The notes under the pieces: generated by a model
The model's input: the letters and a program-made list of their open reading frames with translations, nothing else
Told to the model about the DNA's origin: nothing
The model's database searches: none
NCBI RefSeq assembly: GCF_024584705.1
Contig: NZ_CP097384.1
Coordinates: 4,030,001-4,094,000, forward strand
Source: Blastopirellula sp. J2-11
GTDB lineage: Bacteria; Planctomycetota; Planctomycetia; Pirellulales; Pirellulaceae
Length of the DNA: 64,000 nt
Direction: 5' to 3'
Shown here: positions 1 to 64,000 of the stretch, piece after piece
Numbering within the stretch: position 1 is the stretch's first letter
Layout of the letters: each line of letters starts with the position of its first letter
Position numbers and translations under genes: made by a program

Positions 1-696
1 GGCCTGGCTATCCATCCGGACGCTGGGCCGCGCGATCTGCAGCGCGGCGGCGATTTTGGCCGACTGATCGTGATCGCTGTGGCCCGACTCCACCGACTCG
101 CACAAGGCCGCTTTGGCCGAATTGGAAGTGGGCGTCACTTCGATCGCTTTGTCGCCTGCGGCGGTGCGCTGGAAAGCGCCCACGCCGCGAACCGCCCAAA
201 AGACGCTTCCCTCGTCGTCCAGCGCCGGGCATGCCAGCGCGGCGACTTCGACCTGACCTTCAATAATCAGCGCCAGCGCCACAGCGTATTGCCCGCCGCG
301 CAAAAAACCTTTCGTGCCGTCGATCGGATCAAGCGTCCACACGCGCGGCGCGGCGTCACGCGATACGCCGGCGTCAATCCAAGCCAACGCTTGCGCTTCG
401 TCAGTCGTCGGCACGATCTTTTTAAGTTCGGCCACGACGCGTGCAAGCAGCGGCGCCTGATCTGTTGTTCGGAGCGCATCGGCGTTTTCTTCGGCAATAA
501 TCAGATCATGCGAAAACGCCGCGCGAATCGCTCGACAGACGATTGCCTGACTGCCGAAATCGGCGACCGTCACCGGGCTACGATCCGATTTGGCCAGCGC
601 GACAAAATCGTCCCCCTGGCGCACGTTCTGACAAAGAACCGCTGCCGACGTCACCGCCTCGAGAGCGATCTGAACTTCACGCTGATAAGCAGACAT
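1..696 (-). CDS. 3'(2'),5'-bisphosphate nucleotidase (HAL2/SAL1-like), 3' end cut by window
   Basis: Inositol-monophosphatase-fold phosphatase that probably removes the 3'-phosphate of PAP or PAPS in sulfur assimilation and salvage. The reading frame is open from ATG at 696 (MSAYQREVQ) to base 1, so 232 N-terminal residues are seen and the C-terminus lies outside. The two metal-site signatures are present: IIAEENA near residue 66-72 and WTLDPIDGTKGF at 120-131, whose Asp residues bind Mg2+. The stretch GGQYAVALALI right after the second motif is typical of HAL2/SAL1 nucleotidases and not of plain inositol monophosphatases. Family members are about 320 residues, so roughly 90 are missing. It is transcribed away from the lactonase gene. 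The substrate is inferred from the family. Confidence 0.88.
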   Translation of the reverse strand, partial: MSAYQREVQIALEAVTSAAVLCQNVRQGDDFVALAKSDRSPVTVADFGSQAIVCRAIRAAFSHDLIIAEENADALRTTDQAPLLARVVAELKKIVPTTDEAQALAWIDAGVSRDAAPRVWTLDPIDGTKGFLRGGQYAVALALIIEGQVEVAALACPALDDEGSVFWAVRGVGAFQRTAAGDKAIEVTPTSNSAKAALCESVESGHSDHDQSAKIAAALQIARPSVRMDSQA

Positions 697-871
697 GCGT
701 TTTGCTTTGATTATCGAGAGAAGGAAACAGTGAACCTGGTCGCCAGCAGCAACGTCTAGCACGCGCGACTATTCACACCTAGAATTTCGTGTGCGACCCG
801 GGAAGAAACTGCCAGAATAAGCGAATATCGACGACTCCCCAAGGGGCGAGCCGCCGGAAGGAGAAGACCCA

Positions 872-1750
872 ATGCAAACGATAAAGGCGAATTGTGCGTT
901 TGACGGCAAGGCGATTTTAGCCGAAGGCCCCGTCTGGGACGCCGATCTGGGCAAATTGTGGTGGGTCGATATCGAGCGATATCTGGTCAACCGTTGGGAT
1001 CCGGTTACCGGAAAAAATGAATCGTGGTCTCTGGGGCGCCAAGTTGGCTTCGCGATTCCCACCACCTCTGGCGACGTGATCGCAGGTACGCGAAACGGCA
1101 TCGTCCGGTTGAATGTGGAAAGCGGCGCGATCATTCCGCTGGTCGATCCCGAAAGCGATATTTCGACCACGCGCTTTAATGACGGCAAATGCGATCCGCG
1201 GGGACGCTTGTTTGGCGGGACAATCTCGGACCAGCGAATCGAAGAGGCGAGTCTCTACCTGCTGGACGAAACGCTGCAGATTCGTCGCGTTGTCGAAAAA
1301 GTGACCAACTCCAACGGGCTCGCCTGGTCGTCGGATGAAAAGACGTTTTACTACATCGATACGGCGACGCGCAAGATCGACGCCTTCGACTACGACGTCA
1401 CGTCGGGCGCGATCAGCAATCGCCGGAAAGCGTTCGACATTCCACATGATCTGGGCAAGCCGGACGGGATGACGATCGACAGCGAAGGGATGCTGTGGGT
1501 GGCGCTCTGGAGCGGCTGGGGCGTCAGCCGTTGGAACCCCAACACCGGTCAGATGTTGGCCAAAGTTGACCTGCCGTGTCAGAACGTCACGTCCTGCTGC
1601 TTTGGCGGTCCGAACCTGGATCGGCTTTACATCACCTGCGCAAGACAAGGACTATCGTCCGAGCAACTTGCTGGCCAGTCGCTTGCCGGCGGCATCTTTG
1701 TCGCCGATGTCGGCGTCAGCGGAATGGCCGGCGTCAAGTTCGCCTATTAG
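872..1750 (+). CDS. SMP-30/gluconolactonase/regucalcin-like sugar lactonase
   Basis: Predicted six-bladed beta-propeller lactonase that would hydrolyse an aldonolactone such as gluconolactone in a divalent-metal site. Diagnostic family motifs are visible: EGPVWDADLGKLWWVDI near residue 18 (with the metal-binding Glu), the Asn-Gly of SNGLAW near residue 147, and GKPDGMTID near 195 (with the metal-binding Asp). Length (292 residues) is normal for the family. The start at ATG 872 has a GGAGAAG ribosome-binding site about 8 nt upstream. No signal peptide is seen, so it should be cytoplasmic. It appears to be a single-gene unit that converges on the protease gene. The exact sugar lactone cannot be told from the sequence. 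Confidence 0.9.
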   Translation: MQTIKANCAFDGKAILAEGPVWDADLGKLWWVDIERYLVNRWDPVTGKNESWSLGRQVGFAIPTTSGDVIAGTRNGIVRLNVESGAIIPLVDPESDISTTRFNDGKCDPRGRLFGGTISDQRIEEASLYLLDETLQIRRVVEKVTNSNGLAWSSDEKTFYYIDTATRKIDAFDYDVTSGAISNRRKAFDIPHDLGKPDGMTIDSEGMLWVALWSGWGVSRWNPNTGQMLAKVDLPCQNVTSCCFGGPNLDRLYITCARQGLSSEQLAGQSLAGGIFVADVGVSGMAGVKFAY

Positions 1751-1792
1751 ACGTTACGTTGGCGCGCCTTTGGATGCGGCGCCATAGAACAG

Positions 1793-1827
1793 GGTTGGCC
1801 CCGATAGCGGAGCTATCGCGGCCAACC
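1793..1827. terminator. Intergenic hairpin between convergent genes
   Basis: Two 16-nt arms (1793-1808 and 1812-1827) pair with a single mismatch around a 3-nt loop. They lie in the 100-bp gap between the convergent lactonase and protease genes. No clear U-tract follows on either strand, so its role as a terminator is inferred from position. Confidence 0.45.
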
Positions 1828-1849
1828 AAGGAACAACGAACAACGCGAC

Positions 1850-2722
1850 TCACTTTTTAAGAGCAGCGGCTTTGGTCGTCTCTTCGACTTGGGCTTCTTG
1901 CTGGGTCGGCGCCTCTTTGGCCGCAGGCGTTTCGATCAGCTTGCGGATATCCTCGGCAGGAACGACGATCGATAGCCCCAGTCGCTGTCGCACCATTCCT
2001 TCGCCGTAGACCAACTTGTAACGTTCATCCAAAAAGTGTTGGGCTCGCGTGAGCCCGATCACTTTGATTGCGCCGTCGGCGGTTTCCAAATAGACGAGGC
2101 CGCCGCTGTCTCCTTCAAACGTATTGAAGTCGACCAAAAACATCGGCTCCTTCTCGCGCGTCACCGATGCAATGCAGCCAAGCCGCACCATCGGATAACC
2201 TGCTTTGCTCGGGTTGAACTGCGATGCATGTGGAAAGCCAACGCAACGAACCAACTGGCCAGCTTCGATCGGCAGTTTCTCCCAATCACTTGCAGGCGAT
2301 AACCAATCGAACGGAATCGCGTCGACGGCCGGATCGATATCGCTGGGCAATCGCATCACCGCGACATCGAGATCATCCGCTTCAGACCAGAGCTTCTTCT
2401 CGCCGTCGCGGATTTTCAGTTCCAACGGGGCTCGCTCCCAGAGATCTTTTTCCTTGTCAAACTTTCGCAGCGTCAACGTCGCTTTCTCGCCATGCATCGC
2501 CGTCAAAACATGCGTCGCCGTGACGAGCCAATATTCGGATTTCGTCGCCTCCTGCGGATCGGCTCGTTTCACCACCCAGCCGGTGGCATTCGAACCTTTG
2601 CCGCCGAAGCGATAAACCGAGGAGGCGACCAACGTCTTGTCTCCCGGCTTGGCAAGCAGATTCGATCCGAACAAAGCGGAGCAAAAACAGGTCGTTAACA
2701 ACAACAGCGGCAAACGATACAC
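1850..2722 (-). CDS. Secreted trypsin-like serine protease
   Basis: Predicted exported serine endopeptidase of the chymotrypsin fold (290 residues). An N-terminal signal peptide (MYRLPLLLLTTCFCSALFG) is followed by a short mature N-terminus. The triad can be assigned by motif: His71 in VTATHVL, Asp119 in DDLDVAVMRL, and Ser206 in FEGDSGGLVY. The Cys160 and Cys183 pair could form a disulfide. No PDZ domain follows, so it is not a DegP/HtrA protein. The C-terminal tail is rich in Glu, Lys and Ala. It stands alone and divergent from the radical SAM gene. Substrate unknown. Confidence 0.8.
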   Translation of the reverse strand: MYRLPLLLLTTCFCSALFGSNLLAKPGDKTLVASSVYRFGGKGSNATGWVVKRADPQEATKSEYWLVTATHVLTAMHGEKATLTLRKFDKEKDLWERAPLELKIRDGEKKLWSEADDLDVAVMRLPSDIDPAVDAIPFDWLSPASDWEKLPIEAGQLVRCVGFPHASQFNPSKAGYPMVRLGCIASVTREKEPMFLVDFNTFEGDSGGLVYLETADGAIKVIGLTRAQHFLDERYKLVYGEGMVRQRLGLSIVVPAEDIRKLIETPAAKEAPTQQEAQVEETTKAAALKK

Positions 2723-2902
2723 GGGAAAAACCTCGATATTTTGGCGACGGAAGACGCTCCTTCAACTTAGTTCAAAACTACCGCAAGCGAAGCTGCTAGG
2801 AAAAGATGACGCCAGACGTTGCGAATTCTTCCTGAAAACCGGCTTGAAGAATGTACGCATGTTCAGTATCATGGCGAATATTCCGCCAACGAGAAAGCCG
2901 CG

Positions 2903-3967
2903 ATGGATGTGATCGGACGAGGCACGGACTTTAATCCTACCAACCGTTTTGAGCGGCTGGCGGTCGTCGACGACTGGGAACATCTAGAAACGACCGAGAA
3001 CGACGACGCGCCGCGCAAGTTGGCGACCGAGTTGTTTGACGATCAATCGCAGTCGGTCGTCAGCGAAAACAAAAGCCCTGATCTTTCGTTCCGCTACAGC
3101 TTGAATCCGTATCGCGGCTGCGTGCATGGCTGTTCGTATTGTTACGCGCGTCCCTATCACGAGTTTCTGGGCTTTAGCGCTGGCCTCGATTTTGAGACCA
3201 AGATCATGGTCAAGCGCGACGCGGCGCCGTTGTTTCGCAAGTTTCTTGCGCGACCCAGCTATCGCTGCGAGTTGATCGTCATGTCAGGCGTCACCGATTG
3301 TTACCAGCCAATCGAACGGCAGTTTGCCGTGACCCGGGCTTGTCTGGAAGTTGCGAGCGCAGCGAACCAGCCAATCGGCGTGATCACCAAAAATGCGCTC
3401 GTCACGCGCGACCTCGATCTCCTGGCCGACATGGCGACGCGCAACCTGGTGCAGGTGAACGTCAGCGTCACTTCGCTCGATCAAACGCTCACCCGCAAGA
3501 TGGAGCCGCGGACCAGCAGTCCCACAGCACGGCTGCGAGCGATTCGCGAGTTGTCGGCCGCCGGCGTTCCGGTGCACGTGATGACGGCGCCGATCATCCC
3601 CGGACTAAACGACAGCGAAATCCCCAAGATATTGGAAGCGGTCGCCGCAGCCGGCGCGGTTGGCGCTGGTTATACGATCTTGCGTTTGCCGCACGCCGTG
3701 AAGGAAATTTTTCTGCATTGGCTCGCGCAACATCTTCCCGAAGCGAAAGAGCGGGTTGAGTCTCGACTGCGAGCGGTTCGCAGCGGAGAACTGACCAACA
3801 GCCAGTTCGGCGCCCGAATGCGGGGCGAAGGCCCGATCGCGCAGCAGATTGATCAAACGTTTCGCGTTTTCAAAAAACGTTACGGGCTCGATAGCCCTAG
3901 TTTGCAGCTCGACACGACCCAGTTTCGGCGTCCAGACAAGAGCGGACGCCAGAAGAGCTTGTTCTAG
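2903..3967 (+). CDS. PA0069-family radical SAM protein
   Basis: Radical S-adenosylmethionine protein of the family that includes Pseudomonas PA0069 and Mycobacterium Rv2578c; its substrate is not established. The [4Fe-4S] motif is Cys73-x3-Cys77-x2-Cys80 in YRGCVHGCSYCYARPYHE, the hallmark of this family. The open frame extends upstream to 2819, but the family begins with a GRG...NPxNRFE block, here MDVIGRGTDFNPTNRFERL. I therefore place the start at ATG 2903, giving 354 residues. The C-terminal part (IPGLNDSEIPKIL and after) completes the TIM barrel. It is monocistronic. Older annotations often call homologues DNA repair photolyase (SplB-like), but this is not spore photoproduct lyase. Confidence 0.88.
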   Translation: MDVIGRGTDFNPTNRFERLAVVDDWEHLETTENDDAPRKLATELFDDQSQSVVSENKSPDLSFRYSLNPYRGCVHGCSYCYARPYHEFLGFSAGLDFETKIMVKRDAAPLFRKFLARPSYRCELIVMSGVTDCYQPIERQFAVTRACLEVASAANQPIGVITKNALVTRDLDLLADMATRNLVQVNVSVTSLDQTLTRKMEPRTSSPTARLRAIRELSAAGVPVHVMTAPIIPGLNDSEIPKILEAVAAAGAVGAGYTILRLPHAVKEIFLHWLAQHLPEAKERVESRLRAVRSGELTNSQFGARMRGEGPIAQQIDQTFRVFKKRYGLDSPSLQLDTTQFRRPDKSGRQKSLF

Positions 3968-4060
3968 CGGCAAGTTGCGAGGAGGTTCGCTTCGGGTCAT
4001 AATGCGACCTTCCGCCCTCCCCCATCCATGACCCCGCCCCGTGAATCAGGAGAATACTGA

Positions 4061-4723
4061 ATGCGTAAAATCATCTTCCCGGCGCTGCTGACCGCGCTGC
4101 TGCTAAGTGTTACCGGCGTTGCCTCGGCCGCAGATGGCTGGATCAAGCCGTTTAACGGCAAGGACCTTACCGGCTGGACGCAAAAGAACGGTACGGCGAC
4201 TTACGTGGTCGAAGATGGCGGCGTGATCCGCGGCAAGACCGAAGTCGGCAGCCCGAACTCGTTTCTGTGCACCGACAAAGATTACGGCGACTTTGAGCTG
4301 GAATTTGAAGTGAAGTGCGACGACGGTTTGAACAGCGGCGTGCAGATCCGCTCGCAAACCGCCGAGGCCAAAGGGGACCAAAAATTTGGTCGCGTGAACG
4401 GCCCGCAGGTCGAGATTGAAAAGAGCACCGGCGAAGCTGGCTATGTCTACGGCGAAGCGACCGGTCGCGGTTGGTTGACGCCCGAAGATCGCCTGAAGCC
4501 GCATGACCATTTCAAGAATGGCGAGTGGAACACCTATCGCGTGGTCGCCAAAGGCCCACGGATTCAGACCTTCATCAACGGCGAGCCGATTGAAGATCTG
4601 ACCGACGAAGAAATCTACAAGACGCACCCGACCGGCTTTATCGGTCTGCAAGTGCACGGCATCGGCAAAGACCAAGGCCCGTACGAAGTTCGCTGGAAGA
4701 ACATTCGCATCAAGCCGCTGTAG
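4061..4723 (+). CDS. Secreted DUF1080 (3-keto-disaccharide hydrolase-like) protein
   Basis: Exported protein made of one DUF1080 domain, a concanavalin-like jelly roll very abundant in planctomycetes. Some members hydrolyse 3-keto-glycosides. The signal peptide (MRKIIFPALLTALLLSVTGVASA) precedes the family-opening motif FNGKDLTGWTQKNG. The block SGVQIRSQTAEAKG and the closing VRWKNIRIKPL are also typical. Length is 220 residues, the usual single-domain size. ATG 4061 has an AGGAGAA ribosome-binding site 6 nt away. A strong intrinsic terminator follows 23 bp after the stop, so this is a single-gene transcript. Enzymatic activity is inferred from the family only. Confidence 0.88.
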   Translation: MRKIIFPALLTALLLSVTGVASAADGWIKPFNGKDLTGWTQKNGTATYVVEDGGVIRGKTEVGSPNSFLCTDKDYGDFELEFEVKCDDGLNSGVQIRSQTAEAKGDQKFGRVNGPQVEIEKSTGEAGYVYGEATGRGWLTPEDRLKPHDHFKNGEWNTYRVVAKGPRIQTFINGEPIEDLTDEEIYKTHPTGFIGLQVHGIGKDQGPYEVRWKNIRIKPL

Positions 4724-4745
4724 TCGGCCGATTTTTTAAACCAGG

Positions 4746-4779
4746 AAAGAGGGACGCCTATCGCGTCCCTCTTTTATTT
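4746..4779 (+). terminator. Rho-independent terminator of the DUF1080 gene
   Basis: A perfect 12-bp stem (AAAGAGGGACGC at 4746-4757 with GCGTCCCTCTTT at 4763-4774) closes a 5-nt loop and is followed by a T-rich run. It lies 23 bp after the stop codon. Confidence 0.88.
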
Positions 4780-4888
4780 CTTCGTAGCCCGAAGCGCAAG
4801 CGAGGGAAATGCGGTCTCTATTCAATGACGATCGAACACGAATGAAGGACGTTAATACGGCCAGAATCAACCGAAAATCGTCACACTA

Positions 4889-5057
4889 GTGTTGCGTCAC
4901 GCGACAATTTTCGGGCGCCATGTTCTTATTAGCCGTAGTGCGTTAGCACCGGTTTCTGATGAGAACTCATTTGCGAAAGACACTTGGTGACAGAAACCGC
5001 GACTAACGCCGTGCGGCTGATTTCGTGGAAGCCGAAAATAGCGGTTTGACACAACAC
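4889..5057 (-). mobile_element. 169-bp MITE-like element, copy 1 (nested)
   Basis: Non-coding element of 169 bp with imperfect terminal inverted repeats (GTGTTGCGTCA at the left, complement of TGACACAACAC at the right), flanked directly by TA on both sides (4887-4888 and 5058-5059). The interior is itself a long imperfect palindrome: the arms around AGCCGTAGTGCGTTAGCACC and GACTAACGCCGTGCGGCT pair. It is about 95% identical (9 differences in 169) to the inverted copy at 19418-19586. TA duplication is the habit of IS630/Tc1-mariner transposases. No transposase is present, so movement in trans is inferred. Confidence 0.82.
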
Positions 5058-5147
5058 TAGCCCGCTGCGCCAGCGAGGGAATAGAGTTGGCGATCCTAAC
5101 ACGGATTGAAGTGGCGAGCCGCTTTCCCTCGCTTACGCTTCGGGCTA
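5058..5147. repeat. Hairpin repeat (covarying family), copy 1
   Basis: Left arm 5058-5080 and right arm 5125-5147 pair over 23 positions with a few mismatches. The loop contains GCGATCCTAACACGGATTGA, a core also found in the loop of the hairpin at 15555-15650. The arms differ in sequence from that copy but keep pairing. Confidence 0.72.
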
Positions 5148-5220
5148 GTATTTCGTCACACGACAATTTTCGGTTTCGGGCTACGAAGAGATATGCCGTG
5201 CCTAATCATTTAATAACGCA

Positions 5221-6096
5221 ATGCGACTTCGCGACAAAGACTACCTTCGCACGCACGACGGACTCATCTTTAATGTCCTCGGATATGATCACGAACCAAA
5301 CGCAGCAACCAGCGGGCTGAAGTATGTTGACGGCGTCAAGTGGCTCGACAGCTATGATCAGGCGCTCCGGTTTCTTCGCGAGCAGTATCCGCACTATGTG
5401 GACCAGCTGATACGCGTTCCCGACGATCGAGTCGCCCAGGTCTATCGCAGTGAAGAACGTCTGCCGCAACTCCAGCAAATAGAAACCAGCGGACTTCTTC
5501 CAAAGTCGCTCGATTTTGTGAACCTGTTGCAGTCGATCTTGCGCTGGCCGTCCGAAGCCTTTGGGCTGACCGACTCGCTGCTGTGGGGCAGCGGCGGCGC
5601 CGATTCCGATATTGATCTGGTGATCTACGGCGAAGCTCGCTGCCGCACTTGGCTGGACCAAGCCGAGCGAGTGTTCGCGGCGCCTGAGATCGAGCCGATT
5701 GCGCCGCAGTTCATACAGCGTCCGCCGCATCTGGACGATGAGCAGTTCGCAATCTACTGTCGTCGCAAACGAAACCAAGGCGCCTTTCGCGGGACGCGAT
5801 TCAGTGTGCGCGGCGTGCGTGATTGGCATGAGTTTCCCAAGCCTTCGCCATTGGTTGCCGGAACGGCGACCGAGCATGAACTGACAATCGCCGACAACCG
5901 GCAGTCGATGTTCGCTCCGGTGATTTATGAAACGGTGGAGAAGATAGACATCGTCTCGTTTCTGATTGGGTACGAAGCGACCTTCGCGCCGGGCGATCGA
6001 GTGCGTGTCCAAGGCGCGCAGGTTAATGCGGAGACCATTTTGGTTGGCTCTCGCTATGGCTCGGCCGAAGTGATCCGTCTTATTTCTTCGGCATGA
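5221..6096 (+). CDS. Predicted nucleotidyltransferase-fold protein (COG1665-like)
   Basis: Stand-alone protein of 291 residues with a minimal nucleotidyltransferase motif, SLLWGSGGADSDIDLVIYG, near residue 120-138. The GS and DxD elements match the metal and nucleotide site of the pol-beta superfamily. The N-terminal 100 residues (starting LRDKDYLRTHDGLIFNVLGYDH) resemble archaeal and bacterial uncharacterised proteins of the COG1665 type. No antitoxin-like partner is adjacent, so a MNT/HEPN toxin-antitoxin role is unlikely. It starts directly after the repeat block, and its last 17 bp overlap the 3' end of the convergent ABC transporter gene. The substrate (nucleotide and acceptor) is unknown. 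Confidence 0.7.
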   Translation: MRLRDKDYLRTHDGLIFNVLGYDHEPNAATSGLKYVDGVKWLDSYDQALRFLREQYPHYVDQLIRVPDDRVAQVYRSEERLPQLQQIETSGLLPKSLDFVNLLQSILRWPSEAFGLTDSLLWGSGGADSDIDLVIYGEARCRTWLDQAERVFAAPEIEPIAPQFIQRPPHLDDEQFAIYCRRKRNQGAFRGTRFSVRGVRDWHEFPKPSPLVAGTATEHELTIADNRQSMFAPVIYETVEKIDIVSFLIGYEATFAPGDRVRVQGAQVNAETILVGSRYGSAEVIRLISSA

Positions 6097-7633
6097 TCCG
6101 CTTGGCGGCGGCCGAGACCGGCGAACCGTCGGTATCGACCGCTCGGTTGGCGTCACGCATTTCGTCGGTCGAAATCGAGTTGATCATTTTAAGGAGCTGA
6201 TCGACGGCGACCGGATCTTCGACCAGCCGTTTCGACGCCAATAAAATCGCATCGTACGGCGGCAACGCGCGCGCCGGATCGGCGATTTCGACCAAGCCGC
6301 CAGCCGCGATTCGCCCGTCGGTACGAAACGCGACCACCACATCCGCTTTGTCATTGGCGATCGCGCCATACATCAACGTAGCGTCCATCGATTGCTTCTT
6401 TTTGAAGTCAAACTGGTAAATATCGCGAACGCGGGCCCACTCGGGACGTTCCCAAAATTCGATGTCAGTCACGGCGTTCAGCTTGTCGGCATGCTTGGCG
6501 AGATCGTCCAGCGTTTTGATTCCCAGTTCAGCCGCTTTTTCCTGTTTCATTACAAAGACATAGTCGTTGCGAAAACCGAGCGTCCCTAGCGAGTAAACCT
6601 GATGATCCGCTTTGAGTTCGGTCGCCAGATCGATCAGCATCTCTGGCGACGAAACGAACTCTTCGCGGCCTAGCACGTTCGCCCACAGCGTGCCGCTATA
6701 GTCGACGTAGCAGTCGATCTGGCCCGTCTCGAGCGCGCGAAAGATCACGGCCGAGCCGATCCCTTCCTTCAGTTCCACTTTGCGCCCAACTTGCTGCAAC
6801 TCCTCCTGGATCACCAGAGCCAAGATGCGCTGCTCGGTAAAGCCCTTCCCGCCGATGATGTAGGTGCGATCGTCAAACTGAGAAGCCGTCGCCAGATCTC
6901 GGTCGCCGTGCGACGTATAGTTCGTTTGCCCCAGCGGCAACAGCGAGATCAGAAACGGACTGAGAATGATCGCGACGATCCCCAGCGCCGCTCCCAACCC
7001 CATTTTGCGGCTACGCGTTTGCACGGCGATTTCGAGCATCCCCAACAAAGCGTCGATCGAGAGCGCCAATGCGGCGGAGAAGAAACAACCGACGCCGAGC
7101 GCCACCGGATTGAGCGTTTGCAAGCCGGCGAAGATGTAGTTGCCCAAGCTGGTCGCACCGACCGGCTGCGCGATCGTCGCGGCGCCGACGACCCAAACCG
7201 CGGCGGTTCGAACTCCGGCGACAATCGTCGGCGCCGCCAGCGGCAGTTCGACCAGACGCAGACGTTGGCGATCGTTCATCCCCAAGCCTTGCGCCGCTTC
7301 CAAGCAAGCCGCGTCGACCGATTGAATGCCGGTGATCGTATTTCGCAACATCGGCAGCAGACTGTACAGGACGAGCGCCACGAGGGCCGGAAACCAGCCG
7401 ATCTTTCCCCACGCGAATACCATCGCGGCGAGCAACGCCAAGCTGGGAATCGTTTGAATGATGCTGGCCACCGTCAGCGCGATCCGTTCGGCCTGCTTGC
7501 GACGCGAACACCAGACGCCGAGCGGCAAGCTGATGGCGCCGCCGATCAGCAGCGCCATGAAGGAGAGAAAGATGTGCCCCGCCAAGCGTTGCGGCAGGAA
7601 ATGCAACTGTTCCAGGATCTCAGAAATAGGCAT
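6080..7633 (-). CDS. Osmoprotectant ABC transporter, fused permease and substrate-binding protein
   Basis: Fusion of an OpuCB/ProW-type permease (about residues 1-225, several membrane helices, with the coupling-loop region LEAAQGLGMNDRQRLRLVELPLA) to an OpuCC/ProX-type binding domain. The binding domain starts near residue 257 at IIGGKGFTEQRILA. The predicted ligands are glycine betaine, choline or related quaternary amines for osmotic protection. The binding domain is tethered to the membrane by the last permease helix, as in other OpuF/EgtU-like fusions. It follows the ATPase gene by 27 bp. The ergothioneine importer EgtUV has the same architecture, so ergothioneine is an alternative ligand. 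Confidence 0.88.
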   Translation of the reverse strand: MPISEILEQLHFLPQRLAGHIFLSFMALLIGGAISLPLGVWCSRRKQAERIALTVASIIQTIPSLALLAAMVFAWGKIGWFPALVALVLYSLLPMLRNTITGIQSVDAACLEAAQGLGMNDRQRLRLVELPLAAPTIVAGVRTAAVWVVGAATIAQPVGATSLGNYIFAGLQTLNPVALGVGCFFSAALALSIDALLGMLEIAVQTRSRKMGLGAALGIVAIILSPFLISLLPLGQTNYTSHGDRDLATASQFDDRTYIIGGKGFTEQRILALVIQEELQQVGRKVELKEGIGSAVIFRALETGQIDCYVDYSGTLWANVLGREEFVSSPEMLIDLATELKADHQVYSLGTLGFRNDYVFVMKQEKAAELGIKTLDDLAKHADKLNAVTDIEFWERPEWARVRDIYQFDFKKKQSMDATLMYGAIANDKADVVVAFRTDGRIAAGGLVEIADPARALPPYDAILLASKRLVEDPVAVDQLLKMINSISTDEMRDANRAVDTDGSPVSAAAKRIMPKK

Positions 7634-7660
7634 GACGATCTGGCTTTGTGAGGAGTGAGT

Positions 7661-8425
7661 CTAGTTGGTTTCCAAATCGTGGATCAATCGTCCATGCCGA
7701 CGAGGCGTTTCCAACAGCTGAGCGACATAGTCGTCGCCGGCGTCCAGCAGCAAATCACGCGGAGTCCCCAATCGCAACAACTTGCCGTCGCGCATCACGG
7801 CGATCTTGTCGGCCAGCAGTAATGCTTCGGCCATGTCATGCGTCACAATCACCGCGGTAAACCCAAGCTCTTTCTGCAATCGCGTAAATTCTGACTGCAA
7901 ACTATCGCGCGTCACCGGATCAAGAGCGCCAAACGGTTCGTCCAGCAACATCACTTTCGGGTCGACCGCCAAGGCGCGCGCGAAGCCGACGCGTTGGCGT
8001 TGACCGCCAGAGAGTTGATGCGGATAGCGATGGGCGAACTGAGAGGCAGGCAAGTCGACCATCTCGAGCAGACGCGAACCTTTCTCGCGATACTCAAGCG
8101 AATCGTGCCCCAGCATCTTGGGCAAGATGCAGACATTCTCCAGAATCGTCATGTGCGGAAAGAGGCCGATGCTTTGAAAGACGTAGCCGATTCGCCGGCG
8201 CAGCTGCACCGGATCTTGCTCGACGACGTTTTCTCCGTCGATCTCAATGACGCCGGAAGTTGGTTCGATCAGGCGATTGATCATTTTAACGGTCGTGCTT
8301 TTGCCGGAGCCGGAACCGCCCAGCAACGCGAGAACCTCGCCGGGTTCGATGCGTAGCGAAAGGTCGCTCACCGCGAACGACTTTCCCCCATCCCACGTTT
8401 TGCAGACCCCTTCTAACGCGATCAT
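7661..8425 (-). CDS. Osmoprotectant ABC transporter ATP-binding protein
   Basis: ATPase subunit of the OpuCA/ProV/EgtV type, partner of the fused permease/binding protein just downstream. Walker A (GGSGSGKST, residues 36-44), the Q-loop (VFQSIGLFPHMTI), the signature LSGGQRQR (138-145), Walker B LLDEP (160-164) and the switch His196 are all intact. I place the start at ATG 8425 (MIALEGVCKTW), because the fold begins there. Upstream in-frame ATGs at 8455 and 8584 would add a basic, unrelated stretch, and the latter would overlap the preceding gene. This gives 254 residues without a C-terminal CBS pair. Confidence 0.9.
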   Translation of the reverse strand: MIALEGVCKTWDGGKSFAVSDLSLRIEPGEVLALLGGSGSGKSTTVKMINRLIEPTSGVIEIDGENVVEQDPVQLRRRIGYVFQSIGLFPHMTILENVCILPKMLGHDSLEYREKGSRLLEMVDLPASQFAHRYPHQLSGGQRQRVGFARALAVDPKVMLLDEPFGALDPVTRDSLQSEFTRLQKELGFTAVIVTHDMAEALLLADKIAVMRDGKLLRLGTPRDLLLDAGDDYVAQLLETPRRHGRLIHDLETN

Positions 8426-8465
8426 GACGCAGTATCCCCCAATCTTCGTGTCCATTCGCCAAGTA

Positions 8466-11129
8466 CTACGCCGATTTTTGCTCGGCGGAAGTCGGCATCT
8501 CGCTGACCCAACTCCGCAGAGTGCGATAATCGGTTTTGCCGGTTCCCAGGACCGGTATCTGCTCAACCAAGCGAACTTCGTCAAGTCGCATGATTCCTTG
8601 CATGCCGGCTTCGCGAATCAAAGCGTTCGCGTCACGCAGCGAAATCTCGGCGCAAGTAAACAGGACGATCTTTCGCCCCCCATCCAGTTCGACTCCTTCG
8701 ACGGCGATTTGCGGCCCCTCGTCACCGCTGGGAAACGCTTTGGCGAGCGGTTCTTCGAGCGCCGGCAACGAGACCATCTCGCCGCCGATCTTCAAAAACC
8801 GCTTCATCCGCCCGCGGAAGTGGAAAAAGCCGTCGGGGTCTTTCATCACCAGATCGCCGGTGTTGTACCAAGCGGCGCCGTTGATTTCGACAAACGGCTG
8901 CGGGCCGTCATGTTTCAGATAGCCGCTGAAAATGCTTTCGCCGCGCACCAGCAACAGCCCGGTCTCGCCGTCGACGATCGGCTGATGCGTTTCGGCGTGC
9001 ACGATCAACATCTCGACGCAATCGAGCGGTTTGCCAATCGTACCGCGGCGACTGTCGGTCGGACGACTGCCGGAGACGACCGGCGAGCACTCGGTGATAC
9101 CGTACCCTTCCAAGAGGACCGCGCTGGGCAACGCCGCTTCAAAACGATCATGCAATGCGTCCGGGCATTTCTCGGCGCCGACCATCACTGTTCGCAACGT
9201 TTGCAAATCCTCCGGCGTACTGACGCCAAAGATGTACTGCAAAAACGTGGGGGTCGCAAACATCAGCGTCGCGCTATAGCTGCGAATGATGCGGGCCAAT
9301 CCGCGGGCATCGGTCGGATCGGGATAGTGCACCACGCGGATCCCGGTCAGGACCGGCATCAGGAACGCGGCGGTCAACCCAAAGCTGTGGAACGGAGGTA
9401 AGAAGCCGAACAGGACATCGCTTTGGCCAAATTGAATCAGATTGACGCCGGCGTTGATGTCGGCAATCAAGTTGCGATGCGACAACGGAACCGCTTTCGG
9501 CAGCGTTTCGGATCCTGAGGTAAACAACACGGCCGCTGGAGCGTCGCGGTCGGGCTTTGGCAGATTCCGTAAGAACGATTGCGGAGCGAGATAAGTCGCC
9601 GCGTAAGTCGACAACTGCTCCCACTTGCCGATTCCGCCGCGCATCGCTTCCAGACTAACCACTTCGGCGGCGGGTATTTCGATGCCGAGTCGATCCAGGA
9701 ATCGCTGGGATGTCAGCACATTTTTCACTTCCAGCTTTTTGATTGCATGCTGCAGGCCTGCGTCGCCGGTCGTCCAGTTCAACATGACCGGCAATTTGCC
9801 GGCCAACTGAATCGCCAAAAACACCGTATCGGCGGCGACCGAGGCCGGTAGCAAAATACCAACCGCGTCTCCTTCGAGCTTGGCGATCCGTTTGGAGAGG
9901 AGCGTCGCACCGGTCAGCAACTTGCGATAGGTCAGAACGCCGGAGAGTTGATCAGCGACGGCGGCCGAGTCGGGGCGTTCGATCGCGCGCAGCACGAATG
10001 ATTCGGCCAACGTTTCTCCGAGCGCCTTGGGAATTGTTCCATCATCTTTTGGCGGCTTGCTCCAGATTTCGGGAATCTTGGCTTCGTCATTTTCGTCCGA
10101 GGCCAGTTGCCCTTCGGCCAACAACCACATTTCGCCCACGGTGGTCGGCACGTGATTGCTGCGAAAACCGAACTCTCGCTCCATTTCGAGCGCCATGTCC
10201 ATACGCTCGAGACTGTCGAGCCCCAACGCGTCGAGGGTCGTCGTCGGGCTGGTTTCGGCCGGCTCCAAAGGACGCCCCAGATGTTCGGTCAGCATCTCGG
10301 CGATCGCCTGTTTTGTGGCCGGTTGGACCGCATCGGCGTCGACGGCGCCTTCGCGTTGGACGGCGTCGAAGTCAAATTCACGCGGGCCGAACCAGGGATT
10401 GTAAGGAACGAACTTTGGCTCTTCGCCGCCGTGGGCGTTGTACCACGCTTCCAGAAAGCGATTCAGCGATTCTTTGCTTTCGAGCGGCAGTTGGTTGCGA
10501 TCGATCGCTTGGGCGGTGAGCGAAACCTTGCGTTTGGGCACGAAGAATAGAAAGCTCGAAATCAAGCTCCAGAGCGCCATACGAGCGGCGCCGGCCAGAT
10601 CAGGAACTCCGCCGGTCTGCGCGCAGCCGAAGCGGCTTCCCCACATGCCTTCGGTGCGGACCAGGATGACTTGCAGATCAGGAGAGCGCTTTAGCAACTC
10701 GTACGCCATCCGAGCGCCGCCGATCACTTCGGTTCCTTGACGTTTTAACCGCCCCGAGGGATAGATCAAAAAGTCATTTCCAGCTTCGACGCCTGCGACC
10801 ACCTGATCAATCATCTCGGTCGTCTGGCGATGCGCGTCACGGCTATGACTTTTCAGATTCGGAACTTCAAACGCGTGGCTCGCTTTGCAGAAGGGATAGA
10901 AAATCCAACTCCGAAAGGTGTCGGCAAAGACCAACGGTCGCAGCGATCGCCCAAACCGCAGATGGCTCAAGACCAGGGGAGGATCGACGTAAGCCGGATG
11001 ATTAGGCAATACCAAAACCGGGCCCTGAACGCTCCGTAACTGATCCAAGCCGTGCAATTCGACCCGATAGCGAAAGCGAAGCAAAAACCGCAGCGTCGCC
11101 CACATGATTTTTTGTAGTAGACCGTTCAT
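8466..11129 (-). CDS. PlsC acyltransferase - acyl carrier - AMP ligase fusion (Aas-like)
   Basis: Multidomain lipid enzyme of 887 residues. Residues 1-230 form a PlsC-type glycerophosphate acyltransferase with the H-x4-D box (NHPAYVD, His44/Asp49) and IYPSGR at 122-127. Residues 260-345 form an acyl carrier domain with LGLDSLE, Ser306 being the predicted phosphopantetheine site. From about residue 370 comes an AMP-dependent acyl ligase with the P-loop LFTSGSETLPKAVPLSHRN. It should activate a fatty acid, load it on its own carrier and esterify a lysophospholipid, as E. coli Aas does with separate ACP. The box IYPSGR replaces the more usual FPEGTR. It lies upstream of the ABC genes on the same strand; a functional link is not evident. 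Confidence 0.85.
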   Translation of the reverse strand: MNGLLQKIMWATLRFLLRFRYRVELHGLDQLRSVQGPVLVLPNHPAYVDPPLVLSHLRFGRSLRPLVFADTFRSWIFYPFCKASHAFEVPNLKSHSRDAHRQTTEMIDQVVAGVEAGNDFLIYPSGRLKRQGTEVIGGARMAYELLKRSPDLQVILVRTEGMWGSRFGCAQTGGVPDLAGAARMALWSLISSFLFFVPKRKVSLTAQAIDRNQLPLESKESLNRFLEAWYNAHGGEEPKFVPYNPWFGPREFDFDAVQREGAVDADAVQPATKQAIAEMLTEHLGRPLEPAETSPTTTLDALGLDSLERMDMALEMEREFGFRSNHVPTTVGEMWLLAEGQLASDENDEAKIPEIWSKPPKDDGTIPKALGETLAESFVLRAIERPDSAAVADQLSGVLTYRKLLTGATLLSKRIAKLEGDAVGILLPASVAADTVFLAIQLAGKLPVMLNWTTGDAGLQHAIKKLEVKNVLTSQRFLDRLGIEIPAAEVVSLEAMRGGIGKWEQLSTYAATYLAPQSFLRNLPKPDRDAPAAVLFTSGSETLPKAVPLSHRNLIADINAGVNLIQFGQSDVLFGFLPPFHSFGLTAAFLMPVLTGIRVVHYPDPTDARGLARIIRSYSATLMFATPTFLQYIFGVSTPEDLQTLRTVMVGAEKCPDALHDRFEAALPSAVLLEGYGITECSPVVSGSRPTDSRRGTIGKPLDCVEMLIVHAETHQPIVDGETGLLLVRGESIFSGYLKHDGPQPFVEINGAAWYNTGDLVMKDPDGFFHFRGRMKRFLKIGGEMVSLPALEEPLAKAFPSGDEGPQIAVEGVELDGGRKIVLFTCAEISLRDANALIREAGMQGIMRLDEVRLVEQIPVLGTGKTDYRTLRSWVSEMPTSAEQKSA

Positions 11130-11274
11130 CGGTCGGGATTCCTCGCAAGTAGCTTCGTGACCACCGTCTACTTAGGCGTAAACGACGAGGGCTAGGGATA
11201 AGCAAAGTGGGAAAATTTGCGCAAATCCAAAGCTGCACAAACGTTTATAACCCGATCCAGCCACGACAATCCAG

Positions 11275-11303
11275 GCGAATGCCTGCGAGATCCTGGCATT
11301 TGC
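11275..11303 (-). terminator. Possible hairpin terminator of the GntR gene
   Basis: Arms at 11275-11283 and 11295-11303 pair over 9 positions with one G-U type mismatch around an 11-nt loop. They lie about 20 bp past the stop of the minus-strand GntR gene. There is no U-tract, so this is tentative. Confidence 0.3.
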
Positions 11304-11323
11304 CCTTCCATAGATGGCCGACG

Positions 11324-12190
11324 TTATTTCCCTTCGGAACGAATCTGGGCCAACATTTTTTCGACGCGAGGGATCTGAGAGCGAATATGCTCCGACAGCA
11401 CGCTCTCCGCTTTTTTCCAATTTTGCGAAAGTAGCGATTCAAGAATCACGCGGTGTTGCTCGGCCATTTCCTCGACCGCCGACATCTCGACGGTCGCCAA
11501 ATCAAAGATCGCCGCGTGAAAGACGCCGTGCCGCTCAAAGAAATCGCGAATATAGTGATTTCCGGAGAGATCAATCCAATAGCTATGCAGGCGGTTATCG
11601 ATCTGCGGCTTCCCATCCGACGACGGCTGATTGCCGGCCAAGATCTCTTCCAGCATCGTCGCGTCCAATTGATCCTGTACCGATCGCAGCGCCATCAGCT
11701 CAAACATTTCGCGCACTTCGGAATAGTGCTCAAGATCCTTCGGCAAAAACACGCGACTTCGCCAGCCGCGCCGCTGAACGTGTTCGACAAAACCTTGGCC
11801 TGCTAATTTTCCGAGCCAATGCCGCAAGACGGTTCGGCTGACCCCAAAGTGCTCGGCCGTCGCTTCCTCGCGCAAAAAGGAGTCGTCCCCGGCCAAGCTG
11901 CGGCGGATGATGAACTCGCGAATCCGGATTTCGAGCGACGCTTCTTGTGTATTCTCGCGCTTAGGCCGGCGTTTGAGACGCCGCTCGGGATTGGGAGCGA
12001 GTCGCCCTGCAGCGTCCCGAATCAGCAAACCTTCCTCGACTAATTGATCAAACGCAGTCCGAACCGGAGAGGCGCTAACGTCGAATACCCGGGCGACATT
12101 TGCGATGGAGAATGGTTCTGGCAACGATTCTCGCGCGTGAATGCGATCCGAAAGTTCTTCCGCGATGCGATCAGACAACGACACGGGCAA
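11324..12190 (-). CDS. GntR/FCD-type regulator with two winged-helix domains
   Basis: Transcription regulator of 288 residues. Two winged-helix segments are visible: residues about 8-60 (FSIANVARVFDVSASPVRTAFDQLVEEGLL) and 87-150 (IREFIIRRSLAGDDSFLREE then FGVSRTVLRHWLGKLAGQGFVE). An all-helical FCD-like effector domain follows, with His residues (QHRVILESLL, LSEHIRSQ) in the positions that bind metal and ligand in that family. FCD regulators usually have a single winged helix and about 230 residues, so the second domain is unusual. It is divergently transcribed from the hydroxyproline-type catabolic genes and probably controls them through the operator at 12272-12290. The inducer would be hydroxyproline or a pathway intermediate (inferred). 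Confidence 0.85.
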   Translation of the reverse strand: MPVSLSDRIAEELSDRIHARESLPEPFSIANVARVFDVSASPVRTAFDQLVEEGLLIRDAAGRLAPNPERRLKRRPKRENTQEASLEIRIREFIIRRSLAGDDSFLREEATAEHFGVSRTVLRHWLGKLAGQGFVEHVQRRGWRSRVFLPKDLEHYSEVREMFELMALRSVQDQLDATMLEEILAGNQPSSDGKPQIDNRLHSYWIDLSGNHYIRDFFERHGVFHAAIFDLATVEMSAVEEMAEQHRVILESLLSQNWKKAESVLSEHIRSQIPRVEKMLAQIRSEGK

Positions 12191-12242
12191 AGATCCTTGA
12201 GAATGGGGCGAGCAAGGGCGCCTAAGATTTTACGCAATTTGA

Positions 12243-12290
12243 TTGACGAAGCGAGATGAATCGCCTAGCATGTCTTTGTACACAAAAGAC
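12243..12290 (+). promoter_or_regulatory. Sigma-70 promoter with overlapping GntR operator
   Basis: TTGACG (12243-12248) and TAGCAT (12266-12271) are separated by exactly 17 bp. They are followed at once by the imperfect palindrome GTCTTTGTACACAAAAGAC (12272-12290), which contains TTGT-AC-ACAA, close to the TNGTnnACNA type of site bound by FCD-GntR proteins. Binding there would cover the start of transcription, so repression by the divergent regulator is expected. The arrangement also argues that translation of the next gene begins at 12318 and not at the in-frame codons inside the promoter. Confidence 0.68.
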
Positions 12291-12317
12291 GCCTTGTTCG
12301 TCCAAAGGACCTACCGA

Positions 12318-13220
12318 ATGAATGTCGATTGGAGCGGAGTATTTCCGGCAGCGACGACGCAGTTCAATGCGGATATGACCCTCAACATTCCTGCGACGCT
12401 GCGGCACGTTGACCAGATGATCGATGCCGGCGTGCATGGGATGATTATGCTGGGTACCGTCGGCGAGAACTGCTCGCTGAGTTATGAGGAAAAATTGGAA
12501 GTTCTCCGAGCCTGCGTCGACCATGTCCATGGCCGCGTCCCGCTCTTGACTGGAGTCGCCGAGTATACCACGCAAACGGCTTGTCGGTTTGCTGCGGATG
12601 CTGCTCGTATCGGCGTTGATGGTCTGATGGTGCTGCCGGCGATGGTCTATCGTTCAGACAGCCGCGAAACGGCGGCTCACTTTCGCTCGGTCGCCGCCGC
12701 GTCAGACCTGCCGATCATGATTTACAACAATCCGATCGCCTACAAAGTCGACATCACGCCGGAAGAATTCGCCGACTTGGCCGACGAGCCGAAGTTTGTC
12801 GCGATCAAAGAGTCGAGCGAAGATACGCGTCGAATCACCGATATCCGCAACGTCTGCGGCGATCGCTTCCTGTTGTTCTGCGGCGTCGATGACGTCGTGC
12901 TGGAAAGCATGGTATTGGGAATCGACGGCTGGGTTTCTGGACTGGTCAACGCTTTCCCCGCCGAAAATCGCTTGCTCTGGGACTTGGCGGCCGAAGGACG
13001 TTACGCCGAAGCAGTCGAAATCTATCGCTGGTATACTCCACTGTTGCATCTCGACACCGACAGGAAGCTTGTGCAATATATCAAGCTAGCGGTCCAGGAA
13101 TGCGGATTTGGCGCCGAGACGACCCGGCCTCCGCGCCTTCCGTTGATCGGCGCCGAACGCGACCAGATTTTGCGCATCATCCGCCAGGCGATCAACACGC
13201 GACCGGTGCTCACCGCCTAA
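12318..13220 (+). CDS. DapA-family lyase, probable 1-pyrroline-4-hydroxy-2-carboxylate deaminase
   Basis: Class I aldolase-fold enzyme of the dihydrodipicolinate synthase family. Lys164 in FVAIKESS is the Schiff-base lysine and Tyr136 in IMIYNNP the catalytic tyrosine; GTVGENCSL replaces the usual GTTGE loop. True DapA makes lysine precursors, but this gene is followed by a hydroxyproline-epimerase-type gene and an FAD amino-acid dehydrogenase. Deamination of pyrroline-4-hydroxy-2-carboxylate to alpha-ketoglutarate semialdehyde is therefore the better guess. Start ATG 12318 (MNVDWSGVFPAATTQF) fits the family N-terminus and lies downstream of the promoter. Length is 300 residues. The next gene starts 9 bp after the stop. 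Confidence 0.82.
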   Translation: MNVDWSGVFPAATTQFNADMTLNIPATLRHVDQMIDAGVHGMIMLGTVGENCSLSYEEKLEVLRACVDHVHGRVPLLTGVAEYTTQTACRFAADAARIGVDGLMVLPAMVYRSDSRETAAHFRSVAAASDLPIMIYNNPIAYKVDITPEEFADLADEPKFVAIKESSEDTRRITDIRNVCGDRFLLFCGVDDVVLESMVLGIDGWVSGLVNAFPAENRLLWDLAAEGRYAEAVEIYRWYTPLLHLDTDRKLVQYIKLAVQECGFGAETTRPPRLPLIGAERDQILRIIRQAINTRPVLTA

Positions 13221-13229
13221 GAGGATCCT

Positions 13230-14192
13230 GTGCCCCCACTTCCCCAATCGGTGACAACGCTCTCGGTGGTCGATTCCCACACCGGGGGCGAACCGACCCG
13301 CGTTATCGATCAAGATCTTGACCTGGGAACTGGTCCGTTAGCGCAGAGGCGAACCCTCTTCCAGGAAAAGTTTGACTGGATTCGCCGCGCGACTTGCACA
13401 GAGCCGCGCGCCTCAGAAGCGATGGTCGGCGCCATTCTAACGCCGCCAACCAATCCTCTAGCAGTAACTGGAGTCATCTTTTTCAATAACGTCGACGTTC
13501 TCGGCATGTGCGGTCACGGCATGATCGGAGTTGTCGCGACGCTCGCCTATCAACGCAAGATCCAGCCGGGAAAACATCGGATCGAAACTCCAGTCGGCGA
13601 CGTGCTGGCGACCCTTCACGAAAATGGGGAAGTCAGCGTCCGCAATGTTCCCAGCTATCGCCATCTGGCCGATCTGGAACTTAACGTCCCAGGCTACGGC
13701 AGCGTGATGGGGGATGTCGCGTACGGCGGCAATTGGTTTTACCTGGTCAAATCGCCGGCGATGACGTTAAGCTACTCCGACCGAGACGAACTCCTTCGGT
13801 TCACCAAAGCGATTCGCCATACGCTCGACAAGCAAAAGGTGACCGGCGCCCACGAAGGCCGGATCGACCACATCGAACTTTATGGCCAACCGAGCAGCGA
13901 ACTCGCCGCCAACTCGCGGAATTTTGTCCTTTGTCCCGGGGGAGAATACGATCGATCTCCTTGCGGCACCGGTACTTCGGCCAAAATCGCCATCCTGGCG
14001 GCGGAAGGCAAATTGGCGCCGGGACAAATCTGGCGACAAGAGTCCATCACTGGAAGCATTTTTCAGGCCAGTTATGATTTAGTGGATGATCAGATCGTAC
14101 CGACGATTCGCGGCTCGGCCTATGTCACCGCTGTCTCTCAATTGATCATCAACCCGGCCGACCAATTTGCGTTCGGCATCCAAGCCCGCTAA
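13230..14192 (+). CDS. Proline racemase family, probable 4-hydroxyproline 2-epimerase
   Basis: Cofactor-independent epimerase that would convert trans-4-hydroxy-L-proline to cis-4-hydroxy-D-proline. Both catalytic cysteines are present: Cys94 in GMCGHG and Cys245 in RSPCGTGTSA. Having two Cys rules out the trans-3-hydroxyproline dehydratase branch, which has a Thr in place of the second. Family-typical VVDSHTGGEPTRV lies at the N-terminus. The start is GTG 13230 behind GAGGATCC, 9 bp after the DapA-family stop, so translation is probably coupled. Length (320 residues) is normal. Choice of hydroxyproline over proline rests on the operon. Confidence 0.87.
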   Translation: MPPLPQSVTTLSVVDSHTGGEPTRVIDQDLDLGTGPLAQRRTLFQEKFDWIRRATCTEPRASEAMVGAILTPPTNPLAVTGVIFFNNVDVLGMCGHGMIGVVATLAYQRKIQPGKHRIETPVGDVLATLHENGEVSVRNVPSYRHLADLELNVPGYGSVMGDVAYGGNWFYLVKSPAMTLSYSDRDELLRFTKAIRHTLDKQKVTGAHEGRIDHIELYGQPSSELAANSRNFVLCPGGEYDRSPCGTGTSAKIAILAAEGKLAPGQIWRQESITGSIFQASYDLVDDQIVPTIRGSAYVTAVSQLIINPADQFAFGIQAR

Positions 14193-14217
14193 ACCGCCAG
14201 CAAGAGTTGAAGCACCC

Positions 14218-15468
14218 GTGAGCACTCGGCGAACCATCGTCATCGGTGGAGGCGTCGTCGGCGCCGCCTCGGCCTATTTTCTGGCCAAATCAGGTCGCGA
14301 CGTCGTCCTGATCGACAAAACTGAATTTGGCGCCGCCTGTTCGCACGCGAATTGCGGCTACGTTTCACCCAGCCATGTCTTGCCGCTGGCGCAGCCAGGC
14401 GTTTTACTGCCGTCGCTGCTGTCGATGCTAAAACCGAATTCTCCCTTCTCGATTCGGTTCCGCTTTTCCCCTGCCCTCTGGAGATGGTTGACTCGATTCG
14501 CGCTGCGCTGCCGCAGCGGCCCGATGATGAAATCGGCCGCCGCAATTCATGCGCTGTTGCAGTCGTCGCGACAACTCTATAGCCAGATCATCGCCGACGA
14601 GCAAATGGACTGCGAATTTGAAGAGCGGGGATTGCTGTTCGTCTACAAAGACCGGCATGAGTTCGACGATTTCGCCCATGTGAACGAGTTAGTTTCACGC
14701 GAGTTCAACGTCTTCGCCGCTCCCTATGCTGGGGAGTCGCTGAACGAATTGGAGCCGGCATTGAAGCCCGGCCTGGCAGGTGGCTGGCTCTTTAGCGGCG
14801 ACGCCCATCTACGTCCTGATCGCCTGATGACCGCTTGGCGCCAAGTGCTGGAGCGAATGGGGGTCGAAATCCGGGAAAATTGCGAGTTTCTGCAATTTGC
14901 AAAAAGCGGCAAGTCAGCGACCGCCGCCGAAACGTCGACCGGGACGATCGACGCCGAAGATTTTTTGATCGCCGCTGGGGCCTGGACTCCGTTTCTCAAT
15001 CAACAGATCGGCTGCAAGATTCCGATTCAGCCCGGCAAAGGCTATTCGATCACGATGCCGCGGCCCGCGATCTGTCCTAAGTACCCGATGCTGCTAGAGC
15101 AACATCACGTCGGCGTCACGCCGTGGGAAAGCGGCTATCGCTTGGGATCGACGATGGAATTCGCCGGTTACGACAACTCGATCCGCGAAAAACGACTCTC
15201 GCTGCTCAAGCATGGCGCCGAAGTCTACCTTAAGAATCCGCACGTCGAACCGATCGTCGAAAAATGGTGCGGCTGGCGTCCGATGACGCCAGACAGCACG
15301 CCGTTTATCGATCGTTCGCCGCGACTGGGCAACGTCTATGTCGCCGCCGGACACAACATGCTGGGTCTGTCGATGTCCCCCGGCACCGGCAAGTTGGTTG
15401 CGGAACTGATGAACGACGAAACGCCGCATCTGGACGCGGAGCGATATTCGCTATCGCGCAAGATTTGA
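14218..15468 (+). CDS. FAD-dependent D-amino-acid (hydroxyproline) dehydrogenase
   Basis: DadA/DAO-type flavoenzyme predicted to oxidise cis-4-hydroxy-D-proline to the pyrroline intermediate. The dinucleotide-binding motif IVIGGGVVGAASAYFL begins a few residues after the start. The C-terminal flavin contact GHNMLGLSMSPGTGKLVAEL is also typical. I use GTG 14218 (protein opens (V/M)STRRTIVIGGG) because the longer frame from 14167 would overlap the epimerase and adds 17 residues without fold. Length is 416 residues. It completes a three-enzyme set; the final alpha-ketoglutarate semialdehyde dehydrogenase is not in this window. Confidence 0.85.
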   Translation: MSTRRTIVIGGGVVGAASAYFLAKSGRDVVLIDKTEFGAACSHANCGYVSPSHVLPLAQPGVLLPSLLSMLKPNSPFSIRFRFSPALWRWLTRFALRCRSGPMMKSAAAIHALLQSSRQLYSQIIADEQMDCEFEERGLLFVYKDRHEFDDFAHVNELVSREFNVFAAPYAGESLNELEPALKPGLAGGWLFSGDAHLRPDRLMTAWRQVLERMGVEIRENCEFLQFAKSGKSATAAETSTGTIDAEDFLIAAGAWTPFLNQQIGCKIPIQPGKGYSITMPRPAICPKYPMLLEQHHVGVTPWESGYRLGSTMEFAGYDNSIREKRLSLLKHGAEVYLKNPHVEPIVEKWCGWRPMTPDSTPFIDRSPRLGNVYVAAGHNMLGLSMSPGTGKLVAELMNDETPHLDAERYSLSRKI

Positions 15469-15488
15469 ACGCGTGCAATACCAGAGTG

Positions 15489-15660
15489 CTCTGTGAAGCG
15501 ACAATTTTCGGTAACAACAATGGAACACGGCCAGAATCAGCCCAAAATCGTCATACCAGCCAGAGGCGCAAGCCGATGGAATACGGTCAGCGATCCTAAC
15601 TCAGACTGAAGTGGCCAATCGCATTCCATCGGCTTGCGCCTCTGGCTGGTGTTCAATCGG
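15489..15660. repeat. Hairpin repeat (covarying family), copy 2
   Basis: In the gap between the convergent dehydrogenase and SRPBCC genes. It starts with a remnant resembling the MITE end (CGACAATTTTCGG at about 15499), then the block ACGGCCAGAATCAGCCCAAAA also seen at 4858. Next comes a perfect 28-bp inverted repeat (15555-15582 with 15623-15650) around a 40-nt loop carrying the core GCGATCCTAACTCAGACTGA. The hairpin could also terminate both convergent genes. No gene is seen in 15469-15745. Confidence 0.8.
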
Positions 15661-15745
15661 TTTGAAATAGCCCACCTTCCAACTTGCGTAGCGGGCTCGT
15701 GTCACGTCGTTCCTATTTCCACGATTCTATCACTAGCGATTTGGA

Positions 15746-16189
15746 TTACATCGCCGCCAGCGTCGCTTCCAAGTTCTCCAACAGCTTCGTCCAGCCAGCT
15801 TCGGATCGATCTTTGTATTCGATCCATTTCGGATCCATCTCGTGAACCAGCGTTAGGATGCAGCCGGCGTCGGTCGGAGCAATCTCTACGGTCACCCGGG
15901 TTGGCTCTTCATTGCGGATCGTTGCAAAGGCAAAAACCAGGCGCCGCGGTCGGTCGATCTCCAGATACTCGCCAAAGTGTTCGGCGAGAGTCTCTCCCCG
16001 TTGTTCGGCAAGGAGAAATTCTCCCCCAACAACCGGGTTCATTTCAACCGTTTTCATCTCGCCGGTCGCGGTTGCGAACAGCCACTGCCGCGCGACTTCT
16101 GGATCGAGCCAGGCGTCGAAGACCAGCTCGGCCGAGTAAGGAAATGCGCGGCGAATCGTCAAAACGATCGGCTCATTTTTTTCGGACAC
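15746..16189 (-). CDS. SRPBCC/AHSA1-domain protein
   Basis: Small START-like fold protein (about 147 residues) of the AHSA1 family, with the typical opening TIRRAFPYSAELVFDAWLDPEVARQW and a closing EAGWTKLLENLEATL. The frame is open to 16231, but GTG 16189 (protein VSEKNEPIVL) gives the expected family N-terminus and a 17-bp overlap with the upstream ArsR gene, so I prefer it. ArsR-SRPBCC pairs are common and the SRPBCC protein probably binds a hydrophobic ligand or acts with the regulator. Function unknown beyond the fold. Confidence 0.8.
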   Translation of the reverse strand: MSEKNEPIVLTIRRAFPYSAELVFDAWLDPEVARQWLFATATGEMKTVEMNPVVGGEFLLAEQRGETLAEHFGEYLEIDRPRRLVFAFATIRNEEPTRVTVEIAPTDAGCILTLVHEMDPKWIEYKDRSEAGWTKLLENLEATLAAM

Positions 16190-16529
16190 GTTTAACTTTC
16201 TGTTTGGTTTTGGCTTGCAAATAGGCGTCAAGACGATCCAGGCTCTGCTCCCAGAAGTCGCTGTATTGAGCGATCCAATCGGCCGCCGCTTTCAGCGGTT
16301 CTCCCTGCAAGCGGCAAGGGCGCCACTGCGCCTTCCGGCTGCGCTCCACCAAACCCGCTCGCTGCAACACTTTCAAATGCTTGGTGATCGCCGGCATCGT
16401 CATCTCGAACGGCTCGGCCAATTCGGTGACCGATTTTTCGCCCGCAGAAAGCCTCGCGAGAATTGCGCGGCGCGTGGGATCGGCCAGCGCCGCAAAGGTC
16501 GCCGAGAGTTTTTCGTCCGCCGTAACCAT
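16173..16529 (-). CDS. ArsR-family winged-helix regulator
   Basis: A 118-residue transcription regulator with the ArsR fold. ALADPTRRAILARLSAGEKSV is the classic N-terminal helix, followed by the recognition region MTMPAITKHLKVLQRAGLVERS. No CxC metal-sensing motif (ELCVC type) is present, so this is a non-metal ArsR of the SRPBCC-linked kind. Translationally coupled to the SRPBCC gene. A perfect palindrome lies just upstream of its start codon and suggests autorepression. The C-terminus is strongly basic (KTKQKVKRVRKK). Confidence 0.88.
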   Translation of the reverse strand: MVTADEKLSATFAALADPTRRAILARLSAGEKSVTELAEPFEMTMPAITKHLKVLQRAGLVERSRKAQWRPCRLQGEPLKAAADWIAQYSDFWEQSLDRLDAYLQAKTKQKVKRVRKK

Positions 16530-16530
16530 T

Positions 16531-16560
16531 TTACCTCATAGTTAAATTAACTATTGGTAA
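16531..16560. promoter_or_regulatory. Palindromic operator of the ArsR gene
   Basis: A perfect dyad ATAGTTAA-A-TTAACTAT (16538-16554) lies inside an outer inverted pair TTACC (16531-16535) and GGTAA (16556-16560). It ends 1 bp before the ATG of the minus-strand ArsR gene and covers its ribosome-binding site. AT-rich dyads of this size at this position are typical ArsR autoregulatory operators; binding is inferred. Confidence 0.72.
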
Positions 16561-16721
16561 AATACGATTATCGCCGTTGCTTGTCAATGTCCGCAGAAAT
16601 CAATCTCAACTCGATTTAGAAATCCAACGCACCGAACCTGCTTCGTTTGACCAGGCCCTGTCGATCGACGAAACTCAAGTCAACACGCTTCTCACTTCCC
16701 CCATTGCTGAGCCGTCTCTCT

Positions 16722-19418
16722 ATGTCATGCAATTCACGATTACTACTTTTCATTTTGGCGCTGAGCTCTTGCCTGGGTTACAGCGCATCTGCCGCAGAGA
16801 GCCAGCCGCCGAATATCGTCATCTTTCTTTCAGACGATCACACGTTGACCGACTCTTCGGTTTATGGCGCTACCGATATCGATACGCCGAACATGCAACG
16901 TTTGGCCGATGCTGGGATGACGTTTGATCAAGCGTTTGTCGCTTCCCCCTCCTGCGCCCCAAGTCGCGCTGCGCTGCTGACCGGATTGATGCCGGCTCGC
17001 AACGGCGCCGAGCGGAATCATGCTCGACCTCAAGCCGAGATCAAGAAGCTGCCCGCCTATTTGCAGGAGCTTGGTTACGAGGTCGTCTCGTTCGGCAAAG
17101 TAGGTCACTACGCTCAAACGCCCGAGTATGGCTTTGATCTGGCGCGACACTTCGGCTACCACGACGATGTCGCGGTGGGCGAAGCGGTGAAATGGCTGCA
17201 AGCCCGCGAGAGCGCCAAGCCGCTCTGTTTGTTCGTCGGCACCAATTGGCCGCATGTTCCGTGGCCTCGAGCGACCTCCATCGATCGCCAGTCGATTCGA
17301 ATCCCGCTAAAGCATGTCCACACGCCGGAGACGCGGGATGCTCGCGCAAAATACTATCAGGCCATCCGCACGATGGATGACGAACTGGGAGAAGTCTTTG
17401 ACGCCGCCTACGCGAAACTGGGCGAAAACACCCTCTTCATTCATACCAGCGATCACGGCGCCCAATGGCCGTTCGGCAAGTGGAATCTATATGACGACGG
17501 CATTCGCACGCCGCTGATCGTGGTTTGGCCAGGCCAGGTGCAGGAAAAAAAGAGGACCAGCGCGATGGTCTCGTGGGTTGACCTGCTACCCACCCTGGTA
17601 GAAGCGGCCGGCGGAAAACCGGCGGAGAATTTAGACGGGCGTTCGATCCTACCGGTGCTGCGCGGAACGACCGAAGCGCATCGCGACCTGATTTTCACCA
17701 CGCATAGCGGCGACAGCAACTTCAACGTTTATCCCACGCGGAGCGTGCGAACCGAGCGGTTCAAATACATCCGCAATCTGCACCCTGAGTTTCTCTACGA
17801 GTCGCACGTCACGAAGGCCGACAAGGAAGAAGCTTATTGGAATAGCTGGGTCAAAAAAGCGAAGACCAGCGCCGAAGCGGCCCGCAAGGTAAATCGATAT
17901 CAACAACGGCCGCCGGAAGAACTATACGACCTGACGACCGATCCGCTGGAGCAAAACAATCTGGCCGACGATCCGTCGCATGCCGCTACCAAACAGCAGT
18001 TGAAAAGCCAACTTGACGCTTGGATGAGCGAGCAACAAGATCAGCAGATCGTCTACGGAATGCCGACGTTGCTCTCGCAGGGGAAGAATCCGCCAAACGT
18101 CATCACGCTGTTCATCGACGACATGGGCTGGGCCGATCTTTCCTGTTTCGGCGGGCAGGATGTCGAGACGACCAACATTGATCGCTTGGCGAGCGAAGGC
18201 TTGAAGTTCACCAACTTCTACGTCAACTCGCCGATCTGCTCTCCTTCGCGCACGGCGCTGACCACGGGATATTATCCGGCCCGACATCGCATTACGTCTT
18301 ATCTGGCCAACCGCAAAATGAACGAGCAGCGCGGCATGGCGCAGTGGCTCGACGTCCGTGCGGCGACGTTGCCGCGAATGCTCTCCGAGCAGGGCTACGC
18401 GACCGGCCATTTCGGCAAATGGCATCTCGGCGGACAACGTGACGTCGGCGACGCTCCGCTGATTACCGAGTATGGCTTTGACGCTTCGCTGACCAATTTT
18501 GAAGGACTTGGTCCCCGCGTCCTTCCCCTTTGCGACGCCTATGACGGCAAAGATCCCCAGCGTCACGACCTGGGAAGCGCTACGTTGGGGCATGGTCCGA
18601 TTGAGTGGAAAGATCGCTCGCAAATCACCGCGCGTTTTGTGGAAGAAGCGCTGCTGTTTATCGATGCTTCGGTCGCCGCCGACCAACGGTTCTTCATCAA
18701 CGTTTGGCCCGACGACGTTCACTCGCCGTTCTTTCCGCCAGAAGCAAGACGCGGCGATCAAGCGAAGCGAACGCTCTATCTGGGCGTGCTGAAAACGATG
18801 GACGAGCAACTGGGCCTGTTGATCGATCGCGTGCGCAGCGATCCCAAGTTGCGTGACAATACGCTAATCCTGTTAGCCAGCGACAATGGTCATGAACCAG
18901 GCGCCGGCCGCGGCGGACCATTGCGCGGCGCCAAAGGAGACCTGTACGAAGGAGGCGTTCGCAGTCCTTTGATCGTTTGGGGCCCCGGCTGGATCGACGC
19001 GACCGCTGTCGGAGAGACGAACGACACGACCATCGTCTCGAGCGTCGATCTGGTTGCTTCCCTCCTCGCGCTGACCGGCGCAGCAACGCCTAAGGGATAC
19101 CAGGGTGATGGAGAAAATCTCTCGGCGGCGCTGCTCGGCAAGACCCAAGCCCAACGCAGCGGTCCGCTCTTTTGGCGTCGTCCGCCTGATCGACCAGGGC
19201 CGCCAAAGTCTCCTAATCCTGACCTGGCCGTACGCGACGGCCACTGGAAATTGCTCTGTAATCTCGACGGAGGAGCGGTTCAACTTTACGATCTGACCAA
19301 GGATATCGGCGAAATGAAAAACATGGCGCAGCGGCGTCCGCGCATCGTCAATCGCTTAAAACAGGCGGTGCTTGCCTGGAATGAGACGCTTCCGACCGAC
19401 GGCGTCGCAACGCCCTAG
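16722..19418 (+). CDS. Tandem double sulfatase (two type I sulfatase domains in one secreted protein)
   Basis: One 898-residue polypeptide carrying two complete sulfatases. The signal peptide (MSCNSRLLLFILALSSCLGYSASA) leads into domain 1, with NIVIFLSDDH and the formylglycine site Cys78 in SCAPSR. Domain 2 starts near residue 462 (NVITLFIDDMGWADLSCFGG), with Cys506 in ICSPSR and the metal motif NGHEPGAGRGG. The second domain has no signal peptide of its own, as expected for a fused protein. Start at ATG 16722 fits the signal peptide; the frame extends to 16647. Substrates are probably sulfated algal polysaccharides or glycosaminoglycans (inferred). An anaerobic-type maturase elsewhere would be needed. 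The stop codon abuts a MITE. Confidence 0.9.
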   Translation: MSCNSRLLLFILALSSCLGYSASAAESQPPNIVIFLSDDHTLTDSSVYGATDIDTPNMQRLADAGMTFDQAFVASPSCAPSRAALLTGLMPARNGAERNHARPQAEIKKLPAYLQELGYEVVSFGKVGHYAQTPEYGFDLARHFGYHDDVAVGEAVKWLQARESAKPLCLFVGTNWPHVPWPRATSIDRQSIRIPLKHVHTPETRDARAKYYQAIRTMDDELGEVFDAAYAKLGENTLFIHTSDHGAQWPFGKWNLYDDGIRTPLIVVWPGQVQEKKRTSAMVSWVDLLPTLVEAAGGKPAENLDGRSILPVLRGTTEAHRDLIFTTHSGDSNFNVYPTRSVRTERFKYIRNLHPEFLYESHVTKADKEEAYWNSWVKKAKTSAEAARKVNRYQQRPPEELYDLTTDPLEQNNLADDPSHAATKQQLKSQLDAWMSEQQDQQIVYGMPTLLSQGKNPPNVITLFIDDMGWADLSCFGGQDVETTNIDRLASEGLKFTNFYVNSPICSPSRTALTTGYYPARHRITSYLANRKMNEQRGMAQWLDVRAATLPRMLSEQGYATGHFGKWHLGGQRDVGDAPLITEYGFDASLTNFEGLGPRVLPLCDAYDGKDPQRHDLGSATLGHGPIEWKDRSQITARFVEEALLFIDASVAADQRFFINVWPDDVHSPFFPPEARRGDQAKRTLYLGVLKTMDEQLGLLIDRVRSDPKLRDNTLILLASDNGHEPGAGRGGPLRGAKGDLYEGGVRSPLIVWGPGWIDATAVGETNDTTIVSSVDLVASLLALTGAATPKGYQGDGENLSAALLGKTQAQRSGPLFWRRPPDRPGPPKSPNPDLAVRDGHWKLLCNLDGGAVQLYDLTKDIGEMKNMAQRRPRIVNRLKQAVLAWNETLPTDGVATP

Positions 19419-19586
19419 TGTTCTGTCAAACCGCTATTTTCGGCTTCCACGAAATCAGCCGCACGGCGTTAGCCGCGGTTTCTGTCACCAATTGTCTTTC
19501 GCAAATGAGTTCCCATCAGAAACCGGTGCTAACGCACTACGGCTAATAAAAACATGGCGCCTGAAAATTGTCGCGTGACAGAACAT
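19418..19586 (+). mobile_element. 169-bp MITE-like element, copy 2
   Basis: Same length and about 95% identical to the element at 4889-5057, in opposite orientation. Ends are GTGTTCTGTCA and TGACAGAACAT, flanked by TA (19416-19417 and 19587-19588). The left TA plus the first G of the element form the TAG stop of the double sulfatase; the right flank TAG shows that the stop existed before insertion. The interior forms a long imperfect hairpin and encodes nothing credible. Confidence 0.85.
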
Positions 19587-19754
19587 TAGCCGCCTGTCCG
19601 CTGTCCCAACGACAACTTCCTGACCAAAAAAGCAATATCTGCGGTCGAAGAGTGGTAGCATGCGGCTTAGAATGGCTAGTTCGCATTCGCCTGGCGCTGT
19701 GGAGCATGCGCCGATTCTAGGGTGAAGTCTGGTCTGGAAAATTGTGGACAATCG

Positions 19755-20495
19755 ATGCTGACATCTTCGTTAGGAAAAGCGTTTCACGTACTCGAGGTAT
19801 TAGCGTCGGCTGATGGCGAGATGCCGTTGGCTGAAATCGTCAGCGAACTGGGCTACCACAAGCCGACCGTCCATCGTTTGCTGCAAGACCTGGTCGAACT
19901 TGGTTACGTTTGCCGTGTCGACAAGGGAAAGTATCAGCTGACCGGCAAGCTGCGCCGCATGACCCTTGGCAAGTTGGATGATCATTTGCTGGAAGCGGCC
20001 GATCCCTTTTTGCGCCAGTTGCATGACTTGACCGGCGAGACCGTCAACTTGGGCGTCTTGCGGGGAACGTCGATTCGTTACTTGCAGGTCCTCGAAAGTC
20101 GACATCCGTTTCGCTTGGTGGTCGAGGCCAACAGCAAGGACCCGTTTTATTCGACCGCGCTCGGTCGAGCGCTCACGTCTGAACTAAGCGAAGATGACTG
20201 GAACGGGCTAATCGCCCATGTCAAACTGGTCGCGCGAACTCCCCAGACCGTCATCGATCCCCAAGCATTGCGCGAGATCCATGATCGTGTCGGCAAAGAG
20301 GGATATGCGATGGAACAAGATCAAAACGATATCGGCGTGACCTGCATCGGCGCGCCGATCCGTGACGGCAGTGACATTGTAGCCGCCGTCAGCGTCAGCA
20401 TTCCGACAGCGCGTGTCGATAACATCTCGAAACCGCAATTAATCGACGCGGTGAAACAAACGGCCGAACAAATTTCGGCCCGCATTTCATCCTAG
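19755..20495 (+). CDS. IclR-family transcriptional regulator
   Basis: A 246-residue regulator. The N-terminal winged helix shows SLGKAFHVLEVLASADGEMP and the recognition helix GYHKPTVHRLLQDLVELGYV. The C-terminal effector-binding domain has the usual ETVNLGVLRGT, STALGRALTSEL and VAAVSVSIPT blocks. ATG 19755 is chosen because the family starts a few residues before the helix; an alternative start 19722 would add 11 residues. There is no divergent partner gene nearby and the sulfatase upstream is separated by the MITE, so its target is not apparent. Confidence 0.88.
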   Translation: MLTSSLGKAFHVLEVLASADGEMPLAEIVSELGYHKPTVHRLLQDLVELGYVCRVDKGKYQLTGKLRRMTLGKLDDHLLEAADPFLRQLHDLTGETVNLGVLRGTSIRYLQVLESRHPFRLVVEANSKDPFYSTALGRALTSELSEDDWNGLIAHVKLVARTPQTVIDPQALREIHDRVGKEGYAMEQDQNDIGVTCIGAPIRDGSDIVAAVSVSIPTARVDNISKPQLIDAVKQTAEQISARISS

Positions 20496-20640
20496 ACAAG
20501 GTTCCCGTCAAGCGGCGATTTCTGCGTCGAACTGGGGACATTCGCGAAGCTTTGCCTGGCCGTTACGATTTTTTCAAGACGGACAATCGCGACAACCGAT
20601 GCGACAAGAGTGAGTTTATTTTCTCTGTGAGTCTATCGGC

Positions 20641-21072
20641 GTGCGACAAATAACCTTCATCGCGAAATGCTTCCTTTGGCTGGCTGCACTACTTGCGCCA
20701 GCACAAGCGATCTTTGCGATGCGCTGCCAATGCGACCACTGCGCCCAGGAGCATGTCGAACATCGACATGACCATCAACACGGCGCCAATTGCTCTCATC
20801 TGTGCCAGCACGATCGCTGCACCGGCGTCTGCTGTCAGTTCGATTCGGTCTCGACCGGTCATTCTCAATGTCAGTGCGACCATCACACGCAGCCGCAGCA
20901 GCCAGGCACGTCGGCATTTCAAGTTCGCGGACAGGTCGCCAACTACTGGGGTTGGGCCCATTTTTCGGCGATCCCCCATCGCACTTCTTCCCAGCGCGGC
21001 GCGTTGGCTCACGTCCGACAAACCGCCAGCGCCATGGAAACATGCGCCGTACTCTGTCGTTTTCTGACGTAA
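20641..21072 (+). CDS. Small exported Cys/His-rich protein A of the metal island
   Basis: Not a family I can name. A GTG start gives a clean signal peptide (RQITFIAKCFLWLAALLAPAQAIFA). The mature part is packed with Cys and His, for example RCQCDHC, EHRHDHQHGANCSHLCQHD and CQCDHHTQPQQ, about a dozen Cys in 118 residues. This suggests periplasmic or cell-surface metal binding. The C-terminus (METCAVLCRFLT) resembles that of protein B at 23007 (MRCATLSRFLL), and the block CQCDHHTQPQQ matches CQCHHDTPQQ there. The two are probably paralogues flanking the efflux outer-membrane gene. A role as metal scavenger or chaperone for the RND pump is inferred. Confidence 0.68.
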   Translation: MRQITFIAKCFLWLAALLAPAQAIFAMRCQCDHCAQEHVEHRHDHQHGANCSHLCQHDRCTGVCCQFDSVSTGHSQCQCDHHTQPQQPGTSAFQVRGQVANYWGWAHFSAIPHRTSSQRGALAHVRQTASAMETCAVLCRFLT

Positions 21073-21323
21073 AGCGATCCGCTTTTCTTCGCCTAACAAC
21101 GCATCGCCGACCTTGCTAGCGGCAGTAGGAAAACACGCGTCAAAGTTTTCCTAGCCCGAATGATCGGCGCCGCTCATCCGCGTAATTGCGCGACAGGGCG
21201 TCAACCTATCAACTGGTTTAATCGCGGCAACCGAAGAATTCATCACAATCACTTCGTGAAACGTGATGGCGCTTGCGCGAAAATGAAACAGACTTTCCTG
21301 GGATATCCCACTGGATGGACTTT

Positions 21324-22757
21324 ATGAATAAGGCAAGCATCGCCTTCACGATCGGACTCGCGGCGATAGCCGGCGGATGTCGCACATCCGCAATCCGGCA
21401 CGAATCGACCACTCTCGCCTCCACGGCCGCATCGCCTTCGAGCGTGATCGTCTCGGCCGAACAAGCGCTGGCCAGTTCCAGTGATCTACAACCAGCAGCG
21501 ACAGCGCCGCCGCAAGATTTGCCGGCGGCTAAACTGGTCGCATACCAACAGAACGCCGCGCCGCCCGAGGCGATCGCACCGCCGGCCAGCCAATGGTCGT
21601 TGCCCGAACTTGAGCAATTGGCTCTGCAAAACAATCCGGCCATGGCCGAAGCGGTCGCACGCGTCAACGCGGCTCACGGCAATTGGCTGCAAGTCGGGAT
21701 CGCCCCGAATCCAGTCTTGGGCTATTCGGGTCAGCAACTCGGTAGCGGGGGTCTGGCGACGCAAACCGGCATGTATGTCGGCCAAGAGTTTGTCACCGGC
21801 AACAAGCTGGGCCTGAACCGCGAAGTCGCGGCCTGGGAAATCCAAAAAGCGGAACGTGACCGGGATGCGTTTCGACTGCGTGTTTTGACCGACGTCCGAA
21901 TCGGCTACTACGACGTGCTGATCGCTCAGCGTCGACGCGAACTGGCGACCCAGTTGGTGCAAATCGCCGAAAAAGGAGAGCAGAGCGCCGAAGCCCTCTT
22001 CAAAGGACAGGAAGTCAGCCAGGCGGATCCGCTGCGTGCCCGTGTCGAAGCGGACACCGCACGAATCGTTCTGCAAAACTCCATCAACCAGCATATCGAA
22101 GCTTGGCGACGACTTACCGCCGTGCTTGGCCTGCCCGACTTCCAACTACAGCGGCTTGAAGGAGAAATCAAAGCCGAAGATTTGAAACTGCAGTGGGACG
22201 AAACGCTAGCAACCCTCATGCGAGACAGTCCCGAGATAGCCGCCGCATTGGCGAACGTCGAAGCGGCGCATTGGGCGGTGCAAAGAGCCTACGCCCAGGT
22301 CATTCCCAATATCGAAGTTCAAGCGATCATTCAAGATGACCGCGGCACGCGCGGGACCGACGGCAACCTGCAAGTCACGCTTCCTTTGCCCCTGTGGAAT
22401 CGCAACCAAGGCGGCATCCAACAAGCGCATGCCGAAGCGGCGGCCGCCAATCGTGCAGCCGACAAGCTGTCGATGGACCTGCAAGCTCGCCTGGCGATCG
22501 CCTTTCAGCGATACGAAAGCGCCCGCAACCAGGTCAATCAATATGCTCGCGAAGGGGGCATCTTAGAAAACGCCAATCGTTCGTTAACGCTCATTCGCAC
22601 CGGCTACGAAGCGGACGAATTTAGCGTGCTTGATCTGTTGAGCGCTCAGCGAACTTACTTCCAGACGAATTTGGCGTACTTGGATTCGCAGCGCGAACTG
22701 TGGATTTCGGCCATGGAAATTCGCGGCCTGATGCTGCAGGGAAGCCTGCAGAAATAA
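21324..22757 (+). CDS. TolC-family outer membrane efflux lipoprotein (CzcC-like)
   Basis: Outer-membrane channel component of the RND heavy-metal efflux system encoded on the opposite strand at 24.7-29.4 kb. The start at ATG 21324 gives MNKASIAFTIGLAAIAGGC, a lipoprotein signal with Cys19 as the lipidation site. Two OEP repeats follow: the first includes QNNPAMAEAVARVNAAHGNW and VLTDVRIGYYDVLIAQRRRE, the second DSPEIAAALANVEAAHWAVQ. Length is 477 residues, normal for CzcC. It is unusual that this gene is in a different, convergent transcription unit from its partners, between two small Cys/His-rich genes. Confidence 0.88.
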   Translation: MNKASIAFTIGLAAIAGGCRTSAIRHESTTLASTAASPSSVIVSAEQALASSSDLQPAATAPPQDLPAAKLVAYQQNAAPPEAIAPPASQWSLPELEQLALQNNPAMAEAVARVNAAHGNWLQVGIAPNPVLGYSGQQLGSGGLATQTGMYVGQEFVTGNKLGLNREVAAWEIQKAERDRDAFRLRVLTDVRIGYYDVLIAQRRRELATQLVQIAEKGEQSAEALFKGQEVSQADPLRARVEADTARIVLQNSINQHIEAWRRLTAVLGLPDFQLQRLEGEIKAEDLKLQWDETLATLMRDSPEIAAALANVEAAHWAVQRAYAQVIPNIEVQAIIQDDRGTRGTDGNLQVTLPLPLWNRNQGGIQQAHAEAAAANRAADKLSMDLQARLAIAFQRYESARNQVNQYAREGGILENANRSLTLIRTGYEADEFSVLDLLSAQRTYFQTNLAYLDSQRELWISAMEIRGLMLQGSLQK

Positions 22758-23006
22758 CGGAAGCGGCCACCCCCTGTTTGGCTGCATCCCTTAATCGAAG
22801 TTAACCATATTCGCCGTTCCATCGGTTCGGCGAGTATGTTAGCTTCAAAAGAACGGCGCTGACGTGACGAAAACGTAGGCGACGCCCCAACCCAATCGCC
22901 GGTTGCTTCGTAATGAGTAGAAGCGCCGCTCCCCTTTTGAATTTCTTCCTTCCGTACCACCGCGGATCACCGGATGTCTTTCCCTCTCACCCGCCGATCG
23001 ATTGCG

Positions 23007-23399
23007 ATGCGAACTACGGTTTGGGTCTTGGGGATTCTGTTGTCGCTCCCCAGTCATACGCTCGAAGTTTGCGGTTGCCTGCAAGCGCTCGCCAGCGTTT
23101 GCACCAGTTGCACGGCGTCGGCGCCAGATGCGGCGGCGCATCGTCATCCGGTTGTCACGCCTCATCGCGGAAGCGATTGTCCTTGTCAGTGTCATCACGA
23201 CACGCCGCAGCAATCCTCGATCGTCGCCCGCGAAAGTCGCTCTACCGATGACGTCGATATCGCCATCCGCTTCGCGACTTGTTCGCAACAAGTGCGCAGA
23301 GAATCAACCGCACAAGATCTTTTCTCGGGCCACGCAGGCGGTCGTCCTGCGATCCCAGCGCTGATGCGCTGCGCCACGCTCTCGCGTTTTCTGCTTTAA
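23007..23399 (+). CDS. Small exported Cys/His-rich protein B of the metal island
   Basis: Probable paralogue of protein A. It has a signal peptide (MRTTVWVLGILLSLPSHT) and Cys-rich clusters EVCGCLQALASVCTSC and DCPCQCHHDTPQQ, and ends MRCATLSRFLL. The frame is open from 22974; ATG 23007 gives the shorter, more typical signal. An unpatterned 250-bp gap separates it from the channel gene, so it may have its own promoter. Metal binding in the cell envelope is inferred from composition and neighbours. Confidence 0.62.
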   Translation: MRTTVWVLGILLSLPSHTLEVCGCLQALASVCTSCTASAPDAAAHRHPVVTPHRGSDCPCQCHHDTPQQSSIVARESRSTDDVDIAIRFATCSQQVRRESTAQDLFSGHAGGRPAIPALMRCATLSRFLL

Positions 23400-23503
23400 A
23401 GCGACGCAGCCTCCTATCGACTCGCCATTCGAAGTCGCAGGGAGGTTCGCCCCTTTCTATCGTCGCTTTACCATGCTGATTACTTTATTACGAGAGTCTT
23501 GCT

Positions 23504-24028
23504 ATGTTCGAAAAAATGAAATCGGATCGCAGTGAGTTGTTCAGCCGTCGCATCGATCCCACTTTCTTCCCCGCGATTGTGCGGCGTTTAGAAGAATCGC
23601 CGTTTGAACAGACAGCGCTTGTCGTTGAGTTTCGCGATGAAGCATATGTCGAAATCCGCATGCGACTCGCTGACTGCGGCTGGCAGGTGATTCGCGCCGA
23701 ACAGGCCAGCGATGTTGCCGCCTGCATGAATCTCTACGACCCGCAGTTGGTGATCGTCAATGACGCCATGCCGGACGAATCAGGCTGCCTGATTACCTTC
23801 AAATTGCGGCTGAATCACTGTTTGCCGATTGTCTGGCTCTATTCTTCGCAGCCCCAAGCGGTCGCTCGTCGCTATGGCAAATTTTGCGGCGTGGACAAGG
23901 TGCTAGAATACGACGGCGTATTGCAGAATCTCGGCGAAGCGATCGAAGGCCGGCTGCAACGTCGATTTCCAGTAATGAACTACGTCGAACTGACGCCGAC
24001 GACTCGGCGTCAGTCTCGCTTAGGATAA
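23504..24028 (+). CDS. Degenerate response-regulator receiver protein
   Basis: A 174-residue protein whose central part (about 35-135) follows the receiver pattern: TALVVEFRDEAYVEIRMRLADCGWQV, then LVIVNDAMPDESGC, then LPIVWLYSS. Aligning on the conserved Pro90 and Gly94 puts Asn86 where the phospho-acceptor Asp should be (D-x3-P-x3-G), and the acidic pair of strand 1 is also missing. It is therefore probably a phosphorylation-independent pseudo-receiver. No output domain is present. It lies at the end of the plus-strand metal unit and could be linked to metal sensing, but that is only positional. Confidence 0.6.
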   Translation: MFEKMKSDRSELFSRRIDPTFFPAIVRRLEESPFEQTALVVEFRDEAYVEIRMRLADCGWQVIRAEQASDVAACMNLYDPQLVIVNDAMPDESGCLITFKLRLNHCLPIVWLYSSQPQAVARRYGKFCGVDKVLEYDGVLQNLGEAIEGRLQRRFPVMNYVELTPTTRRQSRLG

Positions 24029-24052
24029 CGCCGTCGGCGATTTTCCCACCTA

Positions 24053-24091
24053 AAAACCCGGCGTGACGTTTCGTTCGCCGCGCCGGGTTTT
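24053..24091. terminator. Bidirectional intrinsic terminator
   Basis: A perfect 11-bp stem (AAAACCCGGCG at 24053-24063 with CGCCGGGTTTT at 24081-24091) has A-rich sequence on the left and T-rich on the right. It sits in the 78-bp gap between the convergent receiver and lipoprotein genes and can end transcription of both. Confidence 0.85.
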
Positions 24092-24106
24092 GTCTTTCGC
24101 AGAGAT

Positions 24107-24643
24107 TTAGTGATCGTGACCTTCGTGGTCATGATCGTGAGCGACTGCTCCCCGATATTGCTTGCCGCCGATGGTGACCACCAGTTGGGCGTCGGCGCCT
24201 TCATGATCCAAATCTTCCGCGAGTTCCGCATCGCTCGAGACGAACTTCGACGACTTTCCGGTTGGATCGCCGGCGTCCGGTGAAGCGGTCAGTTTGAACT
24301 GCTCTCCCATGCCGTCATGCTTCAGATTGATCGTCAGCTCGGTCGCATCGATCGGCGTTGCGACTTTCGCAGCGGAGTCCAACAGATAGATCGTCACGCT
24401 GCCCGCTTTTTCGTCATGAACGAGTTCGGCGTGATACTCTTCCGCGCCAAGCTCGATCAACGAACCGCCATGAGGACCTTCGCTCGGATGGTCGTGGTCA
24501 TGGCCATCATGTTCCGAGTGCCCATCACCGCTCGGCTTGTCTGCGGTGGAACTGGAACAGCCAAACGCAGACAGCGACAACAACAGCAATGTCGTTGCGA
24601 TAAAACGGGCCGTTTGACCGGCGAACAGCTGAGTCATTTTCAT
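24107..24643 (-). CDS. His-rich periplasmic lipoprotein of the metal efflux operon
   Basis: A 178-residue exported lipoprotein. The signal ends at LSLSAFGCSSS with Cys29 as the lipidation site. The mature protein starts with an Asp/His-rich arm (GHSEHDGHDHDHPSEGPHGG) and ends in HDHDHEGHDH, with an ordered middle (LIELGAEEYHAELVHDEKAG, LTINLKHDG). Such His arms bind Zn, Co, Ni or Cu. It is the last gene of the minus-strand efflux operon, 71 bp after the RND pump gene. It probably buffers or delivers metal to the pump. Similar proteins occur next to CzcCBA systems in planctomycetes; no experimental role known to me. Confidence 0.75.
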   Translation of the reverse strand: MKMTQLFAGQTARFIATTLLLLSLSAFGCSSSTADKPSGDGHSEHDGHDHDHPSEGPHGGSLIELGAEEYHAELVHDEKAGSVTIYLLDSAAKVATPIDATELTINLKHDGMGEQFKLTASPDAGDPTGKSSKFVSSDAELAEDLDHEGADAQLVVTIGGKQYRGAVAHDHDHEGHDH

Positions 24644-24714
24644 CGATAGTTACTCCTGGAAACTAGTAATTGAAAAGCGATCGCCGTTCAGGCGATCGCG
24701 CAAAAATCATCGTA

Positions 24715-27700
24715 TTAAGACTTCGCGTGAGCGTGCCTCTCTTCATCCTCTTCCACCAGCACAATTTCCTGCTCGTTGGACGCGACGATCTTGCGGGCCG
24801 CATGAATGCCAAGCGTCCAAAAGAGAGCCGGTCGGACGAGAAACTCGAGCGACGTGCTGGTGATCAAGCCGCCGATAATCACGGTCGCAACCGGATAAAG
24901 AATTTCTTTGCCCGGCTCTCCGGCCGCCATCGCTAGCGGCACCAGGCCGATGCCTGACGTCAACGCCGTCATCAACACGGGAGCCAGTCGATCTTTGCCG
25001 GCGCGAATAATCATCTCTCGCGACCAGGTTTCTCCCTCGTACTTCACCAAGTGAAGGTAATGGTTAATCAACAAAATACCGTTACGCGACGCAATCCCAC
25101 ACAGCGAGATAAAGCCGACCATGCTGGCGACGGTCAACGTTTGTCCCGTCAGATAAAGTGCGGCGACCGATCCGATAAACGCCATCGGCAACGCAATCAT
25201 CACTTGCAGCGACAGATTGACCGACTGAAACATTTTGTAAAGGACCAAAAACATGCCGACCATCGAGATCGCGAACAAGACCGTAATCATCCGCGACGCC
25301 GACTGCTGGCTTTCAAATTGACCGCTATACTCGGTGAAGTATCCGGTCGGCAAACTCGCTTCGATCGGCGCCAAGCGCTGCTTGATCTCTTCCACCACAT
25401 CGACCAGACCGCGACCGCTGACGTTGCACTGAACGATAATTCGTCGTCGCACCTGCTCGCGATTGATCGTGTTCGGCCCATCTGACTCATAAATTCGAGC
25501 GACATCTTCTAACTTCACCGCGCCGCCGGTTGGAGTTTCTAAAATCAGACGACTCATCGCGTTTCGATCTTCGCGAAATGGTTCGTCGAGTTTGACCAAC
25601 AAATCGAACGTTCGTTGCCCGTCCAAGACTTGAGAAACAACTTCTCCTTGCATCGCAGTCTCGACAAATTCGTTGACATCCATACGGCGCAAACCATATT
25701 GCTCCAACTTGTGTCCATCCGCTTCGATCCGTAGCTGCGGAATGTTCACTTGCTGTTCAATCTGCAAATCACGGACGCCGGGCACCGTGGCGATGGCGGC
25801 CTGCATCTTTTGCGCTTCGCGGCGCAACACATCCAAGTCGTCGCCATACAGCTTGATCGCGATTTGCGCTTTGACGCCTGACAGCATGTGCGAGATCAAG
25901 TGGGCCAGCGGTTGCTCGACCGCGGTCACAATCCCTGGAACATCGGCCAGCGCTTCGCTGATTTCGTCGATCACTTCTTCGCGAGAGTTGGTTGTTTTGG
26001 GATCGATCGTTGCGACAAATTCATTAATGTTGACCCCTTCGGCATGCTCGTCTAACTCGGCGCGCCCCGTCTTGCGGACAAACGCGGAGATGTCACGGAC
26101 TTCCTCCAGACGCTTCTCGACCCGATCCGAGATTTCATTCGATTTGGCCAACGAAGTTCCCGGCGGCAGAACCACATTGATTTGCACGGCGCCTTCGTTA
26201 AACGGCGGGAGAAAGTCGCTTTCTAGCTGCAACATTCCCCAACCAGAAATCGACACCGCGACCGCCGCAACCGCCAAAATAGGCCACGCCATGCGAACGC
26301 TGAAATTCATCACGACGTCAGCCAGGCGTTTCAAACCGCGTAGCAGAAAACCATCTTTCTCTTCATGCGAGAATTTCTCGTTCCCCAGCATCCAATAGCT
26401 CAGCACCGGCGTCACGGTTAACGAGACGAAGAGCGACGACACCAACGATACGATGTAGGCGACTCCCAGCGGAGCGAACAAACGTCCTTCCATCCCAGAA
26501 AGTGCGAACAACGGCACGAACACCAACACGACGATCAACGTGCCGTAGACGATGGAATTACGAATCTCGCAACTTGCTTGAAACACGACCAGCAGCGGAT
26601 GCTTGGGATGGTCACTATGCCGGTTCTCGCGCAAGCGGCGAAAGATATTTTCGACATCCACGATCGCGTCATCGACCAACTCGCCGATCGCGACCGCCAA
26701 GCCTCCCAAAGTCATCGTATTGATCGACAAGCCGAACGTAGCGAACACCAGCGCCGTGATGACGATCGACAACGGAATCGCGGTTAGCGTAATGAACGTC
26801 GTACGCAAATTCATCAAGAAGAGAAACAAGATGATCACGACCAGGATCCCGCCGTCTCGCAGCGCTTCCATGACGTTTTCAATCGCCAAGTCGATGAACG
26901 TCTTTTGCTGATAGAGATCCGGTAACATTCGCACATCTGGCGGCAATGAAGGCTGCAATTCCGTTAGCGCCTCGACGACTTGTTCGGTCACGCGGCGCGT
27001 GTCGGCGTCGGGTTGTTTCATCACCGTTAATACCACGGCGGGACCGCCGCTAAAATTTCCTTCGTCGTCCCGCGCAAACGCTGTACTGTCGCCGCGTTTC
27101 GTCTGCGCGCCTTCGACAATCTTGGCGACCTGCGAAAGACGGATCGATTGGCCATCGCGATGAGCGATCACGATGCGCGACAGTTCGTCGATCGAAGTCA
27201 CGCGCCCCAGGGATCGCACCAACAATTCATTCGGCCCTTGATCATCCAGGTAACCCCCAGCCGTGTTTTGATTGCTTTCGCTAAGCGCCTGCTTCACTTG
27301 ATGCAGGTTGACGCCGTAGCGGAGCATGTCGTTCGGGTTGACCAGCACTTGAAACTGTTTTCGTTCGCCCCCCATGACGACGACTTGCGAGACGCCGGGA
27401 ATGGTCAGCAGGCGCTGCCGCACCACCCAGTCTGCGACCGTGCGCAGTTCCATCGGCGGCGTAACGCCCCCTTCGCTATACATCCCCATGATCATGATTT
27501 GACCCATGATCGAAGAAATCGGCATCAACTGCGGCTTCACGGTCTTCGGGAGAGTATCGGTCGAGAGCGCCAATCGTTCGGCGACGATCTGACGGTCGTT
27601 GTAGATGTCGGTCCCCCAATCGAACTCGACGTAAATCACCGAGAGACCGACGCCTGACTGCGTGCGTACCGCTTGCACGCCGGTCGCGCCATTTAAGACC

Positions 27701-27912
27701 GTTTCCAGCGGAAAGGTAATCAGCGTCTCCACTTCCTCTGGCGCCATGCCGGGCGCTTCGGTCATGACGACCACGCGCGGTCGATTGAGATTCGGAAAAA
27801 CGTCGATCGGCAATTGAGTTGCCTGCCAACCGCCGTAGACCAGCAAAAAGATGGCCAAAGCGATCACCAACAGGCGATTCAGCAGCGCAAAGCGGATAAT
27901 GGAATTAAGCAT
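24715..27912 (-). CDS. Heavy-metal efflux RND pump (CzcA/CusA family)
   Basis: Inner-membrane proton-driven RND pump of 1,065 residues, full length for the HME family, with N-terminal MLNSIIRFALLNRLLVI and the two periplasmic porter loops. The proton-relay helix reads AIGELVDDAIVDVENIFRR near residue 405. This is neither the CzcA-type DFGxxxDGA nor the CusA-type AxGxxxDAAxxMxEN, and fits the less studied HME3b-like group, so the metal is uncertain. It forms the tripartite export machine with the adaptor directly upstream (63 bp gap) and the CzcC-like channel. The C-terminus ends in Glu/His-rich EERHAHAKS. Confidence 0.9.
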   Translation of the reverse strand: MLNSIIRFALLNRLLVIALAIFLLVYGGWQATQLPIDVFPNLNRPRVVVMTEAPGMAPEEVETLITFPLETVLNGATGVQAVRTQSGVGLSVIYVEFDWGTDIYNDRQIVAERLALSTDTLPKTVKPQLMPISSIMGQIMIMGMYSEGGVTPPMELRTVADWVVRQRLLTIPGVSQVVVMGGERKQFQVLVNPNDMLRYGVNLHQVKQALSESNQNTAGGYLDDQGPNELLVRSLGRVTSIDELSRIVIAHRDGQSIRLSQVAKIVEGAQTKRGDSTAFARDDEGNFSGGPAVVLTVMKQPDADTRRVTEQVVEALTELQPSLPPDVRMLPDLYQQKTFIDLAIENVMEALRDGGILVVIILFLFLMNLRTTFITLTAIPLSIVITALVFATFGLSINTMTLGGLAVAIGELVDDAIVDVENIFRRLRENRHSDHPKHPLLVVFQASCEIRNSIVYGTLIVVLVFVPLFALSGMEGRLFAPLGVAYIVSLVSSLFVSLTVTPVLSYWMLGNEKFSHEEKDGFLLRGLKRLADVVMNFSVRMAWPILAVAAVAVSISGWGMLQLESDFLPPFNEGAVQINVVLPPGTSLAKSNEISDRVEKRLEEVRDISAFVRKTGRAELDEHAEGVNINEFVATIDPKTTNSREEVIDEISEALADVPGIVTAVEQPLAHLISHMLSGVKAQIAIKLYGDDLDVLRREAQKMQAAIATVPGVRDLQIEQQVNIPQLRIEADGHKLEQYGLRRMDVNEFVETAMQGEVVSQVLDGQRTFDLLVKLDEPFREDRNAMSRLILETPTGGAVKLEDVARIYESDGPNTINREQVRRRIIVQCNVSGRGLVDVVEEIKQRLAPIEASLPTGYFTEYSGQFESQQSASRMITVLFAISMVGMFLVLYKMFQSVNLSLQVMIALPMAFIGSVAALYLTGQTLTVASMVGFISLCGIASRNGILLINHYLHLVKYEGETWSREMIIRAGKDRLAPVLMTALTSGIGLVPLAMAAGEPGKEILYPVATVIIGGLITSTSLEFLVRPALFWTLGIHAARKIVASNEQEIVLVEEDEERHAHAKS

Positions 27913-27975
27913 GCGTATGAGCGAGGGTTGATGGTCGTGGAAAGCGAGAAATGACGTGCGACTTCCGGCACGACC

Positions 27976-29358
27976 CTAGTGATTGTGTCCTGCATGCGGA
28001 TCGACCGCGCCGCCAGACTTGTTTTTGATCGCCAGATGAATTTGGTACGCGCCGCGAGCCGCGATCACGTCGCCCGGAAAAATCGATCCGTCATTGGCGA
28101 CGACCACCGATTCTTGATCACGGAATTCGACATGCACCGGCACCCGATCAAAATGATCGCCATTTTGTTGATAGACGTACGACTCGGCCCCTTCCTCCAC
28201 AATCGCCGAGACCGGCACGACCAGACGATCTTTCCACTGAGCGATCGGCACGCGCACTTCCATCCGCTGCCCCGGCTTAAATCGCCATTCGATATAGCGA
28301 TGCCCATTAGCGGCCGCTTTGTCCGTAACGACGTCATTCGGCAGACTTAGATAGAAATGAAACGCACGCGACTGCGAATCGACCACGTCCGACAGGTACA
28401 GCAATTGCAAGTTCTCGATTTTTTCCCGTTCGTCTTTGCCCGACATTAATTCGGCCGTGACAGGCCATCCGTTGGCCGCCGCTTCACGCAATCGCACCGC
28501 GTCATCTTCAAACGCTTTTCCTTCGATATACAACTCACAATGATCGGCCACGATCCCCATCAGCTGTCCTGCTTGCACTTGTTGGCCGACGTTGACGGCG
28601 ATGTTCTGCACGTGGAAGAAATGATCCATCGAGCAGGCCTCCCCTTCGTGGGAATGCTCCGGAGCGTTGACCGTCAACGTTTGGAACAGCCGTCGCTCTT
28701 GCGTGATCGCATCGACTTGCGTCTGCGTCAAACCATGTAACAACAACGCCTGACGGTCCGCTTTGAGCGAAGCCTCGAGTTTTTGCTTCTCGTATTCCTG
28801 TTCCAAGATGCGCTTCCCAGGCACAATCCCCTCGGTCAGCGACGTCAGACGGGCGATCTCGCTGTTCACCACTTCCAGGTTTTCCGCGGTCCGAATTAGA
28901 TCGCTTTGCGCGGTAACCAACTCTTCAAAGGTCAACCGGATCTCAAACAACGGGCTTCCAGGCGCAACGGCGGAACCCTGCATCGGGTAGATCCTGGAGA
29001 TGACGCCGGTCAGCGGAGAAGAGATATGAATCTGCGTCCGACCGGGTCTTTCGACCACCATCGCCGGCAGATTGATCCGCCGCGTATAGGTCCCCAGTTC
29101 CAGCGTCAGCGGACGATAGCCGATGTTCTTCAGTCCGTTGGCGCTCAACTCAATCGAAGTCCCTTCCGAATGGCCGGCATGTGCATGGTCATGCTCATCC
29201 TCGTGCGCATCACCTGCGTGCGAATCGGCCGCAGGCTCCGCTTTTTGGGTAAGCAGCGGCCACCAATAAACAGAAGAAGCCGCCGTGACGGCAAGAGTTC
29301 CGACGACAATAACCGTCGGCCAGATCCAACCAGAGCCAGTTTTTTGGGGAACGTTCAT
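27976..29358 (-). CDS. RND efflux periplasmic adaptor (CzcB/CusB-like), His-rich
   Basis: Membrane-fusion protein linking the pump to the outer-membrane channel. ATG 29358 gives one N-terminal membrane anchor (GWIWPTVIVVGTLAVTAASS). It is followed by a His-rich arm (HAGDAHEDEHDHAHAGH), the beta-barrel and lipoyl halves (IHISSPLTGVISRIYPMQGSAV), a coiled-coil hairpin (about residues 165-215) and the C-terminal DPHAGHNH. A second Cys/His patch (HSHEGEACSMDHFFHV) interrupts the lipoyl region and could be a metal site. Length is 460 residues. The longer frame to 29424 adds only polar residues. Confidence 0.88.
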   Translation of the reverse strand: MNVPQKTGSGWIWPTVIVVGTLAVTAASSVYWWPLLTQKAEPAADSHAGDAHEDEHDHAHAGHSEGTSIELSANGLKNIGYRPLTLELGTYTRRINLPAMVVERPGRTQIHISSPLTGVISRIYPMQGSAVAPGSPLFEIRLTFEELVTAQSDLIRTAENLEVVNSEIARLTSLTEGIVPGKRILEQEYEKQKLEASLKADRQALLLHGLTQTQVDAITQERRLFQTLTVNAPEHSHEGEACSMDHFFHVQNIAVNVGQQVQAGQLMGIVADHCELYIEGKAFEDDAVRLREAAANGWPVTAELMSGKDEREKIENLQLLYLSDVVDSQSRAFHFYLSLPNDVVTDKAAANGHRYIEWRFKPGQRMEVRVPIAQWKDRLVVPVSAIVEEGAESYVYQQNGDHFDRVPVHVEFRDQESVVVANDGSIFPGDVIAARGAYQIHLAIKNKSGGAVDPHAGHNH

Positions 29359-29524
29359 CCGATTTTCCAATCTCGCGTCCGCAGACGCACGCACGTTTCG
29401 TGACCTGCACGAAGGATTCCACAATCAGCCAAGAACTTACCGACACGCCCAAACTGCCGATACGTCAACAAGAACGTAACGACGGCGTCCAAGCACAGAA
29501 GGAACGACGTTAAGAGAAACGGAT

Positions 29525-29968
29525 TTAAATCCGCAAAACGCTCAGCGCAAGATGCCGGCGCAGGGGGACGTCGGCGGGGGACGCCAAACGGAAAGAATGC
29601 AGACGCAATGAGTCCAACTCGCCAGCAACGATCTGAGTTGCACCAACTCCCAGAAAATTCGCTTGCGTCCAGTTGTCAGCCAAAGCGGAAGCGTCGTCCG
29701 AACGTGCGCCGACAAAAACGCATTTCGCCTCTGCACATTCCGATTCGTGATCGGGACAATTAGGCGTTTCGGCCTCGGTCGCGACAGCGGCGACTTCATG
29801 CGAGTGGGTGCAGCAACCGCCGTAGGCGTCGGCAGCAGCGGTTTCGCGCTGGGCGTGATTCACCCCATCCGGGATGGTTTCGACATGCATGTGATGAGCG
29901 CAACAGCCGACGATCGCATGCCAAAGCATGGCCGATACCGTCAGAAATGCCGTTACCCGTCGAATCAC
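29525..29968 (-). CDS. Small exported Cys/His-rich protein C of the metal island
   Basis: Unrecognised 147-residue protein at the head of the minus-strand efflux operon. It has a signal-like N-terminus (RRVTAFLTVSAMLWHAIVG), then GCCAHHMHVE and GGCCTHSHE, then NCPDHESECAEAKCVF. The pattern of short Cys/His clusters and the closing RRHLALSVLRI recall proteins A and B on the other side of the island. Together they suggest one metal-binding family at each transcription unit. Function as a metallochaperone or sensor is inferred. Confidence 0.62.
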   Translation of the reverse strand: MIRRVTAFLTVSAMLWHAIVGCCAHHMHVETIPDGVNHAQRETAAADAYGGCCTHSHEVAAVATEAETPNCPDHESECAEAKCVFVGARSDDASALADNWTQANFLGVGATQIVAGELDSLRLHSFRLASPADVPLRRHLALSVLRI

Positions 29969-30166
29969 AAGCCAGAATCCGGTTATTGAATCTCGTTGAA
30001 CCAGATTAAATTATCGGCGAATCGTCCAATCAAGCAACAGGACTTTCCCCCCCAAATCTGTCATGACAGGAGACATTCTGCGTCGCTTTGCGTAATTGCA
30101 GCGGTTTGACCGAGAAAAACTAGGGGCAAATTACTTCCGAAGATGTCGCGAGAGGCTCTCACAATT

Positions 30167-30823
30167 CTAATCGAAGTCCGCCGACGTGCCTCGGCTGCGT
30201 CCCCATAGATCGGACGAGTTGAGCAGAAGCTCCGAATCATTGACTTCCGGCAAATCCGCAGGCAGCTCGCGCAGTCGCATCGGGACCCCATAGGCGAGCA
30301 TCCGCGGCGGGACGTCGCGATTCACCAGCGTTCCGGCCCCCACAAACGCCCCTTCGCCAATTGTTACGCCGGGGCAAACAGTCACTCCTCCGCCGATCGC
30401 CGCCCCTTCTTTCACGATGGCCCCCTGCACCGGCGCACGTTGACGCATCGGATACTTGTCATTCAAAAAGGTCGTCCCTGGTCCAACAAAAACCAGACTC
30501 TCGATCTTGGTCGTACTCGAGACATAGACATGGGCCATCAACTTCACGCCGTCGCCGATCGAAAGATTTCCCTCCAATGTCGATTGATGCAGCACCACTA
30601 CATTATCGCCGATGGTGCAGCAAGCGCGGATCACGACGTTGTGCCCACACGTAAAACGATCGCCGATTTGCGTATCGGCATAGATAACGCTTCCCATTCG
30701 CACGACGGCGTCATCCCCCAGGACCGTCGGCCCCGACCAACCGGGATAGACATATCCCAGCATGACGTTTTGATCGATCTCAGCTCGAAGCCCAAGCCGA
30801 ACCGGCGACGGAGAATCGCTCAT
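30167..30823 (-). CDS. Hexapeptide-repeat acyltransferase
   Basis: Left-handed beta-helix acyltransferase of 218 residues. Repeats of the [LIV]-G-x4 type run through the middle (VLGDDAVVRMGSVIYADTQI, TIGDNVVVLHQSTLEGNLSI, AIGGGVTVCPGVTIGEGAFV), with the family's LAYGVPMR at the end of the coil. The acceptor is probably a sugar amine or hydroxyl, with acetyl-CoA as donor. Its start codon overlaps the stop of the ceramidase-like gene by 4 bp (ATGA), so the two are translationally coupled. A role in modifying a sugar released or transported by this operon is inferred. Confidence 0.82.
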   Translation of the reverse strand: MSDSPSPVRLGLRAEIDQNVMLGYVYPGWSGPTVLGDDAVVRMGSVIYADTQIGDRFTCGHNVVIRACCTIGDNVVVLHQSTLEGNLSIGDGVKLMAHVYVSSTTKIESLVFVGPGTTFLNDKYPMRQRAPVQGAIVKEGAAIGGGVTVCPGVTIGEGAFVGAGTLVNRDVPPRMLAYGVPMRLRELPADLPEVNDSELLLNSSDLWGRSRGTSADFD

Positions 30824-32484
30824 CGTGTCGACTCTCCCGCCATTTGCGTCAATACGCGAACTCCTTCATCCGCAATGACGTCGCCGCCGGGAAGATCGAG
30901 CGGAGGACGTGGACGAATGTTTTTGTCCTCAGCAGCCGTGTAGCGATGAAAGGAACTCATGTATTCTCGATCCCCAATGTTGGGACCATCGGGAATGTAT
31001 CCCATGGTGAAATTCGCGTAACCGCAGGGAACGGTTAACGGCAACGGTGAGTTCCTGCGCAGCTTTCGACCGATCCCCAAAAACGGCTCGAGCGGCATTC
31101 CGACGAAACCGACGTCTCCCACGCGAAATACCCACAATTCGACCGGAAGCACCTTGGGAAGCTCCGTTTCGCCTCCTGCCTGACGCAGTTCCAGCGCCCA
31201 AGCGGTCCACATCCGCACGCGATCTACCAAACCGGCCCGATACGCAGGCGACAAATCGCGGGGAAAATTCAGACCAACACAGTGCAGCGTCTCTTCATCA
31301 CCATTTCGCGCACGGCGAATAAACGCTTCGATTTCATCCAGATCACGTTGTAACTCGGCTTCGGTCGGCAACGGCCCTAGCGGCAACTCCGCCACCGTTG
31401 CGGCGAAGGCGAGATCATTGCGTTCCGATTTTTGCAGCTTCGGCAACGCGTCGACGTAGCTTTGTCCCAACATTTCACCAAATTCGATCGCTCGCTTGAC
31501 GCCGCCGCGAAACATTTCTTTCGAGTTCACATCACCGGCACAACCTTGAAAGAACGCAACCGGAACCTCGCTCTCCCCCCCCAACTTCTTTCCTAACACA
31601 TCGCAGGCAACCTGCGGATAGTCGCCAAAGACAACAGGGATCTCGGGCGAAAAGCTGGTCACTGGATGACCGGCGAACTGCACCCACGCGACGACCGGCT
31701 GGCCGGCTTCGTTCTTAAAGACCACAACCGGCGCCTGGGTATCAATATCGCCGCGAAAGTCGACGCCTTGCAGAACGCGATCTTCTTCCCGCATCATAAA
31801 TGTAGAGCCATCCGCGCGGCGGCCTTTGCGGTTGTACGTGATGCGATCTTCGTTCCCTACCGCCCACCAGATGCTGACCGGCTGCAACTGGCTCTCCAGC
31901 TCGCGCACGCTGCTGATAAGTCGCGCCAGCAGTTCGTTTCCGATTTCGTTCAACTGCGCGGTTGGGCCCTGATAAGGAGGAAGCCCCCATTCAAAGCCAC
32001 CCATTTCGTTCATAATTAGCGACGTATCGCTGTGATTGTGCGAAGCGAAAAAAATGACCTGCTCTTCGCGGATCTTCAACTCAATGGCGATCGCTCGACG
32101 AAACATTTGCGTGACATTGCGAGGAATCTTGACCCAATCGCAGCAGATGACGCAAACACGAGTCTGGCCATCATCCAACAACGTGACTGTTGTCTTCAAT
32201 GGCCCCGCAATTTCCGCCTCTTTCGGAAGCTTCGCCGTGTTGGTCTTGATCACTTTGTCCGGCGTAATCCCAAACCGAACAGCGGCCGCCTGCAGACGAT
32301 TTCCGGCGGTTGTCGCTGCGTCGGCGCAGACTCCGGAACGGCAACAAGTGCAGACGATCATCGTGACCCAACAAGCGATCATCGATCGCCAGACGGATCG
32401 AAAAGAGGTAGCCGCACCCCATGCGTTGATCGGTGCACATCCCAAGTTTCCGCGGCCGATAACAGGCCTCAATTTACAAACCAT
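30820..32484 (-). CDS. Neutral/alkaline ceramidase-like secreted hydrolase
   Basis: Predicted metallo-amidase related to the N-terminal domain of neutral ceramidases. FFASHNHSDT is the Zn-binding HxH motif, VQFAGHPVTSFS the second His block, and VAFFQGCAGDVN the conserved GNAGD-like loop. The C-terminal ceramidase domain is not obvious, so the substrate may differ; many planctomycete relatives are of this short type. ATG 32484 follows GAGGAG and yields 554 residues with a hydrophobic export segment (MIACWVTMIVCTCCRSGVCA) after a long basic N-region. A further-downstream start is possible. It lies between the sialidase-like gene and the acyltransferase. Confidence 0.72.
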   Translation of the reverse strand: MVCKLRPVIGRGNLGCAPINAWGAATSFRSVWRSMIACWVTMIVCTCCRSGVCADAATTAGNRLQAAAVRFGITPDKVIKTNTAKLPKEAEIAGPLKTTVTLLDDGQTRVCVICCDWVKIPRNVTQMFRRAIAIELKIREEQVIFFASHNHSDTSLIMNEMGGFEWGLPPYQGPTAQLNEIGNELLARLISSVRELESQLQPVSIWWAVGNEDRITYNRKGRRADGSTFMMREEDRVLQGVDFRGDIDTQAPVVVFKNEAGQPVVAWVQFAGHPVTSFSPEIPVVFGDYPQVACDVLGKKLGGESEVPVAFFQGCAGDVNSKEMFRGGVKRAIEFGEMLGQSYVDALPKLQKSERNDLAFAATVAELPLGPLPTEAELQRDLDEIEAFIRRARNGDEETLHCVGLNFPRDLSPAYRAGLVDRVRMWTAWALELRQAGGETELPKVLPVELWVFRVGDVGFVGMPLEPFLGIGRKLRRNSPLPLTVPCGYANFTMGYIPDGPNIGDREYMSSFHRYTAAEDKNIRPRPPLDLPGGDVIADEGVRVLTQMAGESTR

Positions 32485-32583
32485 CTGCGACAGCTCCTCA
32501 CTTCTACTTGGTGAATACTTGGTCGCCGATAGGGTCCGTTGCAATGCGATTCCCCCATCGGCGCACAAGTCGTCTCATTCAGT

Positions 32584-33642
32584 TTAGTTGCTCGGCGACA
32601 ATATCAACTGCGCCAGGTAAATGCTCGTCTTGCCTTCATGGGAGGAGTAATAGCTGACCCAGAGTTGTCCATCATGAAAAACCAGTCCGGGATAACTGGT
32701 GTCGCCTCCGCTGGGAAGCACCGCCAATTCTTGCAACGAAGACTTGGCGGGATCGAGTCGCCAGAGAGCGGTTTTCGCCTTTCCGAGATATCGGCGGCCA
32801 GACACCACCAGTTGACCATCGGGCAATTGCAAGATCTGCGGACCACCGACCCGTACGCCTAAGCTTTTCCAATCCCAATGCGTATACGGAGCCTTGGAGG
32901 CGCCAAGGACGGCGGTCGCATCTGGCTCCCCATCTCTTCGCACCACGCAAAGCGCCGTGCCATCTTCCAAAAACAACAAGCTGCTTTCGTTCGGAGCGCT
33001 CCGCACCCCAAGGTCTTTGACCAGCGTCTCAAACGTTTCTCCATCCTCGCTCTTGTACAAGCGAATGTTCCCCCTCTTTGTTCGCTCGGCGCGACTGCCG
33101 ACACCGGTTTGATACCCCACCGCATAGGCCGCGCCGTCTGACCAGACGATCCGCCAGATCCAATAGTTCTTGTCACCGATTGCGTGCGGTTGCGTCCAAC
33201 TCGCTCCATCTTTGGAGAACCAAACGTATGTCTGATGCGATTTTTCGTGCGGAGGTTGCGTCACCGCAGCGCCGCAGAGCATCAATTGATCGTCCGGCGT
33301 CACGCAAATCTTCGCATCTCGCAGGTCGAGCCCCGGCATCGAAACCAGCGCCGCTGATTCCCATTTTTCACCATCCGAAGAAACCAAGATACGGAGCGAG
33401 CCGTCCGCCGAAACATGTTTCTCGCCCTCACGAAAAGCACAAAACCACTTGTCATGAAATCGCACCAGATCGGTGAATGCGTTGTGCCTTCCTTGGCTCC
33501 AAATCTTTTTCAGTTGCGTTAACTCCACCCCTTTGGCGAGTTCCGCTTGCGGCTCATCCGCTTGTAAGGAAGGAACCTGGACGAATGACAGGCCAACGAG
33601 AAGCAAGGTCGTTGGAAACAGCACACCTAGGCGAGAGAGCAT
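32584..33642 (-). CDS. Secreted sialidase-like (BNR/Asp-box) protein
   Basis: Exported six-bladed propeller of the exo-alpha-sialidase superfamily. The signal peptide is MLSRLGVLFPTTLLLVGLSFVQ from ATG 33642, which has an AAGGGG ribosome-binding site. Asp-box-like repeats are seen: VSSDGEKWES, FSKDGASWTQ and KSEDGETFET. Length is 352 residues. A catalytic Tyr/Glu pair and Arg triad cannot be assigned with certainty, so it may hydrolyse another glycoside. It is the first gene of a three-gene unit and faces a divergent GntR/LacI-type regulator. Confidence 0.78.
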   Translation of the reverse strand: MLSRLGVLFPTTLLLVGLSFVQVPSLQADEPQAELAKGVELTQLKKIWSQGRHNAFTDLVRFHDKWFCAFREGEKHVSADGSLRILVSSDGEKWESAALVSMPGLDLRDAKICVTPDDQLMLCGAAVTQPPHEKSHQTYVWFSKDGASWTQPHAIGDKNYWIWRIVWSDGAAYAVGYQTGVGSRAERTKRGNIRLYKSEDGETFETLVKDLGVRSAPNESSLLFLEDGTALCVVRRDGEPDATAVLGASKAPYTHWDWKSLGVRVGGPQILQLPDGQLVVSGRRYLGKAKTALWRLDPAKSSLQELAVLPSGGDTSYPGLVFHDGQLWVSYYSSHEGKTSIYLAQLILSPSN

Positions 33643-33705
33643 CAGAGGCCCCTTAGAGAAAACAAAAGGTAGGAAATCAACCAAATGGAGGGATTACGCG
33701 GCTGC

Positions 33706-33740
33706 GACGAGAGTATCGTACCACAGCAATACCTCTCGTC
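33706..33740. promoter_or_regulatory. Inverted repeat upstream of the sialidase-like operon
   Basis: GACGAGAG (33706-33713) and CTCTCGTC (33733-33740) are perfect inverted arms about 65 bp upstream of the sialidase-like start, in the divergent intergenic region. It is a candidate operator for the regulator at 33989, or a 5' UTR hairpin. Confidence 0.45.
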
Positions 33741-33922
33741 AATAAAAAACAACTTGCGACCAAGAGTTTTGCGCGGAACTGATCAAGTTGGCTCGATGCA
33801 CTCACCTCCAACATGATTGAAAAAGAGGAATTTACACGTAGTTTTCCGACATTCAAGAAGGATTCGCCACCGTTCGTTTGGATCTTAGCATCGTCTTGAC
33901 AGACTCCCCCCAAAACAAAAGC

Positions 33923-33950
33923 TTGACACGCACAATAGGTCCAGTAGGAT
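33923..33950 (+). promoter_or_regulatory. Candidate sigma-70 promoter of the GntR/LacI-type regulator
   Basis: TTGACA (33923-33928) and TAGGAT (33945-33950) are 16 bp apart and lie about 40 bp upstream of the ATG at 33989. The match to consensus is good, but no start site is known. Confidence 0.5.
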
Positions 33951-33988
33951 GTCATGCGTACCAATTAAGACATCTCGGACCACTACCT

Positions 33989-35152
33989 ATGGCAAGTTTT
34001 GAAGCTCTCATTCAGGGACCGACCGGAATTGCGTTACGCGATTCAAGTGGTCAGCCGAAGTACGAGCAACTCCGAGACTTTGTCGCTCAGCAGATTGAAC
34101 AGGGACAGCTTCCGGCAGGGGAAGCGCTTCCTCCCGAGGCGCGCATTTCGGAAACTCTCGGTATTGCTCGCAGCACGGTGCGCCAAGCACTTTCGACTCT
34201 GGAGCGAGAAGGGCTCATTCGCCGCATCCACGGCAAAGGAACCTTTATTCATGAACAAGCGCGGCAGCGTCTCCAGAAGGGGCAGGACCTGTTCGCGCTG
34301 ATCATTCCGGAAACGTCCGCTGGTTTCTATCCTTCACTACAGATGAGTTTTGAAGAAGCTGCCGCCGGATTTCACAACCAAGTGATCATCTGCAACTCCA
34401 ATAATGAGATCGATAAACAAGGAAACTCGATCCTGCAATTGATGGACTTGAACGTCGCCGGCGTCGCAATTGTTCCGACGACCAATCCGCCGACCCCGGC
34501 GTTTCATGTTCGCCAACTTCGCGAACGCGGCATCCCCGTCGTTTGCTGCTCTCGTCCGATCGAAGGAGTGCAAGCTCCGCTGCTTTCCATTCCGTTCGAG
34601 GAAGTCGGCAGCGAAGCCGGCAAATTGATTCGTGAAGCGGGTCATCAACACGTCTTGTTTCTAACCGGTACAAAATCGGACGCAGGCACCGCCTACGAAA
34701 TCGGCTTTCGACAGGCGCTGGGCCCTCGGGTTCAGGTGGAGACCTATTATGGAACCAACCCCAATCCGGACGTCACCATCCAAGAAGCGGAACTAGCGGC
34801 GGAACTGGAACGCCAATTCGCCCAGCCAGCGCCGCCGACGGCGATCTTCGCCTCCTTTGATTCCCTCGCCGAACTTGCCTTCGTGCTGCTCAGTCGTCTC
34901 GGATTGCGCGTGCCGGAAGATGTCTCTCTGGTCGGATTTGGCGGTTCTCGCCGACAAGGCGCATTGACCAGTCGACTGACGTCGATCACGGTCGACGAAG
35001 CGAAGATGGGCCATGAGGCGATTGAGCTCTTGGAACAAATGCGGGCAGGAGCACTTCCCCTGACTTGCCATGAAGTTCGCATGATGCCGCTAGGAGTCAG
35101 CGAGGGACGCACACTAAGCCATCCCAAGAAAAAGTCGGAGCTGCTGACGTAG
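33989..35152 (+). CDS. GntR-HTH/LacI-type sugar-responsive regulator (AraR-like)
   Basis: A 387-residue chimeric regulator. A GntR winged helix comes first (QPKYEQLRDFVAQQIEQGQL through ISETLGIARSTVRQALSTLEREGLI), followed by a periplasmic-binding-protein fold of the LacI type (about 100-370), as in AraR. The effector is therefore probably a sugar. ATG 33989 is chosen over 33878, because the latter would place the promoter inside the coding region. It is divergent from the sialidase-like operon and 70 bp upstream of a symporter gene; it most likely controls both. Confidence 0.85.
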   Translation: MASFEALIQGPTGIALRDSSGQPKYEQLRDFVAQQIEQGQLPAGEALPPEARISETLGIARSTVRQALSTLEREGLIRRIHGKGTFIHEQARQRLQKGQDLFALIIPETSAGFYPSLQMSFEEAAAGFHNQVIICNSNNEIDKQGNSILQLMDLNVAGVAIVPTTNPPTPAFHVRQLRERGIPVVCCSRPIEGVQAPLLSIPFEEVGSEAGKLIREAGHQHVLFLTGTKSDAGTAYEIGFRQALGPRVQVETYYGTNPNPDVTIQEAELAAELERQFAQPAPPTAIFASFDSLAELAFVLLSRLGLRVPEDVSLVGFGGSRRQGALTSRLTSITVDEAKMGHEAIELLEQMRAGALPLTCHEVRMMPLGVSEGRTLSHPKKKSELLT

Positions 35153-35222
35153 TCGACCAGCGAGAGACGCATCTCTCGTCGATGTCGCCTTTCTCGGAAA
35201 ACGCCATTCACCGAAAACGCCG

Positions 35223-36740
35223 ATGCCTTCTATTCTCGACATTGCGATTGTACTTGTTTACCTGATCGCCACGATTGGCGTCGGCTTGGCTTGTCGAGGA
35301 CGGCAACAAAACGATGATGACTATTTCACCGCAGGCGGAGGCTTCTCTCAGGTATTCGGCGCTTTGCTAGTCGGCTTGAGCATTGCCGCGACGTTCTTTA
35401 GCGGAATCAGTTTGCTTGCCTATCCGAGCGTCGCCTACAACAACGGACCGGGAATCGCCATCGCCGCATTGGCGATTCCACTTGCTGGCCTGCCGGTTCT
35501 GTTTTGGTTTCTCCCCAAATTCCTTCAGCACAGTGGACGCGAGCCGTATGGCTTGATCGAAACCCAATTCGGTTATCCAACGCGAGCGCTCGCATCAATC
35601 ATGTTTATCCTGCTCCGCTTGGGCTGGATGGGAACGCTGATCTATGCTCCGACTGCAGCGCTGATGGCGGCGTTTCAACTTTCGCAAGACTGGTTCTGGC
35701 CCATCATTTTGACCATCGGGCTCAGCAGCACGCTCTATTCGGCTTGGGGTGGACTGCGCGGCGTCATCGTCACCGATGCGATTCAGTTTCTCGTCTTGAT
35801 CCTTGGCATCCTATGGCCGATCGCCCATGTATTTACCCATCTGCCGGTGAGCGTTTTCGACTTCTGGTCGAACATGGAATCCTCCGGCGAATGGGTCACG
35901 CTCAACACTTCAATCGACATGACCGATAAACGCACGGTCTGGTCGCTACTGGCCGGTTTCTTCGTATCGAACGTTGGGATCTACATGGCGGATCAGATGT
36001 CGCTGCAGCGTTATCTGGCCTCGGGAACCTTGCGTTCCGCCCGCCGAGCGTTTGTGGTCAATATTGTCGGCGTGATGGTCGTAACGCTCTTGCTTACGAT
36101 GCTCGGCGTCGCTATGGCGGCTTGGTACAGCCAGGCGTTGCAGATCGCGCCGGAAAAGGTAGACGACGTATTTCCTCGCTTCGTCGCGACCATCCTGCCG
36201 CCGGGCGCCGCCGGTTTAATCTTCGCGGCAATTCTAGCGGCGACCATGAGCAGCATGACCAGCGGCGTCAACTCACTAGCGGCGGCGATCTCGCTCGACT
36301 TCGCTCGTCACTTCAATCGCGATCGCACTCCTCAACAGGCGCTGCAGTTCGCACGTCGACTCAGCGTGACGATCGGCTTGCTCGCCACGGCGACCGCCGG
36401 CGTCGTGCGCCATTTGGGAACAATTTTTGACATCGCGCAATCGGTGATCGGCGTCTTCCTGGGACCGCTGCTGATCTGCATGTCGTTTGCGGTGTTTCAA
36501 GTGCGCGTCAGTCAGAAAAGCATGATCCTTGGCATGCTGTCAGGCACGCTCGCCGGTTGGGTGATCATTTTCTCTCCCTGCGATAGCCTGTGGGTCGCTC
36601 CCTTCTCGGCGATCACCAGCGCGGCAATTGCGCTCTGCGGCAACCTGTTTAGGAAAGGAGAGTCGGCCGATCAGAACAAGACCGCTCACCACACGAAACG
36701 GGGTGAATCCATCACCATCGCATCGGAAAACAAGCCATGA
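35223..36740 (+). CDS. Sodium:solute symporter (SSS/SLC5 family)
   Basis: Integral membrane transporter of 505 residues with about 13 predicted helices. It has the family-typical N-terminus MPSILDIAIVLVYLIATIGVG, the DYFTAGGGFS segment and AAILAATMSSMTSGVNSLA in the middle. It would import a sugar, sialic acid or related solute with Na+. It is co-directional with the regulator, which favours one regulon with the sialidase-like operon. The 40-residue hydrophilic tail is charged. Substrate cannot be read from sequence. Confidence 0.87.
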   Translation: MPSILDIAIVLVYLIATIGVGLACRGRQQNDDDYFTAGGGFSQVFGALLVGLSIAATFFSGISLLAYPSVAYNNGPGIAIAALAIPLAGLPVLFWFLPKFLQHSGREPYGLIETQFGYPTRALASIMFILLRLGWMGTLIYAPTAALMAAFQLSQDWFWPIILTIGLSSTLYSAWGGLRGVIVTDAIQFLVLILGILWPIAHVFTHLPVSVFDFWSNMESSGEWVTLNTSIDMTDKRTVWSLLAGFFVSNVGIYMADQMSLQRYLASGTLRSARRAFVVNIVGVMVVTLLLTMLGVAMAAWYSQALQIAPEKVDDVFPRFVATILPPGAAGLIFAAILAATMSSMTSGVNSLAAAISLDFARHFNRDRTPQQALQFARRLSVTIGLLATATAGVVRHLGTIFDIAQSVIGVFLGPLLICMSFAVFQVRVSQKSMILGMLSGTLAGWVIIFSPCDSLWVAPFSAITSAAIALCGNLFRKGESADQNKTAHHTKRGESITIASENKP

Positions 36741-36896
36741 ACCAACCCCGAAAGACATTTCGTGGATGCGTTCCCGCGATCCTCATGCAAATCGACAGAA
36801 CCCCATCTGCAATTATTATCGATCTTAGGGTGACGACAGCGCGCGTATTAAACGGCTGTCGACATCAGTCTCCTATCTTTTATCTAGAGGAAAATC

Positions 36897-37814
36897 ATGA
36901 CCCAACGTCGCATGCTTCATAGTGGCTTTACCCTGGTCGAGTTATTGGTAGTCATCGCCATTATCGGCGTCTTGATCGCTTTGCTGTTGCCGGCAGTGCA
37001 ACAAGCCCGCGAAGCGGCCCGACGCGCCCAGTGTCAAAACAACCTCAAACAGCTGGGGCTCGCGCTGCATACGTATCACGACACGCATCTGAAATTTCCT
37101 CCCGGCGCAGTCGATGTCAATTGGCTTAGCTGGGCCGTACTCATTCTTCCGCAGATCGAACAAGGCCCACTCTTCGATCAATTCAATTTTAACGCAGGAT
37201 CCTACACCAATACGAACAAGTATATTCATGGATTAAATCGCATGCCGATGTACCTTTGCCCGAGCAGCAACTCCGAGCACAGTCTTGATCCCTCCTATTT
37301 AAACGATTACACGCTGCACTACATGGGAGTCGCCGGCCCCAAAGGAACCAATCCCGCGACACTAGCAACCTACGCAGTTGAGAAGGAGACTTCTTCCCGC
37401 GGCGGCATGGCGACGCAAGGCATGCTCTACATCGATAGCGACACTCGTTTTCGCTCCATTACCGACGGAACCTCCAACACGTTCATCTTGGGCGAAAGCT
37501 CGTGGAACAAAAAAAATAAATTTCGCAGTTGGATCCGAGGAGGCGCCTACACGAATACGACATCCGGCTCCACATACACCACCAATCCACATCTCGACTC
37601 CACCCGAAATGTCGCGAATGCGATCAACTCGGAATACACCGGCGGAACAAGTCCCGAAGGCTGGAATGACGTCTGCTACGGCAGCGAACATGCCGGCGGA
37701 GCCCTCTTCCTGATGTGCGACGGTTCCGGAAAGTTTGTCCCCGAGACAATCGACTACGGAATCTACCTGTCGACCGCAAGTCGCGACGGCGACGAAGTAA
37801 CGACAGCCGAATAA
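36897..37814 (+). CDS. DUF1559 pseudopilin-like protein, copy 1
   Basis: Planctomycete-type secreted protein with a type IV/II pilin N-terminus. The prepilin peptidase site is Gly10 before [20 protein letters not shown], followed by the family signature [20 protein letters not shown]. The C-terminal DUF1559 part ends with the [17 protein letters not shown] motif typical of the family. Length is 305 residues. A small lipoprotein with a carboxypeptidase-regulatory-like domain follows, a pairing repeated at 54.7-56.2 kb. The biological role of DUF1559 proteins is unknown; surface assembly is inferred. Confidence 0.9.
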
Positions 37815-37900
37815 ATTAGCTCAAGCGCCTCGCGAAGGCGGGAGTTTCTCAAGGTGGTGCATTTTCTTTTCATTTCACTTTTTGCCATCGATCCTATTCC

Positions 37901-38353
37901 ATGAACCGATTTCGCCAATCTTTGCCCTTTGCTTTGCTGAGCCTGTTGCTCGCATCTATTTCCCTGGGATGCGGCGCCGGCTCGGGAGGGCCAGAAACGT
38001 TTCCCTTGACAGGAACAGTCACTTACCAAAATAAGCCGGTTCCTGCCGGGCGCATTGATCTTCTCCCTGATCCATCCCAGGGAAACGCGGGGCCGGCCGG
38101 CTACGCGGAGATCAAAGATGGCGCCTACGATACTTCTCGCTCCGGACGGGGAACGGTCGGCGGCGCGTATGTCGCCGTCATTACAGGATCATCCAGCGCG
38201 GAAACGCCGCAAGTTCTCGGTGACGAGGAACTGCTCAGTCAATCGCAACCATCCAGCGAGTTATTTAGGGATGTCCGCATCTCGATCAATCTTCCCAAGG
38301 AAGCGAGCAAGCAAGATTTTCAAATTCCCGTCCAAGCCGCCGCGAATCGCTAG
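37901..38353 (+). CDS. Small lipoprotein with carboxypeptidase-regulatory-like domain, copy 1
   Basis: A 150-residue lipoprotein: the signal MNRFRQSLPFALLSLLLASI ends at SLGCGAG with Cys24. The mature part is one beta-sandwich (FPLTGTVTYQNKPVPAGRID, then GTVGGAYVAVITGSS), common in planctomycetes. It pairs with the DUF1559 gene 87 bp upstream. The same arrangement with a homologous protein (VTFAGQPVPQGTIFLMPDP) occurs at 54.7 kb. Function unknown. Confidence 0.8.
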   Translation: MNRFRQSLPFALLSLLLASISLGCGAGSGGPETFPLTGTVTYQNKPVPAGRIDLLPDPSQGNAGPAGYAEIKDGAYDTSRSGRGTVGGAYVAVITGSSSAETPQVLGDEELLSQSQPSSELFRDVRISINLPKEASKQDFQIPVQAAANR

Positions 38354-38393
38354 AACCTGCTGATTTCAAGCATTGGATTCTGCCGCCGATCCC

Positions 38394-38424
38394 GGCGCCG
38401 ACTCAACCAGGATAAGTCGGCGCC
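38394..38424. terminator. Hairpin terminator between convergent genes
   Basis: A perfect 10-bp stem (GGCGCCGACT at 38394-38403 with AGTCGGCGCC at 38415-38424) has an 11-nt loop and a T-run (GATTTTT) about 8 nt later. It lies between the lipoprotein and phosphatase genes. Confidence 0.65.
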
Positions 38425-38445
38425 TGATGTCGATTTTTCCTCGCG

Positions 38446-39879
38446 TTACTTCGTCGGCGTGCGCAGGTTTTGCGGGGTTTCTACTTCGATCTCGACCAAC
38501 TGATTGATCTCACCGTTGGCTTGCTTATGCAACTCAAAAGCGTCGTACAATTCGCCGATCGCGGTGCGGGCCTCAAAGCGAAGCGTTGCTCCGTCTATGT
38601 GGATGACTTGATACAACTGCGTATCTTCACCCAAGCGTTCCATAAACGGCCAACGCGTGTTGGGGTACATCTTGGGACCGCTCACTGAAACGACGTAGAC
38701 CGTACCGTTCTCTTTGTCGACGTTTTGCACGCCGGTCGGAATATTTACCGTCCCCACTTGCACTCCCTGCTCTTTCGCCAGATCGTCGGCGGCGCCAAAG
38801 CTGGAATAGTCGCTCTCCGGCACATCAACGCCAGGTACAGCAAATCCCGTTCGACCGTAGGTATGATCATGTCCCTGCAGCACCAGATCGACTTTGTACT
38901 TATCAAAGATCGGCTTCCAAATCGCACGCAACGAGGCGTTGTCGCGTCCCTTGCCGGTCGAGTAGATCGGATGGTGAAAGGTGCAAACGACCCACTGCGA
39001 TTTATTGCTGGCCAATACCCCTTCTAGCCAGACCGCTTGCTCTTCTTGCAGTTCGTTACTGTTCAGCGCGATGATCCGCAGATTGTGATAAACCAGGGTG
39101 AAGCAACTCTCCTCGAGCCCGCGAGGTCCGTTCTGCGGGAACGTGAAACTAGGGCGCCAATGTGGAGACAGTTGACGGTCGCCGCCAGCGGTTTTGGCCT
39201 GCTCATGATTACCGGGAACTGCAACGCTGGGAATCATCGCATTGAGCCAAGATCCGGCCCCAAACCATTCTCCCCACTCGGCATCTGATTCGCAACGATT
39301 GACCAGATCGCCGGCATGCAGCAAGAAGGCGGCTTTGGGAGCGTCGCGATAGGCCTCGCGAATGACGCGCGACCACATCGAGCGAAGATTATTTTGCGCA
39401 TCGCCAAAGTAAATAAATGAGAACGGCTCTGGTTTTTCGGACGCGGTCGAAAACTGAAACCACTCACTCCAATTCACGCCATCCCCCACGCGATAGGCGT
39501 AGCGAGTTCCCGGTTGCAAATCCTGGAAACTGACGCTGTGAAAATGCGCGGTGTTGAGATCGGTCTTCAATGCTTCCGAGATTGCTTTGTACTGGGTCGC
39601 TTTGTCGGGAAAACCAGGCCCCGCTTCGGCAACGGCAATCTCGGCCAATCCGACATCGACCGCCGTCGAAGTGCGCCAGTTCACCGCTTGAGTCGTTTGC
39701 GGATCGCCGTCCCAGCTCAACACAATCCGATCAGGCATCGCGGTCGGCTGGTACATCTCCGCCGGTTTGACGGCGATCGGAGCATGCGTATGGTCGTCAT
39801 CTCCTTCATGGGCCAACGCCGCTGGATGGATCACAAGCAGAGCAAACGCGCAAGAGAGCAGCACTCGAATAATCGTCAT
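38446..39879 (-). CDS. Secreted purple-acid-phosphatase-like metallophosphatase
   Basis: Exported phosphatase of 477 residues with a signal peptide (MTIIRVLLSCAFALLVIHPAALA), a fibronectin-like N-terminal domain (RIVLSWDGDPQTTQAVNW) and a calcineurin-like core. The metal motifs are FIYFGDAQNN, LLHAGDLVNR, VAVPGNHEQA, CTFHHPIYST and VLQGHDHTYGR, in the canonical order. It probably liberates phosphate outside the cytoplasm. ATG 39879 is chosen for the signal peptide; the frame runs to 39930. It appears monocistronic. Confidence 0.88.
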   Translation of the reverse strand: MTIIRVLLSCAFALLVIHPAALAHEGDDDHTHAPIAVKPAEMYQPTAMPDRIVLSWDGDPQTTQAVNWRTSTAVDVGLAEIAVAEAGPGFPDKATQYKAISEALKTDLNTAHFHSVSFQDLQPGTRYAYRVGDGVNWSEWFQFSTASEKPEPFSFIYFGDAQNNLRSMWSRVIREAYRDAPKAAFLLHAGDLVNRCESDAEWGEWFGAGSWLNAMIPSVAVPGNHEQAKTAGGDRQLSPHWRPSFTFPQNGPRGLEESCFTLVYHNLRIIALNSNELQEEQAVWLEGVLASNKSQWVVCTFHHPIYSTGKGRDNASLRAIWKPIFDKYKVDLVLQGHDHTYGRTGFAVPGVDVPESDYSSFGAADDLAKEQGVQVGTVNIPTGVQNVDKENGTVYVVSVSGPKMYPNTRWPFMERLGEDTQLYQVIHIDGATLRFEARTAIGELYDAFELHKQANGEINQLVEIEVETPQNLRTPTK

Positions 39880-40756
39880 TGAAATCAACTTTGCGTGGAA
39901 TGCGTAAACAAGTAGGTAAGCTAGAACCAAAAAATATTCGTGGCCACGCTACGAGGCCAAGTTACCAATGAAGTTCATCATCTCGCTTATTGACGCCTGC
40001 GCTGGCAATCCAACAGGCGCGACCAATGGAAACCCCGGAATTCGTGGCAGATCGGTTCGACGGAATAAATATTGAATTCCGTGCGCAGACATCAATAGAA
40101 CCAAGGCAGTGATGAAGCATGCTCATCACAACTTTTCCACATGATATCGCCAGACCAAGCTTGGCAAATCCTGCTCCGCCTGGGGCTGTCGATAGGCCAT
40201 CGTAGCGGAAATGCGATTCTCGCCCAGTTTCGCTGGGGTCGGTTTCCAAATCCGCGACAACTATTCACCAACTCTTCATCAATTTTTCACCCAAGCATCC
40301 GGATAGAATCGAATGATTCTCGATCAGCCAAACTACCTGGGGATGACTCGTGCCCATAAAAGGTTCATGCCAGGGAAGATCCAATCGACCACATTCGGCG
40401 ACTTGGGGATTGGGACCGCTTGATTCATCCCCATCATCGGCGTGCTAATCGGTCTCCTTTTGCGTCGCGGCGAGAGCGTTTTTCAGCAAGTTGAACAAAC
40501 AGCCCCCTTTTGCTCCGGAGAAAGCAGCGTCTTGCTGCAGCGCCGGTCAACCGCGCTGGATACCACTTCCCAACTCTTAGGTTCGCACAGCCAGATTGTG
40601 CGGGGGATATGTCCATCCCGCGGGACTGGAACACCCTCGATAAAAAGGCTCTAGGATGCCGAGCCTCGGCAAAGATTACACGTGACATCTCCTCCGCACT
40701 TTACTACCATAAAGGACTCTCCTCCCCTCCCGCCACGATAGCAGCGAACCGTCGCC
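39880..40756. other. Intergenic region without recognised genes
   Basis: About 880 bp between the divergent phosphatase and DMFase-like genes. No frame has a convincing start, composition or known motif. The promoters of both neighbours must lie here. I see no tRNA, clear repeat or strong terminator. Confidence 0.6.
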
Positions 40757-42301
40757 ATGCCTGACGATCCTTCGGCCAAGTTGCCCCGCCGCCAGTTCTT
40801 GCAAGGAGCGATCGCCGCGACCACCTTGGCCGCCGGAGTCGGCGAAGCTCGCTCGGTTCTCGCTGCGGACGCCAACTCGACGCCAGATCGGATTCGCGCC
40901 GAAAACGCGCTGCCCGGCGCCGACGATTGGCAATTGACGCGCGTCCGCGTCGATGGCGACGGCTTTCGCTCACCCTGGATCGAAGGGTACTGCTCGCGGC
41001 AAAGCGTCCTGCTTGGCGAGTCGATCGACATTCTGGTTTCGACCAACCCTACCCGCTCGTTTCGACTCGAACTGTTTCGCATGGGTTACTACGGCGGCTC
41101 CGGCGCTCGGCTCATGAAGACGATCGGTCCGCTGGAAAGCGAAACCGAGCCCACCCCAACGCCTGGCGAAAAAAATTTGCACGAGTGCCGTTGGAAATCG
41201 ACGGTTCGGCTATCGATTCCCACTCACTGGACCAGCGGCGTTTATCTCGGTCGCCTGACTACCGTTCCCGAACCCGGCGAAGCGTATTGGCAAAGCTATG
41301 TCATCTTTGTCGTGCGCGACGAGCGCCCGGCCGACATCCTTTTTCAAGTCAGCGACAACACCTGGCAAGCCTACAATCGCTGGCCCAACAACTACTCGAT
41401 CTATACGCACCCGAAAGGAACTCAGGGACCATGGGCCAATGTTAGTTTTGACCGACCTTATGGACGCGAAGCGCAACACCAAGGCGTCGTGAACGATCCC
41501 CGCACCGTCGGTTCCGGCGAGTTCCTGCCGTTCGAGTTCCCGCTGGCCTATTGGCTCGAACAGCATGGCTACGACGTTTCGTACTGCTCCAACAGCGATA
41601 TGCTCACGCCGGACCGTGGACTGCGGTGCAAGTCGTTCATTAGCGTCGGTCACGACGAGTATTGGGACCTGCGGCAGTTTCGCTCGGTCGAGAAGATGCG
41701 CGACCACGGCGTCAATCTGCTCTTTCTGTCAGGCAATTCGATCTGTTGGGTGACGCCGTTTCAGGAAAGCAGCAGCGGCGCGGCCAACCGGATCATCTCT
41801 CGCGGCGGTCCTTACGGAGCCAGCAACGATTACGCAGTCGGTCGCGAGCAAGACCATGGCCCCTTTCCGCATCGCGGCCCCGACGAAGGTTTGCTCATGG
41901 GGGCGCGAAACGTTGAACCGGTCAACGGCGGCGGAGACTGGATCGTCACCCAATCGCAGCACTGGATGTTCGCCGGAACCGGCGTCCAGCAAGGCGAAAG
42001 CATTCCGGGACTGGTCGGCTGGGAGTATCACGGGCAACCGGCTGATATCCCGGGCTTGCAAGTGGTTGGCGCCGGCACCGCTTGGCAAGGAGGCGTCAAT
42101 CCTCAGCAATGGACAGCGACCATCTACCCCGGTCCCCAAGGCAACTTCGTCTTCAACGCGGCCACCATTTTTTGGGCGCAGGGTCTTAGTTCTCCGCCGG
42201 GACACGTGCTTCCCTGGTCGCACTGGAGTCGTCCTCACGGCCCTGACGCACGCGTTCAACAAATGACGCACAACTTGCTAAAACGAGCGATCAGCACTTA
42301 A
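40757..42301 (+). CDS. N,N-dimethylformamidase beta-like Tat-exported protein
   Basis: A 514-residue protein related to the large subunit of dimethylformamidase, including the C-terminal ThuA/glutaminase-like fold. It has a twin-arginine signal (RRQFLQGAIAATTLAAGVG) and family blocks such as FRMGYYGGSGARL, SDNTWQAYNRWPNNYS and FISVGHDEYWD. The small alpha subunit of true dimethylformamidase is not adjacent, and the enzyme is exported, so the real substrate is probably not DMF. It is followed after 27 bp by a PVC-type haem dehydrogenase gene in the same direction, suggesting one operon. Confidence 0.78.
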   Translation: MPDDPSAKLPRRQFLQGAIAATTLAAGVGEARSVLAADANSTPDRIRAENALPGADDWQLTRVRVDGDGFRSPWIEGYCSRQSVLLGESIDILVSTNPTRSFRLELFRMGYYGGSGARLMKTIGPLESETEPTPTPGEKNLHECRWKSTVRLSIPTHWTSGVYLGRLTTVPEPGEAYWQSYVIFVVRDERPADILFQVSDNTWQAYNRWPNNYSIYTHPKGTQGPWANVSFDRPYGREAQHQGVVNDPRTVGSGEFLPFEFPLAYWLEQHGYDVSYCSNSDMLTPDRGLRCKSFISVGHDEYWDLRQFRSVEKMRDHGVNLLFLSGNSICWVTPFQESSSGAANRIISRGGPYGASNDYAVGREQDHGPFPHRGPDEGLLMGARNVEPVNGGGDWIVTQSQHWMFAGTGVQQGESIPGLVGWEYHGQPADIPGLQVVGAGTAWQGGVNPQQWTATIYPGPQGNFVFNAATIFWAQGLSSPPGHVLPWSHWSRPHGPDARVQQMTHNLLKRAIST

Positions 42302-42328
42302 TCGACGCGCTTCCTTTCACGGAAAATC

Positions 42329-44482
42329 ATGATGACACGCCGGTCTATCGCATGCCTGATTCTGCTGTTGGCGAGCAGCACATCATCCCTCCTGCTGGGC
42401 GCCGATGCGACAACTCCTCTGCTGCAAGTTCCTGACGGCTATACCGTCGAAATCGCCGCCCCCTCTTCGCTGATCGCACATCCGCTGATGGCCGACTTTG
42501 ACGAACAAGGCCGGCTTTACGTCGCGGCGAATTCGGGTCAGAACCTTCCCCGTGCAGAGCTTGAAAAACAGTTGCCCAATTTTGTACAACGCTTGGAAGA
42601 TGTCGACGGCGACGGCGTCTTTGACAAAGTGACGATGTTCGCGGACAAGCTGACCTTTCCGCAAGGCTGTCTCTGGCACGCCGGTTCGTTGTACGTCGCA
42701 TCGAGCGGCGCCATCTGGAAGTTTACCGACACCAACGAGGACGGCGTCGCCGACCAGCGCGTCAAACTGGTTGGCGATTTTGGTTACACCGGCAACGCCG
42801 CCGACATCCATGGTCCCTTTCTTGGTCCCGAGGGGCGACTCTATTGGTGCGAAGGACGGCATGGGCACGAAATCAAAGATAGCGCCGGCGCGCTGATTAG
42901 CAAAGGAAAAGCGGCCCGCATCTTTTCGTCGCGACTCGACGGCAGCGACGTGCAAACCTATTGTGCCGGCGGAATGGACAACCCGGTCGAAATCATCTTT
43001 ACGCCTGCAGGCGAGATGCTGGGAACGGTCAACTTAATGTACGCTCGGCCGCGCGGCGACTGCCTGGTCCACTGGCAACCTGGCGGCGTCTATCCACGCA
43101 CCGATTTTGCAGAAGGTCTTGAAAGCGAGTTTATTCGAACCGGCGATCTGCTGCCCGAGGTGCATAACTTCGGTCACGTCGCCGTGTCGGGACTTTGTCG
43201 GAATCCCGCGCGCGACAATTCACTCTTCATCACGCAGTTCAACACCAATCGGATTGTCCGTGTTGATCTACAGCCAAGCGGATCGACGCTGGCGGTTCGC
43301 AACCTAGAAGACTTCGTCGTTTCAACCAGCGAAGACTTTCATCCGACCGACGTTTTGCCCGCCGCCGATGGTTCGCTGCTGGTGATCGATACCGGCGGTT
43401 GGTTTCGGATTGGTTGTCCCCAATCGGAATCGGCCAAGCCCGATATTCGCGGGGCCATTTATCGGATTCGCAAAACGGAAACTTCTGCGACTCCTCCTGC
43501 AACCAACGATCCGCAACTTGCGCTGCAAGCGAAGATCTGGACGCTCCGCCGTAGCGAGTCGCCTGCGGCGCTTTCTGAAATCGCCAAGTTATTGCAGCAT
43601 CCAGAATCCACGATTCGGCAAACGGCGGCTCGCTCGCTGTTGGATTGGCCCCGCTCGCAAGAAACAAACGCCCTCGCGCCGCAACTGTTGACCATGCTGC
43701 AAAACGGCGAACCGAGCGAACGCCGCAGCGCAGCACAGGTGCTGGCCCGCTGGGCGAGCGATGTGCCTTCGATCGCTCCCGCTCTCTTAGAAGCGTTGGC
43801 CCATGCGGACAATGATCGAGCCATACGACACGCATTGGTCTTGGGCCTGATCCACAGCGGACAGCGCGATCTGCTCAGCCAAGCGTTGCTCGATCAGCGA
43901 GTGGAAGTCGCGGGCGCGGCGGCAATCGCTCTCGAACAACTGCGGCGTCCGCAGATTGACCTGGCGAGTCAAGATTGGCTCGACATCCCCGCCGCTTCGC
44001 TGGGAAAACCGCTGACGCCGGAACAGCGTCACGAATTACTCGAACGGGAAAAGAACCTCGCGACCGGCGATCCGCTGCGCGGCAAGCAAGTCTTTCAATC
44101 GACCAAAGCGGCTTGCAGCAAGTGTCATCAGATCGCCGGCGAAGGAGGCCAAGTCGGTCCTGACTTAACGACCATCGGCCGCAGTCGCGGACGCCGCGAT
44201 CTGCTGGAATCGATCCTCTATCCCAACGCGACGTTCGCCCGCGGCTTCGCCTCTTATGTGGTGATGACCGAAGAGGGGCAAATTTTTAGCGGCATCATTC
44301 TGGGCGAAAGCACGAAAGAACTTCACTTAGGAGTCGACAAAGAAAACTCGGTCCGCATCGCCAACAACCGCATCGAAGAAATCCGCGCCAGCGACATCTC
44401 GATCATGCCGCCCGACTTTCATCGCGATCTATCCGACCAAGACTTGGCCGATTTGATCGCGTATTTGGAATCGAGAAAGTAG
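42329..44482 (+). CDS. PVC-type membrane-bound dehydrogenase with HEAT and cytochrome c domains
   Basis: A 717-residue secreted protein typical of Planctomycetes-Verrucomicrobia. After a signal peptide comes a six-bladed NHL/glucose-dehydrogenase-like propeller (ADFDEQGRLYVAANSGQN, DVDGDGVFDKVTMFAD). HEAT-like repeats follow at about 410-560 (HPESTIRQTAARSLLDWPRS), and then a haem-c domain with CSKCHQ near residue 596 and GPDLTTIG after it. It would oxidise a sugar or alcohol and pass electrons to a periplasmic chain. Substrate unknown. Probably co-transcribed with the DMFase-like gene. Confidence 0.87.
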   Translation: MMTRRSIACLILLLASSTSSLLLGADATTPLLQVPDGYTVEIAAPSSLIAHPLMADFDEQGRLYVAANSGQNLPRAELEKQLPNFVQRLEDVDGDGVFDKVTMFADKLTFPQGCLWHAGSLYVASSGAIWKFTDTNEDGVADQRVKLVGDFGYTGNAADIHGPFLGPEGRLYWCEGRHGHEIKDSAGALISKGKAARIFSSRLDGSDVQTYCAGGMDNPVEIIFTPAGEMLGTVNLMYARPRGDCLVHWQPGGVYPRTDFAEGLESEFIRTGDLLPEVHNFGHVAVSGLCRNPARDNSLFITQFNTNRIVRVDLQPSGSTLAVRNLEDFVVSTSEDFHPTDVLPAADGSLLVIDTGGWFRIGCPQSESAKPDIRGAIYRIRKTETSATPPATNDPQLALQAKIWTLRRSESPAALSEIAKLLQHPESTIRQTAARSLLDWPRSQETNALAPQLLTMLQNGEPSERRSAAQVLARWASDVPSIAPALLEALAHADNDRAIRHALVLGLIHSGQRDLLSQALLDQRVEVAGAAAIALEQLRRPQIDLASQDWLDIPAASLGKPLTPEQRHELLEREKNLATGDPLRGKQVFQSTKAACSKCHQIAGEGGQVGPDLTTIGRSRGRRDLLESILYPNATFARGFASYVVMTEEGQIFSGIILGESTKELHLGVDKENSVRIANNRIEEIRASDISIMPPDFHRDLSDQDLADLIAYLESRK

Positions 44483-44613
44483 GAAGAAACGCGGAAACGG
44501 GAAAGCGGATGAAGAGAGGCTAAGCGTCTCCGTCGCTTCTACGAATGACGACTTCTCCTATCAAATTACTTCGCCGCAGGCCCCAGCAATAATTTCTTGC
44601 GCCGCTTTTCTTC

Positions 44614-45558
44614 CTAGCCCCAATAGACCGACTGGGCCGTCTTTCGCAGCATCCATGCTTTGTCTTCCGCGGTCAAAAATTCGAGTTTGTCGCGAATGAG
44701 CGAAATCGATGCGGCGTAAGTGTGTTCGTTTTGCACTTGGTAAGGACAATCGCTGGCCCACATCAGTCGCTGGGCGCCAAAGGTGTCGCGGAGGCGCTTG
44801 ATCATGGGGCCCAGGTCGAGATAGGGCGCCTGCTTCTTTCCGAATGCGTAGAATGCGGAAGTTTTGACGTAGGTCTGCGGGAACGACGCCAGCTTGCAGA
44901 GATTGTCTAGGTCGGCTTGCTGAATCGTTCCGCTTCCTCCGATCCGAGAAAAGTGATCGACCACGACGTTGGTCTTTGGGAAGCGGCGGCACAATTTTTC
45001 GATCGCCGGCAACGCGTCCGGATTCGACAGCAAGCAGATCGCCTGGCCGGTATCGGCGGCCGACTTCCACATCGTCGCCATCGCTGGCGAATCGAGCCAG
45101 GCATTGGCTGACTTGGCGTCAGCGTACAAGCGAAATCCGGTCACTCCCTGATCTTGGAGATTGCGCATCGTGATGCCGACGCCCGGCTTGCTGTGATCGA
45201 CGATCGCGACGCCGCGGAACGTATCGGGATACTTGGCGATCGAATCGAGCATGTATTGATTATCAAATTGGTAGAAACTCATTTGAATCAAGACAATTTG
45301 CTCGACCCCCTCAGGGCGACACTCGGCGAACAATTCGCCCGGGGTAAAGCTCGCCGGCTTCATCGCCGCTTTGTCATAATCTTTTCCCAGCGGATAGGTG
45401 GTCGTATCCGGCGTCCAGACATGCACATGCGCGTCGATATAGCCGGGCTTTTCTGGTTCTTTCGCCAGACTGAGCGAAGCGCCAGCGACGGCGACCGCGG
45501 CGGTTTGCAAATAGCGGCGACGCGACATCCACGGTTGTTCCGGATAATTGCTCATCAC
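44614..45558 (-). CDS. Tat-exported amidohydrolase-2 family hydrolase
   Basis: TIM-barrel metal-dependent hydrolase of 314 residues related to fuconolactonase and other amidohydrolase-2 enzymes. The twin-arginine signal SRRRYLQTAAVAVAGA precedes YIDAHVHVW (His44 and His46, metal ligands). Further His residues (VVDHFSRIG) and the Asp in WASDCPY complete the site. Lactone or decarboxylase-type substrates are possible. It is the last gene of a six-gene operon; its start overlaps the MFS stop by 4 bp (ATGA). Confidence 0.83.
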   Translation of the reverse strand: MMSNYPEQPWMSRRRYLQTAAVAVAGASLSLAKEPEKPGYIDAHVHVWTPDTTTYPLGKDYDKAAMKPASFTPGELFAECRPEGVEQIVLIQMSFYQFDNQYMLDSIAKYPDTFRGVAIVDHSKPGVGITMRNLQDQGVTGFRLYADAKSANAWLDSPAMATMWKSAADTGQAICLLSNPDALPAIEKLCRRFPKTNVVVDHFSRIGGSGTIQQADLDNLCKLASFPQTYVKTSAFYAFGKKQAPYLDLGPMIKRLRDTFGAQRLMWASDCPYQVQNEHTYAASISLIRDKLEFLTAEDKAWMLRKTAQSVYWG

Positions 45559-46805
45559 AAAGCCCCTTGTAGTTCTTGCTTTTCATCGCCCCAATCAAGC
45601 GGGACGATCTGTCTTACCAGCCCGACGTAAGCGAAGACGCCGACCACCAACATGACGGAAGCGGCGGCGAAAGCGGAGTAGTAGCTGCCGGTCTCTTGCA
45701 CCAGCCAACCGGTCAGCGCCGGCGAGATTGCGCCGCCGATATTGCCGATCGCGTTTTGCAAGCCGGTCCATTGACCGGCGGCGTTGGGTCCTGCCAAGGT
45801 TTGCGTCACCGCCCAGACATTCGAAGTGTAAAAGCCCAGCGACGCACATGCCAGACAGAGGAGCAAAATACAGGCCCGCGGATCCGGCGTCAGCACCGAC
45901 GCAAACATGAACAGCGAGCAAAGCACCAGGCCGCCGATCAAAAAGACTTTGCGAGCCAGCGTCGCCGAAGCCCCCGCATGGATCCAGCGATCCGCCAACC
46001 AACCGCCGCAGAGCGAAGTGACCGCCATCGCGGCGAACGGCATCGAACCAAACAGGGCCATCGATTCTTTGGAGAAATGTCGGGATTCTTCGAGATAGGC
46101 CGGCAACCACGACAGCAAAAACGCCCAGGTATATCCCAAGCAGAAAAAACCGAGCGACGTTCCCCACACTTCCTGTCGTTTAAACAACTTTGAAAACGGA
46201 ACGTTAGTGCGGGTCGCCGGCGCATCGGTGGTTGGCTTCTGCTGCGAAGGAACGAGCCACAACCAAGCCGGCAGCCAAAGCAAGCCGCCGAGTCCGACCA
46301 CCACAAACAACGATCGCCAACCGTTACTAGCGACGAGCAGCCCTCCGAACAGCAGCGCCAGCATGGGGCCGAGCTTTGTCGCGGCGTCGATTGACGCGTT
46401 GGCGATGCCGCGGCGGCGCTCTGGAAAGTTCATCACGATCATTCGTGATGTCGCTGGATAGGCGATGCTTTCACCAGCGCCCAGCACTAGGCGCAGCAGC
46501 AAGAAAATTGCGAAACTGCCAGACATCGCCATCGAAACGGTCGCCAACGACCAAATGAGAAAGCCCCCGGCGTACAGCCATTTCACATCAAAGCGATCGA
46601 CCAGCCAGCCGGTCGCAACTTGCGACAGCGCATAGCTCCAAAAGAACGCCGAAAACAACCATCCCATCTGGACGCTGCTCAACTCAAACTCGGTGGCCAC
46701 ATCGGTCTTCACGATCGAGAGACTCCCTCGATCGATATAATTGACGCCGATCGCAATCACCATCAAGGTGAGCAGCGTAGCGGAACTCGCCGATTTTATG
46801 GTCAT
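45555..46805 (-). CDS. MFS transporter (ACS-type organic anion)
   Basis: Twelve-helix major facilitator permease of 416 residues. ATG 46805 gives the usual start MTIKSASSATLLTLMVIAIG followed by NYIDRGSLSIV. The loop WLVDRFDVKWLYAGGF is the MFS motif between helices 2 and 3. Such ACS-type proteins carry sugar acids or other organic anions. The open frame extends 98 codons further upstream into the preceding gene; that part is not MFS-like. It is in the operon between the M20 peptidase and amidohydrolase genes, so it probably imports the substrate they process. Confidence 0.87.
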   Translation of the reverse strand: MTIKSASSATLLTLMVIAIGVNYIDRGSLSIVKTDVATEFELSSVQMGWLFSAFFWSYALSQVATGWLVDRFDVKWLYAGGFLIWSLATVSMAMSGSFAIFLLLRLVLGAGESIAYPATSRMIVMNFPERRRGIANASIDAATKLGPMLALLFGGLLVASNGWRSLFVVVGLGGLLWLPAWLWLVPSQQKPTTDAPATRTNVPFSKLFKRQEVWGTSLGFFCLGYTWAFLLSWLPAYLEESRHFSKESMALFGSMPFAAMAVTSLCGGWLADRWIHAGASATLARKVFLIGGLVLCSLFMFASVLTPDPRACILLLCLACASLGFYTSNVWAVTQTLAGPNAAGQWTGLQNAIGNIGGAISPALTGWLVQETGSYYSAFAAASVMLVVGVFAYVGLVRQIVPLDWGDEKQELQGAL

Positions 46806-46836
46806 TCGCAGGTCCTGACGGCGGAGGTGAATCGAA

Positions 46837-48174
46837 TTAGGCAGGCGACTGCATGTCGATCGGGCGGAGACAAAATTGATAGTAAGTTTCGCATGCTTGA
46901 CGAAGCTGCTCGATTTCGATCCATTCGTCGGCCGTGTGAGCCTGGGCGATCGAACCTGGACCGTAAACCACCGCTTGCGCTCCCGCTGCGGCGAGACTAC
47001 TCGCGTCGGTGCAGTACCACGCACCCAACTTTTCGCGCGGACCAGAGATCGCTTGAATCTGTTGAAGCAATCGATCGACCCAGCGCGGATCTTGATCATC
47101 GGCCAGCGAATCGGCGTCGATCCACGGAGGATGCATCACAAAGTCGACGCTCGTCTGCCCGCGCAGATAGGCCTCCAATTCCGTTAACACTTGATCGGAA
47201 CGTTCGCCGGGACTAGTGCGACGATCGATTTCAATCTCGCACTCGTGCGGTACGATGTTCACGCTGGTCCCCCCCACGATTCGCCCAATGCTCAACGTCG
47301 GCGCTCCGCAAAGGGGATGCTCACCGACACGCTCCGGCAATTCGCCGGCATATTTCTGCAACGCTTGAATCACTTCAGCCATCGCATAGATCGCGCTGAC
47401 CCCTTCGTGCGGTCGCGAACTGTGACACGCGAGTCCCAGGGTTTGCAGTTTCCAGCGAACGACGCCGCGATGCGCGACGATGATGTTCAAGTCGGTTGGT
47501 TCGGCGACGATGCAAAAGTCGGGCGGCGACGTCAGGAACGATTCCGACCGATCGTCATTACGCCAACTTCGCGCCAAGTGACGTGCGCCGGTGGCGCCAA
47601 ACTCTTCGTCGCAGGTGCAAGCCATGATGACGTTCGCACAGCCATCTGGGCGCTCGGTCGCTAGTCGAGCGAACGCCGCGAGCATCGCCGCCATGCCTCC
47701 TTTAACGTCGCAAGCGCCGCGGCCATACAGACGCCCCCCTTTTAACACCGGCTGGAACGGCGCGATCGTCATGCCGTCAACGGGGACAGTGTCTTGATGC
47801 GCTTCGAGCATGATGGTCGGCGCAGCGGGGTCAACATCCAAACGGGCGACCACGTTGCAGCGTCCGTCGGCGACTTCCTGCACCTCAAACGGCGTCCCAA
47901 GTTGGCTGAAAAAGCGGGTCAACCAGCGCGTCATTCCATGTTCAAAATACGTCGCTCCCGAGAGATCCGCTCCACAGGGGTTCACGCTCGGAATGGCGAC
48001 CAATTCCTGCAAGATCTCTAACGGATCAGGCCCGGCGAGCGACGCTCCGTCGGTAAGAAAATGGGTCTTCTGGAGTTCCGCTTTCACTTCGGTTGTTCCT
48101 CTGTCGGAGATCGTCTTCATTCGTGCTGTGCGCAACCCTGTAGAGTCGCTCTTGATCGTTATGTCTGTCGCCAT
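46837..48174 (-). CDS. M20-family metallopeptidase/deacylase (ArgE/DapE-like)
   Basis: Cytoplasmic di-zinc hydrolase of 445 residues. Metal ligands are His126 and Asp128 in LEAHQDTVPVDG, Asp156 in RGACDVKGGMAAML, and Glu190/191 in TCDEEFGATGA. IVAEPTDLNIIVAHRG marks the ArgE/DapE/ACY1 branch. It would deacylate an N-acyl amino acid or cleave a dipeptide. Two bases separate it from the upstream aminotransferase stop, so translation is coupled. Substrate unknown. Confidence 0.87.
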   Translation of the reverse strand: MATDITIKSDSTGLRTARMKTISDRGTTEVKAELQKTHFLTDGASLAGPDPLEILQELVAIPSVNPCGADLSGATYFEHGMTRWLTRFFSQLGTPFEVQEVADGRCNVVARLDVDPAAPTIMLEAHQDTVPVDGMTIAPFQPVLKGGRLYGRGACDVKGGMAAMLAAFARLATERPDGCANVIMACTCDEEFGATGARHLARSWRNDDRSESFLTSPPDFCIVAEPTDLNIIVAHRGVVRWKLQTLGLACHSSRPHEGVSAIYAMAEVIQALQKYAGELPERVGEHPLCGAPTLSIGRIVGGTSVNIVPHECEIEIDRRTSPGERSDQVLTELEAYLRGQTSVDFVMHPPWIDADSLADDQDPRWVDRLLQQIQAISGPREKLGAWYCTDASSLAAAGAQAVVYGPGSIAQAHTADEWIEIEQLRQACETYYQFCLRPIDMQSPA

Positions 48175-48176
48175 GT

Positions 48177-49340
48177 TTACGTCGAACTATTCTCCAGTCG
48201 CGTTGTCGGAACTTTTGCGTCGTCAAGCAGATCACCTAATGCTGTCAAATACTGCTCGACGTCTTCTTCGGTGTTGTACCAATGCAGCGCCGCGCGAATT
48301 CGCCGGTCGTCTCCCTGCACAAAGATCCCACGCTCAGCCAGTTGTCGCTTCATTTCGGCTGAAGACTCATAGGCGAATGGGACGATGCCGGCCTGTCGCG
48401 ACGGGGCCTCTGGCACGAGCGGCGTTAGCCCCAGTTCAACCAGGCTTGCTCGCAGCTGACTCACCAGCGGCGCTAATCGATCGGCACGCTCCTTCACCGT
48501 TTGCGGCGTATGAAAATCGAGTGCGGCCGCCAGCGAGTAGACCGAGTCAAAGTTGGGCATTCCGGCTTGAAAACGTTGACCGTCCGCGCGGGGATGAAAC
48601 GTTTCGAGTCGATCGTCGGCAAAGCAGCTTTCGGCCGAGAGCCATCCGGCCGGGCCCAGCAAATTTTCTCTCAGTGCGCGGCGACTGACCGACATGATCG
48701 CGGCGCCGTGGATCGAGTTCATCCATTTGAACGCGCTGGCGACCGTAAAATCGGCCATGCGGCCATCAACGGGAACTCGACCGGCCGCCTGGGTTGCATC
48801 GACGCACAAGAGCGTCGGCGTCCCTTGTACGCGTCGCCACAAAGGTTCTGGATTCAAATGTTCGCCGGTTGCGTAGCTGACCTGGCTGACGGTGACCAGT
48901 CGCGTTCGGTCGTTGATCTGGGCGAGCAAATCGTCGACCGAAATCCCGTCGGCGCCGGGATGCACGATTCGCAGCTTCACTCCCCGACTCTGCAGCGCCA
49001 CCCACGGAAAGATGTTGGAGGGAAATTCGCTCGAGGTGAAAACAACTTCATCGCCGGGCCGCCAATCGATCGAATGGGCGATCGTATTTAACGCTTCGGT
49101 CGTACTGCTAATCAGCGCGATCTGATCCGCGTCGACCGAGAAGAGTCGCGCGGCGCCCTGCTTCGCGCGCTCATACTCTTTCCAGAACTCGACTCGTCCT
49201 GGTTCGCCATGCGATTTCGCCGTCAGATATTGCTGAACGGCGTCGACGCACGACTGCAGCGGCAAACCTTCGGCTGCGGTGTTCAGGTAAGCTTTGCCGT
49301 TCCAGTAGGAGCTATTGGAGAGTCGTTGCTTCGACGGCAT
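48177..49340 (-). CDS. Class V aminotransferase (cysteine desulfurase-like PLP enzyme)
   Basis: Fold type I PLP enzyme of 387 residues. The cofactor Asp lies in VDATQAAGRVPVDG and the Schiff-base Lys in VASAFKWMNSIHGAA. The N-terminus (YLNTAAEGLP) and helix AARLFSVDADQIALISSTTEALN are typical of the isopenicillin-N epimerase/desulfurase group. ATG 49340 is used; the longer frame (to 49394) is hydrophobic and unlike the family. No cysteine-specific loop is evident, so it is not a housekeeping IscS. It is in the same operon as the M20 peptidase. Confidence 0.85.
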   Translation of the reverse strand: MPSKQRLSNSSYWNGKAYLNTAAEGLPLQSCVDAVQQYLTAKSHGEPGRVEFWKEYERAKQGAARLFSVDADQIALISSTTEALNTIAHSIDWRPGDEVVFTSSEFPSNIFPWVALQSRGVKLRIVHPGADGISVDDLLAQINDRTRLVTVSQVSYATGEHLNPEPLWRRVQGTPTLLCVDATQAAGRVPVDGRMADFTVASAFKWMNSIHGAAIMSVSRRALRENLLGPAGWLSAESCFADDRLETFHPRADGQRFQAGMPNFDSVYSLAAALDFHTPQTVKERADRLAPLVSQLRASLVELGLTPLVPEAPSRQAGIVPFAYESSAEMKRQLAERGIFVQGDDRRIRAALHWYNTEEDVEQYLTALGDLLDDAKVPTTRLENSST

Positions 49341-49396
49341 GTTGTCGTTTCGTGGGGGGGAGAGGATTAAAAATGGGGCACAGGACGCCAGCAAGG

Positions 49397-50821
49397 TCAG
49401 GCCAGGATCTGGTGATGGACAACGCCATGCACGTCGGTCAGGCGGAAATCGCGACCCGCGTGCTTGTAAGTAAGTTGCTCGTGATTCATTCCCAGCAAAT
49501 GCAGCAGCGTCGCATGCAGATCATGGACATGCATCTTGTTCTCAACCGCATAATAGCCATAGTCATCGGTCGCGCCATATCGCAGTCCTCCTTGGACGCC
49601 GGCGCCGGCCATCCACATGGTGAAGCCCTCTGGGTTGTGGTCACGTCCGTCCGCTCCTTTTCCTTGGCAAGTTGGCGTACGTCCGAATTCGCCCCCCCAC
49701 AGGACAAGCGTGTCTTCTAACAGCCCGCGTTGTTTCAGATCGGTCAGCAGCGCGGCGATCGGCTTGTCGACCTCAGCCGCGTTTTTGGTGTGGCCTGCTT
49801 TCAAGTCGCCATGCTGATCCCATTGCACCTTCGAGTCGCTATGCGTCACCTGGATGAAGCGAACTCCCCGTTCGGCGAAGCGGCGAGCCAACAAACATTG
49901 CCGACCGAAGTCTTCGGTCATCGAATCGTTGAGCCCATACATCTCTAAAGTGGCCGGCGTTTCCTCGGCCAGATTTTGGGCGAGCGGCATTTCGGTCTGC
50001 ATTTGATAGGCGAGTTCAAACGCTTGAATCCGCGCTTCCAGCGACGATTCTGGTCCCGACGTCGCCAGATGTTCTTGATTCATCGCCTGCATCAGATCGA
50101 GCTGCATCCGCTGCACCTGCGAGTTCCACTGCGGATTGGCGATGTACTTTACTTCGGCTTTGGTCGATGGTTGCGATGCGACGCCGAGCGGAACTCCCTG
50201 AAATCGCGCCGGCAAAAACGCCGAGGCCCAGTTCTTGGCGCCTCCATGTGCGAAAGTAGGGCAAATGGTGACAAAGCCCGGCAGATTTTCGTTCTCGGTC
50301 CCCAGACCATAGGTAACCCACGAGCCCATGCTCGGGCGAATAAAGTTGTCGCTGCCGGTATGCAGTTTGAGCGCTGCGCCGCCGTGCGAAGGATTCGTTC
50401 CATGCACCGAGTTCAAAAAGCAGATATCGTCGACATGCTGGGCGACATGCGGAAAGAGTTCGCTGACATGGACGCCGCTTTCGCCATACTGCTGAAACTT
50501 CCAGGGAGAGCCGAGCAGGTCGCCGGTCGGAGCAAACTGCACGCGCGGCTTTTCAAACGGGAACGGCTTGCCGTCGTCTTGCTGCAACTTCGGCTTGTAA
50601 TCGAAAGAATCGACATGCGACGGACCTCCCTTCATAAACAGGAAAATCACCCGCTTCGCTCGCGCCGGAAAATGCGACAGCGTCGCGGAAGCGGCGTTCG
50701 CGGTCGAGAGACTTTGCGGCCCCGAGAGCATCGCCTGCAGTGCGAGATATCCAAAACCAACAGCCGAGTTCCTCAGCATACAGCGGCGACTGAGCAAGGT
50801 GGGGGAATTTTCGTTGTTCAT
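49397..50821 (-). CDS. DUF1501 protein (sulfatase-fold, Tat-exported)
   Basis: A 474-residue planctomycete-typical protein with a twin-arginine-like N-terminus (SRRCMLRNSAVGFGYLAL). The signature KRVIFLFMKGGPSHVDSFDYKP is that of DUF1501, whose fold resembles alkaline phosphatase and sulfatases. Characteristic DLKQRGLLEDTLVLWGGEFG is also present. As usual, it follows a DUF1549/DUF1553 gene, here by 23 bp. These pairs are thought to work in extracytoplasmic oxidation or hydrolysis but are uncharacterised. Confidence 0.9.
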   Translation of the reverse strand: MNNENSPTLLSRRCMLRNSAVGFGYLALQAMLSGPQSLSTANAASATLSHFPARAKRVIFLFMKGGPSHVDSFDYKPKLQQDDGKPFPFEKPRVQFAPTGDLLGSPWKFQQYGESGVHVSELFPHVAQHVDDICFLNSVHGTNPSHGGAALKLHTGSDNFIRPSMGSWVTYGLGTENENLPGFVTICPTFAHGGAKNWASAFLPARFQGVPLGVASQPSTKAEVKYIANPQWNSQVQRMQLDLMQAMNQEHLATSGPESSLEARIQAFELAYQMQTEMPLAQNLAEETPATLEMYGLNDSMTEDFGRQCLLARRFAERGVRFIQVTHSDSKVQWDQHGDLKAGHTKNAAEVDKPIAALLTDLKQRGLLEDTLVLWGGEFGRTPTCQGKGADGRDHNPEGFTMWMAGAGVQGGLRYGATDDYGYYAVENKMHVHDLHATLLHLLGMNHEQLTYKHAGRDFRLTDVHGVVHHQILA

Positions 50822-50844
50822 TTTTATTCACCGTCCGAAACGCG

Positions 50845-53346
50845 TTATTCCACGTACGTAAACTCGTTCGACGCCAACACGCTTTGACAAACCGCTGACC
50901 ATGCGGCGCGGTGCGGATCTTCGATCTTGGCGTCGGTTTGCAGCAGCGGCTCCAGCTGCGCCGCGTACTTCAACAACCGCTCCACTTCATGCGGTTGCGG
51001 CAGTCGTCCCAAGGTGATTTCGTAAAGCCGCGGCACGCGAGCTTCTACGTCGCTCGGAAACTCTTCGATCAATCGTTTCGCGAGCCCTTCCGAGGCCGAC
51101 AAAAACAGCTTGCTGTTCATCGCATACAACGCTTGCGGCGCCACCGTCGATGTCCCCCGGCTTCCGGTTGTGACATCCGCCGTGGCGAAATCAAACAGCG
51201 AGAAGCCGTCGTACATGTTGTTGCGAATCACCGGCAGATAGATCGAGCGGCGGTAAGTATCGTACGTGGTCGCATCTTTCGAGGTGTGATCAAACACCAA
51301 CTTCCACTTCGGCAGATCCAAGACCGACTCGCCGCGACTCGTGTCCAAGAGCCCGCTCACCGCCAACAGCGAATCGCGCAACGACTCGGCGTCCATGCGC
51401 TGTACGTTGGCTCGCCAATGCTCTTTGTTCTCGGGATCCAACTGCTCATTCTTGGCAATCGCCTGGCTACTGAACTGATAAGTCTCGCTCAACATGATCT
51501 GCTTCTGCAGTTTCTTGATCGACCAACCGTTCTCTCGCAGTTCGACGGCCAACCAGTCGAGCAGTTCCGGCTGGGTCGGAGCTTCTCCGAGCCGCCCAAA
51601 GTTGTCGGTGGTCGGCGCGAGAGCTTCCCCAAAATGCCAGCCCCAAATTCGGTTCACGGCCACTCGGGCAGTCAACGGATTTTGCTCACTCGTCAGCCAA
51701 CGCGCTAGTTGCAAACGACCACTTTCCGACTCGCCGATCTCCAGGGCGCCCGAGCGATTCATCACCGCAGGCACGCCCCGCTCGACTGATCGCCCCAGCA
51801 TCAAATGACTGCCGCGAACATGAATCTGCGTATCGGCGGCCGTTCCTTCTTCCACCGCCATCGCGGTCGGCAACTCGGGCGCTGCGGCGGTCAACTGGGC
51901 GATTTCTTCGCGCAGTTTGTCTAATTGCGTCTTGGTTTCCGCCGGGTACTTTTGTTCAACGTCGGCCGGAACCGCGCTGCCGGCCTCGGCGCCTGATTCT
52001 TTCAGCAGCGCCGCATTGGCCGCTTTGACGAGCGCGTTGAGTTCGGTCTGCTTCGTTTTTCGCTGCGCGTCGAGTTCCGCTTTCCGCTTGATTTCTTCTT
52101 CGGTCGCCAACGTTCGTTCGTTGTACTTGGCGATCACCGTGAAGTTCTGCATCGACTTCGTGCTCTTAAAGATCCCCGCCAACGCGTAGTAGTCGGCCGT
52201 ATAGATCGGATCAAACTTGTGATCGTGACACCGAGCACAGGCGATCGTCATCCCCAGAAAAGCCTGGCTAAACGTATCGATCTGCTCGTCAATGATGTCC
52301 ATTTCCATTTTGACCGGGTCTTTCTCGGCCAAAACCTTCGGCCCTAGCGTCAGAAAGCCGGTCGCGATCACCGCTGAATAGTCGCCAGACGTTTCGCTCC
52401 GCTGCTCTGCTTTCTCCAGCAGATCGCCGGCGACCTGCTCTTGCAGAAAACGGTCATACGGTTTGTCCGCATTGAACGCGTCGATCACATAGTTGCGATA
52501 TCGCCAGGCGTCGACAAAGCCTTGATTCTCGTCCAGGCCGTTGCTGTCGGCGTAGCGAACTACGTCCAACCAATGCCGCCCCCAACGTTCACCATAGCGG
52601 GGCGAACTCAACAAACGATCAATCACATGCTCAAACGCCGAAGGGGTCTCATCCGCCAAAAACGCGGCGATCTCTTCCGGCGTCGGCGGCAAGCCGATCA
52701 GATCCAACGTCGCTCGGCGCAGGAGCGTTCGTTTATCCGCCGCGGAACTAGGGGTCAGACCCTGTTTTTGCAAATGAGAAAAGGTGAACGCGTCGATGGG
52801 ATTCGGCTTGGCCGTTTGCCCGGCGACTTCGGGAACCTTCGGGCGGACGATCGGCTGAAAAGCCCAATACTTCCGCGCCTCTTCCAAGTCGATCGCGCCG
52901 CGCCGCGGCGTGATCGAACCGGCGGCGCCGCTCTCCGGATGCGGCGCCCCTTTTTCCACCCATTGTTGCAGCAATTGGATTTCGTCAGCGGCCAATTTGC
53001 CGTCCGGAGGCATCTGCAGCAACTCATGCTTAAAGCTGACCGCGGTCAACAGCAGACTTTCCTCCAGACTGCCCGGCACGATCGCTGGTCCCGACGTCCC
53101 TCCGCTGATCATGCCAGCGTAGGTATCCAATCGCAGCTCCGATTCTTGGGTATCCTCGCCGTGGCAATCGATACATTTGCTGACCAGCAGCGGACGAACT
53201 TTCGATTCAAAAAACTTCAGATCATCGCTGCTCGGCGCCGGCGGTTCGGCGGCGTGCGATTCGAACGTCGAGCACCACAGAATCGGCAGGATCAACAGCA
53301 AAGCGATCCAGCGAAATGATCGGCGATAGCAGCGGGGAGTCGACAT
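50845..53346 (-). CDS. Planctomycete cytochrome-type protein (PSCyt1-DUF1549-DUF1553)
   Basis: An 833-residue exported protein. The signal peptide ends near residue 32, and a haem-c domain contains Cys58-x2-Cys61-His62 (SKCIDCHG). A DUF1549 block follows (PIDAFTFSHLQKQGLTPSSA, SPRYGERWGRHWLDVVRYAD), and a DUF1553 block after about residue 500 (LARWLTSEQNPLTARVAVNRIW). A long Lys/Glu-rich coiled-coil insert with an Ala-rich stretch sits between them. It probably transfers electrons in the periplasm. It is the first gene of the operon regulated by the divergent LysR protein. Confidence 0.9.
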   Translation of the reverse strand: MSTPRCYRRSFRWIALLLILPILWCSTFESHAAEPPAPSSDDLKFFESKVRPLLVSKCIDCHGEDTQESELRLDTYAGMISGGTSGPAIVPGSLEESLLLTAVSFKHELLQMPPDGKLAADEIQLLQQWVEKGAPHPESGAAGSITPRRGAIDLEEARKYWAFQPIVRPKVPEVAGQTAKPNPIDAFTFSHLQKQGLTPSSAADKRTLLRRATLDLIGLPPTPEEIAAFLADETPSAFEHVIDRLLSSPRYGERWGRHWLDVVRYADSNGLDENQGFVDAWRYRNYVIDAFNADKPYDRFLQEQVAGDLLEKAEQRSETSGDYSAVIATGFLTLGPKVLAEKDPVKMEMDIIDEQIDTFSQAFLGMTIACARCHDHKFDPIYTADYYALAGIFKSTKSMQNFTVIAKYNERTLATEEEIKRKAELDAQRKTKQTELNALVKAANAALLKESGAEAGSAVPADVEQKYPAETKTQLDKLREEIAQLTAAAPELPTAMAVEEGTAADTQIHVRGSHLMLGRSVERGVPAVMNRSGALEIGESESGRLQLARWLTSEQNPLTARVAVNRIWGWHFGEALAPTTDNFGRLGEAPTQPELLDWLAVELRENGWSIKKLQKQIMLSETYQFSSQAIAKNEQLDPENKEHWRANVQRMDAESLRDSLLAVSGLLDTSRGESVLDLPKWKLVFDHTSKDATTYDTYRRSIYLPVIRNNMYDGFSLFDFATADVTTGSRGTSTVAPQALYAMNSKLFLSASEGLAKRLIEEFPSDVEARVPRLYEITLGRLPQPHEVERLLKYAAQLEPLLQTDAKIEDPHRAAWSAVCQSVLASNEFTYVE

Positions 53347-53594
53347 GGAGTTCTCTTTAGGCAGGAGTTTTCATGCAGCTCAAAAGCCAGCGCGCTCGTT
53401 GGTCAACATCGAACGAAATCTTCCCAGGAAGGAGAGGAAGCGTTGCGTTGTCAGGCGTGTCGCATCGGCTTTCGCCTGTGGACCAAATTCGCCGTTAAAA
53501 ACGACAATTCACCCAGGCGAAACCCATGCAATGAGTATATCTTGGAAGTGATTTAAATCGAGACTTCATTTGGTACAATAATTTGAAACGACAG

Positions 53595-53611
53595 ATTGCA
53601 CCCAGTGCAAT
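53595..53611. promoter_or_regulatory. LysR-type operator (T-N11-A palindrome)
   Basis: The perfect dyad ATTGCAC-CCA-GTGCAAT contains the T-N11-A core (T597, A609) bound by LysR regulators. It lies 21 bp upstream of the LysR ATG and within the divergent region facing the PSCyt operon. A TTG inside it has been an apparent upstream start of the LysR frame; the palindrome argues for the ATG at 53632. Confidence 0.72.
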
Positions 53612-53631
53612 GCCAAACAGGAATCGTTCGG

Positions 53632-54564
53632 ATGCCCCCAAAAACGCCGCTCACGCTGCTCTACAAAGACATCTCCTACCCGCAGCTGCGCAGCTATTGC
53701 GAAACGGTCCGACACGGCAGCATGTCGGCCGCCGCAGATTCGCTGCAAGTCTCGCATCCGACAGTCTGGAAACAGATCCGGGCGCTCGAACAGTTGCTGG
53801 GACAGACCTTGATCGAGTCGGACGGTCGCCGCAGCGAGATCACGCCGGCCGGCCGCTTGTTGGCCGAACTGGCGACGCCGATCATCGCCGAATTCGAAAC
53901 CTTGCGACATCGTTTTCATGATGCGTGTGAGACCGCGCCGCGCACGCTATCGGTCGCGGCGCCACCGCGCAGCTATACCGACGATCTGCTGGGAGTAATC
54001 GCCGAGTTCCGCGCCAACTTTCCCGACGTTCGTCTAGTGATGCGGGAAGTCTTTGAGTCGCTCGGCAACGAAATGCTCGAAGCGGGAGAAGTTGATCTGG
54101 TGATCGGCGACAACAAATGCTGTCGCAATCCCGCTGAGCTGTTGGTGGAACCGATGTACGAGATCGAACCGATGGTCATCATGCCGGTCGGTCATCCGTT
54201 GGCCGAACGCCGCCGGATCTTACCGAAAGACCTCGCCAAGTACTCGGTGCTCAACCATCGCGATTCGTACGCCGACGACGAAGGACGTGCGATCCTCACC
54301 AAAGCCGGCGTCTTCGATTTTCCGGAACGAGGATTCGATTTGATCCTCGCCTCGTCGATTCGCAGCTGCGTCAAACAAGGGCACGGCATCGGCCTGGTCG
54401 GTCGCGTGATTCCTGACGCGGTCGGCGACCCCGAGCTAGTCGAACGGTCCCTGAAACATTGCCTACCGCCAACCGAAATCAACGGCTACCGCAGTCGCCG
54501 CATCACCGAAGACCCAGTCCTGCGCTCGTTTATCGACTTGGTGAAAGCCAAACTAGGCAAGTAA
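53632..54564 (+). CDS. LysR-family transcriptional regulator
   Basis: A 310-residue regulator. The winged helix includes MSAAADSLQVSHPTVWKQIR and LEQLLGQTLIE. The type 2 periplasmic-binding effector domain shows RTLSVAAPPRSYTDDLLGVI and the CysB-like hinge IMPVGHPLAERR. ATG 53632 gives the family-like start MPPKTPLTLLYKDISYPQLR. It is divergent from the six-gene PSCyt-to-amidohydrolase operon and presumably activates it in response to a metabolite. A 213-bp internal segment (54260-54472) is copied near 56.8 kb. Confidence 0.88.
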   Translation: MPPKTPLTLLYKDISYPQLRSYCETVRHGSMSAAADSLQVSHPTVWKQIRALEQLLGQTLIESDGRRSEITPAGRLLAELATPIIAEFETLRHRFHDACETAPRTLSVAAPPRSYTDDLLGVIAEFRANFPDVRLVMREVFESLGNEMLEAGEVDLVIGDNKCCRNPAELLVEPMYEIEPMVIMPVGHPLAERRRILPKDLAKYSVLNHRDSYADDEGRAILTKAGVFDFPERGFDLILASSIRSCVKQGHGIGLVGRVIPDAVGDPELVERSLKHCLPPTEINGYRSRRITEDPVLRSFIDLVKAKLGK

Positions 54565-54735
54565 CTTGAGCGCGTTAGGTGATAGAAGAGAAGAATAGAA
54601 CGCAGCAAAGCCGCAACTGGAGCGATGTGCGTGCGTAAATGGCAGTTTCCTAACGCAGCCTACCCAGCGTAATAGCTTGCGGCTTCCAGAAGCGAGAGGT
54701 GAAATTTCAGCGCCAGCCGCTCGTTATTTGACGTT

Positions 54736-55185
54736 TTACTTTTTGACCTTCTTTTGGGACGCTGGCACCTCAAACGATTGTGTTGATCGTTCCGCAGCAA
54801 GATCGGTGAACGTCTGAAATTCAGCGAATAGGGGATCGCCTATCATCGGATCCTCTTCGGAAGACATTCCTGTAGGAGCAGCAAATCCAGTGATCGACAC
54901 GACATAGGCGCCACCGACGACGCCACGTTGAGCTGGAATACGAAATTCGCCATTGCGAATGATTCCCGTGGAGCCTGGCCCGGTGTTCCCTTTCTGAGGA
55001 TCCGGCATCAGAAAAATCGTCCCCTGAGGAACTGGCTGGCCGGCGAACGTGACGTTCCCGCTGATTTCATATCGCGGCTTCACGTTTCCTGGCTGCGACG
55101 TGCAACCAAGGCTGTATGCCAAGCAGGTGAATACGGTCCAGCCAAGAAGTATGCGCCGCGAAAATAACATGTAATCCATATCCAT
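54736..55185 (-). CDS. Small lipoprotein with carboxypeptidase-regulatory-like domain, copy 2
   Basis: A 149-residue lipoprotein: the signal region ends at LAYSLGCTSQ and the mature domain opens EISGNVTFAGQPVPQGTIFLM. It is homologous to the protein at 37901-38353 (both have a DP-GN-GP-block and a GVVGGAYV/GTVGGAYV motif). It follows the second DUF1559 gene on the same strand by 45 bp. Start chosen at ATG 55185; a GTG lies one codon upstream. Function unknown. Confidence 0.8.
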   Translation of the reverse strand: MDMDYMLFSRRILLGWTVFTCLAYSLGCTSQPGNVKPRYEISGNVTFAGQPVPQGTIFLMPDPQKGNTGPGSTGIIRNGEFRIPAQRGVVGGAYVVSITGFAAPTGMSSEEDPMIGDPLFAEFQTFTDLAAERSTQSFEVPASQKKVKK

Positions 55186-55229
55186 CACTTACCTTGGGGA
55201 CATCCACAATAGAACGACACGATCATTCG

Positions 55230-56219
55230 CTACGGTAGTCCTCCAATCGGCAGGCCATCGTCGCGTATCCCCAAAGTGCGGAATATTGTCAGATCGATGT
55301 TCTCACTCAGAAAATGGACCGAGCCGTCCGCCAGCAGAAAGTTACAGCCGCTGGCATGGAAACTGCCAAAGTGATGCGATTGATAATCGCGAGGATCTTC
55401 ACTGTTAGGATCGATCGGCGCCGAGTTGATCCCTCCATCGGCTGCGGCAAGATTGCCTGTCAATGGACCAGTAGAGCTGGGCTTGGCGGAAGACGCCCAG
55501 CCGAGCAAGGCGCTTGAAGTTGAATTCGCGGACGTCGTATTGTAGTGCGATTCGCCGACCATGAGCACATTCGAGGAACCGTCTACCGTGCTTTTGAAGC
55601 CTGTCCGCGAATTTACATAGAGAAGTCCATTGTTGTAAAAACGTCTAATCGGGCCGCAATGGTTTGTTGGAGAGGTCTGTCCACCTTGAACGCCGCGATA
55701 ATTTGCGGAAATCGCCTCTGCGGCGGAGACAGGATCGGAGGGACATTTAAAAGTTGTGGGTGCTGGCAGCAAAAAAGCGGCGTGATTGGCCGTGCTTCCA
55801 GCATAGGAAGACCAACTCGTAAACTTCTCCTCAAAAATGAATGCCTGCTGCAGACTGCTCTGCTCTAGTCCAGACAAAATCAGAACCGTCCAGGGAGCTC
55901 TTTGCGTAGCGTTGCTCGTACTAGAGGTGCACCAGTCGGAAACCGTATTGGACGGGATCAACGCAATGCTTCCCGGCGGAAATGTGAGGTGAGCGTCATG
56001 ATAAGTGTGCAGCGCCAAACCGATTTGCTTCATATTGTTTTGACATTGCATCCGCCGGGCCGCTTCACGCGCTTGTTGCACCGCCGGTAATAGCATCGCG
56101 ATCAACACGCCGATAATGGCAATCACCACCAACAGTTCGACCAAGGTAAAACCAGCCCAAGAACGATGCGAAGGCAACTTTAGGAAAGGCTTCGGTTCGT
56201 ACGTTTGCAGTCGGATCAT
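55230..56219 (-). CDS. DUF1559 pseudopilin-like protein, copy 2
   Basis: A 329-residue homologue of the protein at 36897-37814. The prepilin-type site is Gly before [20 protein letters not shown] at residues about 24-42, followed by [20 protein letters not shown] and the closing [20 protein letters not shown] block. ATG 56219 gives [15 protein letters not shown], a 23-residue leader; the frame runs to 56258. It is paired with the lipoprotein gene downstream. Confidence 0.88.
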
Positions 56220-56747
56220 AGCGAGTCTCTGGGGATGCGAGGAAATTAGCAGAATCAACCCTCGGGTCGCAACACTGCATGGGGCGCAACAGGCCGCACG
56301 CGAGAATGAGCAACCGGCCTCACGAATAACAAATTACCCGATAAATATAGTACTTCAGTGAAAGGCCAGCTTAACGAATGTCAAACTATCCGACATCCTG
56401 AAACAGGTCAAGAAATATCTTAAATCCGCATCACAAATGACGGTCTTTCAAAGTCATACTATATAAAATTCAGCATGCGCACTGCGTGGCCTAGTACGCG
56501 CGCAATACGCGGCGCTGGCGAACCTGCGAACAGCGCGAGAAAAAGGGATGCACGGCCAGCGCAAACTCCAGAGGACTCGCCAAAGGCACAAGAGGAATAA
56601 ATGCACATCCAGCGCAAATCAACTACCACATCTGGCGCTGATGGTCACTGATAACTAGCCAATTTCGCCAGCCTGCCTTGTCGTGCAATCCGTCTTTGTT
56701 GGTGTTCGATCGTGTGCGAATTGCCAAATAGTGCAACTTCAAGGTTT
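56220..56747. other. Intergenic region, no gene recognised
   Basis: Promoter region of the second DUF1559 gene, followed by low-complexity sequence including two similar stretches (ATGCACGGCCAGCGCAAA near 56545 and ATGCACATCCAGCGCAAA near 56600). No coding frame is credible. Confidence 0.5.
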
Positions 56748-56960
56748 GCGATTCGTACGCTGACGACGAAGGACGTGCGATCCTCACCAAAGCTGGCGTC
56801 TTCGATTTTCCGGAACGAGGATTCGATTTGATCCTCGCCTCGTCGATTCGCAGCTGCGTCAAACAAGGGCACGGCATCGGCCTGGTCGGTCGCGTGATTC
56901 CTGACGCGGTCGGCGACCCCGAGCTAGTCGAACGGTCCCTGAAACATTGCCTACCGCCAA
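56748..56960 (+). pseudogene. 213-bp fragment copy of the LysR gene
   Basis: This segment matches 54260-54472 at 211 of 213 positions. It encodes about 70 residues of the effector domain, without HTH or C-terminus, and cannot be functional. Both differences (C to T) are at third codon positions and silent. Nothing on either side resembles the rest of the LysR gene. To its right is a degenerate MITE-like stretch (about 56985-57100, with AAATCAGCCGCACGGCATTA). Confidence 0.9.
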
Positions 56961-57271
56961 ACCAAGAGTCCCCTTTCGCTCCGGCTTCTCCCACAAAATC
57001 AGCCGCACGGCATTAGCCGCGGTTTCTGAAGGGAACTCTCTGTCGACGGAAAATGGGAGACAAAAACCGCGGCTAGCGCAGCGACTTTACCCAGACCGCC
57101 AAAATTTGTCTCTAGACAAAGCGCACGGCTTTTAGGTCGACTGTGGGATGAGGATCCGGCAGTTGTCTGCGTTGGCTGGGGAAACCAGATGACAGACGGA
57201 GCGGGGACTGCTGCGCGATTGGCTTTTCGTGGGTCGGTCGGTGAAAGCCCCAGCAACTCTTGGCGACCCGG

Positions 57272-57362
57272 TGTCCAATCCTGTCCAATGTTCCAATCCG
57301 AAAAAAACGGAGTCCAGTCCGGTCCAATGGTCCTGCCCAAAAAAACGTGATCCAGTCCTGGG
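57272..57362. repeat. 39-bp tandem repeat
   Basis: Two imperfect 39-bp units (57272-57310 and 57311-57349), each opening with a GTCCAATCC/GTCCAGTCC-type start and ending in AAAAAAACG, are followed by a partial third. On the minus strand they read as FFGQDHWTGLDS and FFGLEHWTGLDT. They lie 3' of the membrane-protein gene. Confidence 0.6.
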
Positions 57363-57487
57363 CTGGGGCAGTGAGCAAGATTCGACTCCACGTCCCTTGA
57401 GGCGTAGCAGTCTCAAGGGCGGAATAGACAGAGTTTCCGTCCAGATTGACGCAATCAGAACGACGGGGATCAAAATATTAATGGCGA

Positions 57488-57898
57488 TTACAACGTCGCT
57501 GACCAAATTACGAGTATCGTTTGCACGATTACGAATGCTGTCAAAGTAGAGAATCGCCAATCTTTACTTCCGTTCCCTAGCCAACCGTCGTACATGGAAG
57601 TCAAGATGAATAAAATGGTTCCCCAGGTGGCGATCGAATACTCCAATAGATTGCCAACGCCGATTAGCGAAGTAAGCAGTCCTCCAACGACGTAATTGAT
57701 CGGATTCGATTTGACGCCGGACACACTTGCCGAAACGGCGGTAGCCGCCTTTCTGCCGCCGGCTATCGCGCTGAAAATTCCGGTCAAAATATTAATGGTT
57801 CCCATCCAGAAGAATGGACTCTGAATCCAAGTCATGCCTTTCAATCTCCAAGAAACGTTTTGCGCAAGTTCAGCCAAGGGGCTTATTTTTTCCGGCAA
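57488..57898 (-). CDS. Uncharacterised four-helix membrane protein, possibly frameshifted
   Basis: I do not recognise the family. The 136 residues contain about four hydrophobic helices (SPFFWMGTINILTGIFSAIA, YVVGGLLTSLIGVGNLLEY, TWGTILFILTSMYDGWL, TAFVIVQTILVIWSA). Past the stop, the frame of an overlapping open reading (from 57560) continues with another hydrophobic segment (VVIAINILIPVVLIASIW). A frameshift near 57500 may therefore have cut off a fifth helix. Its neighbours are repeats and a gene fragment, consistent with decay or recent acquisition. Confidence 0.45.
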   Translation of the reverse strand: MPEKISPLAELAQNVSWRLKGMTWIQSPFFWMGTINILTGIFSAIAGGRKAATAVSASVSGVKSNPINYVVGGLLTSLIGVGNLLEYSIATWGTILFILTSMYDGWLGNGSKDWRFSTLTAFVIVQTILVIWSATL

Positions 57899-58070
57899 TC
57901 ACGTTGCTGACAGCAAGAGCCTTCCCTCGAAGGATTCAATCGAACTGCGGAGGGAAGCGACCTGGCGACGAATTGGCCGATCGTGAGATCGCTCCGCTGT
58001 CAACTTGCCGCTTTTGAGTGAAGGCTGATGGGAACAGAACGGCGCTTCGAAAGCGGTTCAAAGAGCGCCG

Positions 58071-61000
58071 CTAATCCTTTTCCGACGTGCTTGCGACTTT
58101 GGCCTTGAACAGGTTATCGCCGAAGCGATGCAGGTCCGGCACGTTCGCCTTAATACAGATCGCATCGACTACGAGTTCGCCGTCATCTTCGCCGACCACG
58201 TGAACCGACAATGACCGCGGCCGGTTGTTGTCGCTGACGTCGATACTCAAGATGCGCATCCAACCAAAATTGCGAGCGGGGATTTCGTCAAATTCAAAAC
58301 CTTCCTTTTGGGTCACGACCGTCTCGTTTTCGCCAAACGGCGTTGCGACCGTTTGATCCAGCGTCTTTTGATACAAGACGACCGAAACCGGCTTCCAGCC
58401 CTGCTCAGAAATCCATTCCTTTACTGTTTGGCATGAATCTTCGGCAATTTCTCCACTTATGATCATTCCAGACGCCGTTTCCGCCTCCCAATGGAAAACC
58501 GGTTTTGAATCGAGAGAGAGATAATACGTCGACTTCTTCGTTCGCGTTGAGGACGCAGGCCACGTTACATACACCTCGTAGTGCGCAGGAGTGATATTGT
58601 TAAACGTAAAACTTGCCGCCGATTTCTCAGGTGGGGAACTACATTCCGTAAAGGTCTGTTTATTCTGCGTCGGTGGAGCGAGGATTGATGTTGGTAACGA
58701 CGGGTCCTTGGCAGTTCCACGCAGAGCGTCGATTGCGTTCTTTGGCTTTCCTCCTTCGGACGAAGAGGAACCGATCGATGCAAGTTTCGCCCGATTCGCG
58801 AATGTCGCGTTTACGGACTCCCCGGCTGGCGTTCCGGCAGAACTTGCAGGGGCAATCTCGACGTAACTACCTCCGTATTGCCCTATCGCTTCTGTTTTCT
58901 CGACTCCATTCTCCGCATGGAATCCCAAACTAGCGTCATCGACGACCGTAATCGCGGCCAAGCCATACAAACTCGAAAGTTGATCGGTACTGATTTCTAA
59001 CCAACGTAGATTTGGACAGTTTTTGAACTTATCGGCGTCCGAGATGGGATTGCCGGTGAGGTTTACGAACTCTAGGGGAGCGACAGTCGGCGGAGTCAAC
59101 GCAAGACCGCTGATCGAATCAATTCCGATGTTGACGGCAGACAGGTATCGTAGCGACTTTAGACCTTCCGACGTTCCAACGGACGTCGAGTTCTCCAGTT
59201 GCCAGAAGCGGAATTCGTCGCCGCTCGTCAATCGATCCGCGCTTAGATACATCAGATTGGCCTGATCGCCTATGATACGAAACGCATGAACCTCGGCGCC
59301 AACCGCGAGATTGATCCCCTTGTTGTCGATCGGCGTATCGTCAACGTCGAGATAACGGAGCTGACGCGTTCCCAATTGACCGAAGACCGCATTACTCTCA
59401 CCTCCCAATAAATGAATCCCTTCGTACAAAGGAGCCAGGTCGCGTACGCTCGTACCGGCTAAGGTTAAGTATTCGATGTTGCGGGCAAATTCCAAACTTT
59501 TGATGTCGTCAAGAGTCGTTAAATTAGCGAGATTCAGGGCGTGTAGTTTCGTCATGTCGCTCGTAAGTATCGGCCGACGAATTCTTAGGTCCCCATTCGC
59601 GGCACGATAGGTTTCGCCAAGTGCGTACGCCGCCATTCGCTTCAGTTTAGGAGAACTCCACACAACGATCTTGTCCTTCGGTCGCGGTAAGTTCTCTCGA
59701 GTCGCTATATCCCACGCATTGACATCCTTCACTTTTTCGAGGGCGATCGGTGCAACGGATTCCAAATAATCTGGAATCGAAGCGTGATGACCTCTGTCCC
59801 GCACCTCCATCTCTTGCGCTCTGAATTCATCGATTCCTTCACCACCATAGAGATGATCGATAAATCCATTTCCCACCAGCAGATCGTGTCCAGACTCGCC
59901 GTAAAGGAAGTCCCAATCGGAATAGGAGTGCGATTCCCCTACCTTGGGTGCGGCAATCTCAATTTCGAATGGTAACGGCGACCGCCACCGCGGCGATTCC
60001 GAAACTTCAAAGGGATCATAAACGCGTACGTAAAACTGTTCGGCAGGCAGTTTCCGCATGTCGGCGATCGTCAGCCCTCGATCGATTCGCTTCGTATCCC
60101 TGTCGAAGAAATCGAATCGCAACCCGCGTCGCGTCTTCGTCTTGCAGACCAGTCGGACGTAGGTTTCCTCTCCATTGTTGAAATCGGGCATTGTGATCGG
60201 ATGAGCGAATCCTTCCCCCACGATGCGTAGCGTTAGGCGACTTCGCCCTGATCGCAGCGCGTCGACTAAGAGCGGACGAAGATCAAACTCGATATCGGTA
60301 TTGTCGGCGGTCAACACATTGGGATCGGTCGCCACATCCTGTTTCTTCGGTTTTATCTCGGGAAACATCGTAGCGTCCGCTTCCCACAGAGCAATCCATT
60401 CCTTCTTTTGCTCCAGACTGAGATCGGCGGGGTTTTTGTTCGGCGGGCTTGAATACTCATGAAACTTGGGCTCCTCGTCTAAGCACATCAGCTTCAACTC
60501 TCCGAGATTGGAAGAGCGATAGGTAAACGACAGCGTCACCGATTCCAGTTCCTTTTCGATCGCCTCGACATGCGTCTGCAGGCACGAGAAGTCGAACATC
60601 ATGACGGCTCTGGACTCTTCGTCTCCTTGGCCGCCAACCGCGAATCGGTGTTCGCCGGCAGCCGGATTGGCAGAAACGACTTCCGCGGTAACGCCGCTCT
60701 TCTTTAGTGAGACTCCCTTGCGAGGAATCTGGAATTCCCCGTCCAATACCGCGTGGGGAGCAACCGTCGAATACGTCATCGCCGGAAGCGGTTTTGATGT
60801 CGCATAGTTTGGCAACTCCTCCGCTTCCCGCGCCTCGGTAGAGAAGTTGTTGTCGAGGCGAATCTTCAACTGATTGCCTGGCTGTCCATCTCCCAACGTC
60901 GAGAATTTGAACCAGCGTTCCGTATCGCGAACGTAGAAGTCTTTAAAGCAAGTCTCGGATTGGTTCGCAAAGACCCCGACCTTGCCATCGGTTAACGATG

Positions 61001-64000
61001 CATTCAGGCCGGTATCGCAATAAACGAACAAATGGTCGCACTCTCCTTGCCCCAGGCCTTGACGTAATGAGAACATCTTTTTTTCGTCATTGAATCGCAG
61101 GCGATAATCGCCGTCGACTCGCCAAACGTAGCAAGTCTCATCGTGCTGCTCTGCGTTTATGGGGCGTCGACTGCAAATCCAAGTCCAGAGAAGATCGCCC
61201 CATTCCGCCTCGTTTTCTTGGCGGAACGTGTCATCAATTTTGGTTGAACCGCTGTTCGCCATTCTGTCCAAGAGGCCGCCCTCGCCCATCAATTTGGCGA
61301 TCGACTCATTGACGCTCATTTGGCGAATAAGGTCAATTCGCTCAAAGCGGATTCTAGGCGAGCCATAGTAGACTTGACCAAGGTTCAACAGGTCCGCAGG
61401 TTGTTCGCAGGCATCCGGGTCGCATCGCTTCGAATAGAGTTCAATGTAGCGATCGGTGACCCGAACTCGGATGTCGTACGGCTCATCGCCAGCCGGAATA
61501 TCGCTGTTCGCGAACGGAACCGACGGACACAAGAGCCCGTTTTGATCCCAGATTTCGTACCGCTTTCGATCCTGGCTAAAGCCCGCCATCACGAATTGAT
61601 CGCGCTTGATAATAGCGGGGCCAGTGTCGGGGCGGTTGGAGCAATCTCCTTTGGCGGGAGACAAGCCGTGTAGCGACTCCTCAATCGCAAGCCCCGGCTC
61701 GCCGTCTGGATTGGGACATGGCTCGCTCTGCCGGTAATTAAGTATCAGGAACGCGTTTTCGTATTTTCCTTGGGGCGAACGAACTAGCGCGCCGACTTCA
61801 AAAAATGTTCCTCGATCGTCTGACTGGAGCAGCGCCACATGTTTCGTTTCGTCGCCGATCGAAGCGAGCGAATTTCCGTTACGATCCCAATGGCTCGTCT
61901 TGCCGAGCGCCAATGGCGTCGTCCCGTTGATTTCCGCAAATTCCATCTCTACCTGGTGAGCGAATGGTCGGTTTGTTGGTGCGTGGACGACAAATAGTCC
62001 CAAGCCTGGCACATCGCGATTCGCCAACGTTTCCATACCGCGTTCTGGACGCGCAAATTGGCGATAATCGCCGAATGCAAAATAGACTCGCCCCGGATTC
62101 TTGACCTTTTCCAAATCTAGTTCACTGCTTGCCTCCGGATCGCCGAAGGCCAAATCCGACAAATTGTCTCCGTCGAGATCAGACGCCGGATACTCGCTGA
62201 GCGTAAGCGACGCGGCCCCAACGTCTAGCATCGCGTCGGCTTCCTTGAGTTCAACAATTCGCGGATTCGCTGGCGGCGCATTGCTGGCAATTTCACCTAT
62301 TGAACGGAATTGAAGCAATTTTCCCAAATGGCCGGCCTGAGCCGTCGATGGTTCGCCGCTTGACGTAGAAAGAACGTTGCCGGCCGTGGAGACGGCCAAG
62401 TCGAGCACACCGTCACCGTCAAAATCTCCACTCGTCGCTTGGATGTCACCTACGCGTTGCGTTCCCGATTCGGTATGCAGTTCACGCAAGACGCAGAATA
62501 CATGCGTCGGCTTGGCTGGAGGTTCGCTATTGGGCCATTGGCTATTCTTTGACGTTCGTTCCTTATCAATCGAATAGTTGTAGCGTTCCGCTAGATTGCC
62601 GTCGGCGTCAAGCGACAATTGGCCTTCTCCCCCGATCAGGAAGGCGGCGCCGCGTCCCGCAAGATCCTCGACGGTGCAGGACTCCTTGTATCGAGAGAAC
62701 CCGAAGTCGGCGAGACCATCGACGTTCACATCCCCCAGCGCGAAGACCGAGCCGCCAAGGTGCAGTCCTTCCCAGATCGTCACGCCGGTCGTTTCATTGA
62801 ATTCGGCTGCATCTGGGGCGGCGTCAAGCCGTACAGGGCCATTCCCCGACCGGCCGGCGATCAGATAGACTCTGCCGACAATCTCTTCGGACGCCGGCAT
62901 TCCCGATTTGAGCGTGACGAAATTCGAGTCCGCTAGGAGAATGTCTTCGGTCCCGTCTCCATTGACGTCTCCCGGAATTACCGCTTTAAACTGGCTCGGA
63001 ATTTCCTCCAACGCAACTTCAAAGCCCTTGAGCAACTTGCCAATCGTCGTGGCGGTCGAAGTTCCGGGACGCACGCGGAAAGGCGAACCCTTTAGCTTGT
63101 CCGCTTTGATCGCGATTTTGAGCGTTGCGACCTCCTTTTTGATAATCCATCCGACGATATCGGAGTTAAACGCCGGCCGCTTCGCTAGAACCAACAGTTC
63201 CTCTCCATTCGCCGACTTGCCATCGAAATTTAAACGATGTACGGACAGGTCTTGTCCAGATCGTTCAACGCCTACTTTCTCGATTACGTCAAGGTCGTCT
63301 CCTTCGATCACTGCTTCGAAAGCAAAGTTTTTGTCAGTTGGCGAATCCATTCGGTTGTAAACTCTTACCCCGTTCTTGTCCGTTGCATGCTGGACAAGGG
63401 GCTTACTAACCAAGAGTTTGTATTGGTTCGACGAGTCATCAAACAAAACCGAGACGAACGCCCCGTCTCTGGACGGTCGACTGGAGATCGTTCCCCAATC
63501 GGTTAAATCAACATCCCCTTGCCCCAGGACGGAATACCGCTTTTGCAACTGCACCCATTCCTTCGAATTATCGACGCTGATTTCGTAGTCCCACTCATTG
63601 CCGCGAACGTGAAGATCATCCGCGAACGTTGATCGATCGATTTCCGAACCACGACTGGCGCGGAACAAATGATCCTGTTTGAGTGGGCCGTAGAACAGGA
63701 AGGCGGATCCAGGCTTCGCCCCAGAAATCACGTAGTCCTCGTAGCGATCGTTGTTCGTATCGCCGATCGGGGTAACGACGGCCAGCCGGTCTTCATGTTG
63801 GCCTTCAATGGCGAAACTGTTCAACAGCGAAGCCGCTTCCAAGCGCCCGTCTTTCGGGATCGTGTCGAACTTTACCCCAACAGCGCGGAACGATTGACGG
63901 TCGGAGTAGCCAAGCTCTAACGCGTAGTCGAATGGCGCGGCTTCCTTGGGTGAGCTGTAGTCGTTCATCGAGACGTCGGCGCCGTCAGGCGTAAACTTCG
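58071..64000 (-). CDS. Giant FG-GAP/LRR surface protein, 5' end outside window
   Basis: The frame is open to the window edge, so the N-terminus and any signal peptide lie outside; the Met at 63968 is internal (KFTPDGADVS precedes it in frame). At least 1,975 residues are seen. Five Ca2+-binding FG-GAP/dockerin-like loops occur (DTNNDRYED, DVNGDGTED, DVNVDGLAD, DFDGDGVLD, DLDGDNLSD). An RTX-like glycine loop follows (YGESGHDLLVGNGFI near residue 1360), then leucine-rich-repeat-like sequence (LEFVNLTGNPISD, about 1640). A golvesin/CBM-like module (EVYVTWPAS, about 1800) precedes a hydrophilic C-terminus (KVASTSEKD). It is a typical planctomycete adhesin-like protein; function inferred. Confidence 0.8.
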   Translation of the reverse strand, partial: KFTPDGADVSMNDYSSPKEAAPFDYALELGYSDRQSFRAVGVKFDTIPKDGRLEAASLLNSFAIEGQHEDRLAVVTPIGDTNNDRYEDYVISGAKPGSAFLFYGPLKQDHLFRASRGSEIDRSTFADDLHVRGNEWDYEISVDNSKEWVQLQKRYSVLGQGDVDLTDWGTISSRPSRDGAFVSVLFDDSSNQYKLLVSKPLVQHATDKNGVRVYNRMDSPTDKNFAFEAVIEGDDLDVIEKVGVERSGQDLSVHRLNFDGKSANGEELLVLAKRPAFNSDIVGWIIKKEVATLKIAIKADKLKGSPFRVRPGTSTATTIGKLLKGFEVALEEIPSQFKAVIPGDVNGDGTEDILLADSNFVTLKSGMPASEEIVGRVYLIAGRSGNGPVRLDAAPDAAEFNETTGVTIWEGLHLGGSVFALGDVNVDGLADFGFSRYKESCTVEDLAGRGAAFLIGGEGQLSLDADGNLAERYNYSIDKERTSKNSQWPNSEPPAKPTHVFCVLRELHTESGTQRVGDIQATSGDFDGDGVLDLAVSTAGNVLSTSSGEPSTAQAGHLGKLLQFRSIGEIASNAPPANPRIVELKEADAMLDVGAASLTLSEYPASDLDGDNLSDLAFGDPEASSELDLEKVKNPGRVYFAFGDYRQFARPERGMETLANRDVPGLGLFVVHAPTNRPFAHQVEMEFAEINGTTPLALGKTSHWDRNGNSLASIGDETKHVALLQSDDRGTFFEVGALVRSPQGKYENAFLILNYRQSEPCPNPDGEPGLAIEESLHGLSPAKGDCSNRPDTGPAIIKRDQFVMAGFSQDRKRYEIWDQNGLLCPSVPFANSDIPAGDEPYDIRVRVTDRYIELYSKRCDPDACEQPADLLNLGQVYYGSPRIRFERIDLIRQMSVNESIAKLMGEGGLLDRMANSGSTKIDDTFRQENEAEWGDLLWTWICSRRPINAEQHDETCYVWRVDGDYRLRFNDEKKMFSLRQGLGQGECDHLFVYCDTGLNASLTDGKVGVFANQSETCFKDFYVRDTERWFKFSTLGDGQPGNQLKIRLDNNFSTEAREAEELPNYATSKPLPAMTYSTVAPHAVLDGEFQIPRKGVSLKKSGVTAEVVSANPAAGEHRFAVGGQGDEESRAVMMFDFSCLQTHVEAIEKELESVTLSFTYRSSNLGELKLMCLDEEPKFHEYSSPPNKNPADLSLEQKKEWIALWEADATMFPEIKPKKQDVATDPNVLTADNTDIEFDLRPLLVDALRSGRSRLTLRIVGEGFAHPITMPDFNNGEETYVRLVCKTKTRRGLRFDFFDRDTKRIDRGLTIADMRKLPAEQFYVRVYDPFEVSESPRWRSPLPFEIEIAAPKVGESHSYSDWDFLYGESGHDLLVGNGFIDHLYGGEGIDEFRAQEMEVRDRGHHASIPDYLESVAPIALEKVKDVNAWDIATRENLPRPKDKIVVWSSPKLKRMAAYALGETYRAANGDLRIRRPILTSDMTKLHALNLANLTTLDDIKSLEFARNIEYLTLAGTSVRDLAPLYEGIHLLGGESNAVFGQLGTRQLRYLDVDDTPIDNKGINLAVGAEVHAFRIIGDQANLMYLSADRLTSGDEFRFWQLENSTSVGTSEGLKSLRYLSAVNIGIDSISGLALTPPTVAPLEFVNLTGNPISDADKFKNCPNLRWLEISTDQLSSLYGLAAITVVDDASLGFHAENGVEKTEAIGQYGGSYVEIAPASSAGTPAGESVNATFANRAKLASIGSSSSEGGKPKNAIDALRGTAKDPSLPTSILAPPTQNKQTFTECSSPPEKSAASFTFNNITPAHYEVYVTWPASSTRTKKSTYYLSLDSKPVFHWEAETASGMIISGEIAEDSCQTVKEWISEQGWKPVSVVLYQKTLDQTVATPFGENETVVTQKEGFEFDEIPARNFGWMRILSIDVSDNNRPRSLSVHVVGEDDGELVVDAICIKANVPDLHRFGDNLFKAKVASTSEKD

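Follow-up and report, generated by a model that had tools for sequence, protein, structure and literature searches.

A probable IS630-family MITE with a REPIN-like core, inserted at CTAG sites in Blastopirellula sp. J2-11

In Blastopirellula sp. J2-11, a 64,000-nucleotide stretch of contig NZ_CP097384.1 (positions 4,030,001 to 4,094,000; hereafter the window) holds two copies of a 169-bp element, one flush against a second repeat, hairpin H, and the other at the stop codon of a sulfatase gene. The features are as follows (positions are those of the window).

4887-4888: TA, left target duplication of copy 1, within CTAG
4889-5057, + strand: MITE copy 1, 169 bp (BLAST query, 100%)
4926-5026, + strand: REPIN-like core of copy 1, two inverted REP-like units plus spacer (half-units at 4928 and 5002)
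5058-5059: TA, right target duplication of copy 1, within CTAG
5060-5145, + strand: hairpin H (GCCCG...CGGGC), TA at both borders, flush against copy 1
15558-15647, no strand assigned: H variant AGCCAGAGG...CCTCTGGCT, without MITE
16647-19418, + strand: sulfatase ORF (Pfam Sulfatase, E 2.9e-88), its TAG stop the insertion site of copy 2
19416-19417: TA, left target duplication of copy 2, forming the sulfatase TAG stop with the element's first G
19418-19586, - strand: MITE copy 2, 169 bp (locus L014; BLAST 95%)
19449-19549, - strand: REPIN-like core of copy 2 (half-units at 19454 and 19528)
19587-19588: TA, right target duplication of copy 2; the outermost element base is T here instead of C
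56998-57079, no strand assigned: solitary REPIN-like core without MITE shell, second half degraded (half-unit at 56998)

The two copies are of equal length, lie in opposite orientation and are 95% identical (BLAST, E = 2.3e-72). Read inward, the termini are GTGTTGCGTCA / GTGTTGTGTCA for copy 1 and ATGTTCTGTCA / GTGTTCTGTCA for copy 2, giving imperfect terminal inverted repeats (TIRs) of the form GTGTTNTGTCA...ATTTTC, and TA immediately borders both elements at the four positions listed. On length, identity, orientation, TIRs and TA borders, the initial annotation of this DNA was therefore accurate. The element has no coding capacity (56 codons at most), and one strand of it folds into a single long hairpin (z = -7.1 as RNA, -3.8 as DNA) that none of 200 shuffled sequences equalled for either nucleic acid. 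An Rfam search of the window gave no match at the gathering threshold. A terminator-like site is present at 4745-4775, outside copy 1.

BLAST of the element against its own genome (G000) returned 50 rows, 32 of them near full length (159-169 bp matched). The others are truncated or interrupted, cover the core alone, or are matches of the palindrome on the reverse strand. Among the 31 near-full-length copies inspected closely, the length is exactly 169 bp in 27 and 168 bp in three, and one copy is truncated. CTA stands on the left in 29 of the 31 and TAG on the right in all, and TA lies flush outside both ends, within CTAG, in 29. Genome-wide, the borders are thus fixed and the flanks are TA, rather than being variable or devoid of TA. 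Mean divergence from the consensus is 2.4% (29 aligned copies), with one copy equal to the consensus and three identical to each other, which makes the recent transposition proposed earlier plausible. CTAG itself is scarce in the window, with 75 occurrences against 241 expected from base composition, although tri- and dinucleotide counts predict 84.

Empty sites support TA-targeted insertion. The H variant at 15.5 kb had been offered as an approximate empty site, and approximate it is, being a different hairpin variant; better sites are found elsewhere. In the sister genome G002, the flanks of the copy at 666156 both map to the same 5 bp, a single ACTAG, an orthologous empty site with one CTAG (AGAGACTAGATCGCC), and a paralogous empty site lies beside the copy at 4407338 (G000:C1:4407338, in L020; CACACTAGCCCGC). 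An orthologous empty site with a single CTAG was obtained in G002 at one of two loci tested. The L013 orthologue in G002 is present without the element, its junction so diverged, with no CTAG, that it supports absence of the element and not the exact target. At L029, G001 and G003 are too diverged to yield an orthologous empty site.

Copy 1 does adjoin H, as was claimed when it was described as nested in a second repeat, but H is no one-off host: at least 42 BLAST rows in the own genome cover at least 78 of its 91 bases, and 24 of the 31 element copies adjoin H at a CTAG site, some in alternating arrays with a period of 258-260 bp. Such regularity would also be expected if the H-adjacent copies owed their spread chiefly to an H-MITE block that was duplicated in tandem or recombined, a reading favoured by the first two copies at 3.379 Mb (168 of 169 positions identical) and by two H copies at 0.723 Mb (90 of 91). 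However, the neighbouring MITEs at 0.723 Mb agree at only 162 of 169 positions and belong to different subfamilies, those at 4.407 Mb agree at 163 of 169 with some subfamily marks in common, seven of the 31 copies lie away from H in unrelated flanks, and the orthologous empty site belongs to a copy away from H. We therefore regard block duplication as an unlikely main route. Insertion by transposition offers a simple reason for the pile-up of these repeats, in that the element would recreate its own target at each border: because it starts with G and ends with C, entry into C-TA-G would leave CTAG on both sides, so the landing site would be doubled and later elements may land flush. Similarly, where the target lies in a TAG stop codon, the stop would be preserved, since CTAG is rebuilt at the border. 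Three of the 31 copies are inserted at a TAG stop with the stop retained; such insertions can be harmless, and the mechanism explains why.

The interior of the element is a REPIN-like inverted pair of REP-like units. The palindromic interior noted initially is borne out by this pair and by the hairpin fold; its wider, independent occurrence is an addition. Core-only BLAST rows in the own genome span roughly positions 38-138 of the 169-bp query, and 135 REP-like half-units are present there. Across 241 genomes of the family, the REP-like unit was matched in 119, five or more times in 64 (at most 3 matches per genome for the reversed control). The shell end pattern was found in 10 of the 241, and its reversed control gave one match in each of 5 genomes, so that single two-mismatch genomes (such as G206) may be chance. 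The interior palindrome is an independent REP-like repeat and, by these pattern counts, commoner across the family than the shell. The MITEs of another genome, G237, have an interior palindrome with 164 half-sites there against 35 end matches. As a separate REP, this palindrome is not cleanly shown, because 6 of 7 distinct places from G236, G237 and G240 (12 loci printed) retain at least one shell end.

With such an interior, the whole 169-bp unit might be taken for a REPIN or BIME spread through single-stranded DNA by a RAYT, an IS200-like tyrosine transposase, its outer ends forming merely a longer hairpin. The own genome has eight Y1_Tnp matches, and placement is REP-like, with one of the 31 copies between divergent genes (rough gene calls, orientation judged with codon usage). 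However, TA duplication and empty sites argue against this route, as do ends common to DDE-type IS630 elements, and a shell end (up to 3 mismatches) occurs at none of the eight Y1_Tnp loci (match plus 1.5 kb on each side), which makes it very improbable. One of the eight matches, a fragment (L062), lies roughly 0.5 kb from a copy of the core, and none is flanked by the core within 1.5 kb. In the printed copies no GTAG/CGTC tag stands beside the core palindrome, the units reading ATCAG followed by CCGC.

Full-length transposases with the same ends had been suggested as a search target, and complete IS630 insertion sequences of 1.22-1.24 kb bearing the element's terminal motif do occur elsewhere in the family and phylum, the likeness being at motif level. 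A scan of 84,980 genomes with an end pattern derived from the element family gave 24 stretches, by title 22 planctomycete, one from a Klebsiella pneumoniae MAG and one from Neolewinella (Bacteroidota). Of these, L119 and L123 each form the end of an element of 1.22-1.23 kb that contains IS630 ORFs; similarity to the L119/L123-type transposase is found in L124 and L126 as well. G180 and G199 contain IS630 elements of 1222-1235 bp that have such ends and lie in TA, six in G199 among the matches listed; the end-pair search used loose ends with many chance pairs, and pairs were kept only where the ends were recognisable and TA flanked both. The partner transposase is IS630 by NCBIfam NF033545 (E 1.3e-41). 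Identity between MITE and IS630 ends, which come from different genera, is moderate (11-19 of 27 positions) and, for 11 of 16 comparisons, was equalled in no more than 24 of 20000 shuffles, for the other five in 62-1274; the right-end match of L119 and left-end match of L123 are partly circular, having been found with the pattern itself. The weakest end match is the left end of L128. The transposase of this group has no matches in G000 and none in G001-G003. Three DDE_3 loci in G000 were rejected as parent, with no matching ends and no resemblance to the partner transposase. The element therefore looks like an orphan in its own genome, from which a partner has probably been lost, and its mobilisation is judged from other genera.

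Within the own genome, TA duplication and CTAG duplication are indistinguishable by sequence alone because the outer bases are nearly invariant, but the relatives L100 and L105 each read T-TA-G at one border and C-TA-G at the opposite one, and a 2-bp duplication therefore fits, rather than a 4-bp one. It is thus hardly credible that the element is a 167-bp IS5-type MITE with a 4-bp duplication like MITEPsy1 (PMC3189936): CTAG or YTAA duplications are known in MITEs and the palindromic CTAG leaves the borders ambiguous in this genome, yet the terminal motif is common to IS630 transposase elements and the two relatives differ across the TA.

Taken as sequence evidence, the fixed ends, TA within CTAG, empty sites, IS630-shared terminal motif and shell-free core are established, and the TA-targeted IS630/Tc1-mariner-type MITE proposed at the outset is supported by the first four. 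We consider it very probable that the 169-bp element is a non-autonomous IS630-family MITE, mobilised in trans, inserted at the TA of CTAG and enclosing a REP-like pair. An IS630 transposase supplied in trans would recognise ends of about 26 bp (GTG[T/C]TNTGTCA...ATTTTC), excise the 169-bp DNA and insert it at the TA of CTAG, duplicating TA. The shell would carry along the inverted REP-like pair, which occurs alone in its own and many related genomes and which a shell presumably captured. IS630, reportedly described by Tenzen and Ohtsubo in 1991 as preferring the TA of CTAG, would have the same target, but IS630 is autonomous and the 169-bp element is not.

The element is mostly of a known type; unusual is its composite build, with an older kind of palindromic repeat as cargo. 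RUP, the repeat unit of pneumococcus, is likewise short, non-coding and intergenic, with ends matching IS630-Spn1 and a TA target (PMC2229807). RUP has a proposed partner in the same species, whereas none was found for the 169-bp element in its own genome, and the available text on RUP describes no REPIN core, in contrast to the REPIN-like core and CTAG insertion seen here (PMC2229807). Correia or NEMIS elements of Neisseria (about 107-155 bp) are also short bacterial MITEs with TIRs and TA (PMC2229807), in another host and with no REPIN core reported in that text. In Anabaena variabilis, GTAG-15 REP dimers lie within long palindromes ending TATAG...CTATA that were not found without REPs (PMC3733652), and a REP dimer inside a long TA-ended palindrome is shared with the 169-bp element. 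The accessible account describes REPs inserted in target palindromes and gives no transposase or TA duplication (PMC3733652), whereas the outer palindrome here would be an IS630-type shell moving with its core. Relative to REPINs with RAYTs, the core is alike in being a high-copy inverted pair of REP-like units, but neither a GTAG tag on the core nor a core-flanked RAYT was seen, and it rides in a DDE-type shell. Among the titles and abstract openings listed from an open-access library, none describes the element, nor a REPIN enclosed by an IS630 MITE.

More tentatively, it is possible, though we think it less probable than the alternative, that host REP-type palindromes have on repeated occasions been captured by IS630 ends in Planctomycetota, perhaps also in cyanobacteria, yielding composite MITE-REPINs whose REPs spread through DDE transposition and not by RAYTs. 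Since every insertion would restore CTAG at either border, these composites would, with a second REPIN, build self-extending mosaics in which palindromes alternate. If so, shells of two further genomes (L112, L077) that enclose the same REP type would represent separate captures, as would other palindromes in further shells. On the main reading of the 169-bp element, a cut-and-paste DDE transposase would already be a second route for the spread of REP-like palindromes, and the REP dimers in cyanobacterial TA-ended palindromes, as far as the partial account describes them, could be IS630 MITEs with REP cargo (PMC3733652). At one of the eight Y1_Tnp loci (L061), the gene lies between two H copies, scoring over the Pfam cut-off and below that of NCBIfam IS200.

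The 169-bp element is an IS630-type MITE with REPIN-like cargo, in which an outer shell with IS630-type ends encloses an interior palindrome, termed here the core. The initial annotation had paired two window copies of equal length, 95% identical and in opposite orientation, each with TA immediately outside both ends, and this description was confirmed.

4889-5057, plus strand: MITE copy 1, 169 bp
19418-19586, minus strand: MITE copy 2 (L014), 169 bp
5060-5145: hairpin H, a second palindromic repeat, adjoining copy 1

Its proposal of an IS630-type MITE was likewise upheld by the fixed ends, the TA, empty sites, and a terminal motif common to IS630 elements. The 169-bp strand forms one long hairpin, whose fold was matched by none of 200 shuffles, tested both as RNA and as DNA. 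BLAST of the element against its own genome (G000; 6.43 Mb, one contig) returned 50 rows, of which 32 were near full length (159-169 bp matched) and the others were truncated, interrupted, core-only, or reverse-strand palindrome matches. Flanks were inspected for 31 of the 32, the last (at 3379065) being visible within locus L026. Exactly 169 bp were found in 27 of these, 168 bp in three, and one was truncated. The right border was TAG in all 31 and the left border CTA in 29, the exceptions being L019, which is truncated, and L028, which has CTC; the outermost right base of window copy 2 is T.

An alignment of the 29 copies measuring 167 bp or more (169 columns) gave a mean difference from consensus of 2.4%. 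One copy (L012) equals the consensus exactly, three (L021, L022, L023) are mutually identical, and shared differences define at least two subfamilies. Related copies occur in the sister genome (G002) at ~89-92%. We read the MITE copies as a burst in the species lineage, derived from an older family.

Insertion can be followed at empty sites. A paralogous one adjoins the G000 copy at 4407338 (...AATCGTCACACTAGCCCGCTGCG...), and its filled counterpart at window copy 1 reads ...AATCGTCACAC-TA-[169]-TA-GCCCGCTGCG.... The G002 orthologue of the 666156 locus is also empty (...AGAGACTAGATCGCC...), and the alignment of both flanks runs across it; at locus 555334, G002 again carries no element, and the junction is diverged and lacks CTAG. 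The outer bases in G000 are nearly invariant, so that duplication of TA and of CTAG look the same there. In two relatives from elsewhere (L100, L105), one TA is bordered on its outside by T and the other by C, and these unequal bases favor TA as the duplicated sequence. In vitro, ISY100 is described as inserting almost exclusively at TA, which it duplicates (PMC2170065).

With a 5′ G and a 3′ C, an element entering C-TA-G leaves CTAG at both borders. From the sequence it follows that one target becomes two, on which later elements can land flush, and a TAG stop codon at the target is preserved; this geometry explains the nesting of the MITE. A gene's TAG stop lies at the target in 3 of 31 copies (L013, L029, and window copy 2, where it ends a sulfatase ORF), and at L029 the CTAG ends genes on both strands. 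By rough, codon-usage gene calls, and with array copies that are not independent, the copies were placed as convergent (12), tandem (14), divergent (1), and, though not divergent, unresolved on one flank (3); window copy 2 comes out of the calls as a joining artifact and belongs with the tandem group. REPs have been reported chiefly from between unidirectional and convergent ORFs (PMC3733652).

Hairpin H has at least 42 copies in G000 covering at least 78 of its 91 bases (40 of 163 candidates scored). It is directly abutted by 22 of the 31 MITE copies, and a CTCTGGC variant of H by two more (L012 and L021, assigned by eye), for a total of 24. CTAG occurs 75 times in the 64 kb of the window, which scales to ~7,500 per genome; even counting every one of the 163 candidates as genuine, H borders are estimated at a few per cent of these sites. 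MITE and H alternate in arrays with a 258-260 bp period. Neighboring MITEs share 168/169 positions at 3.379 Mb, 163/169 at 4.407 Mb, and 162/169 at 0.723 Mb, where they belong to different subfamilies, suggesting that arrays grew both by duplication (168/169) and by separate transposition (162/169, 163/169). At L061 (G000:C1:4472978-4476190), two H copies flank a Y1/IS200-like transposase gene, as in REP-RAYT loci. Two CTAG sites of the window, separated by 2.5 kb (54424-54451 and 56912-56939), share a 28-base context, GGCGACCCCGAGCTAGTCGAACGGTCCC.

The end pattern, with up to two mismatches, is present in 10 of 241 family genomes (G000 included; 35 matches in G237), of which those with a single two-mismatch match may be chance, since the reversed control gave one match in each of five genomes. 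A scan of all genome contigs, which may omit G000 records, found a related pattern in 24 stretches, 22 of them under planctomycete titles (Planctomycetota, Planctomycetia, Phycisphaerae, Gemmataceae, Aquisphaera, and the planctomycete Rhodopirellula) and two from a Klebsiella pneumoniae MAG and the bacteroidote Neolewinella. At L119 and L123, two such ends flank ~1.22 kb with IS630-type ORFs, the second ORF of L123 being interrupted. The L119 ORFs carry HTH_32/HTH_23 and DDE_3 domains, and L124 and L126 also show similarity to its transposase. Among 12 chosen genomes, a protein search with this candidate partner found relatives in three (G180, G021, and G199, with six full-length matches) and none in G000-G003, G237, G240, G147, G076, or G206. 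The G199 and G180 elements (1235 and 1222 bp) are bounded by TA, and the transposase is IS630 by NCBIfam (NF033545, E 1.3e-41 and 6.5e-38). MITE and IS ends agree at 11-19 of 27 positions. Of 16 comparisons with 20000 shuffles, 11 had no more than 24 shuffles reaching the observed identity, and the other five had 62 to 1274. Because this identity is moderate and two of the IS ends had been found with the end pattern itself, the link is one of shared terminal motif. In G000, the three DDE_3 loci have neither MITE ends nor similarity to the partner, and the MITE is apparently an orphan there. G237 and Rhodopirellula sp. JC639 (L121) harbor a 149-150 bp MITE that shares the terminal motif but has an interior AAAGGGGNCAGGTACC palindrome.

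The closest functional parallel of the MITE, among the published systems compared, is RUP/IS630-Spn1 (PMC2229807). The accessible part of a 2024 review of prokaryotic MITEs mentions none of IS630, REPIN, nested, CTAG, Planctomycet, or stop codon (PMC10969869). REP dimers are described within long TA-ended palindromes of Anabaena variabilis (PMC3733652), and the MITE-REPIN composite is therefore not called categorically new.

The REPIN-like core (~100 bp, query 38-138) consists of two ATCAGCCGCNNGGCGNTAGC units in inverted orientation with a spacer, and is also found without a shell, repeatedly in G002 and, for example, at G000 positions 2137139 and 789041. With up to one mismatch, the unit is present in 119 of the 241 family genomes, the lowest counts possibly by chance, as the reversed control gave up to three matches each in ~19 genomes. 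By our count, 64 genomes have at least five matches and 51 at least ten, with maxima in G145 (584), G104 (320), G242 (275), and G072 (270). G000 has 135; the other core half carries three mismatches, so each MITE can contribute only about one match, and more than half of the 135 would lie outside 169-bp elements. A lone core with a degraded second half lies at ~57.0 kb in the window. The core is termed REPIN-like because the copies printed showed no GTAG/CGTC tag, and none of eight Y1_Tnp loci proved to be a RAYT flanked by the core.

Shells and units also occur in other combinations: the core's unit type occurs inside other shells (L112, L077), further shells hold other palindromes, and two shells lack this core (L085 in G002, ~60 bp; L066 in G000), each with one non-TA border. 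In G236, G237, and G240, the palindrome keeps at least one shell end at 6 of 7 printed places and so does not demonstrate independent REPs. A 1519-bp IS4-family element (NF033592, E 2.2e-44 for its L174 copy) interrupts two MITE copies at one shared position in a REP-like half.

G000:C1:5351554-5353257: IS4-interrupted MITE copy (L174)
2611116-2612816: IS4-interrupted MITE copy (L175)

A 10-bp duplication flanks the insertion, perfect in L175 and matching at 9/10 in L174, and the IS4-family element may target REP loops. A short repeat, AGAGCGCTTTTCAGCAAGCTGAACAAAGAGTC or close variants of it, recurs near core copies at four loci (L062, L045, L049, L005).
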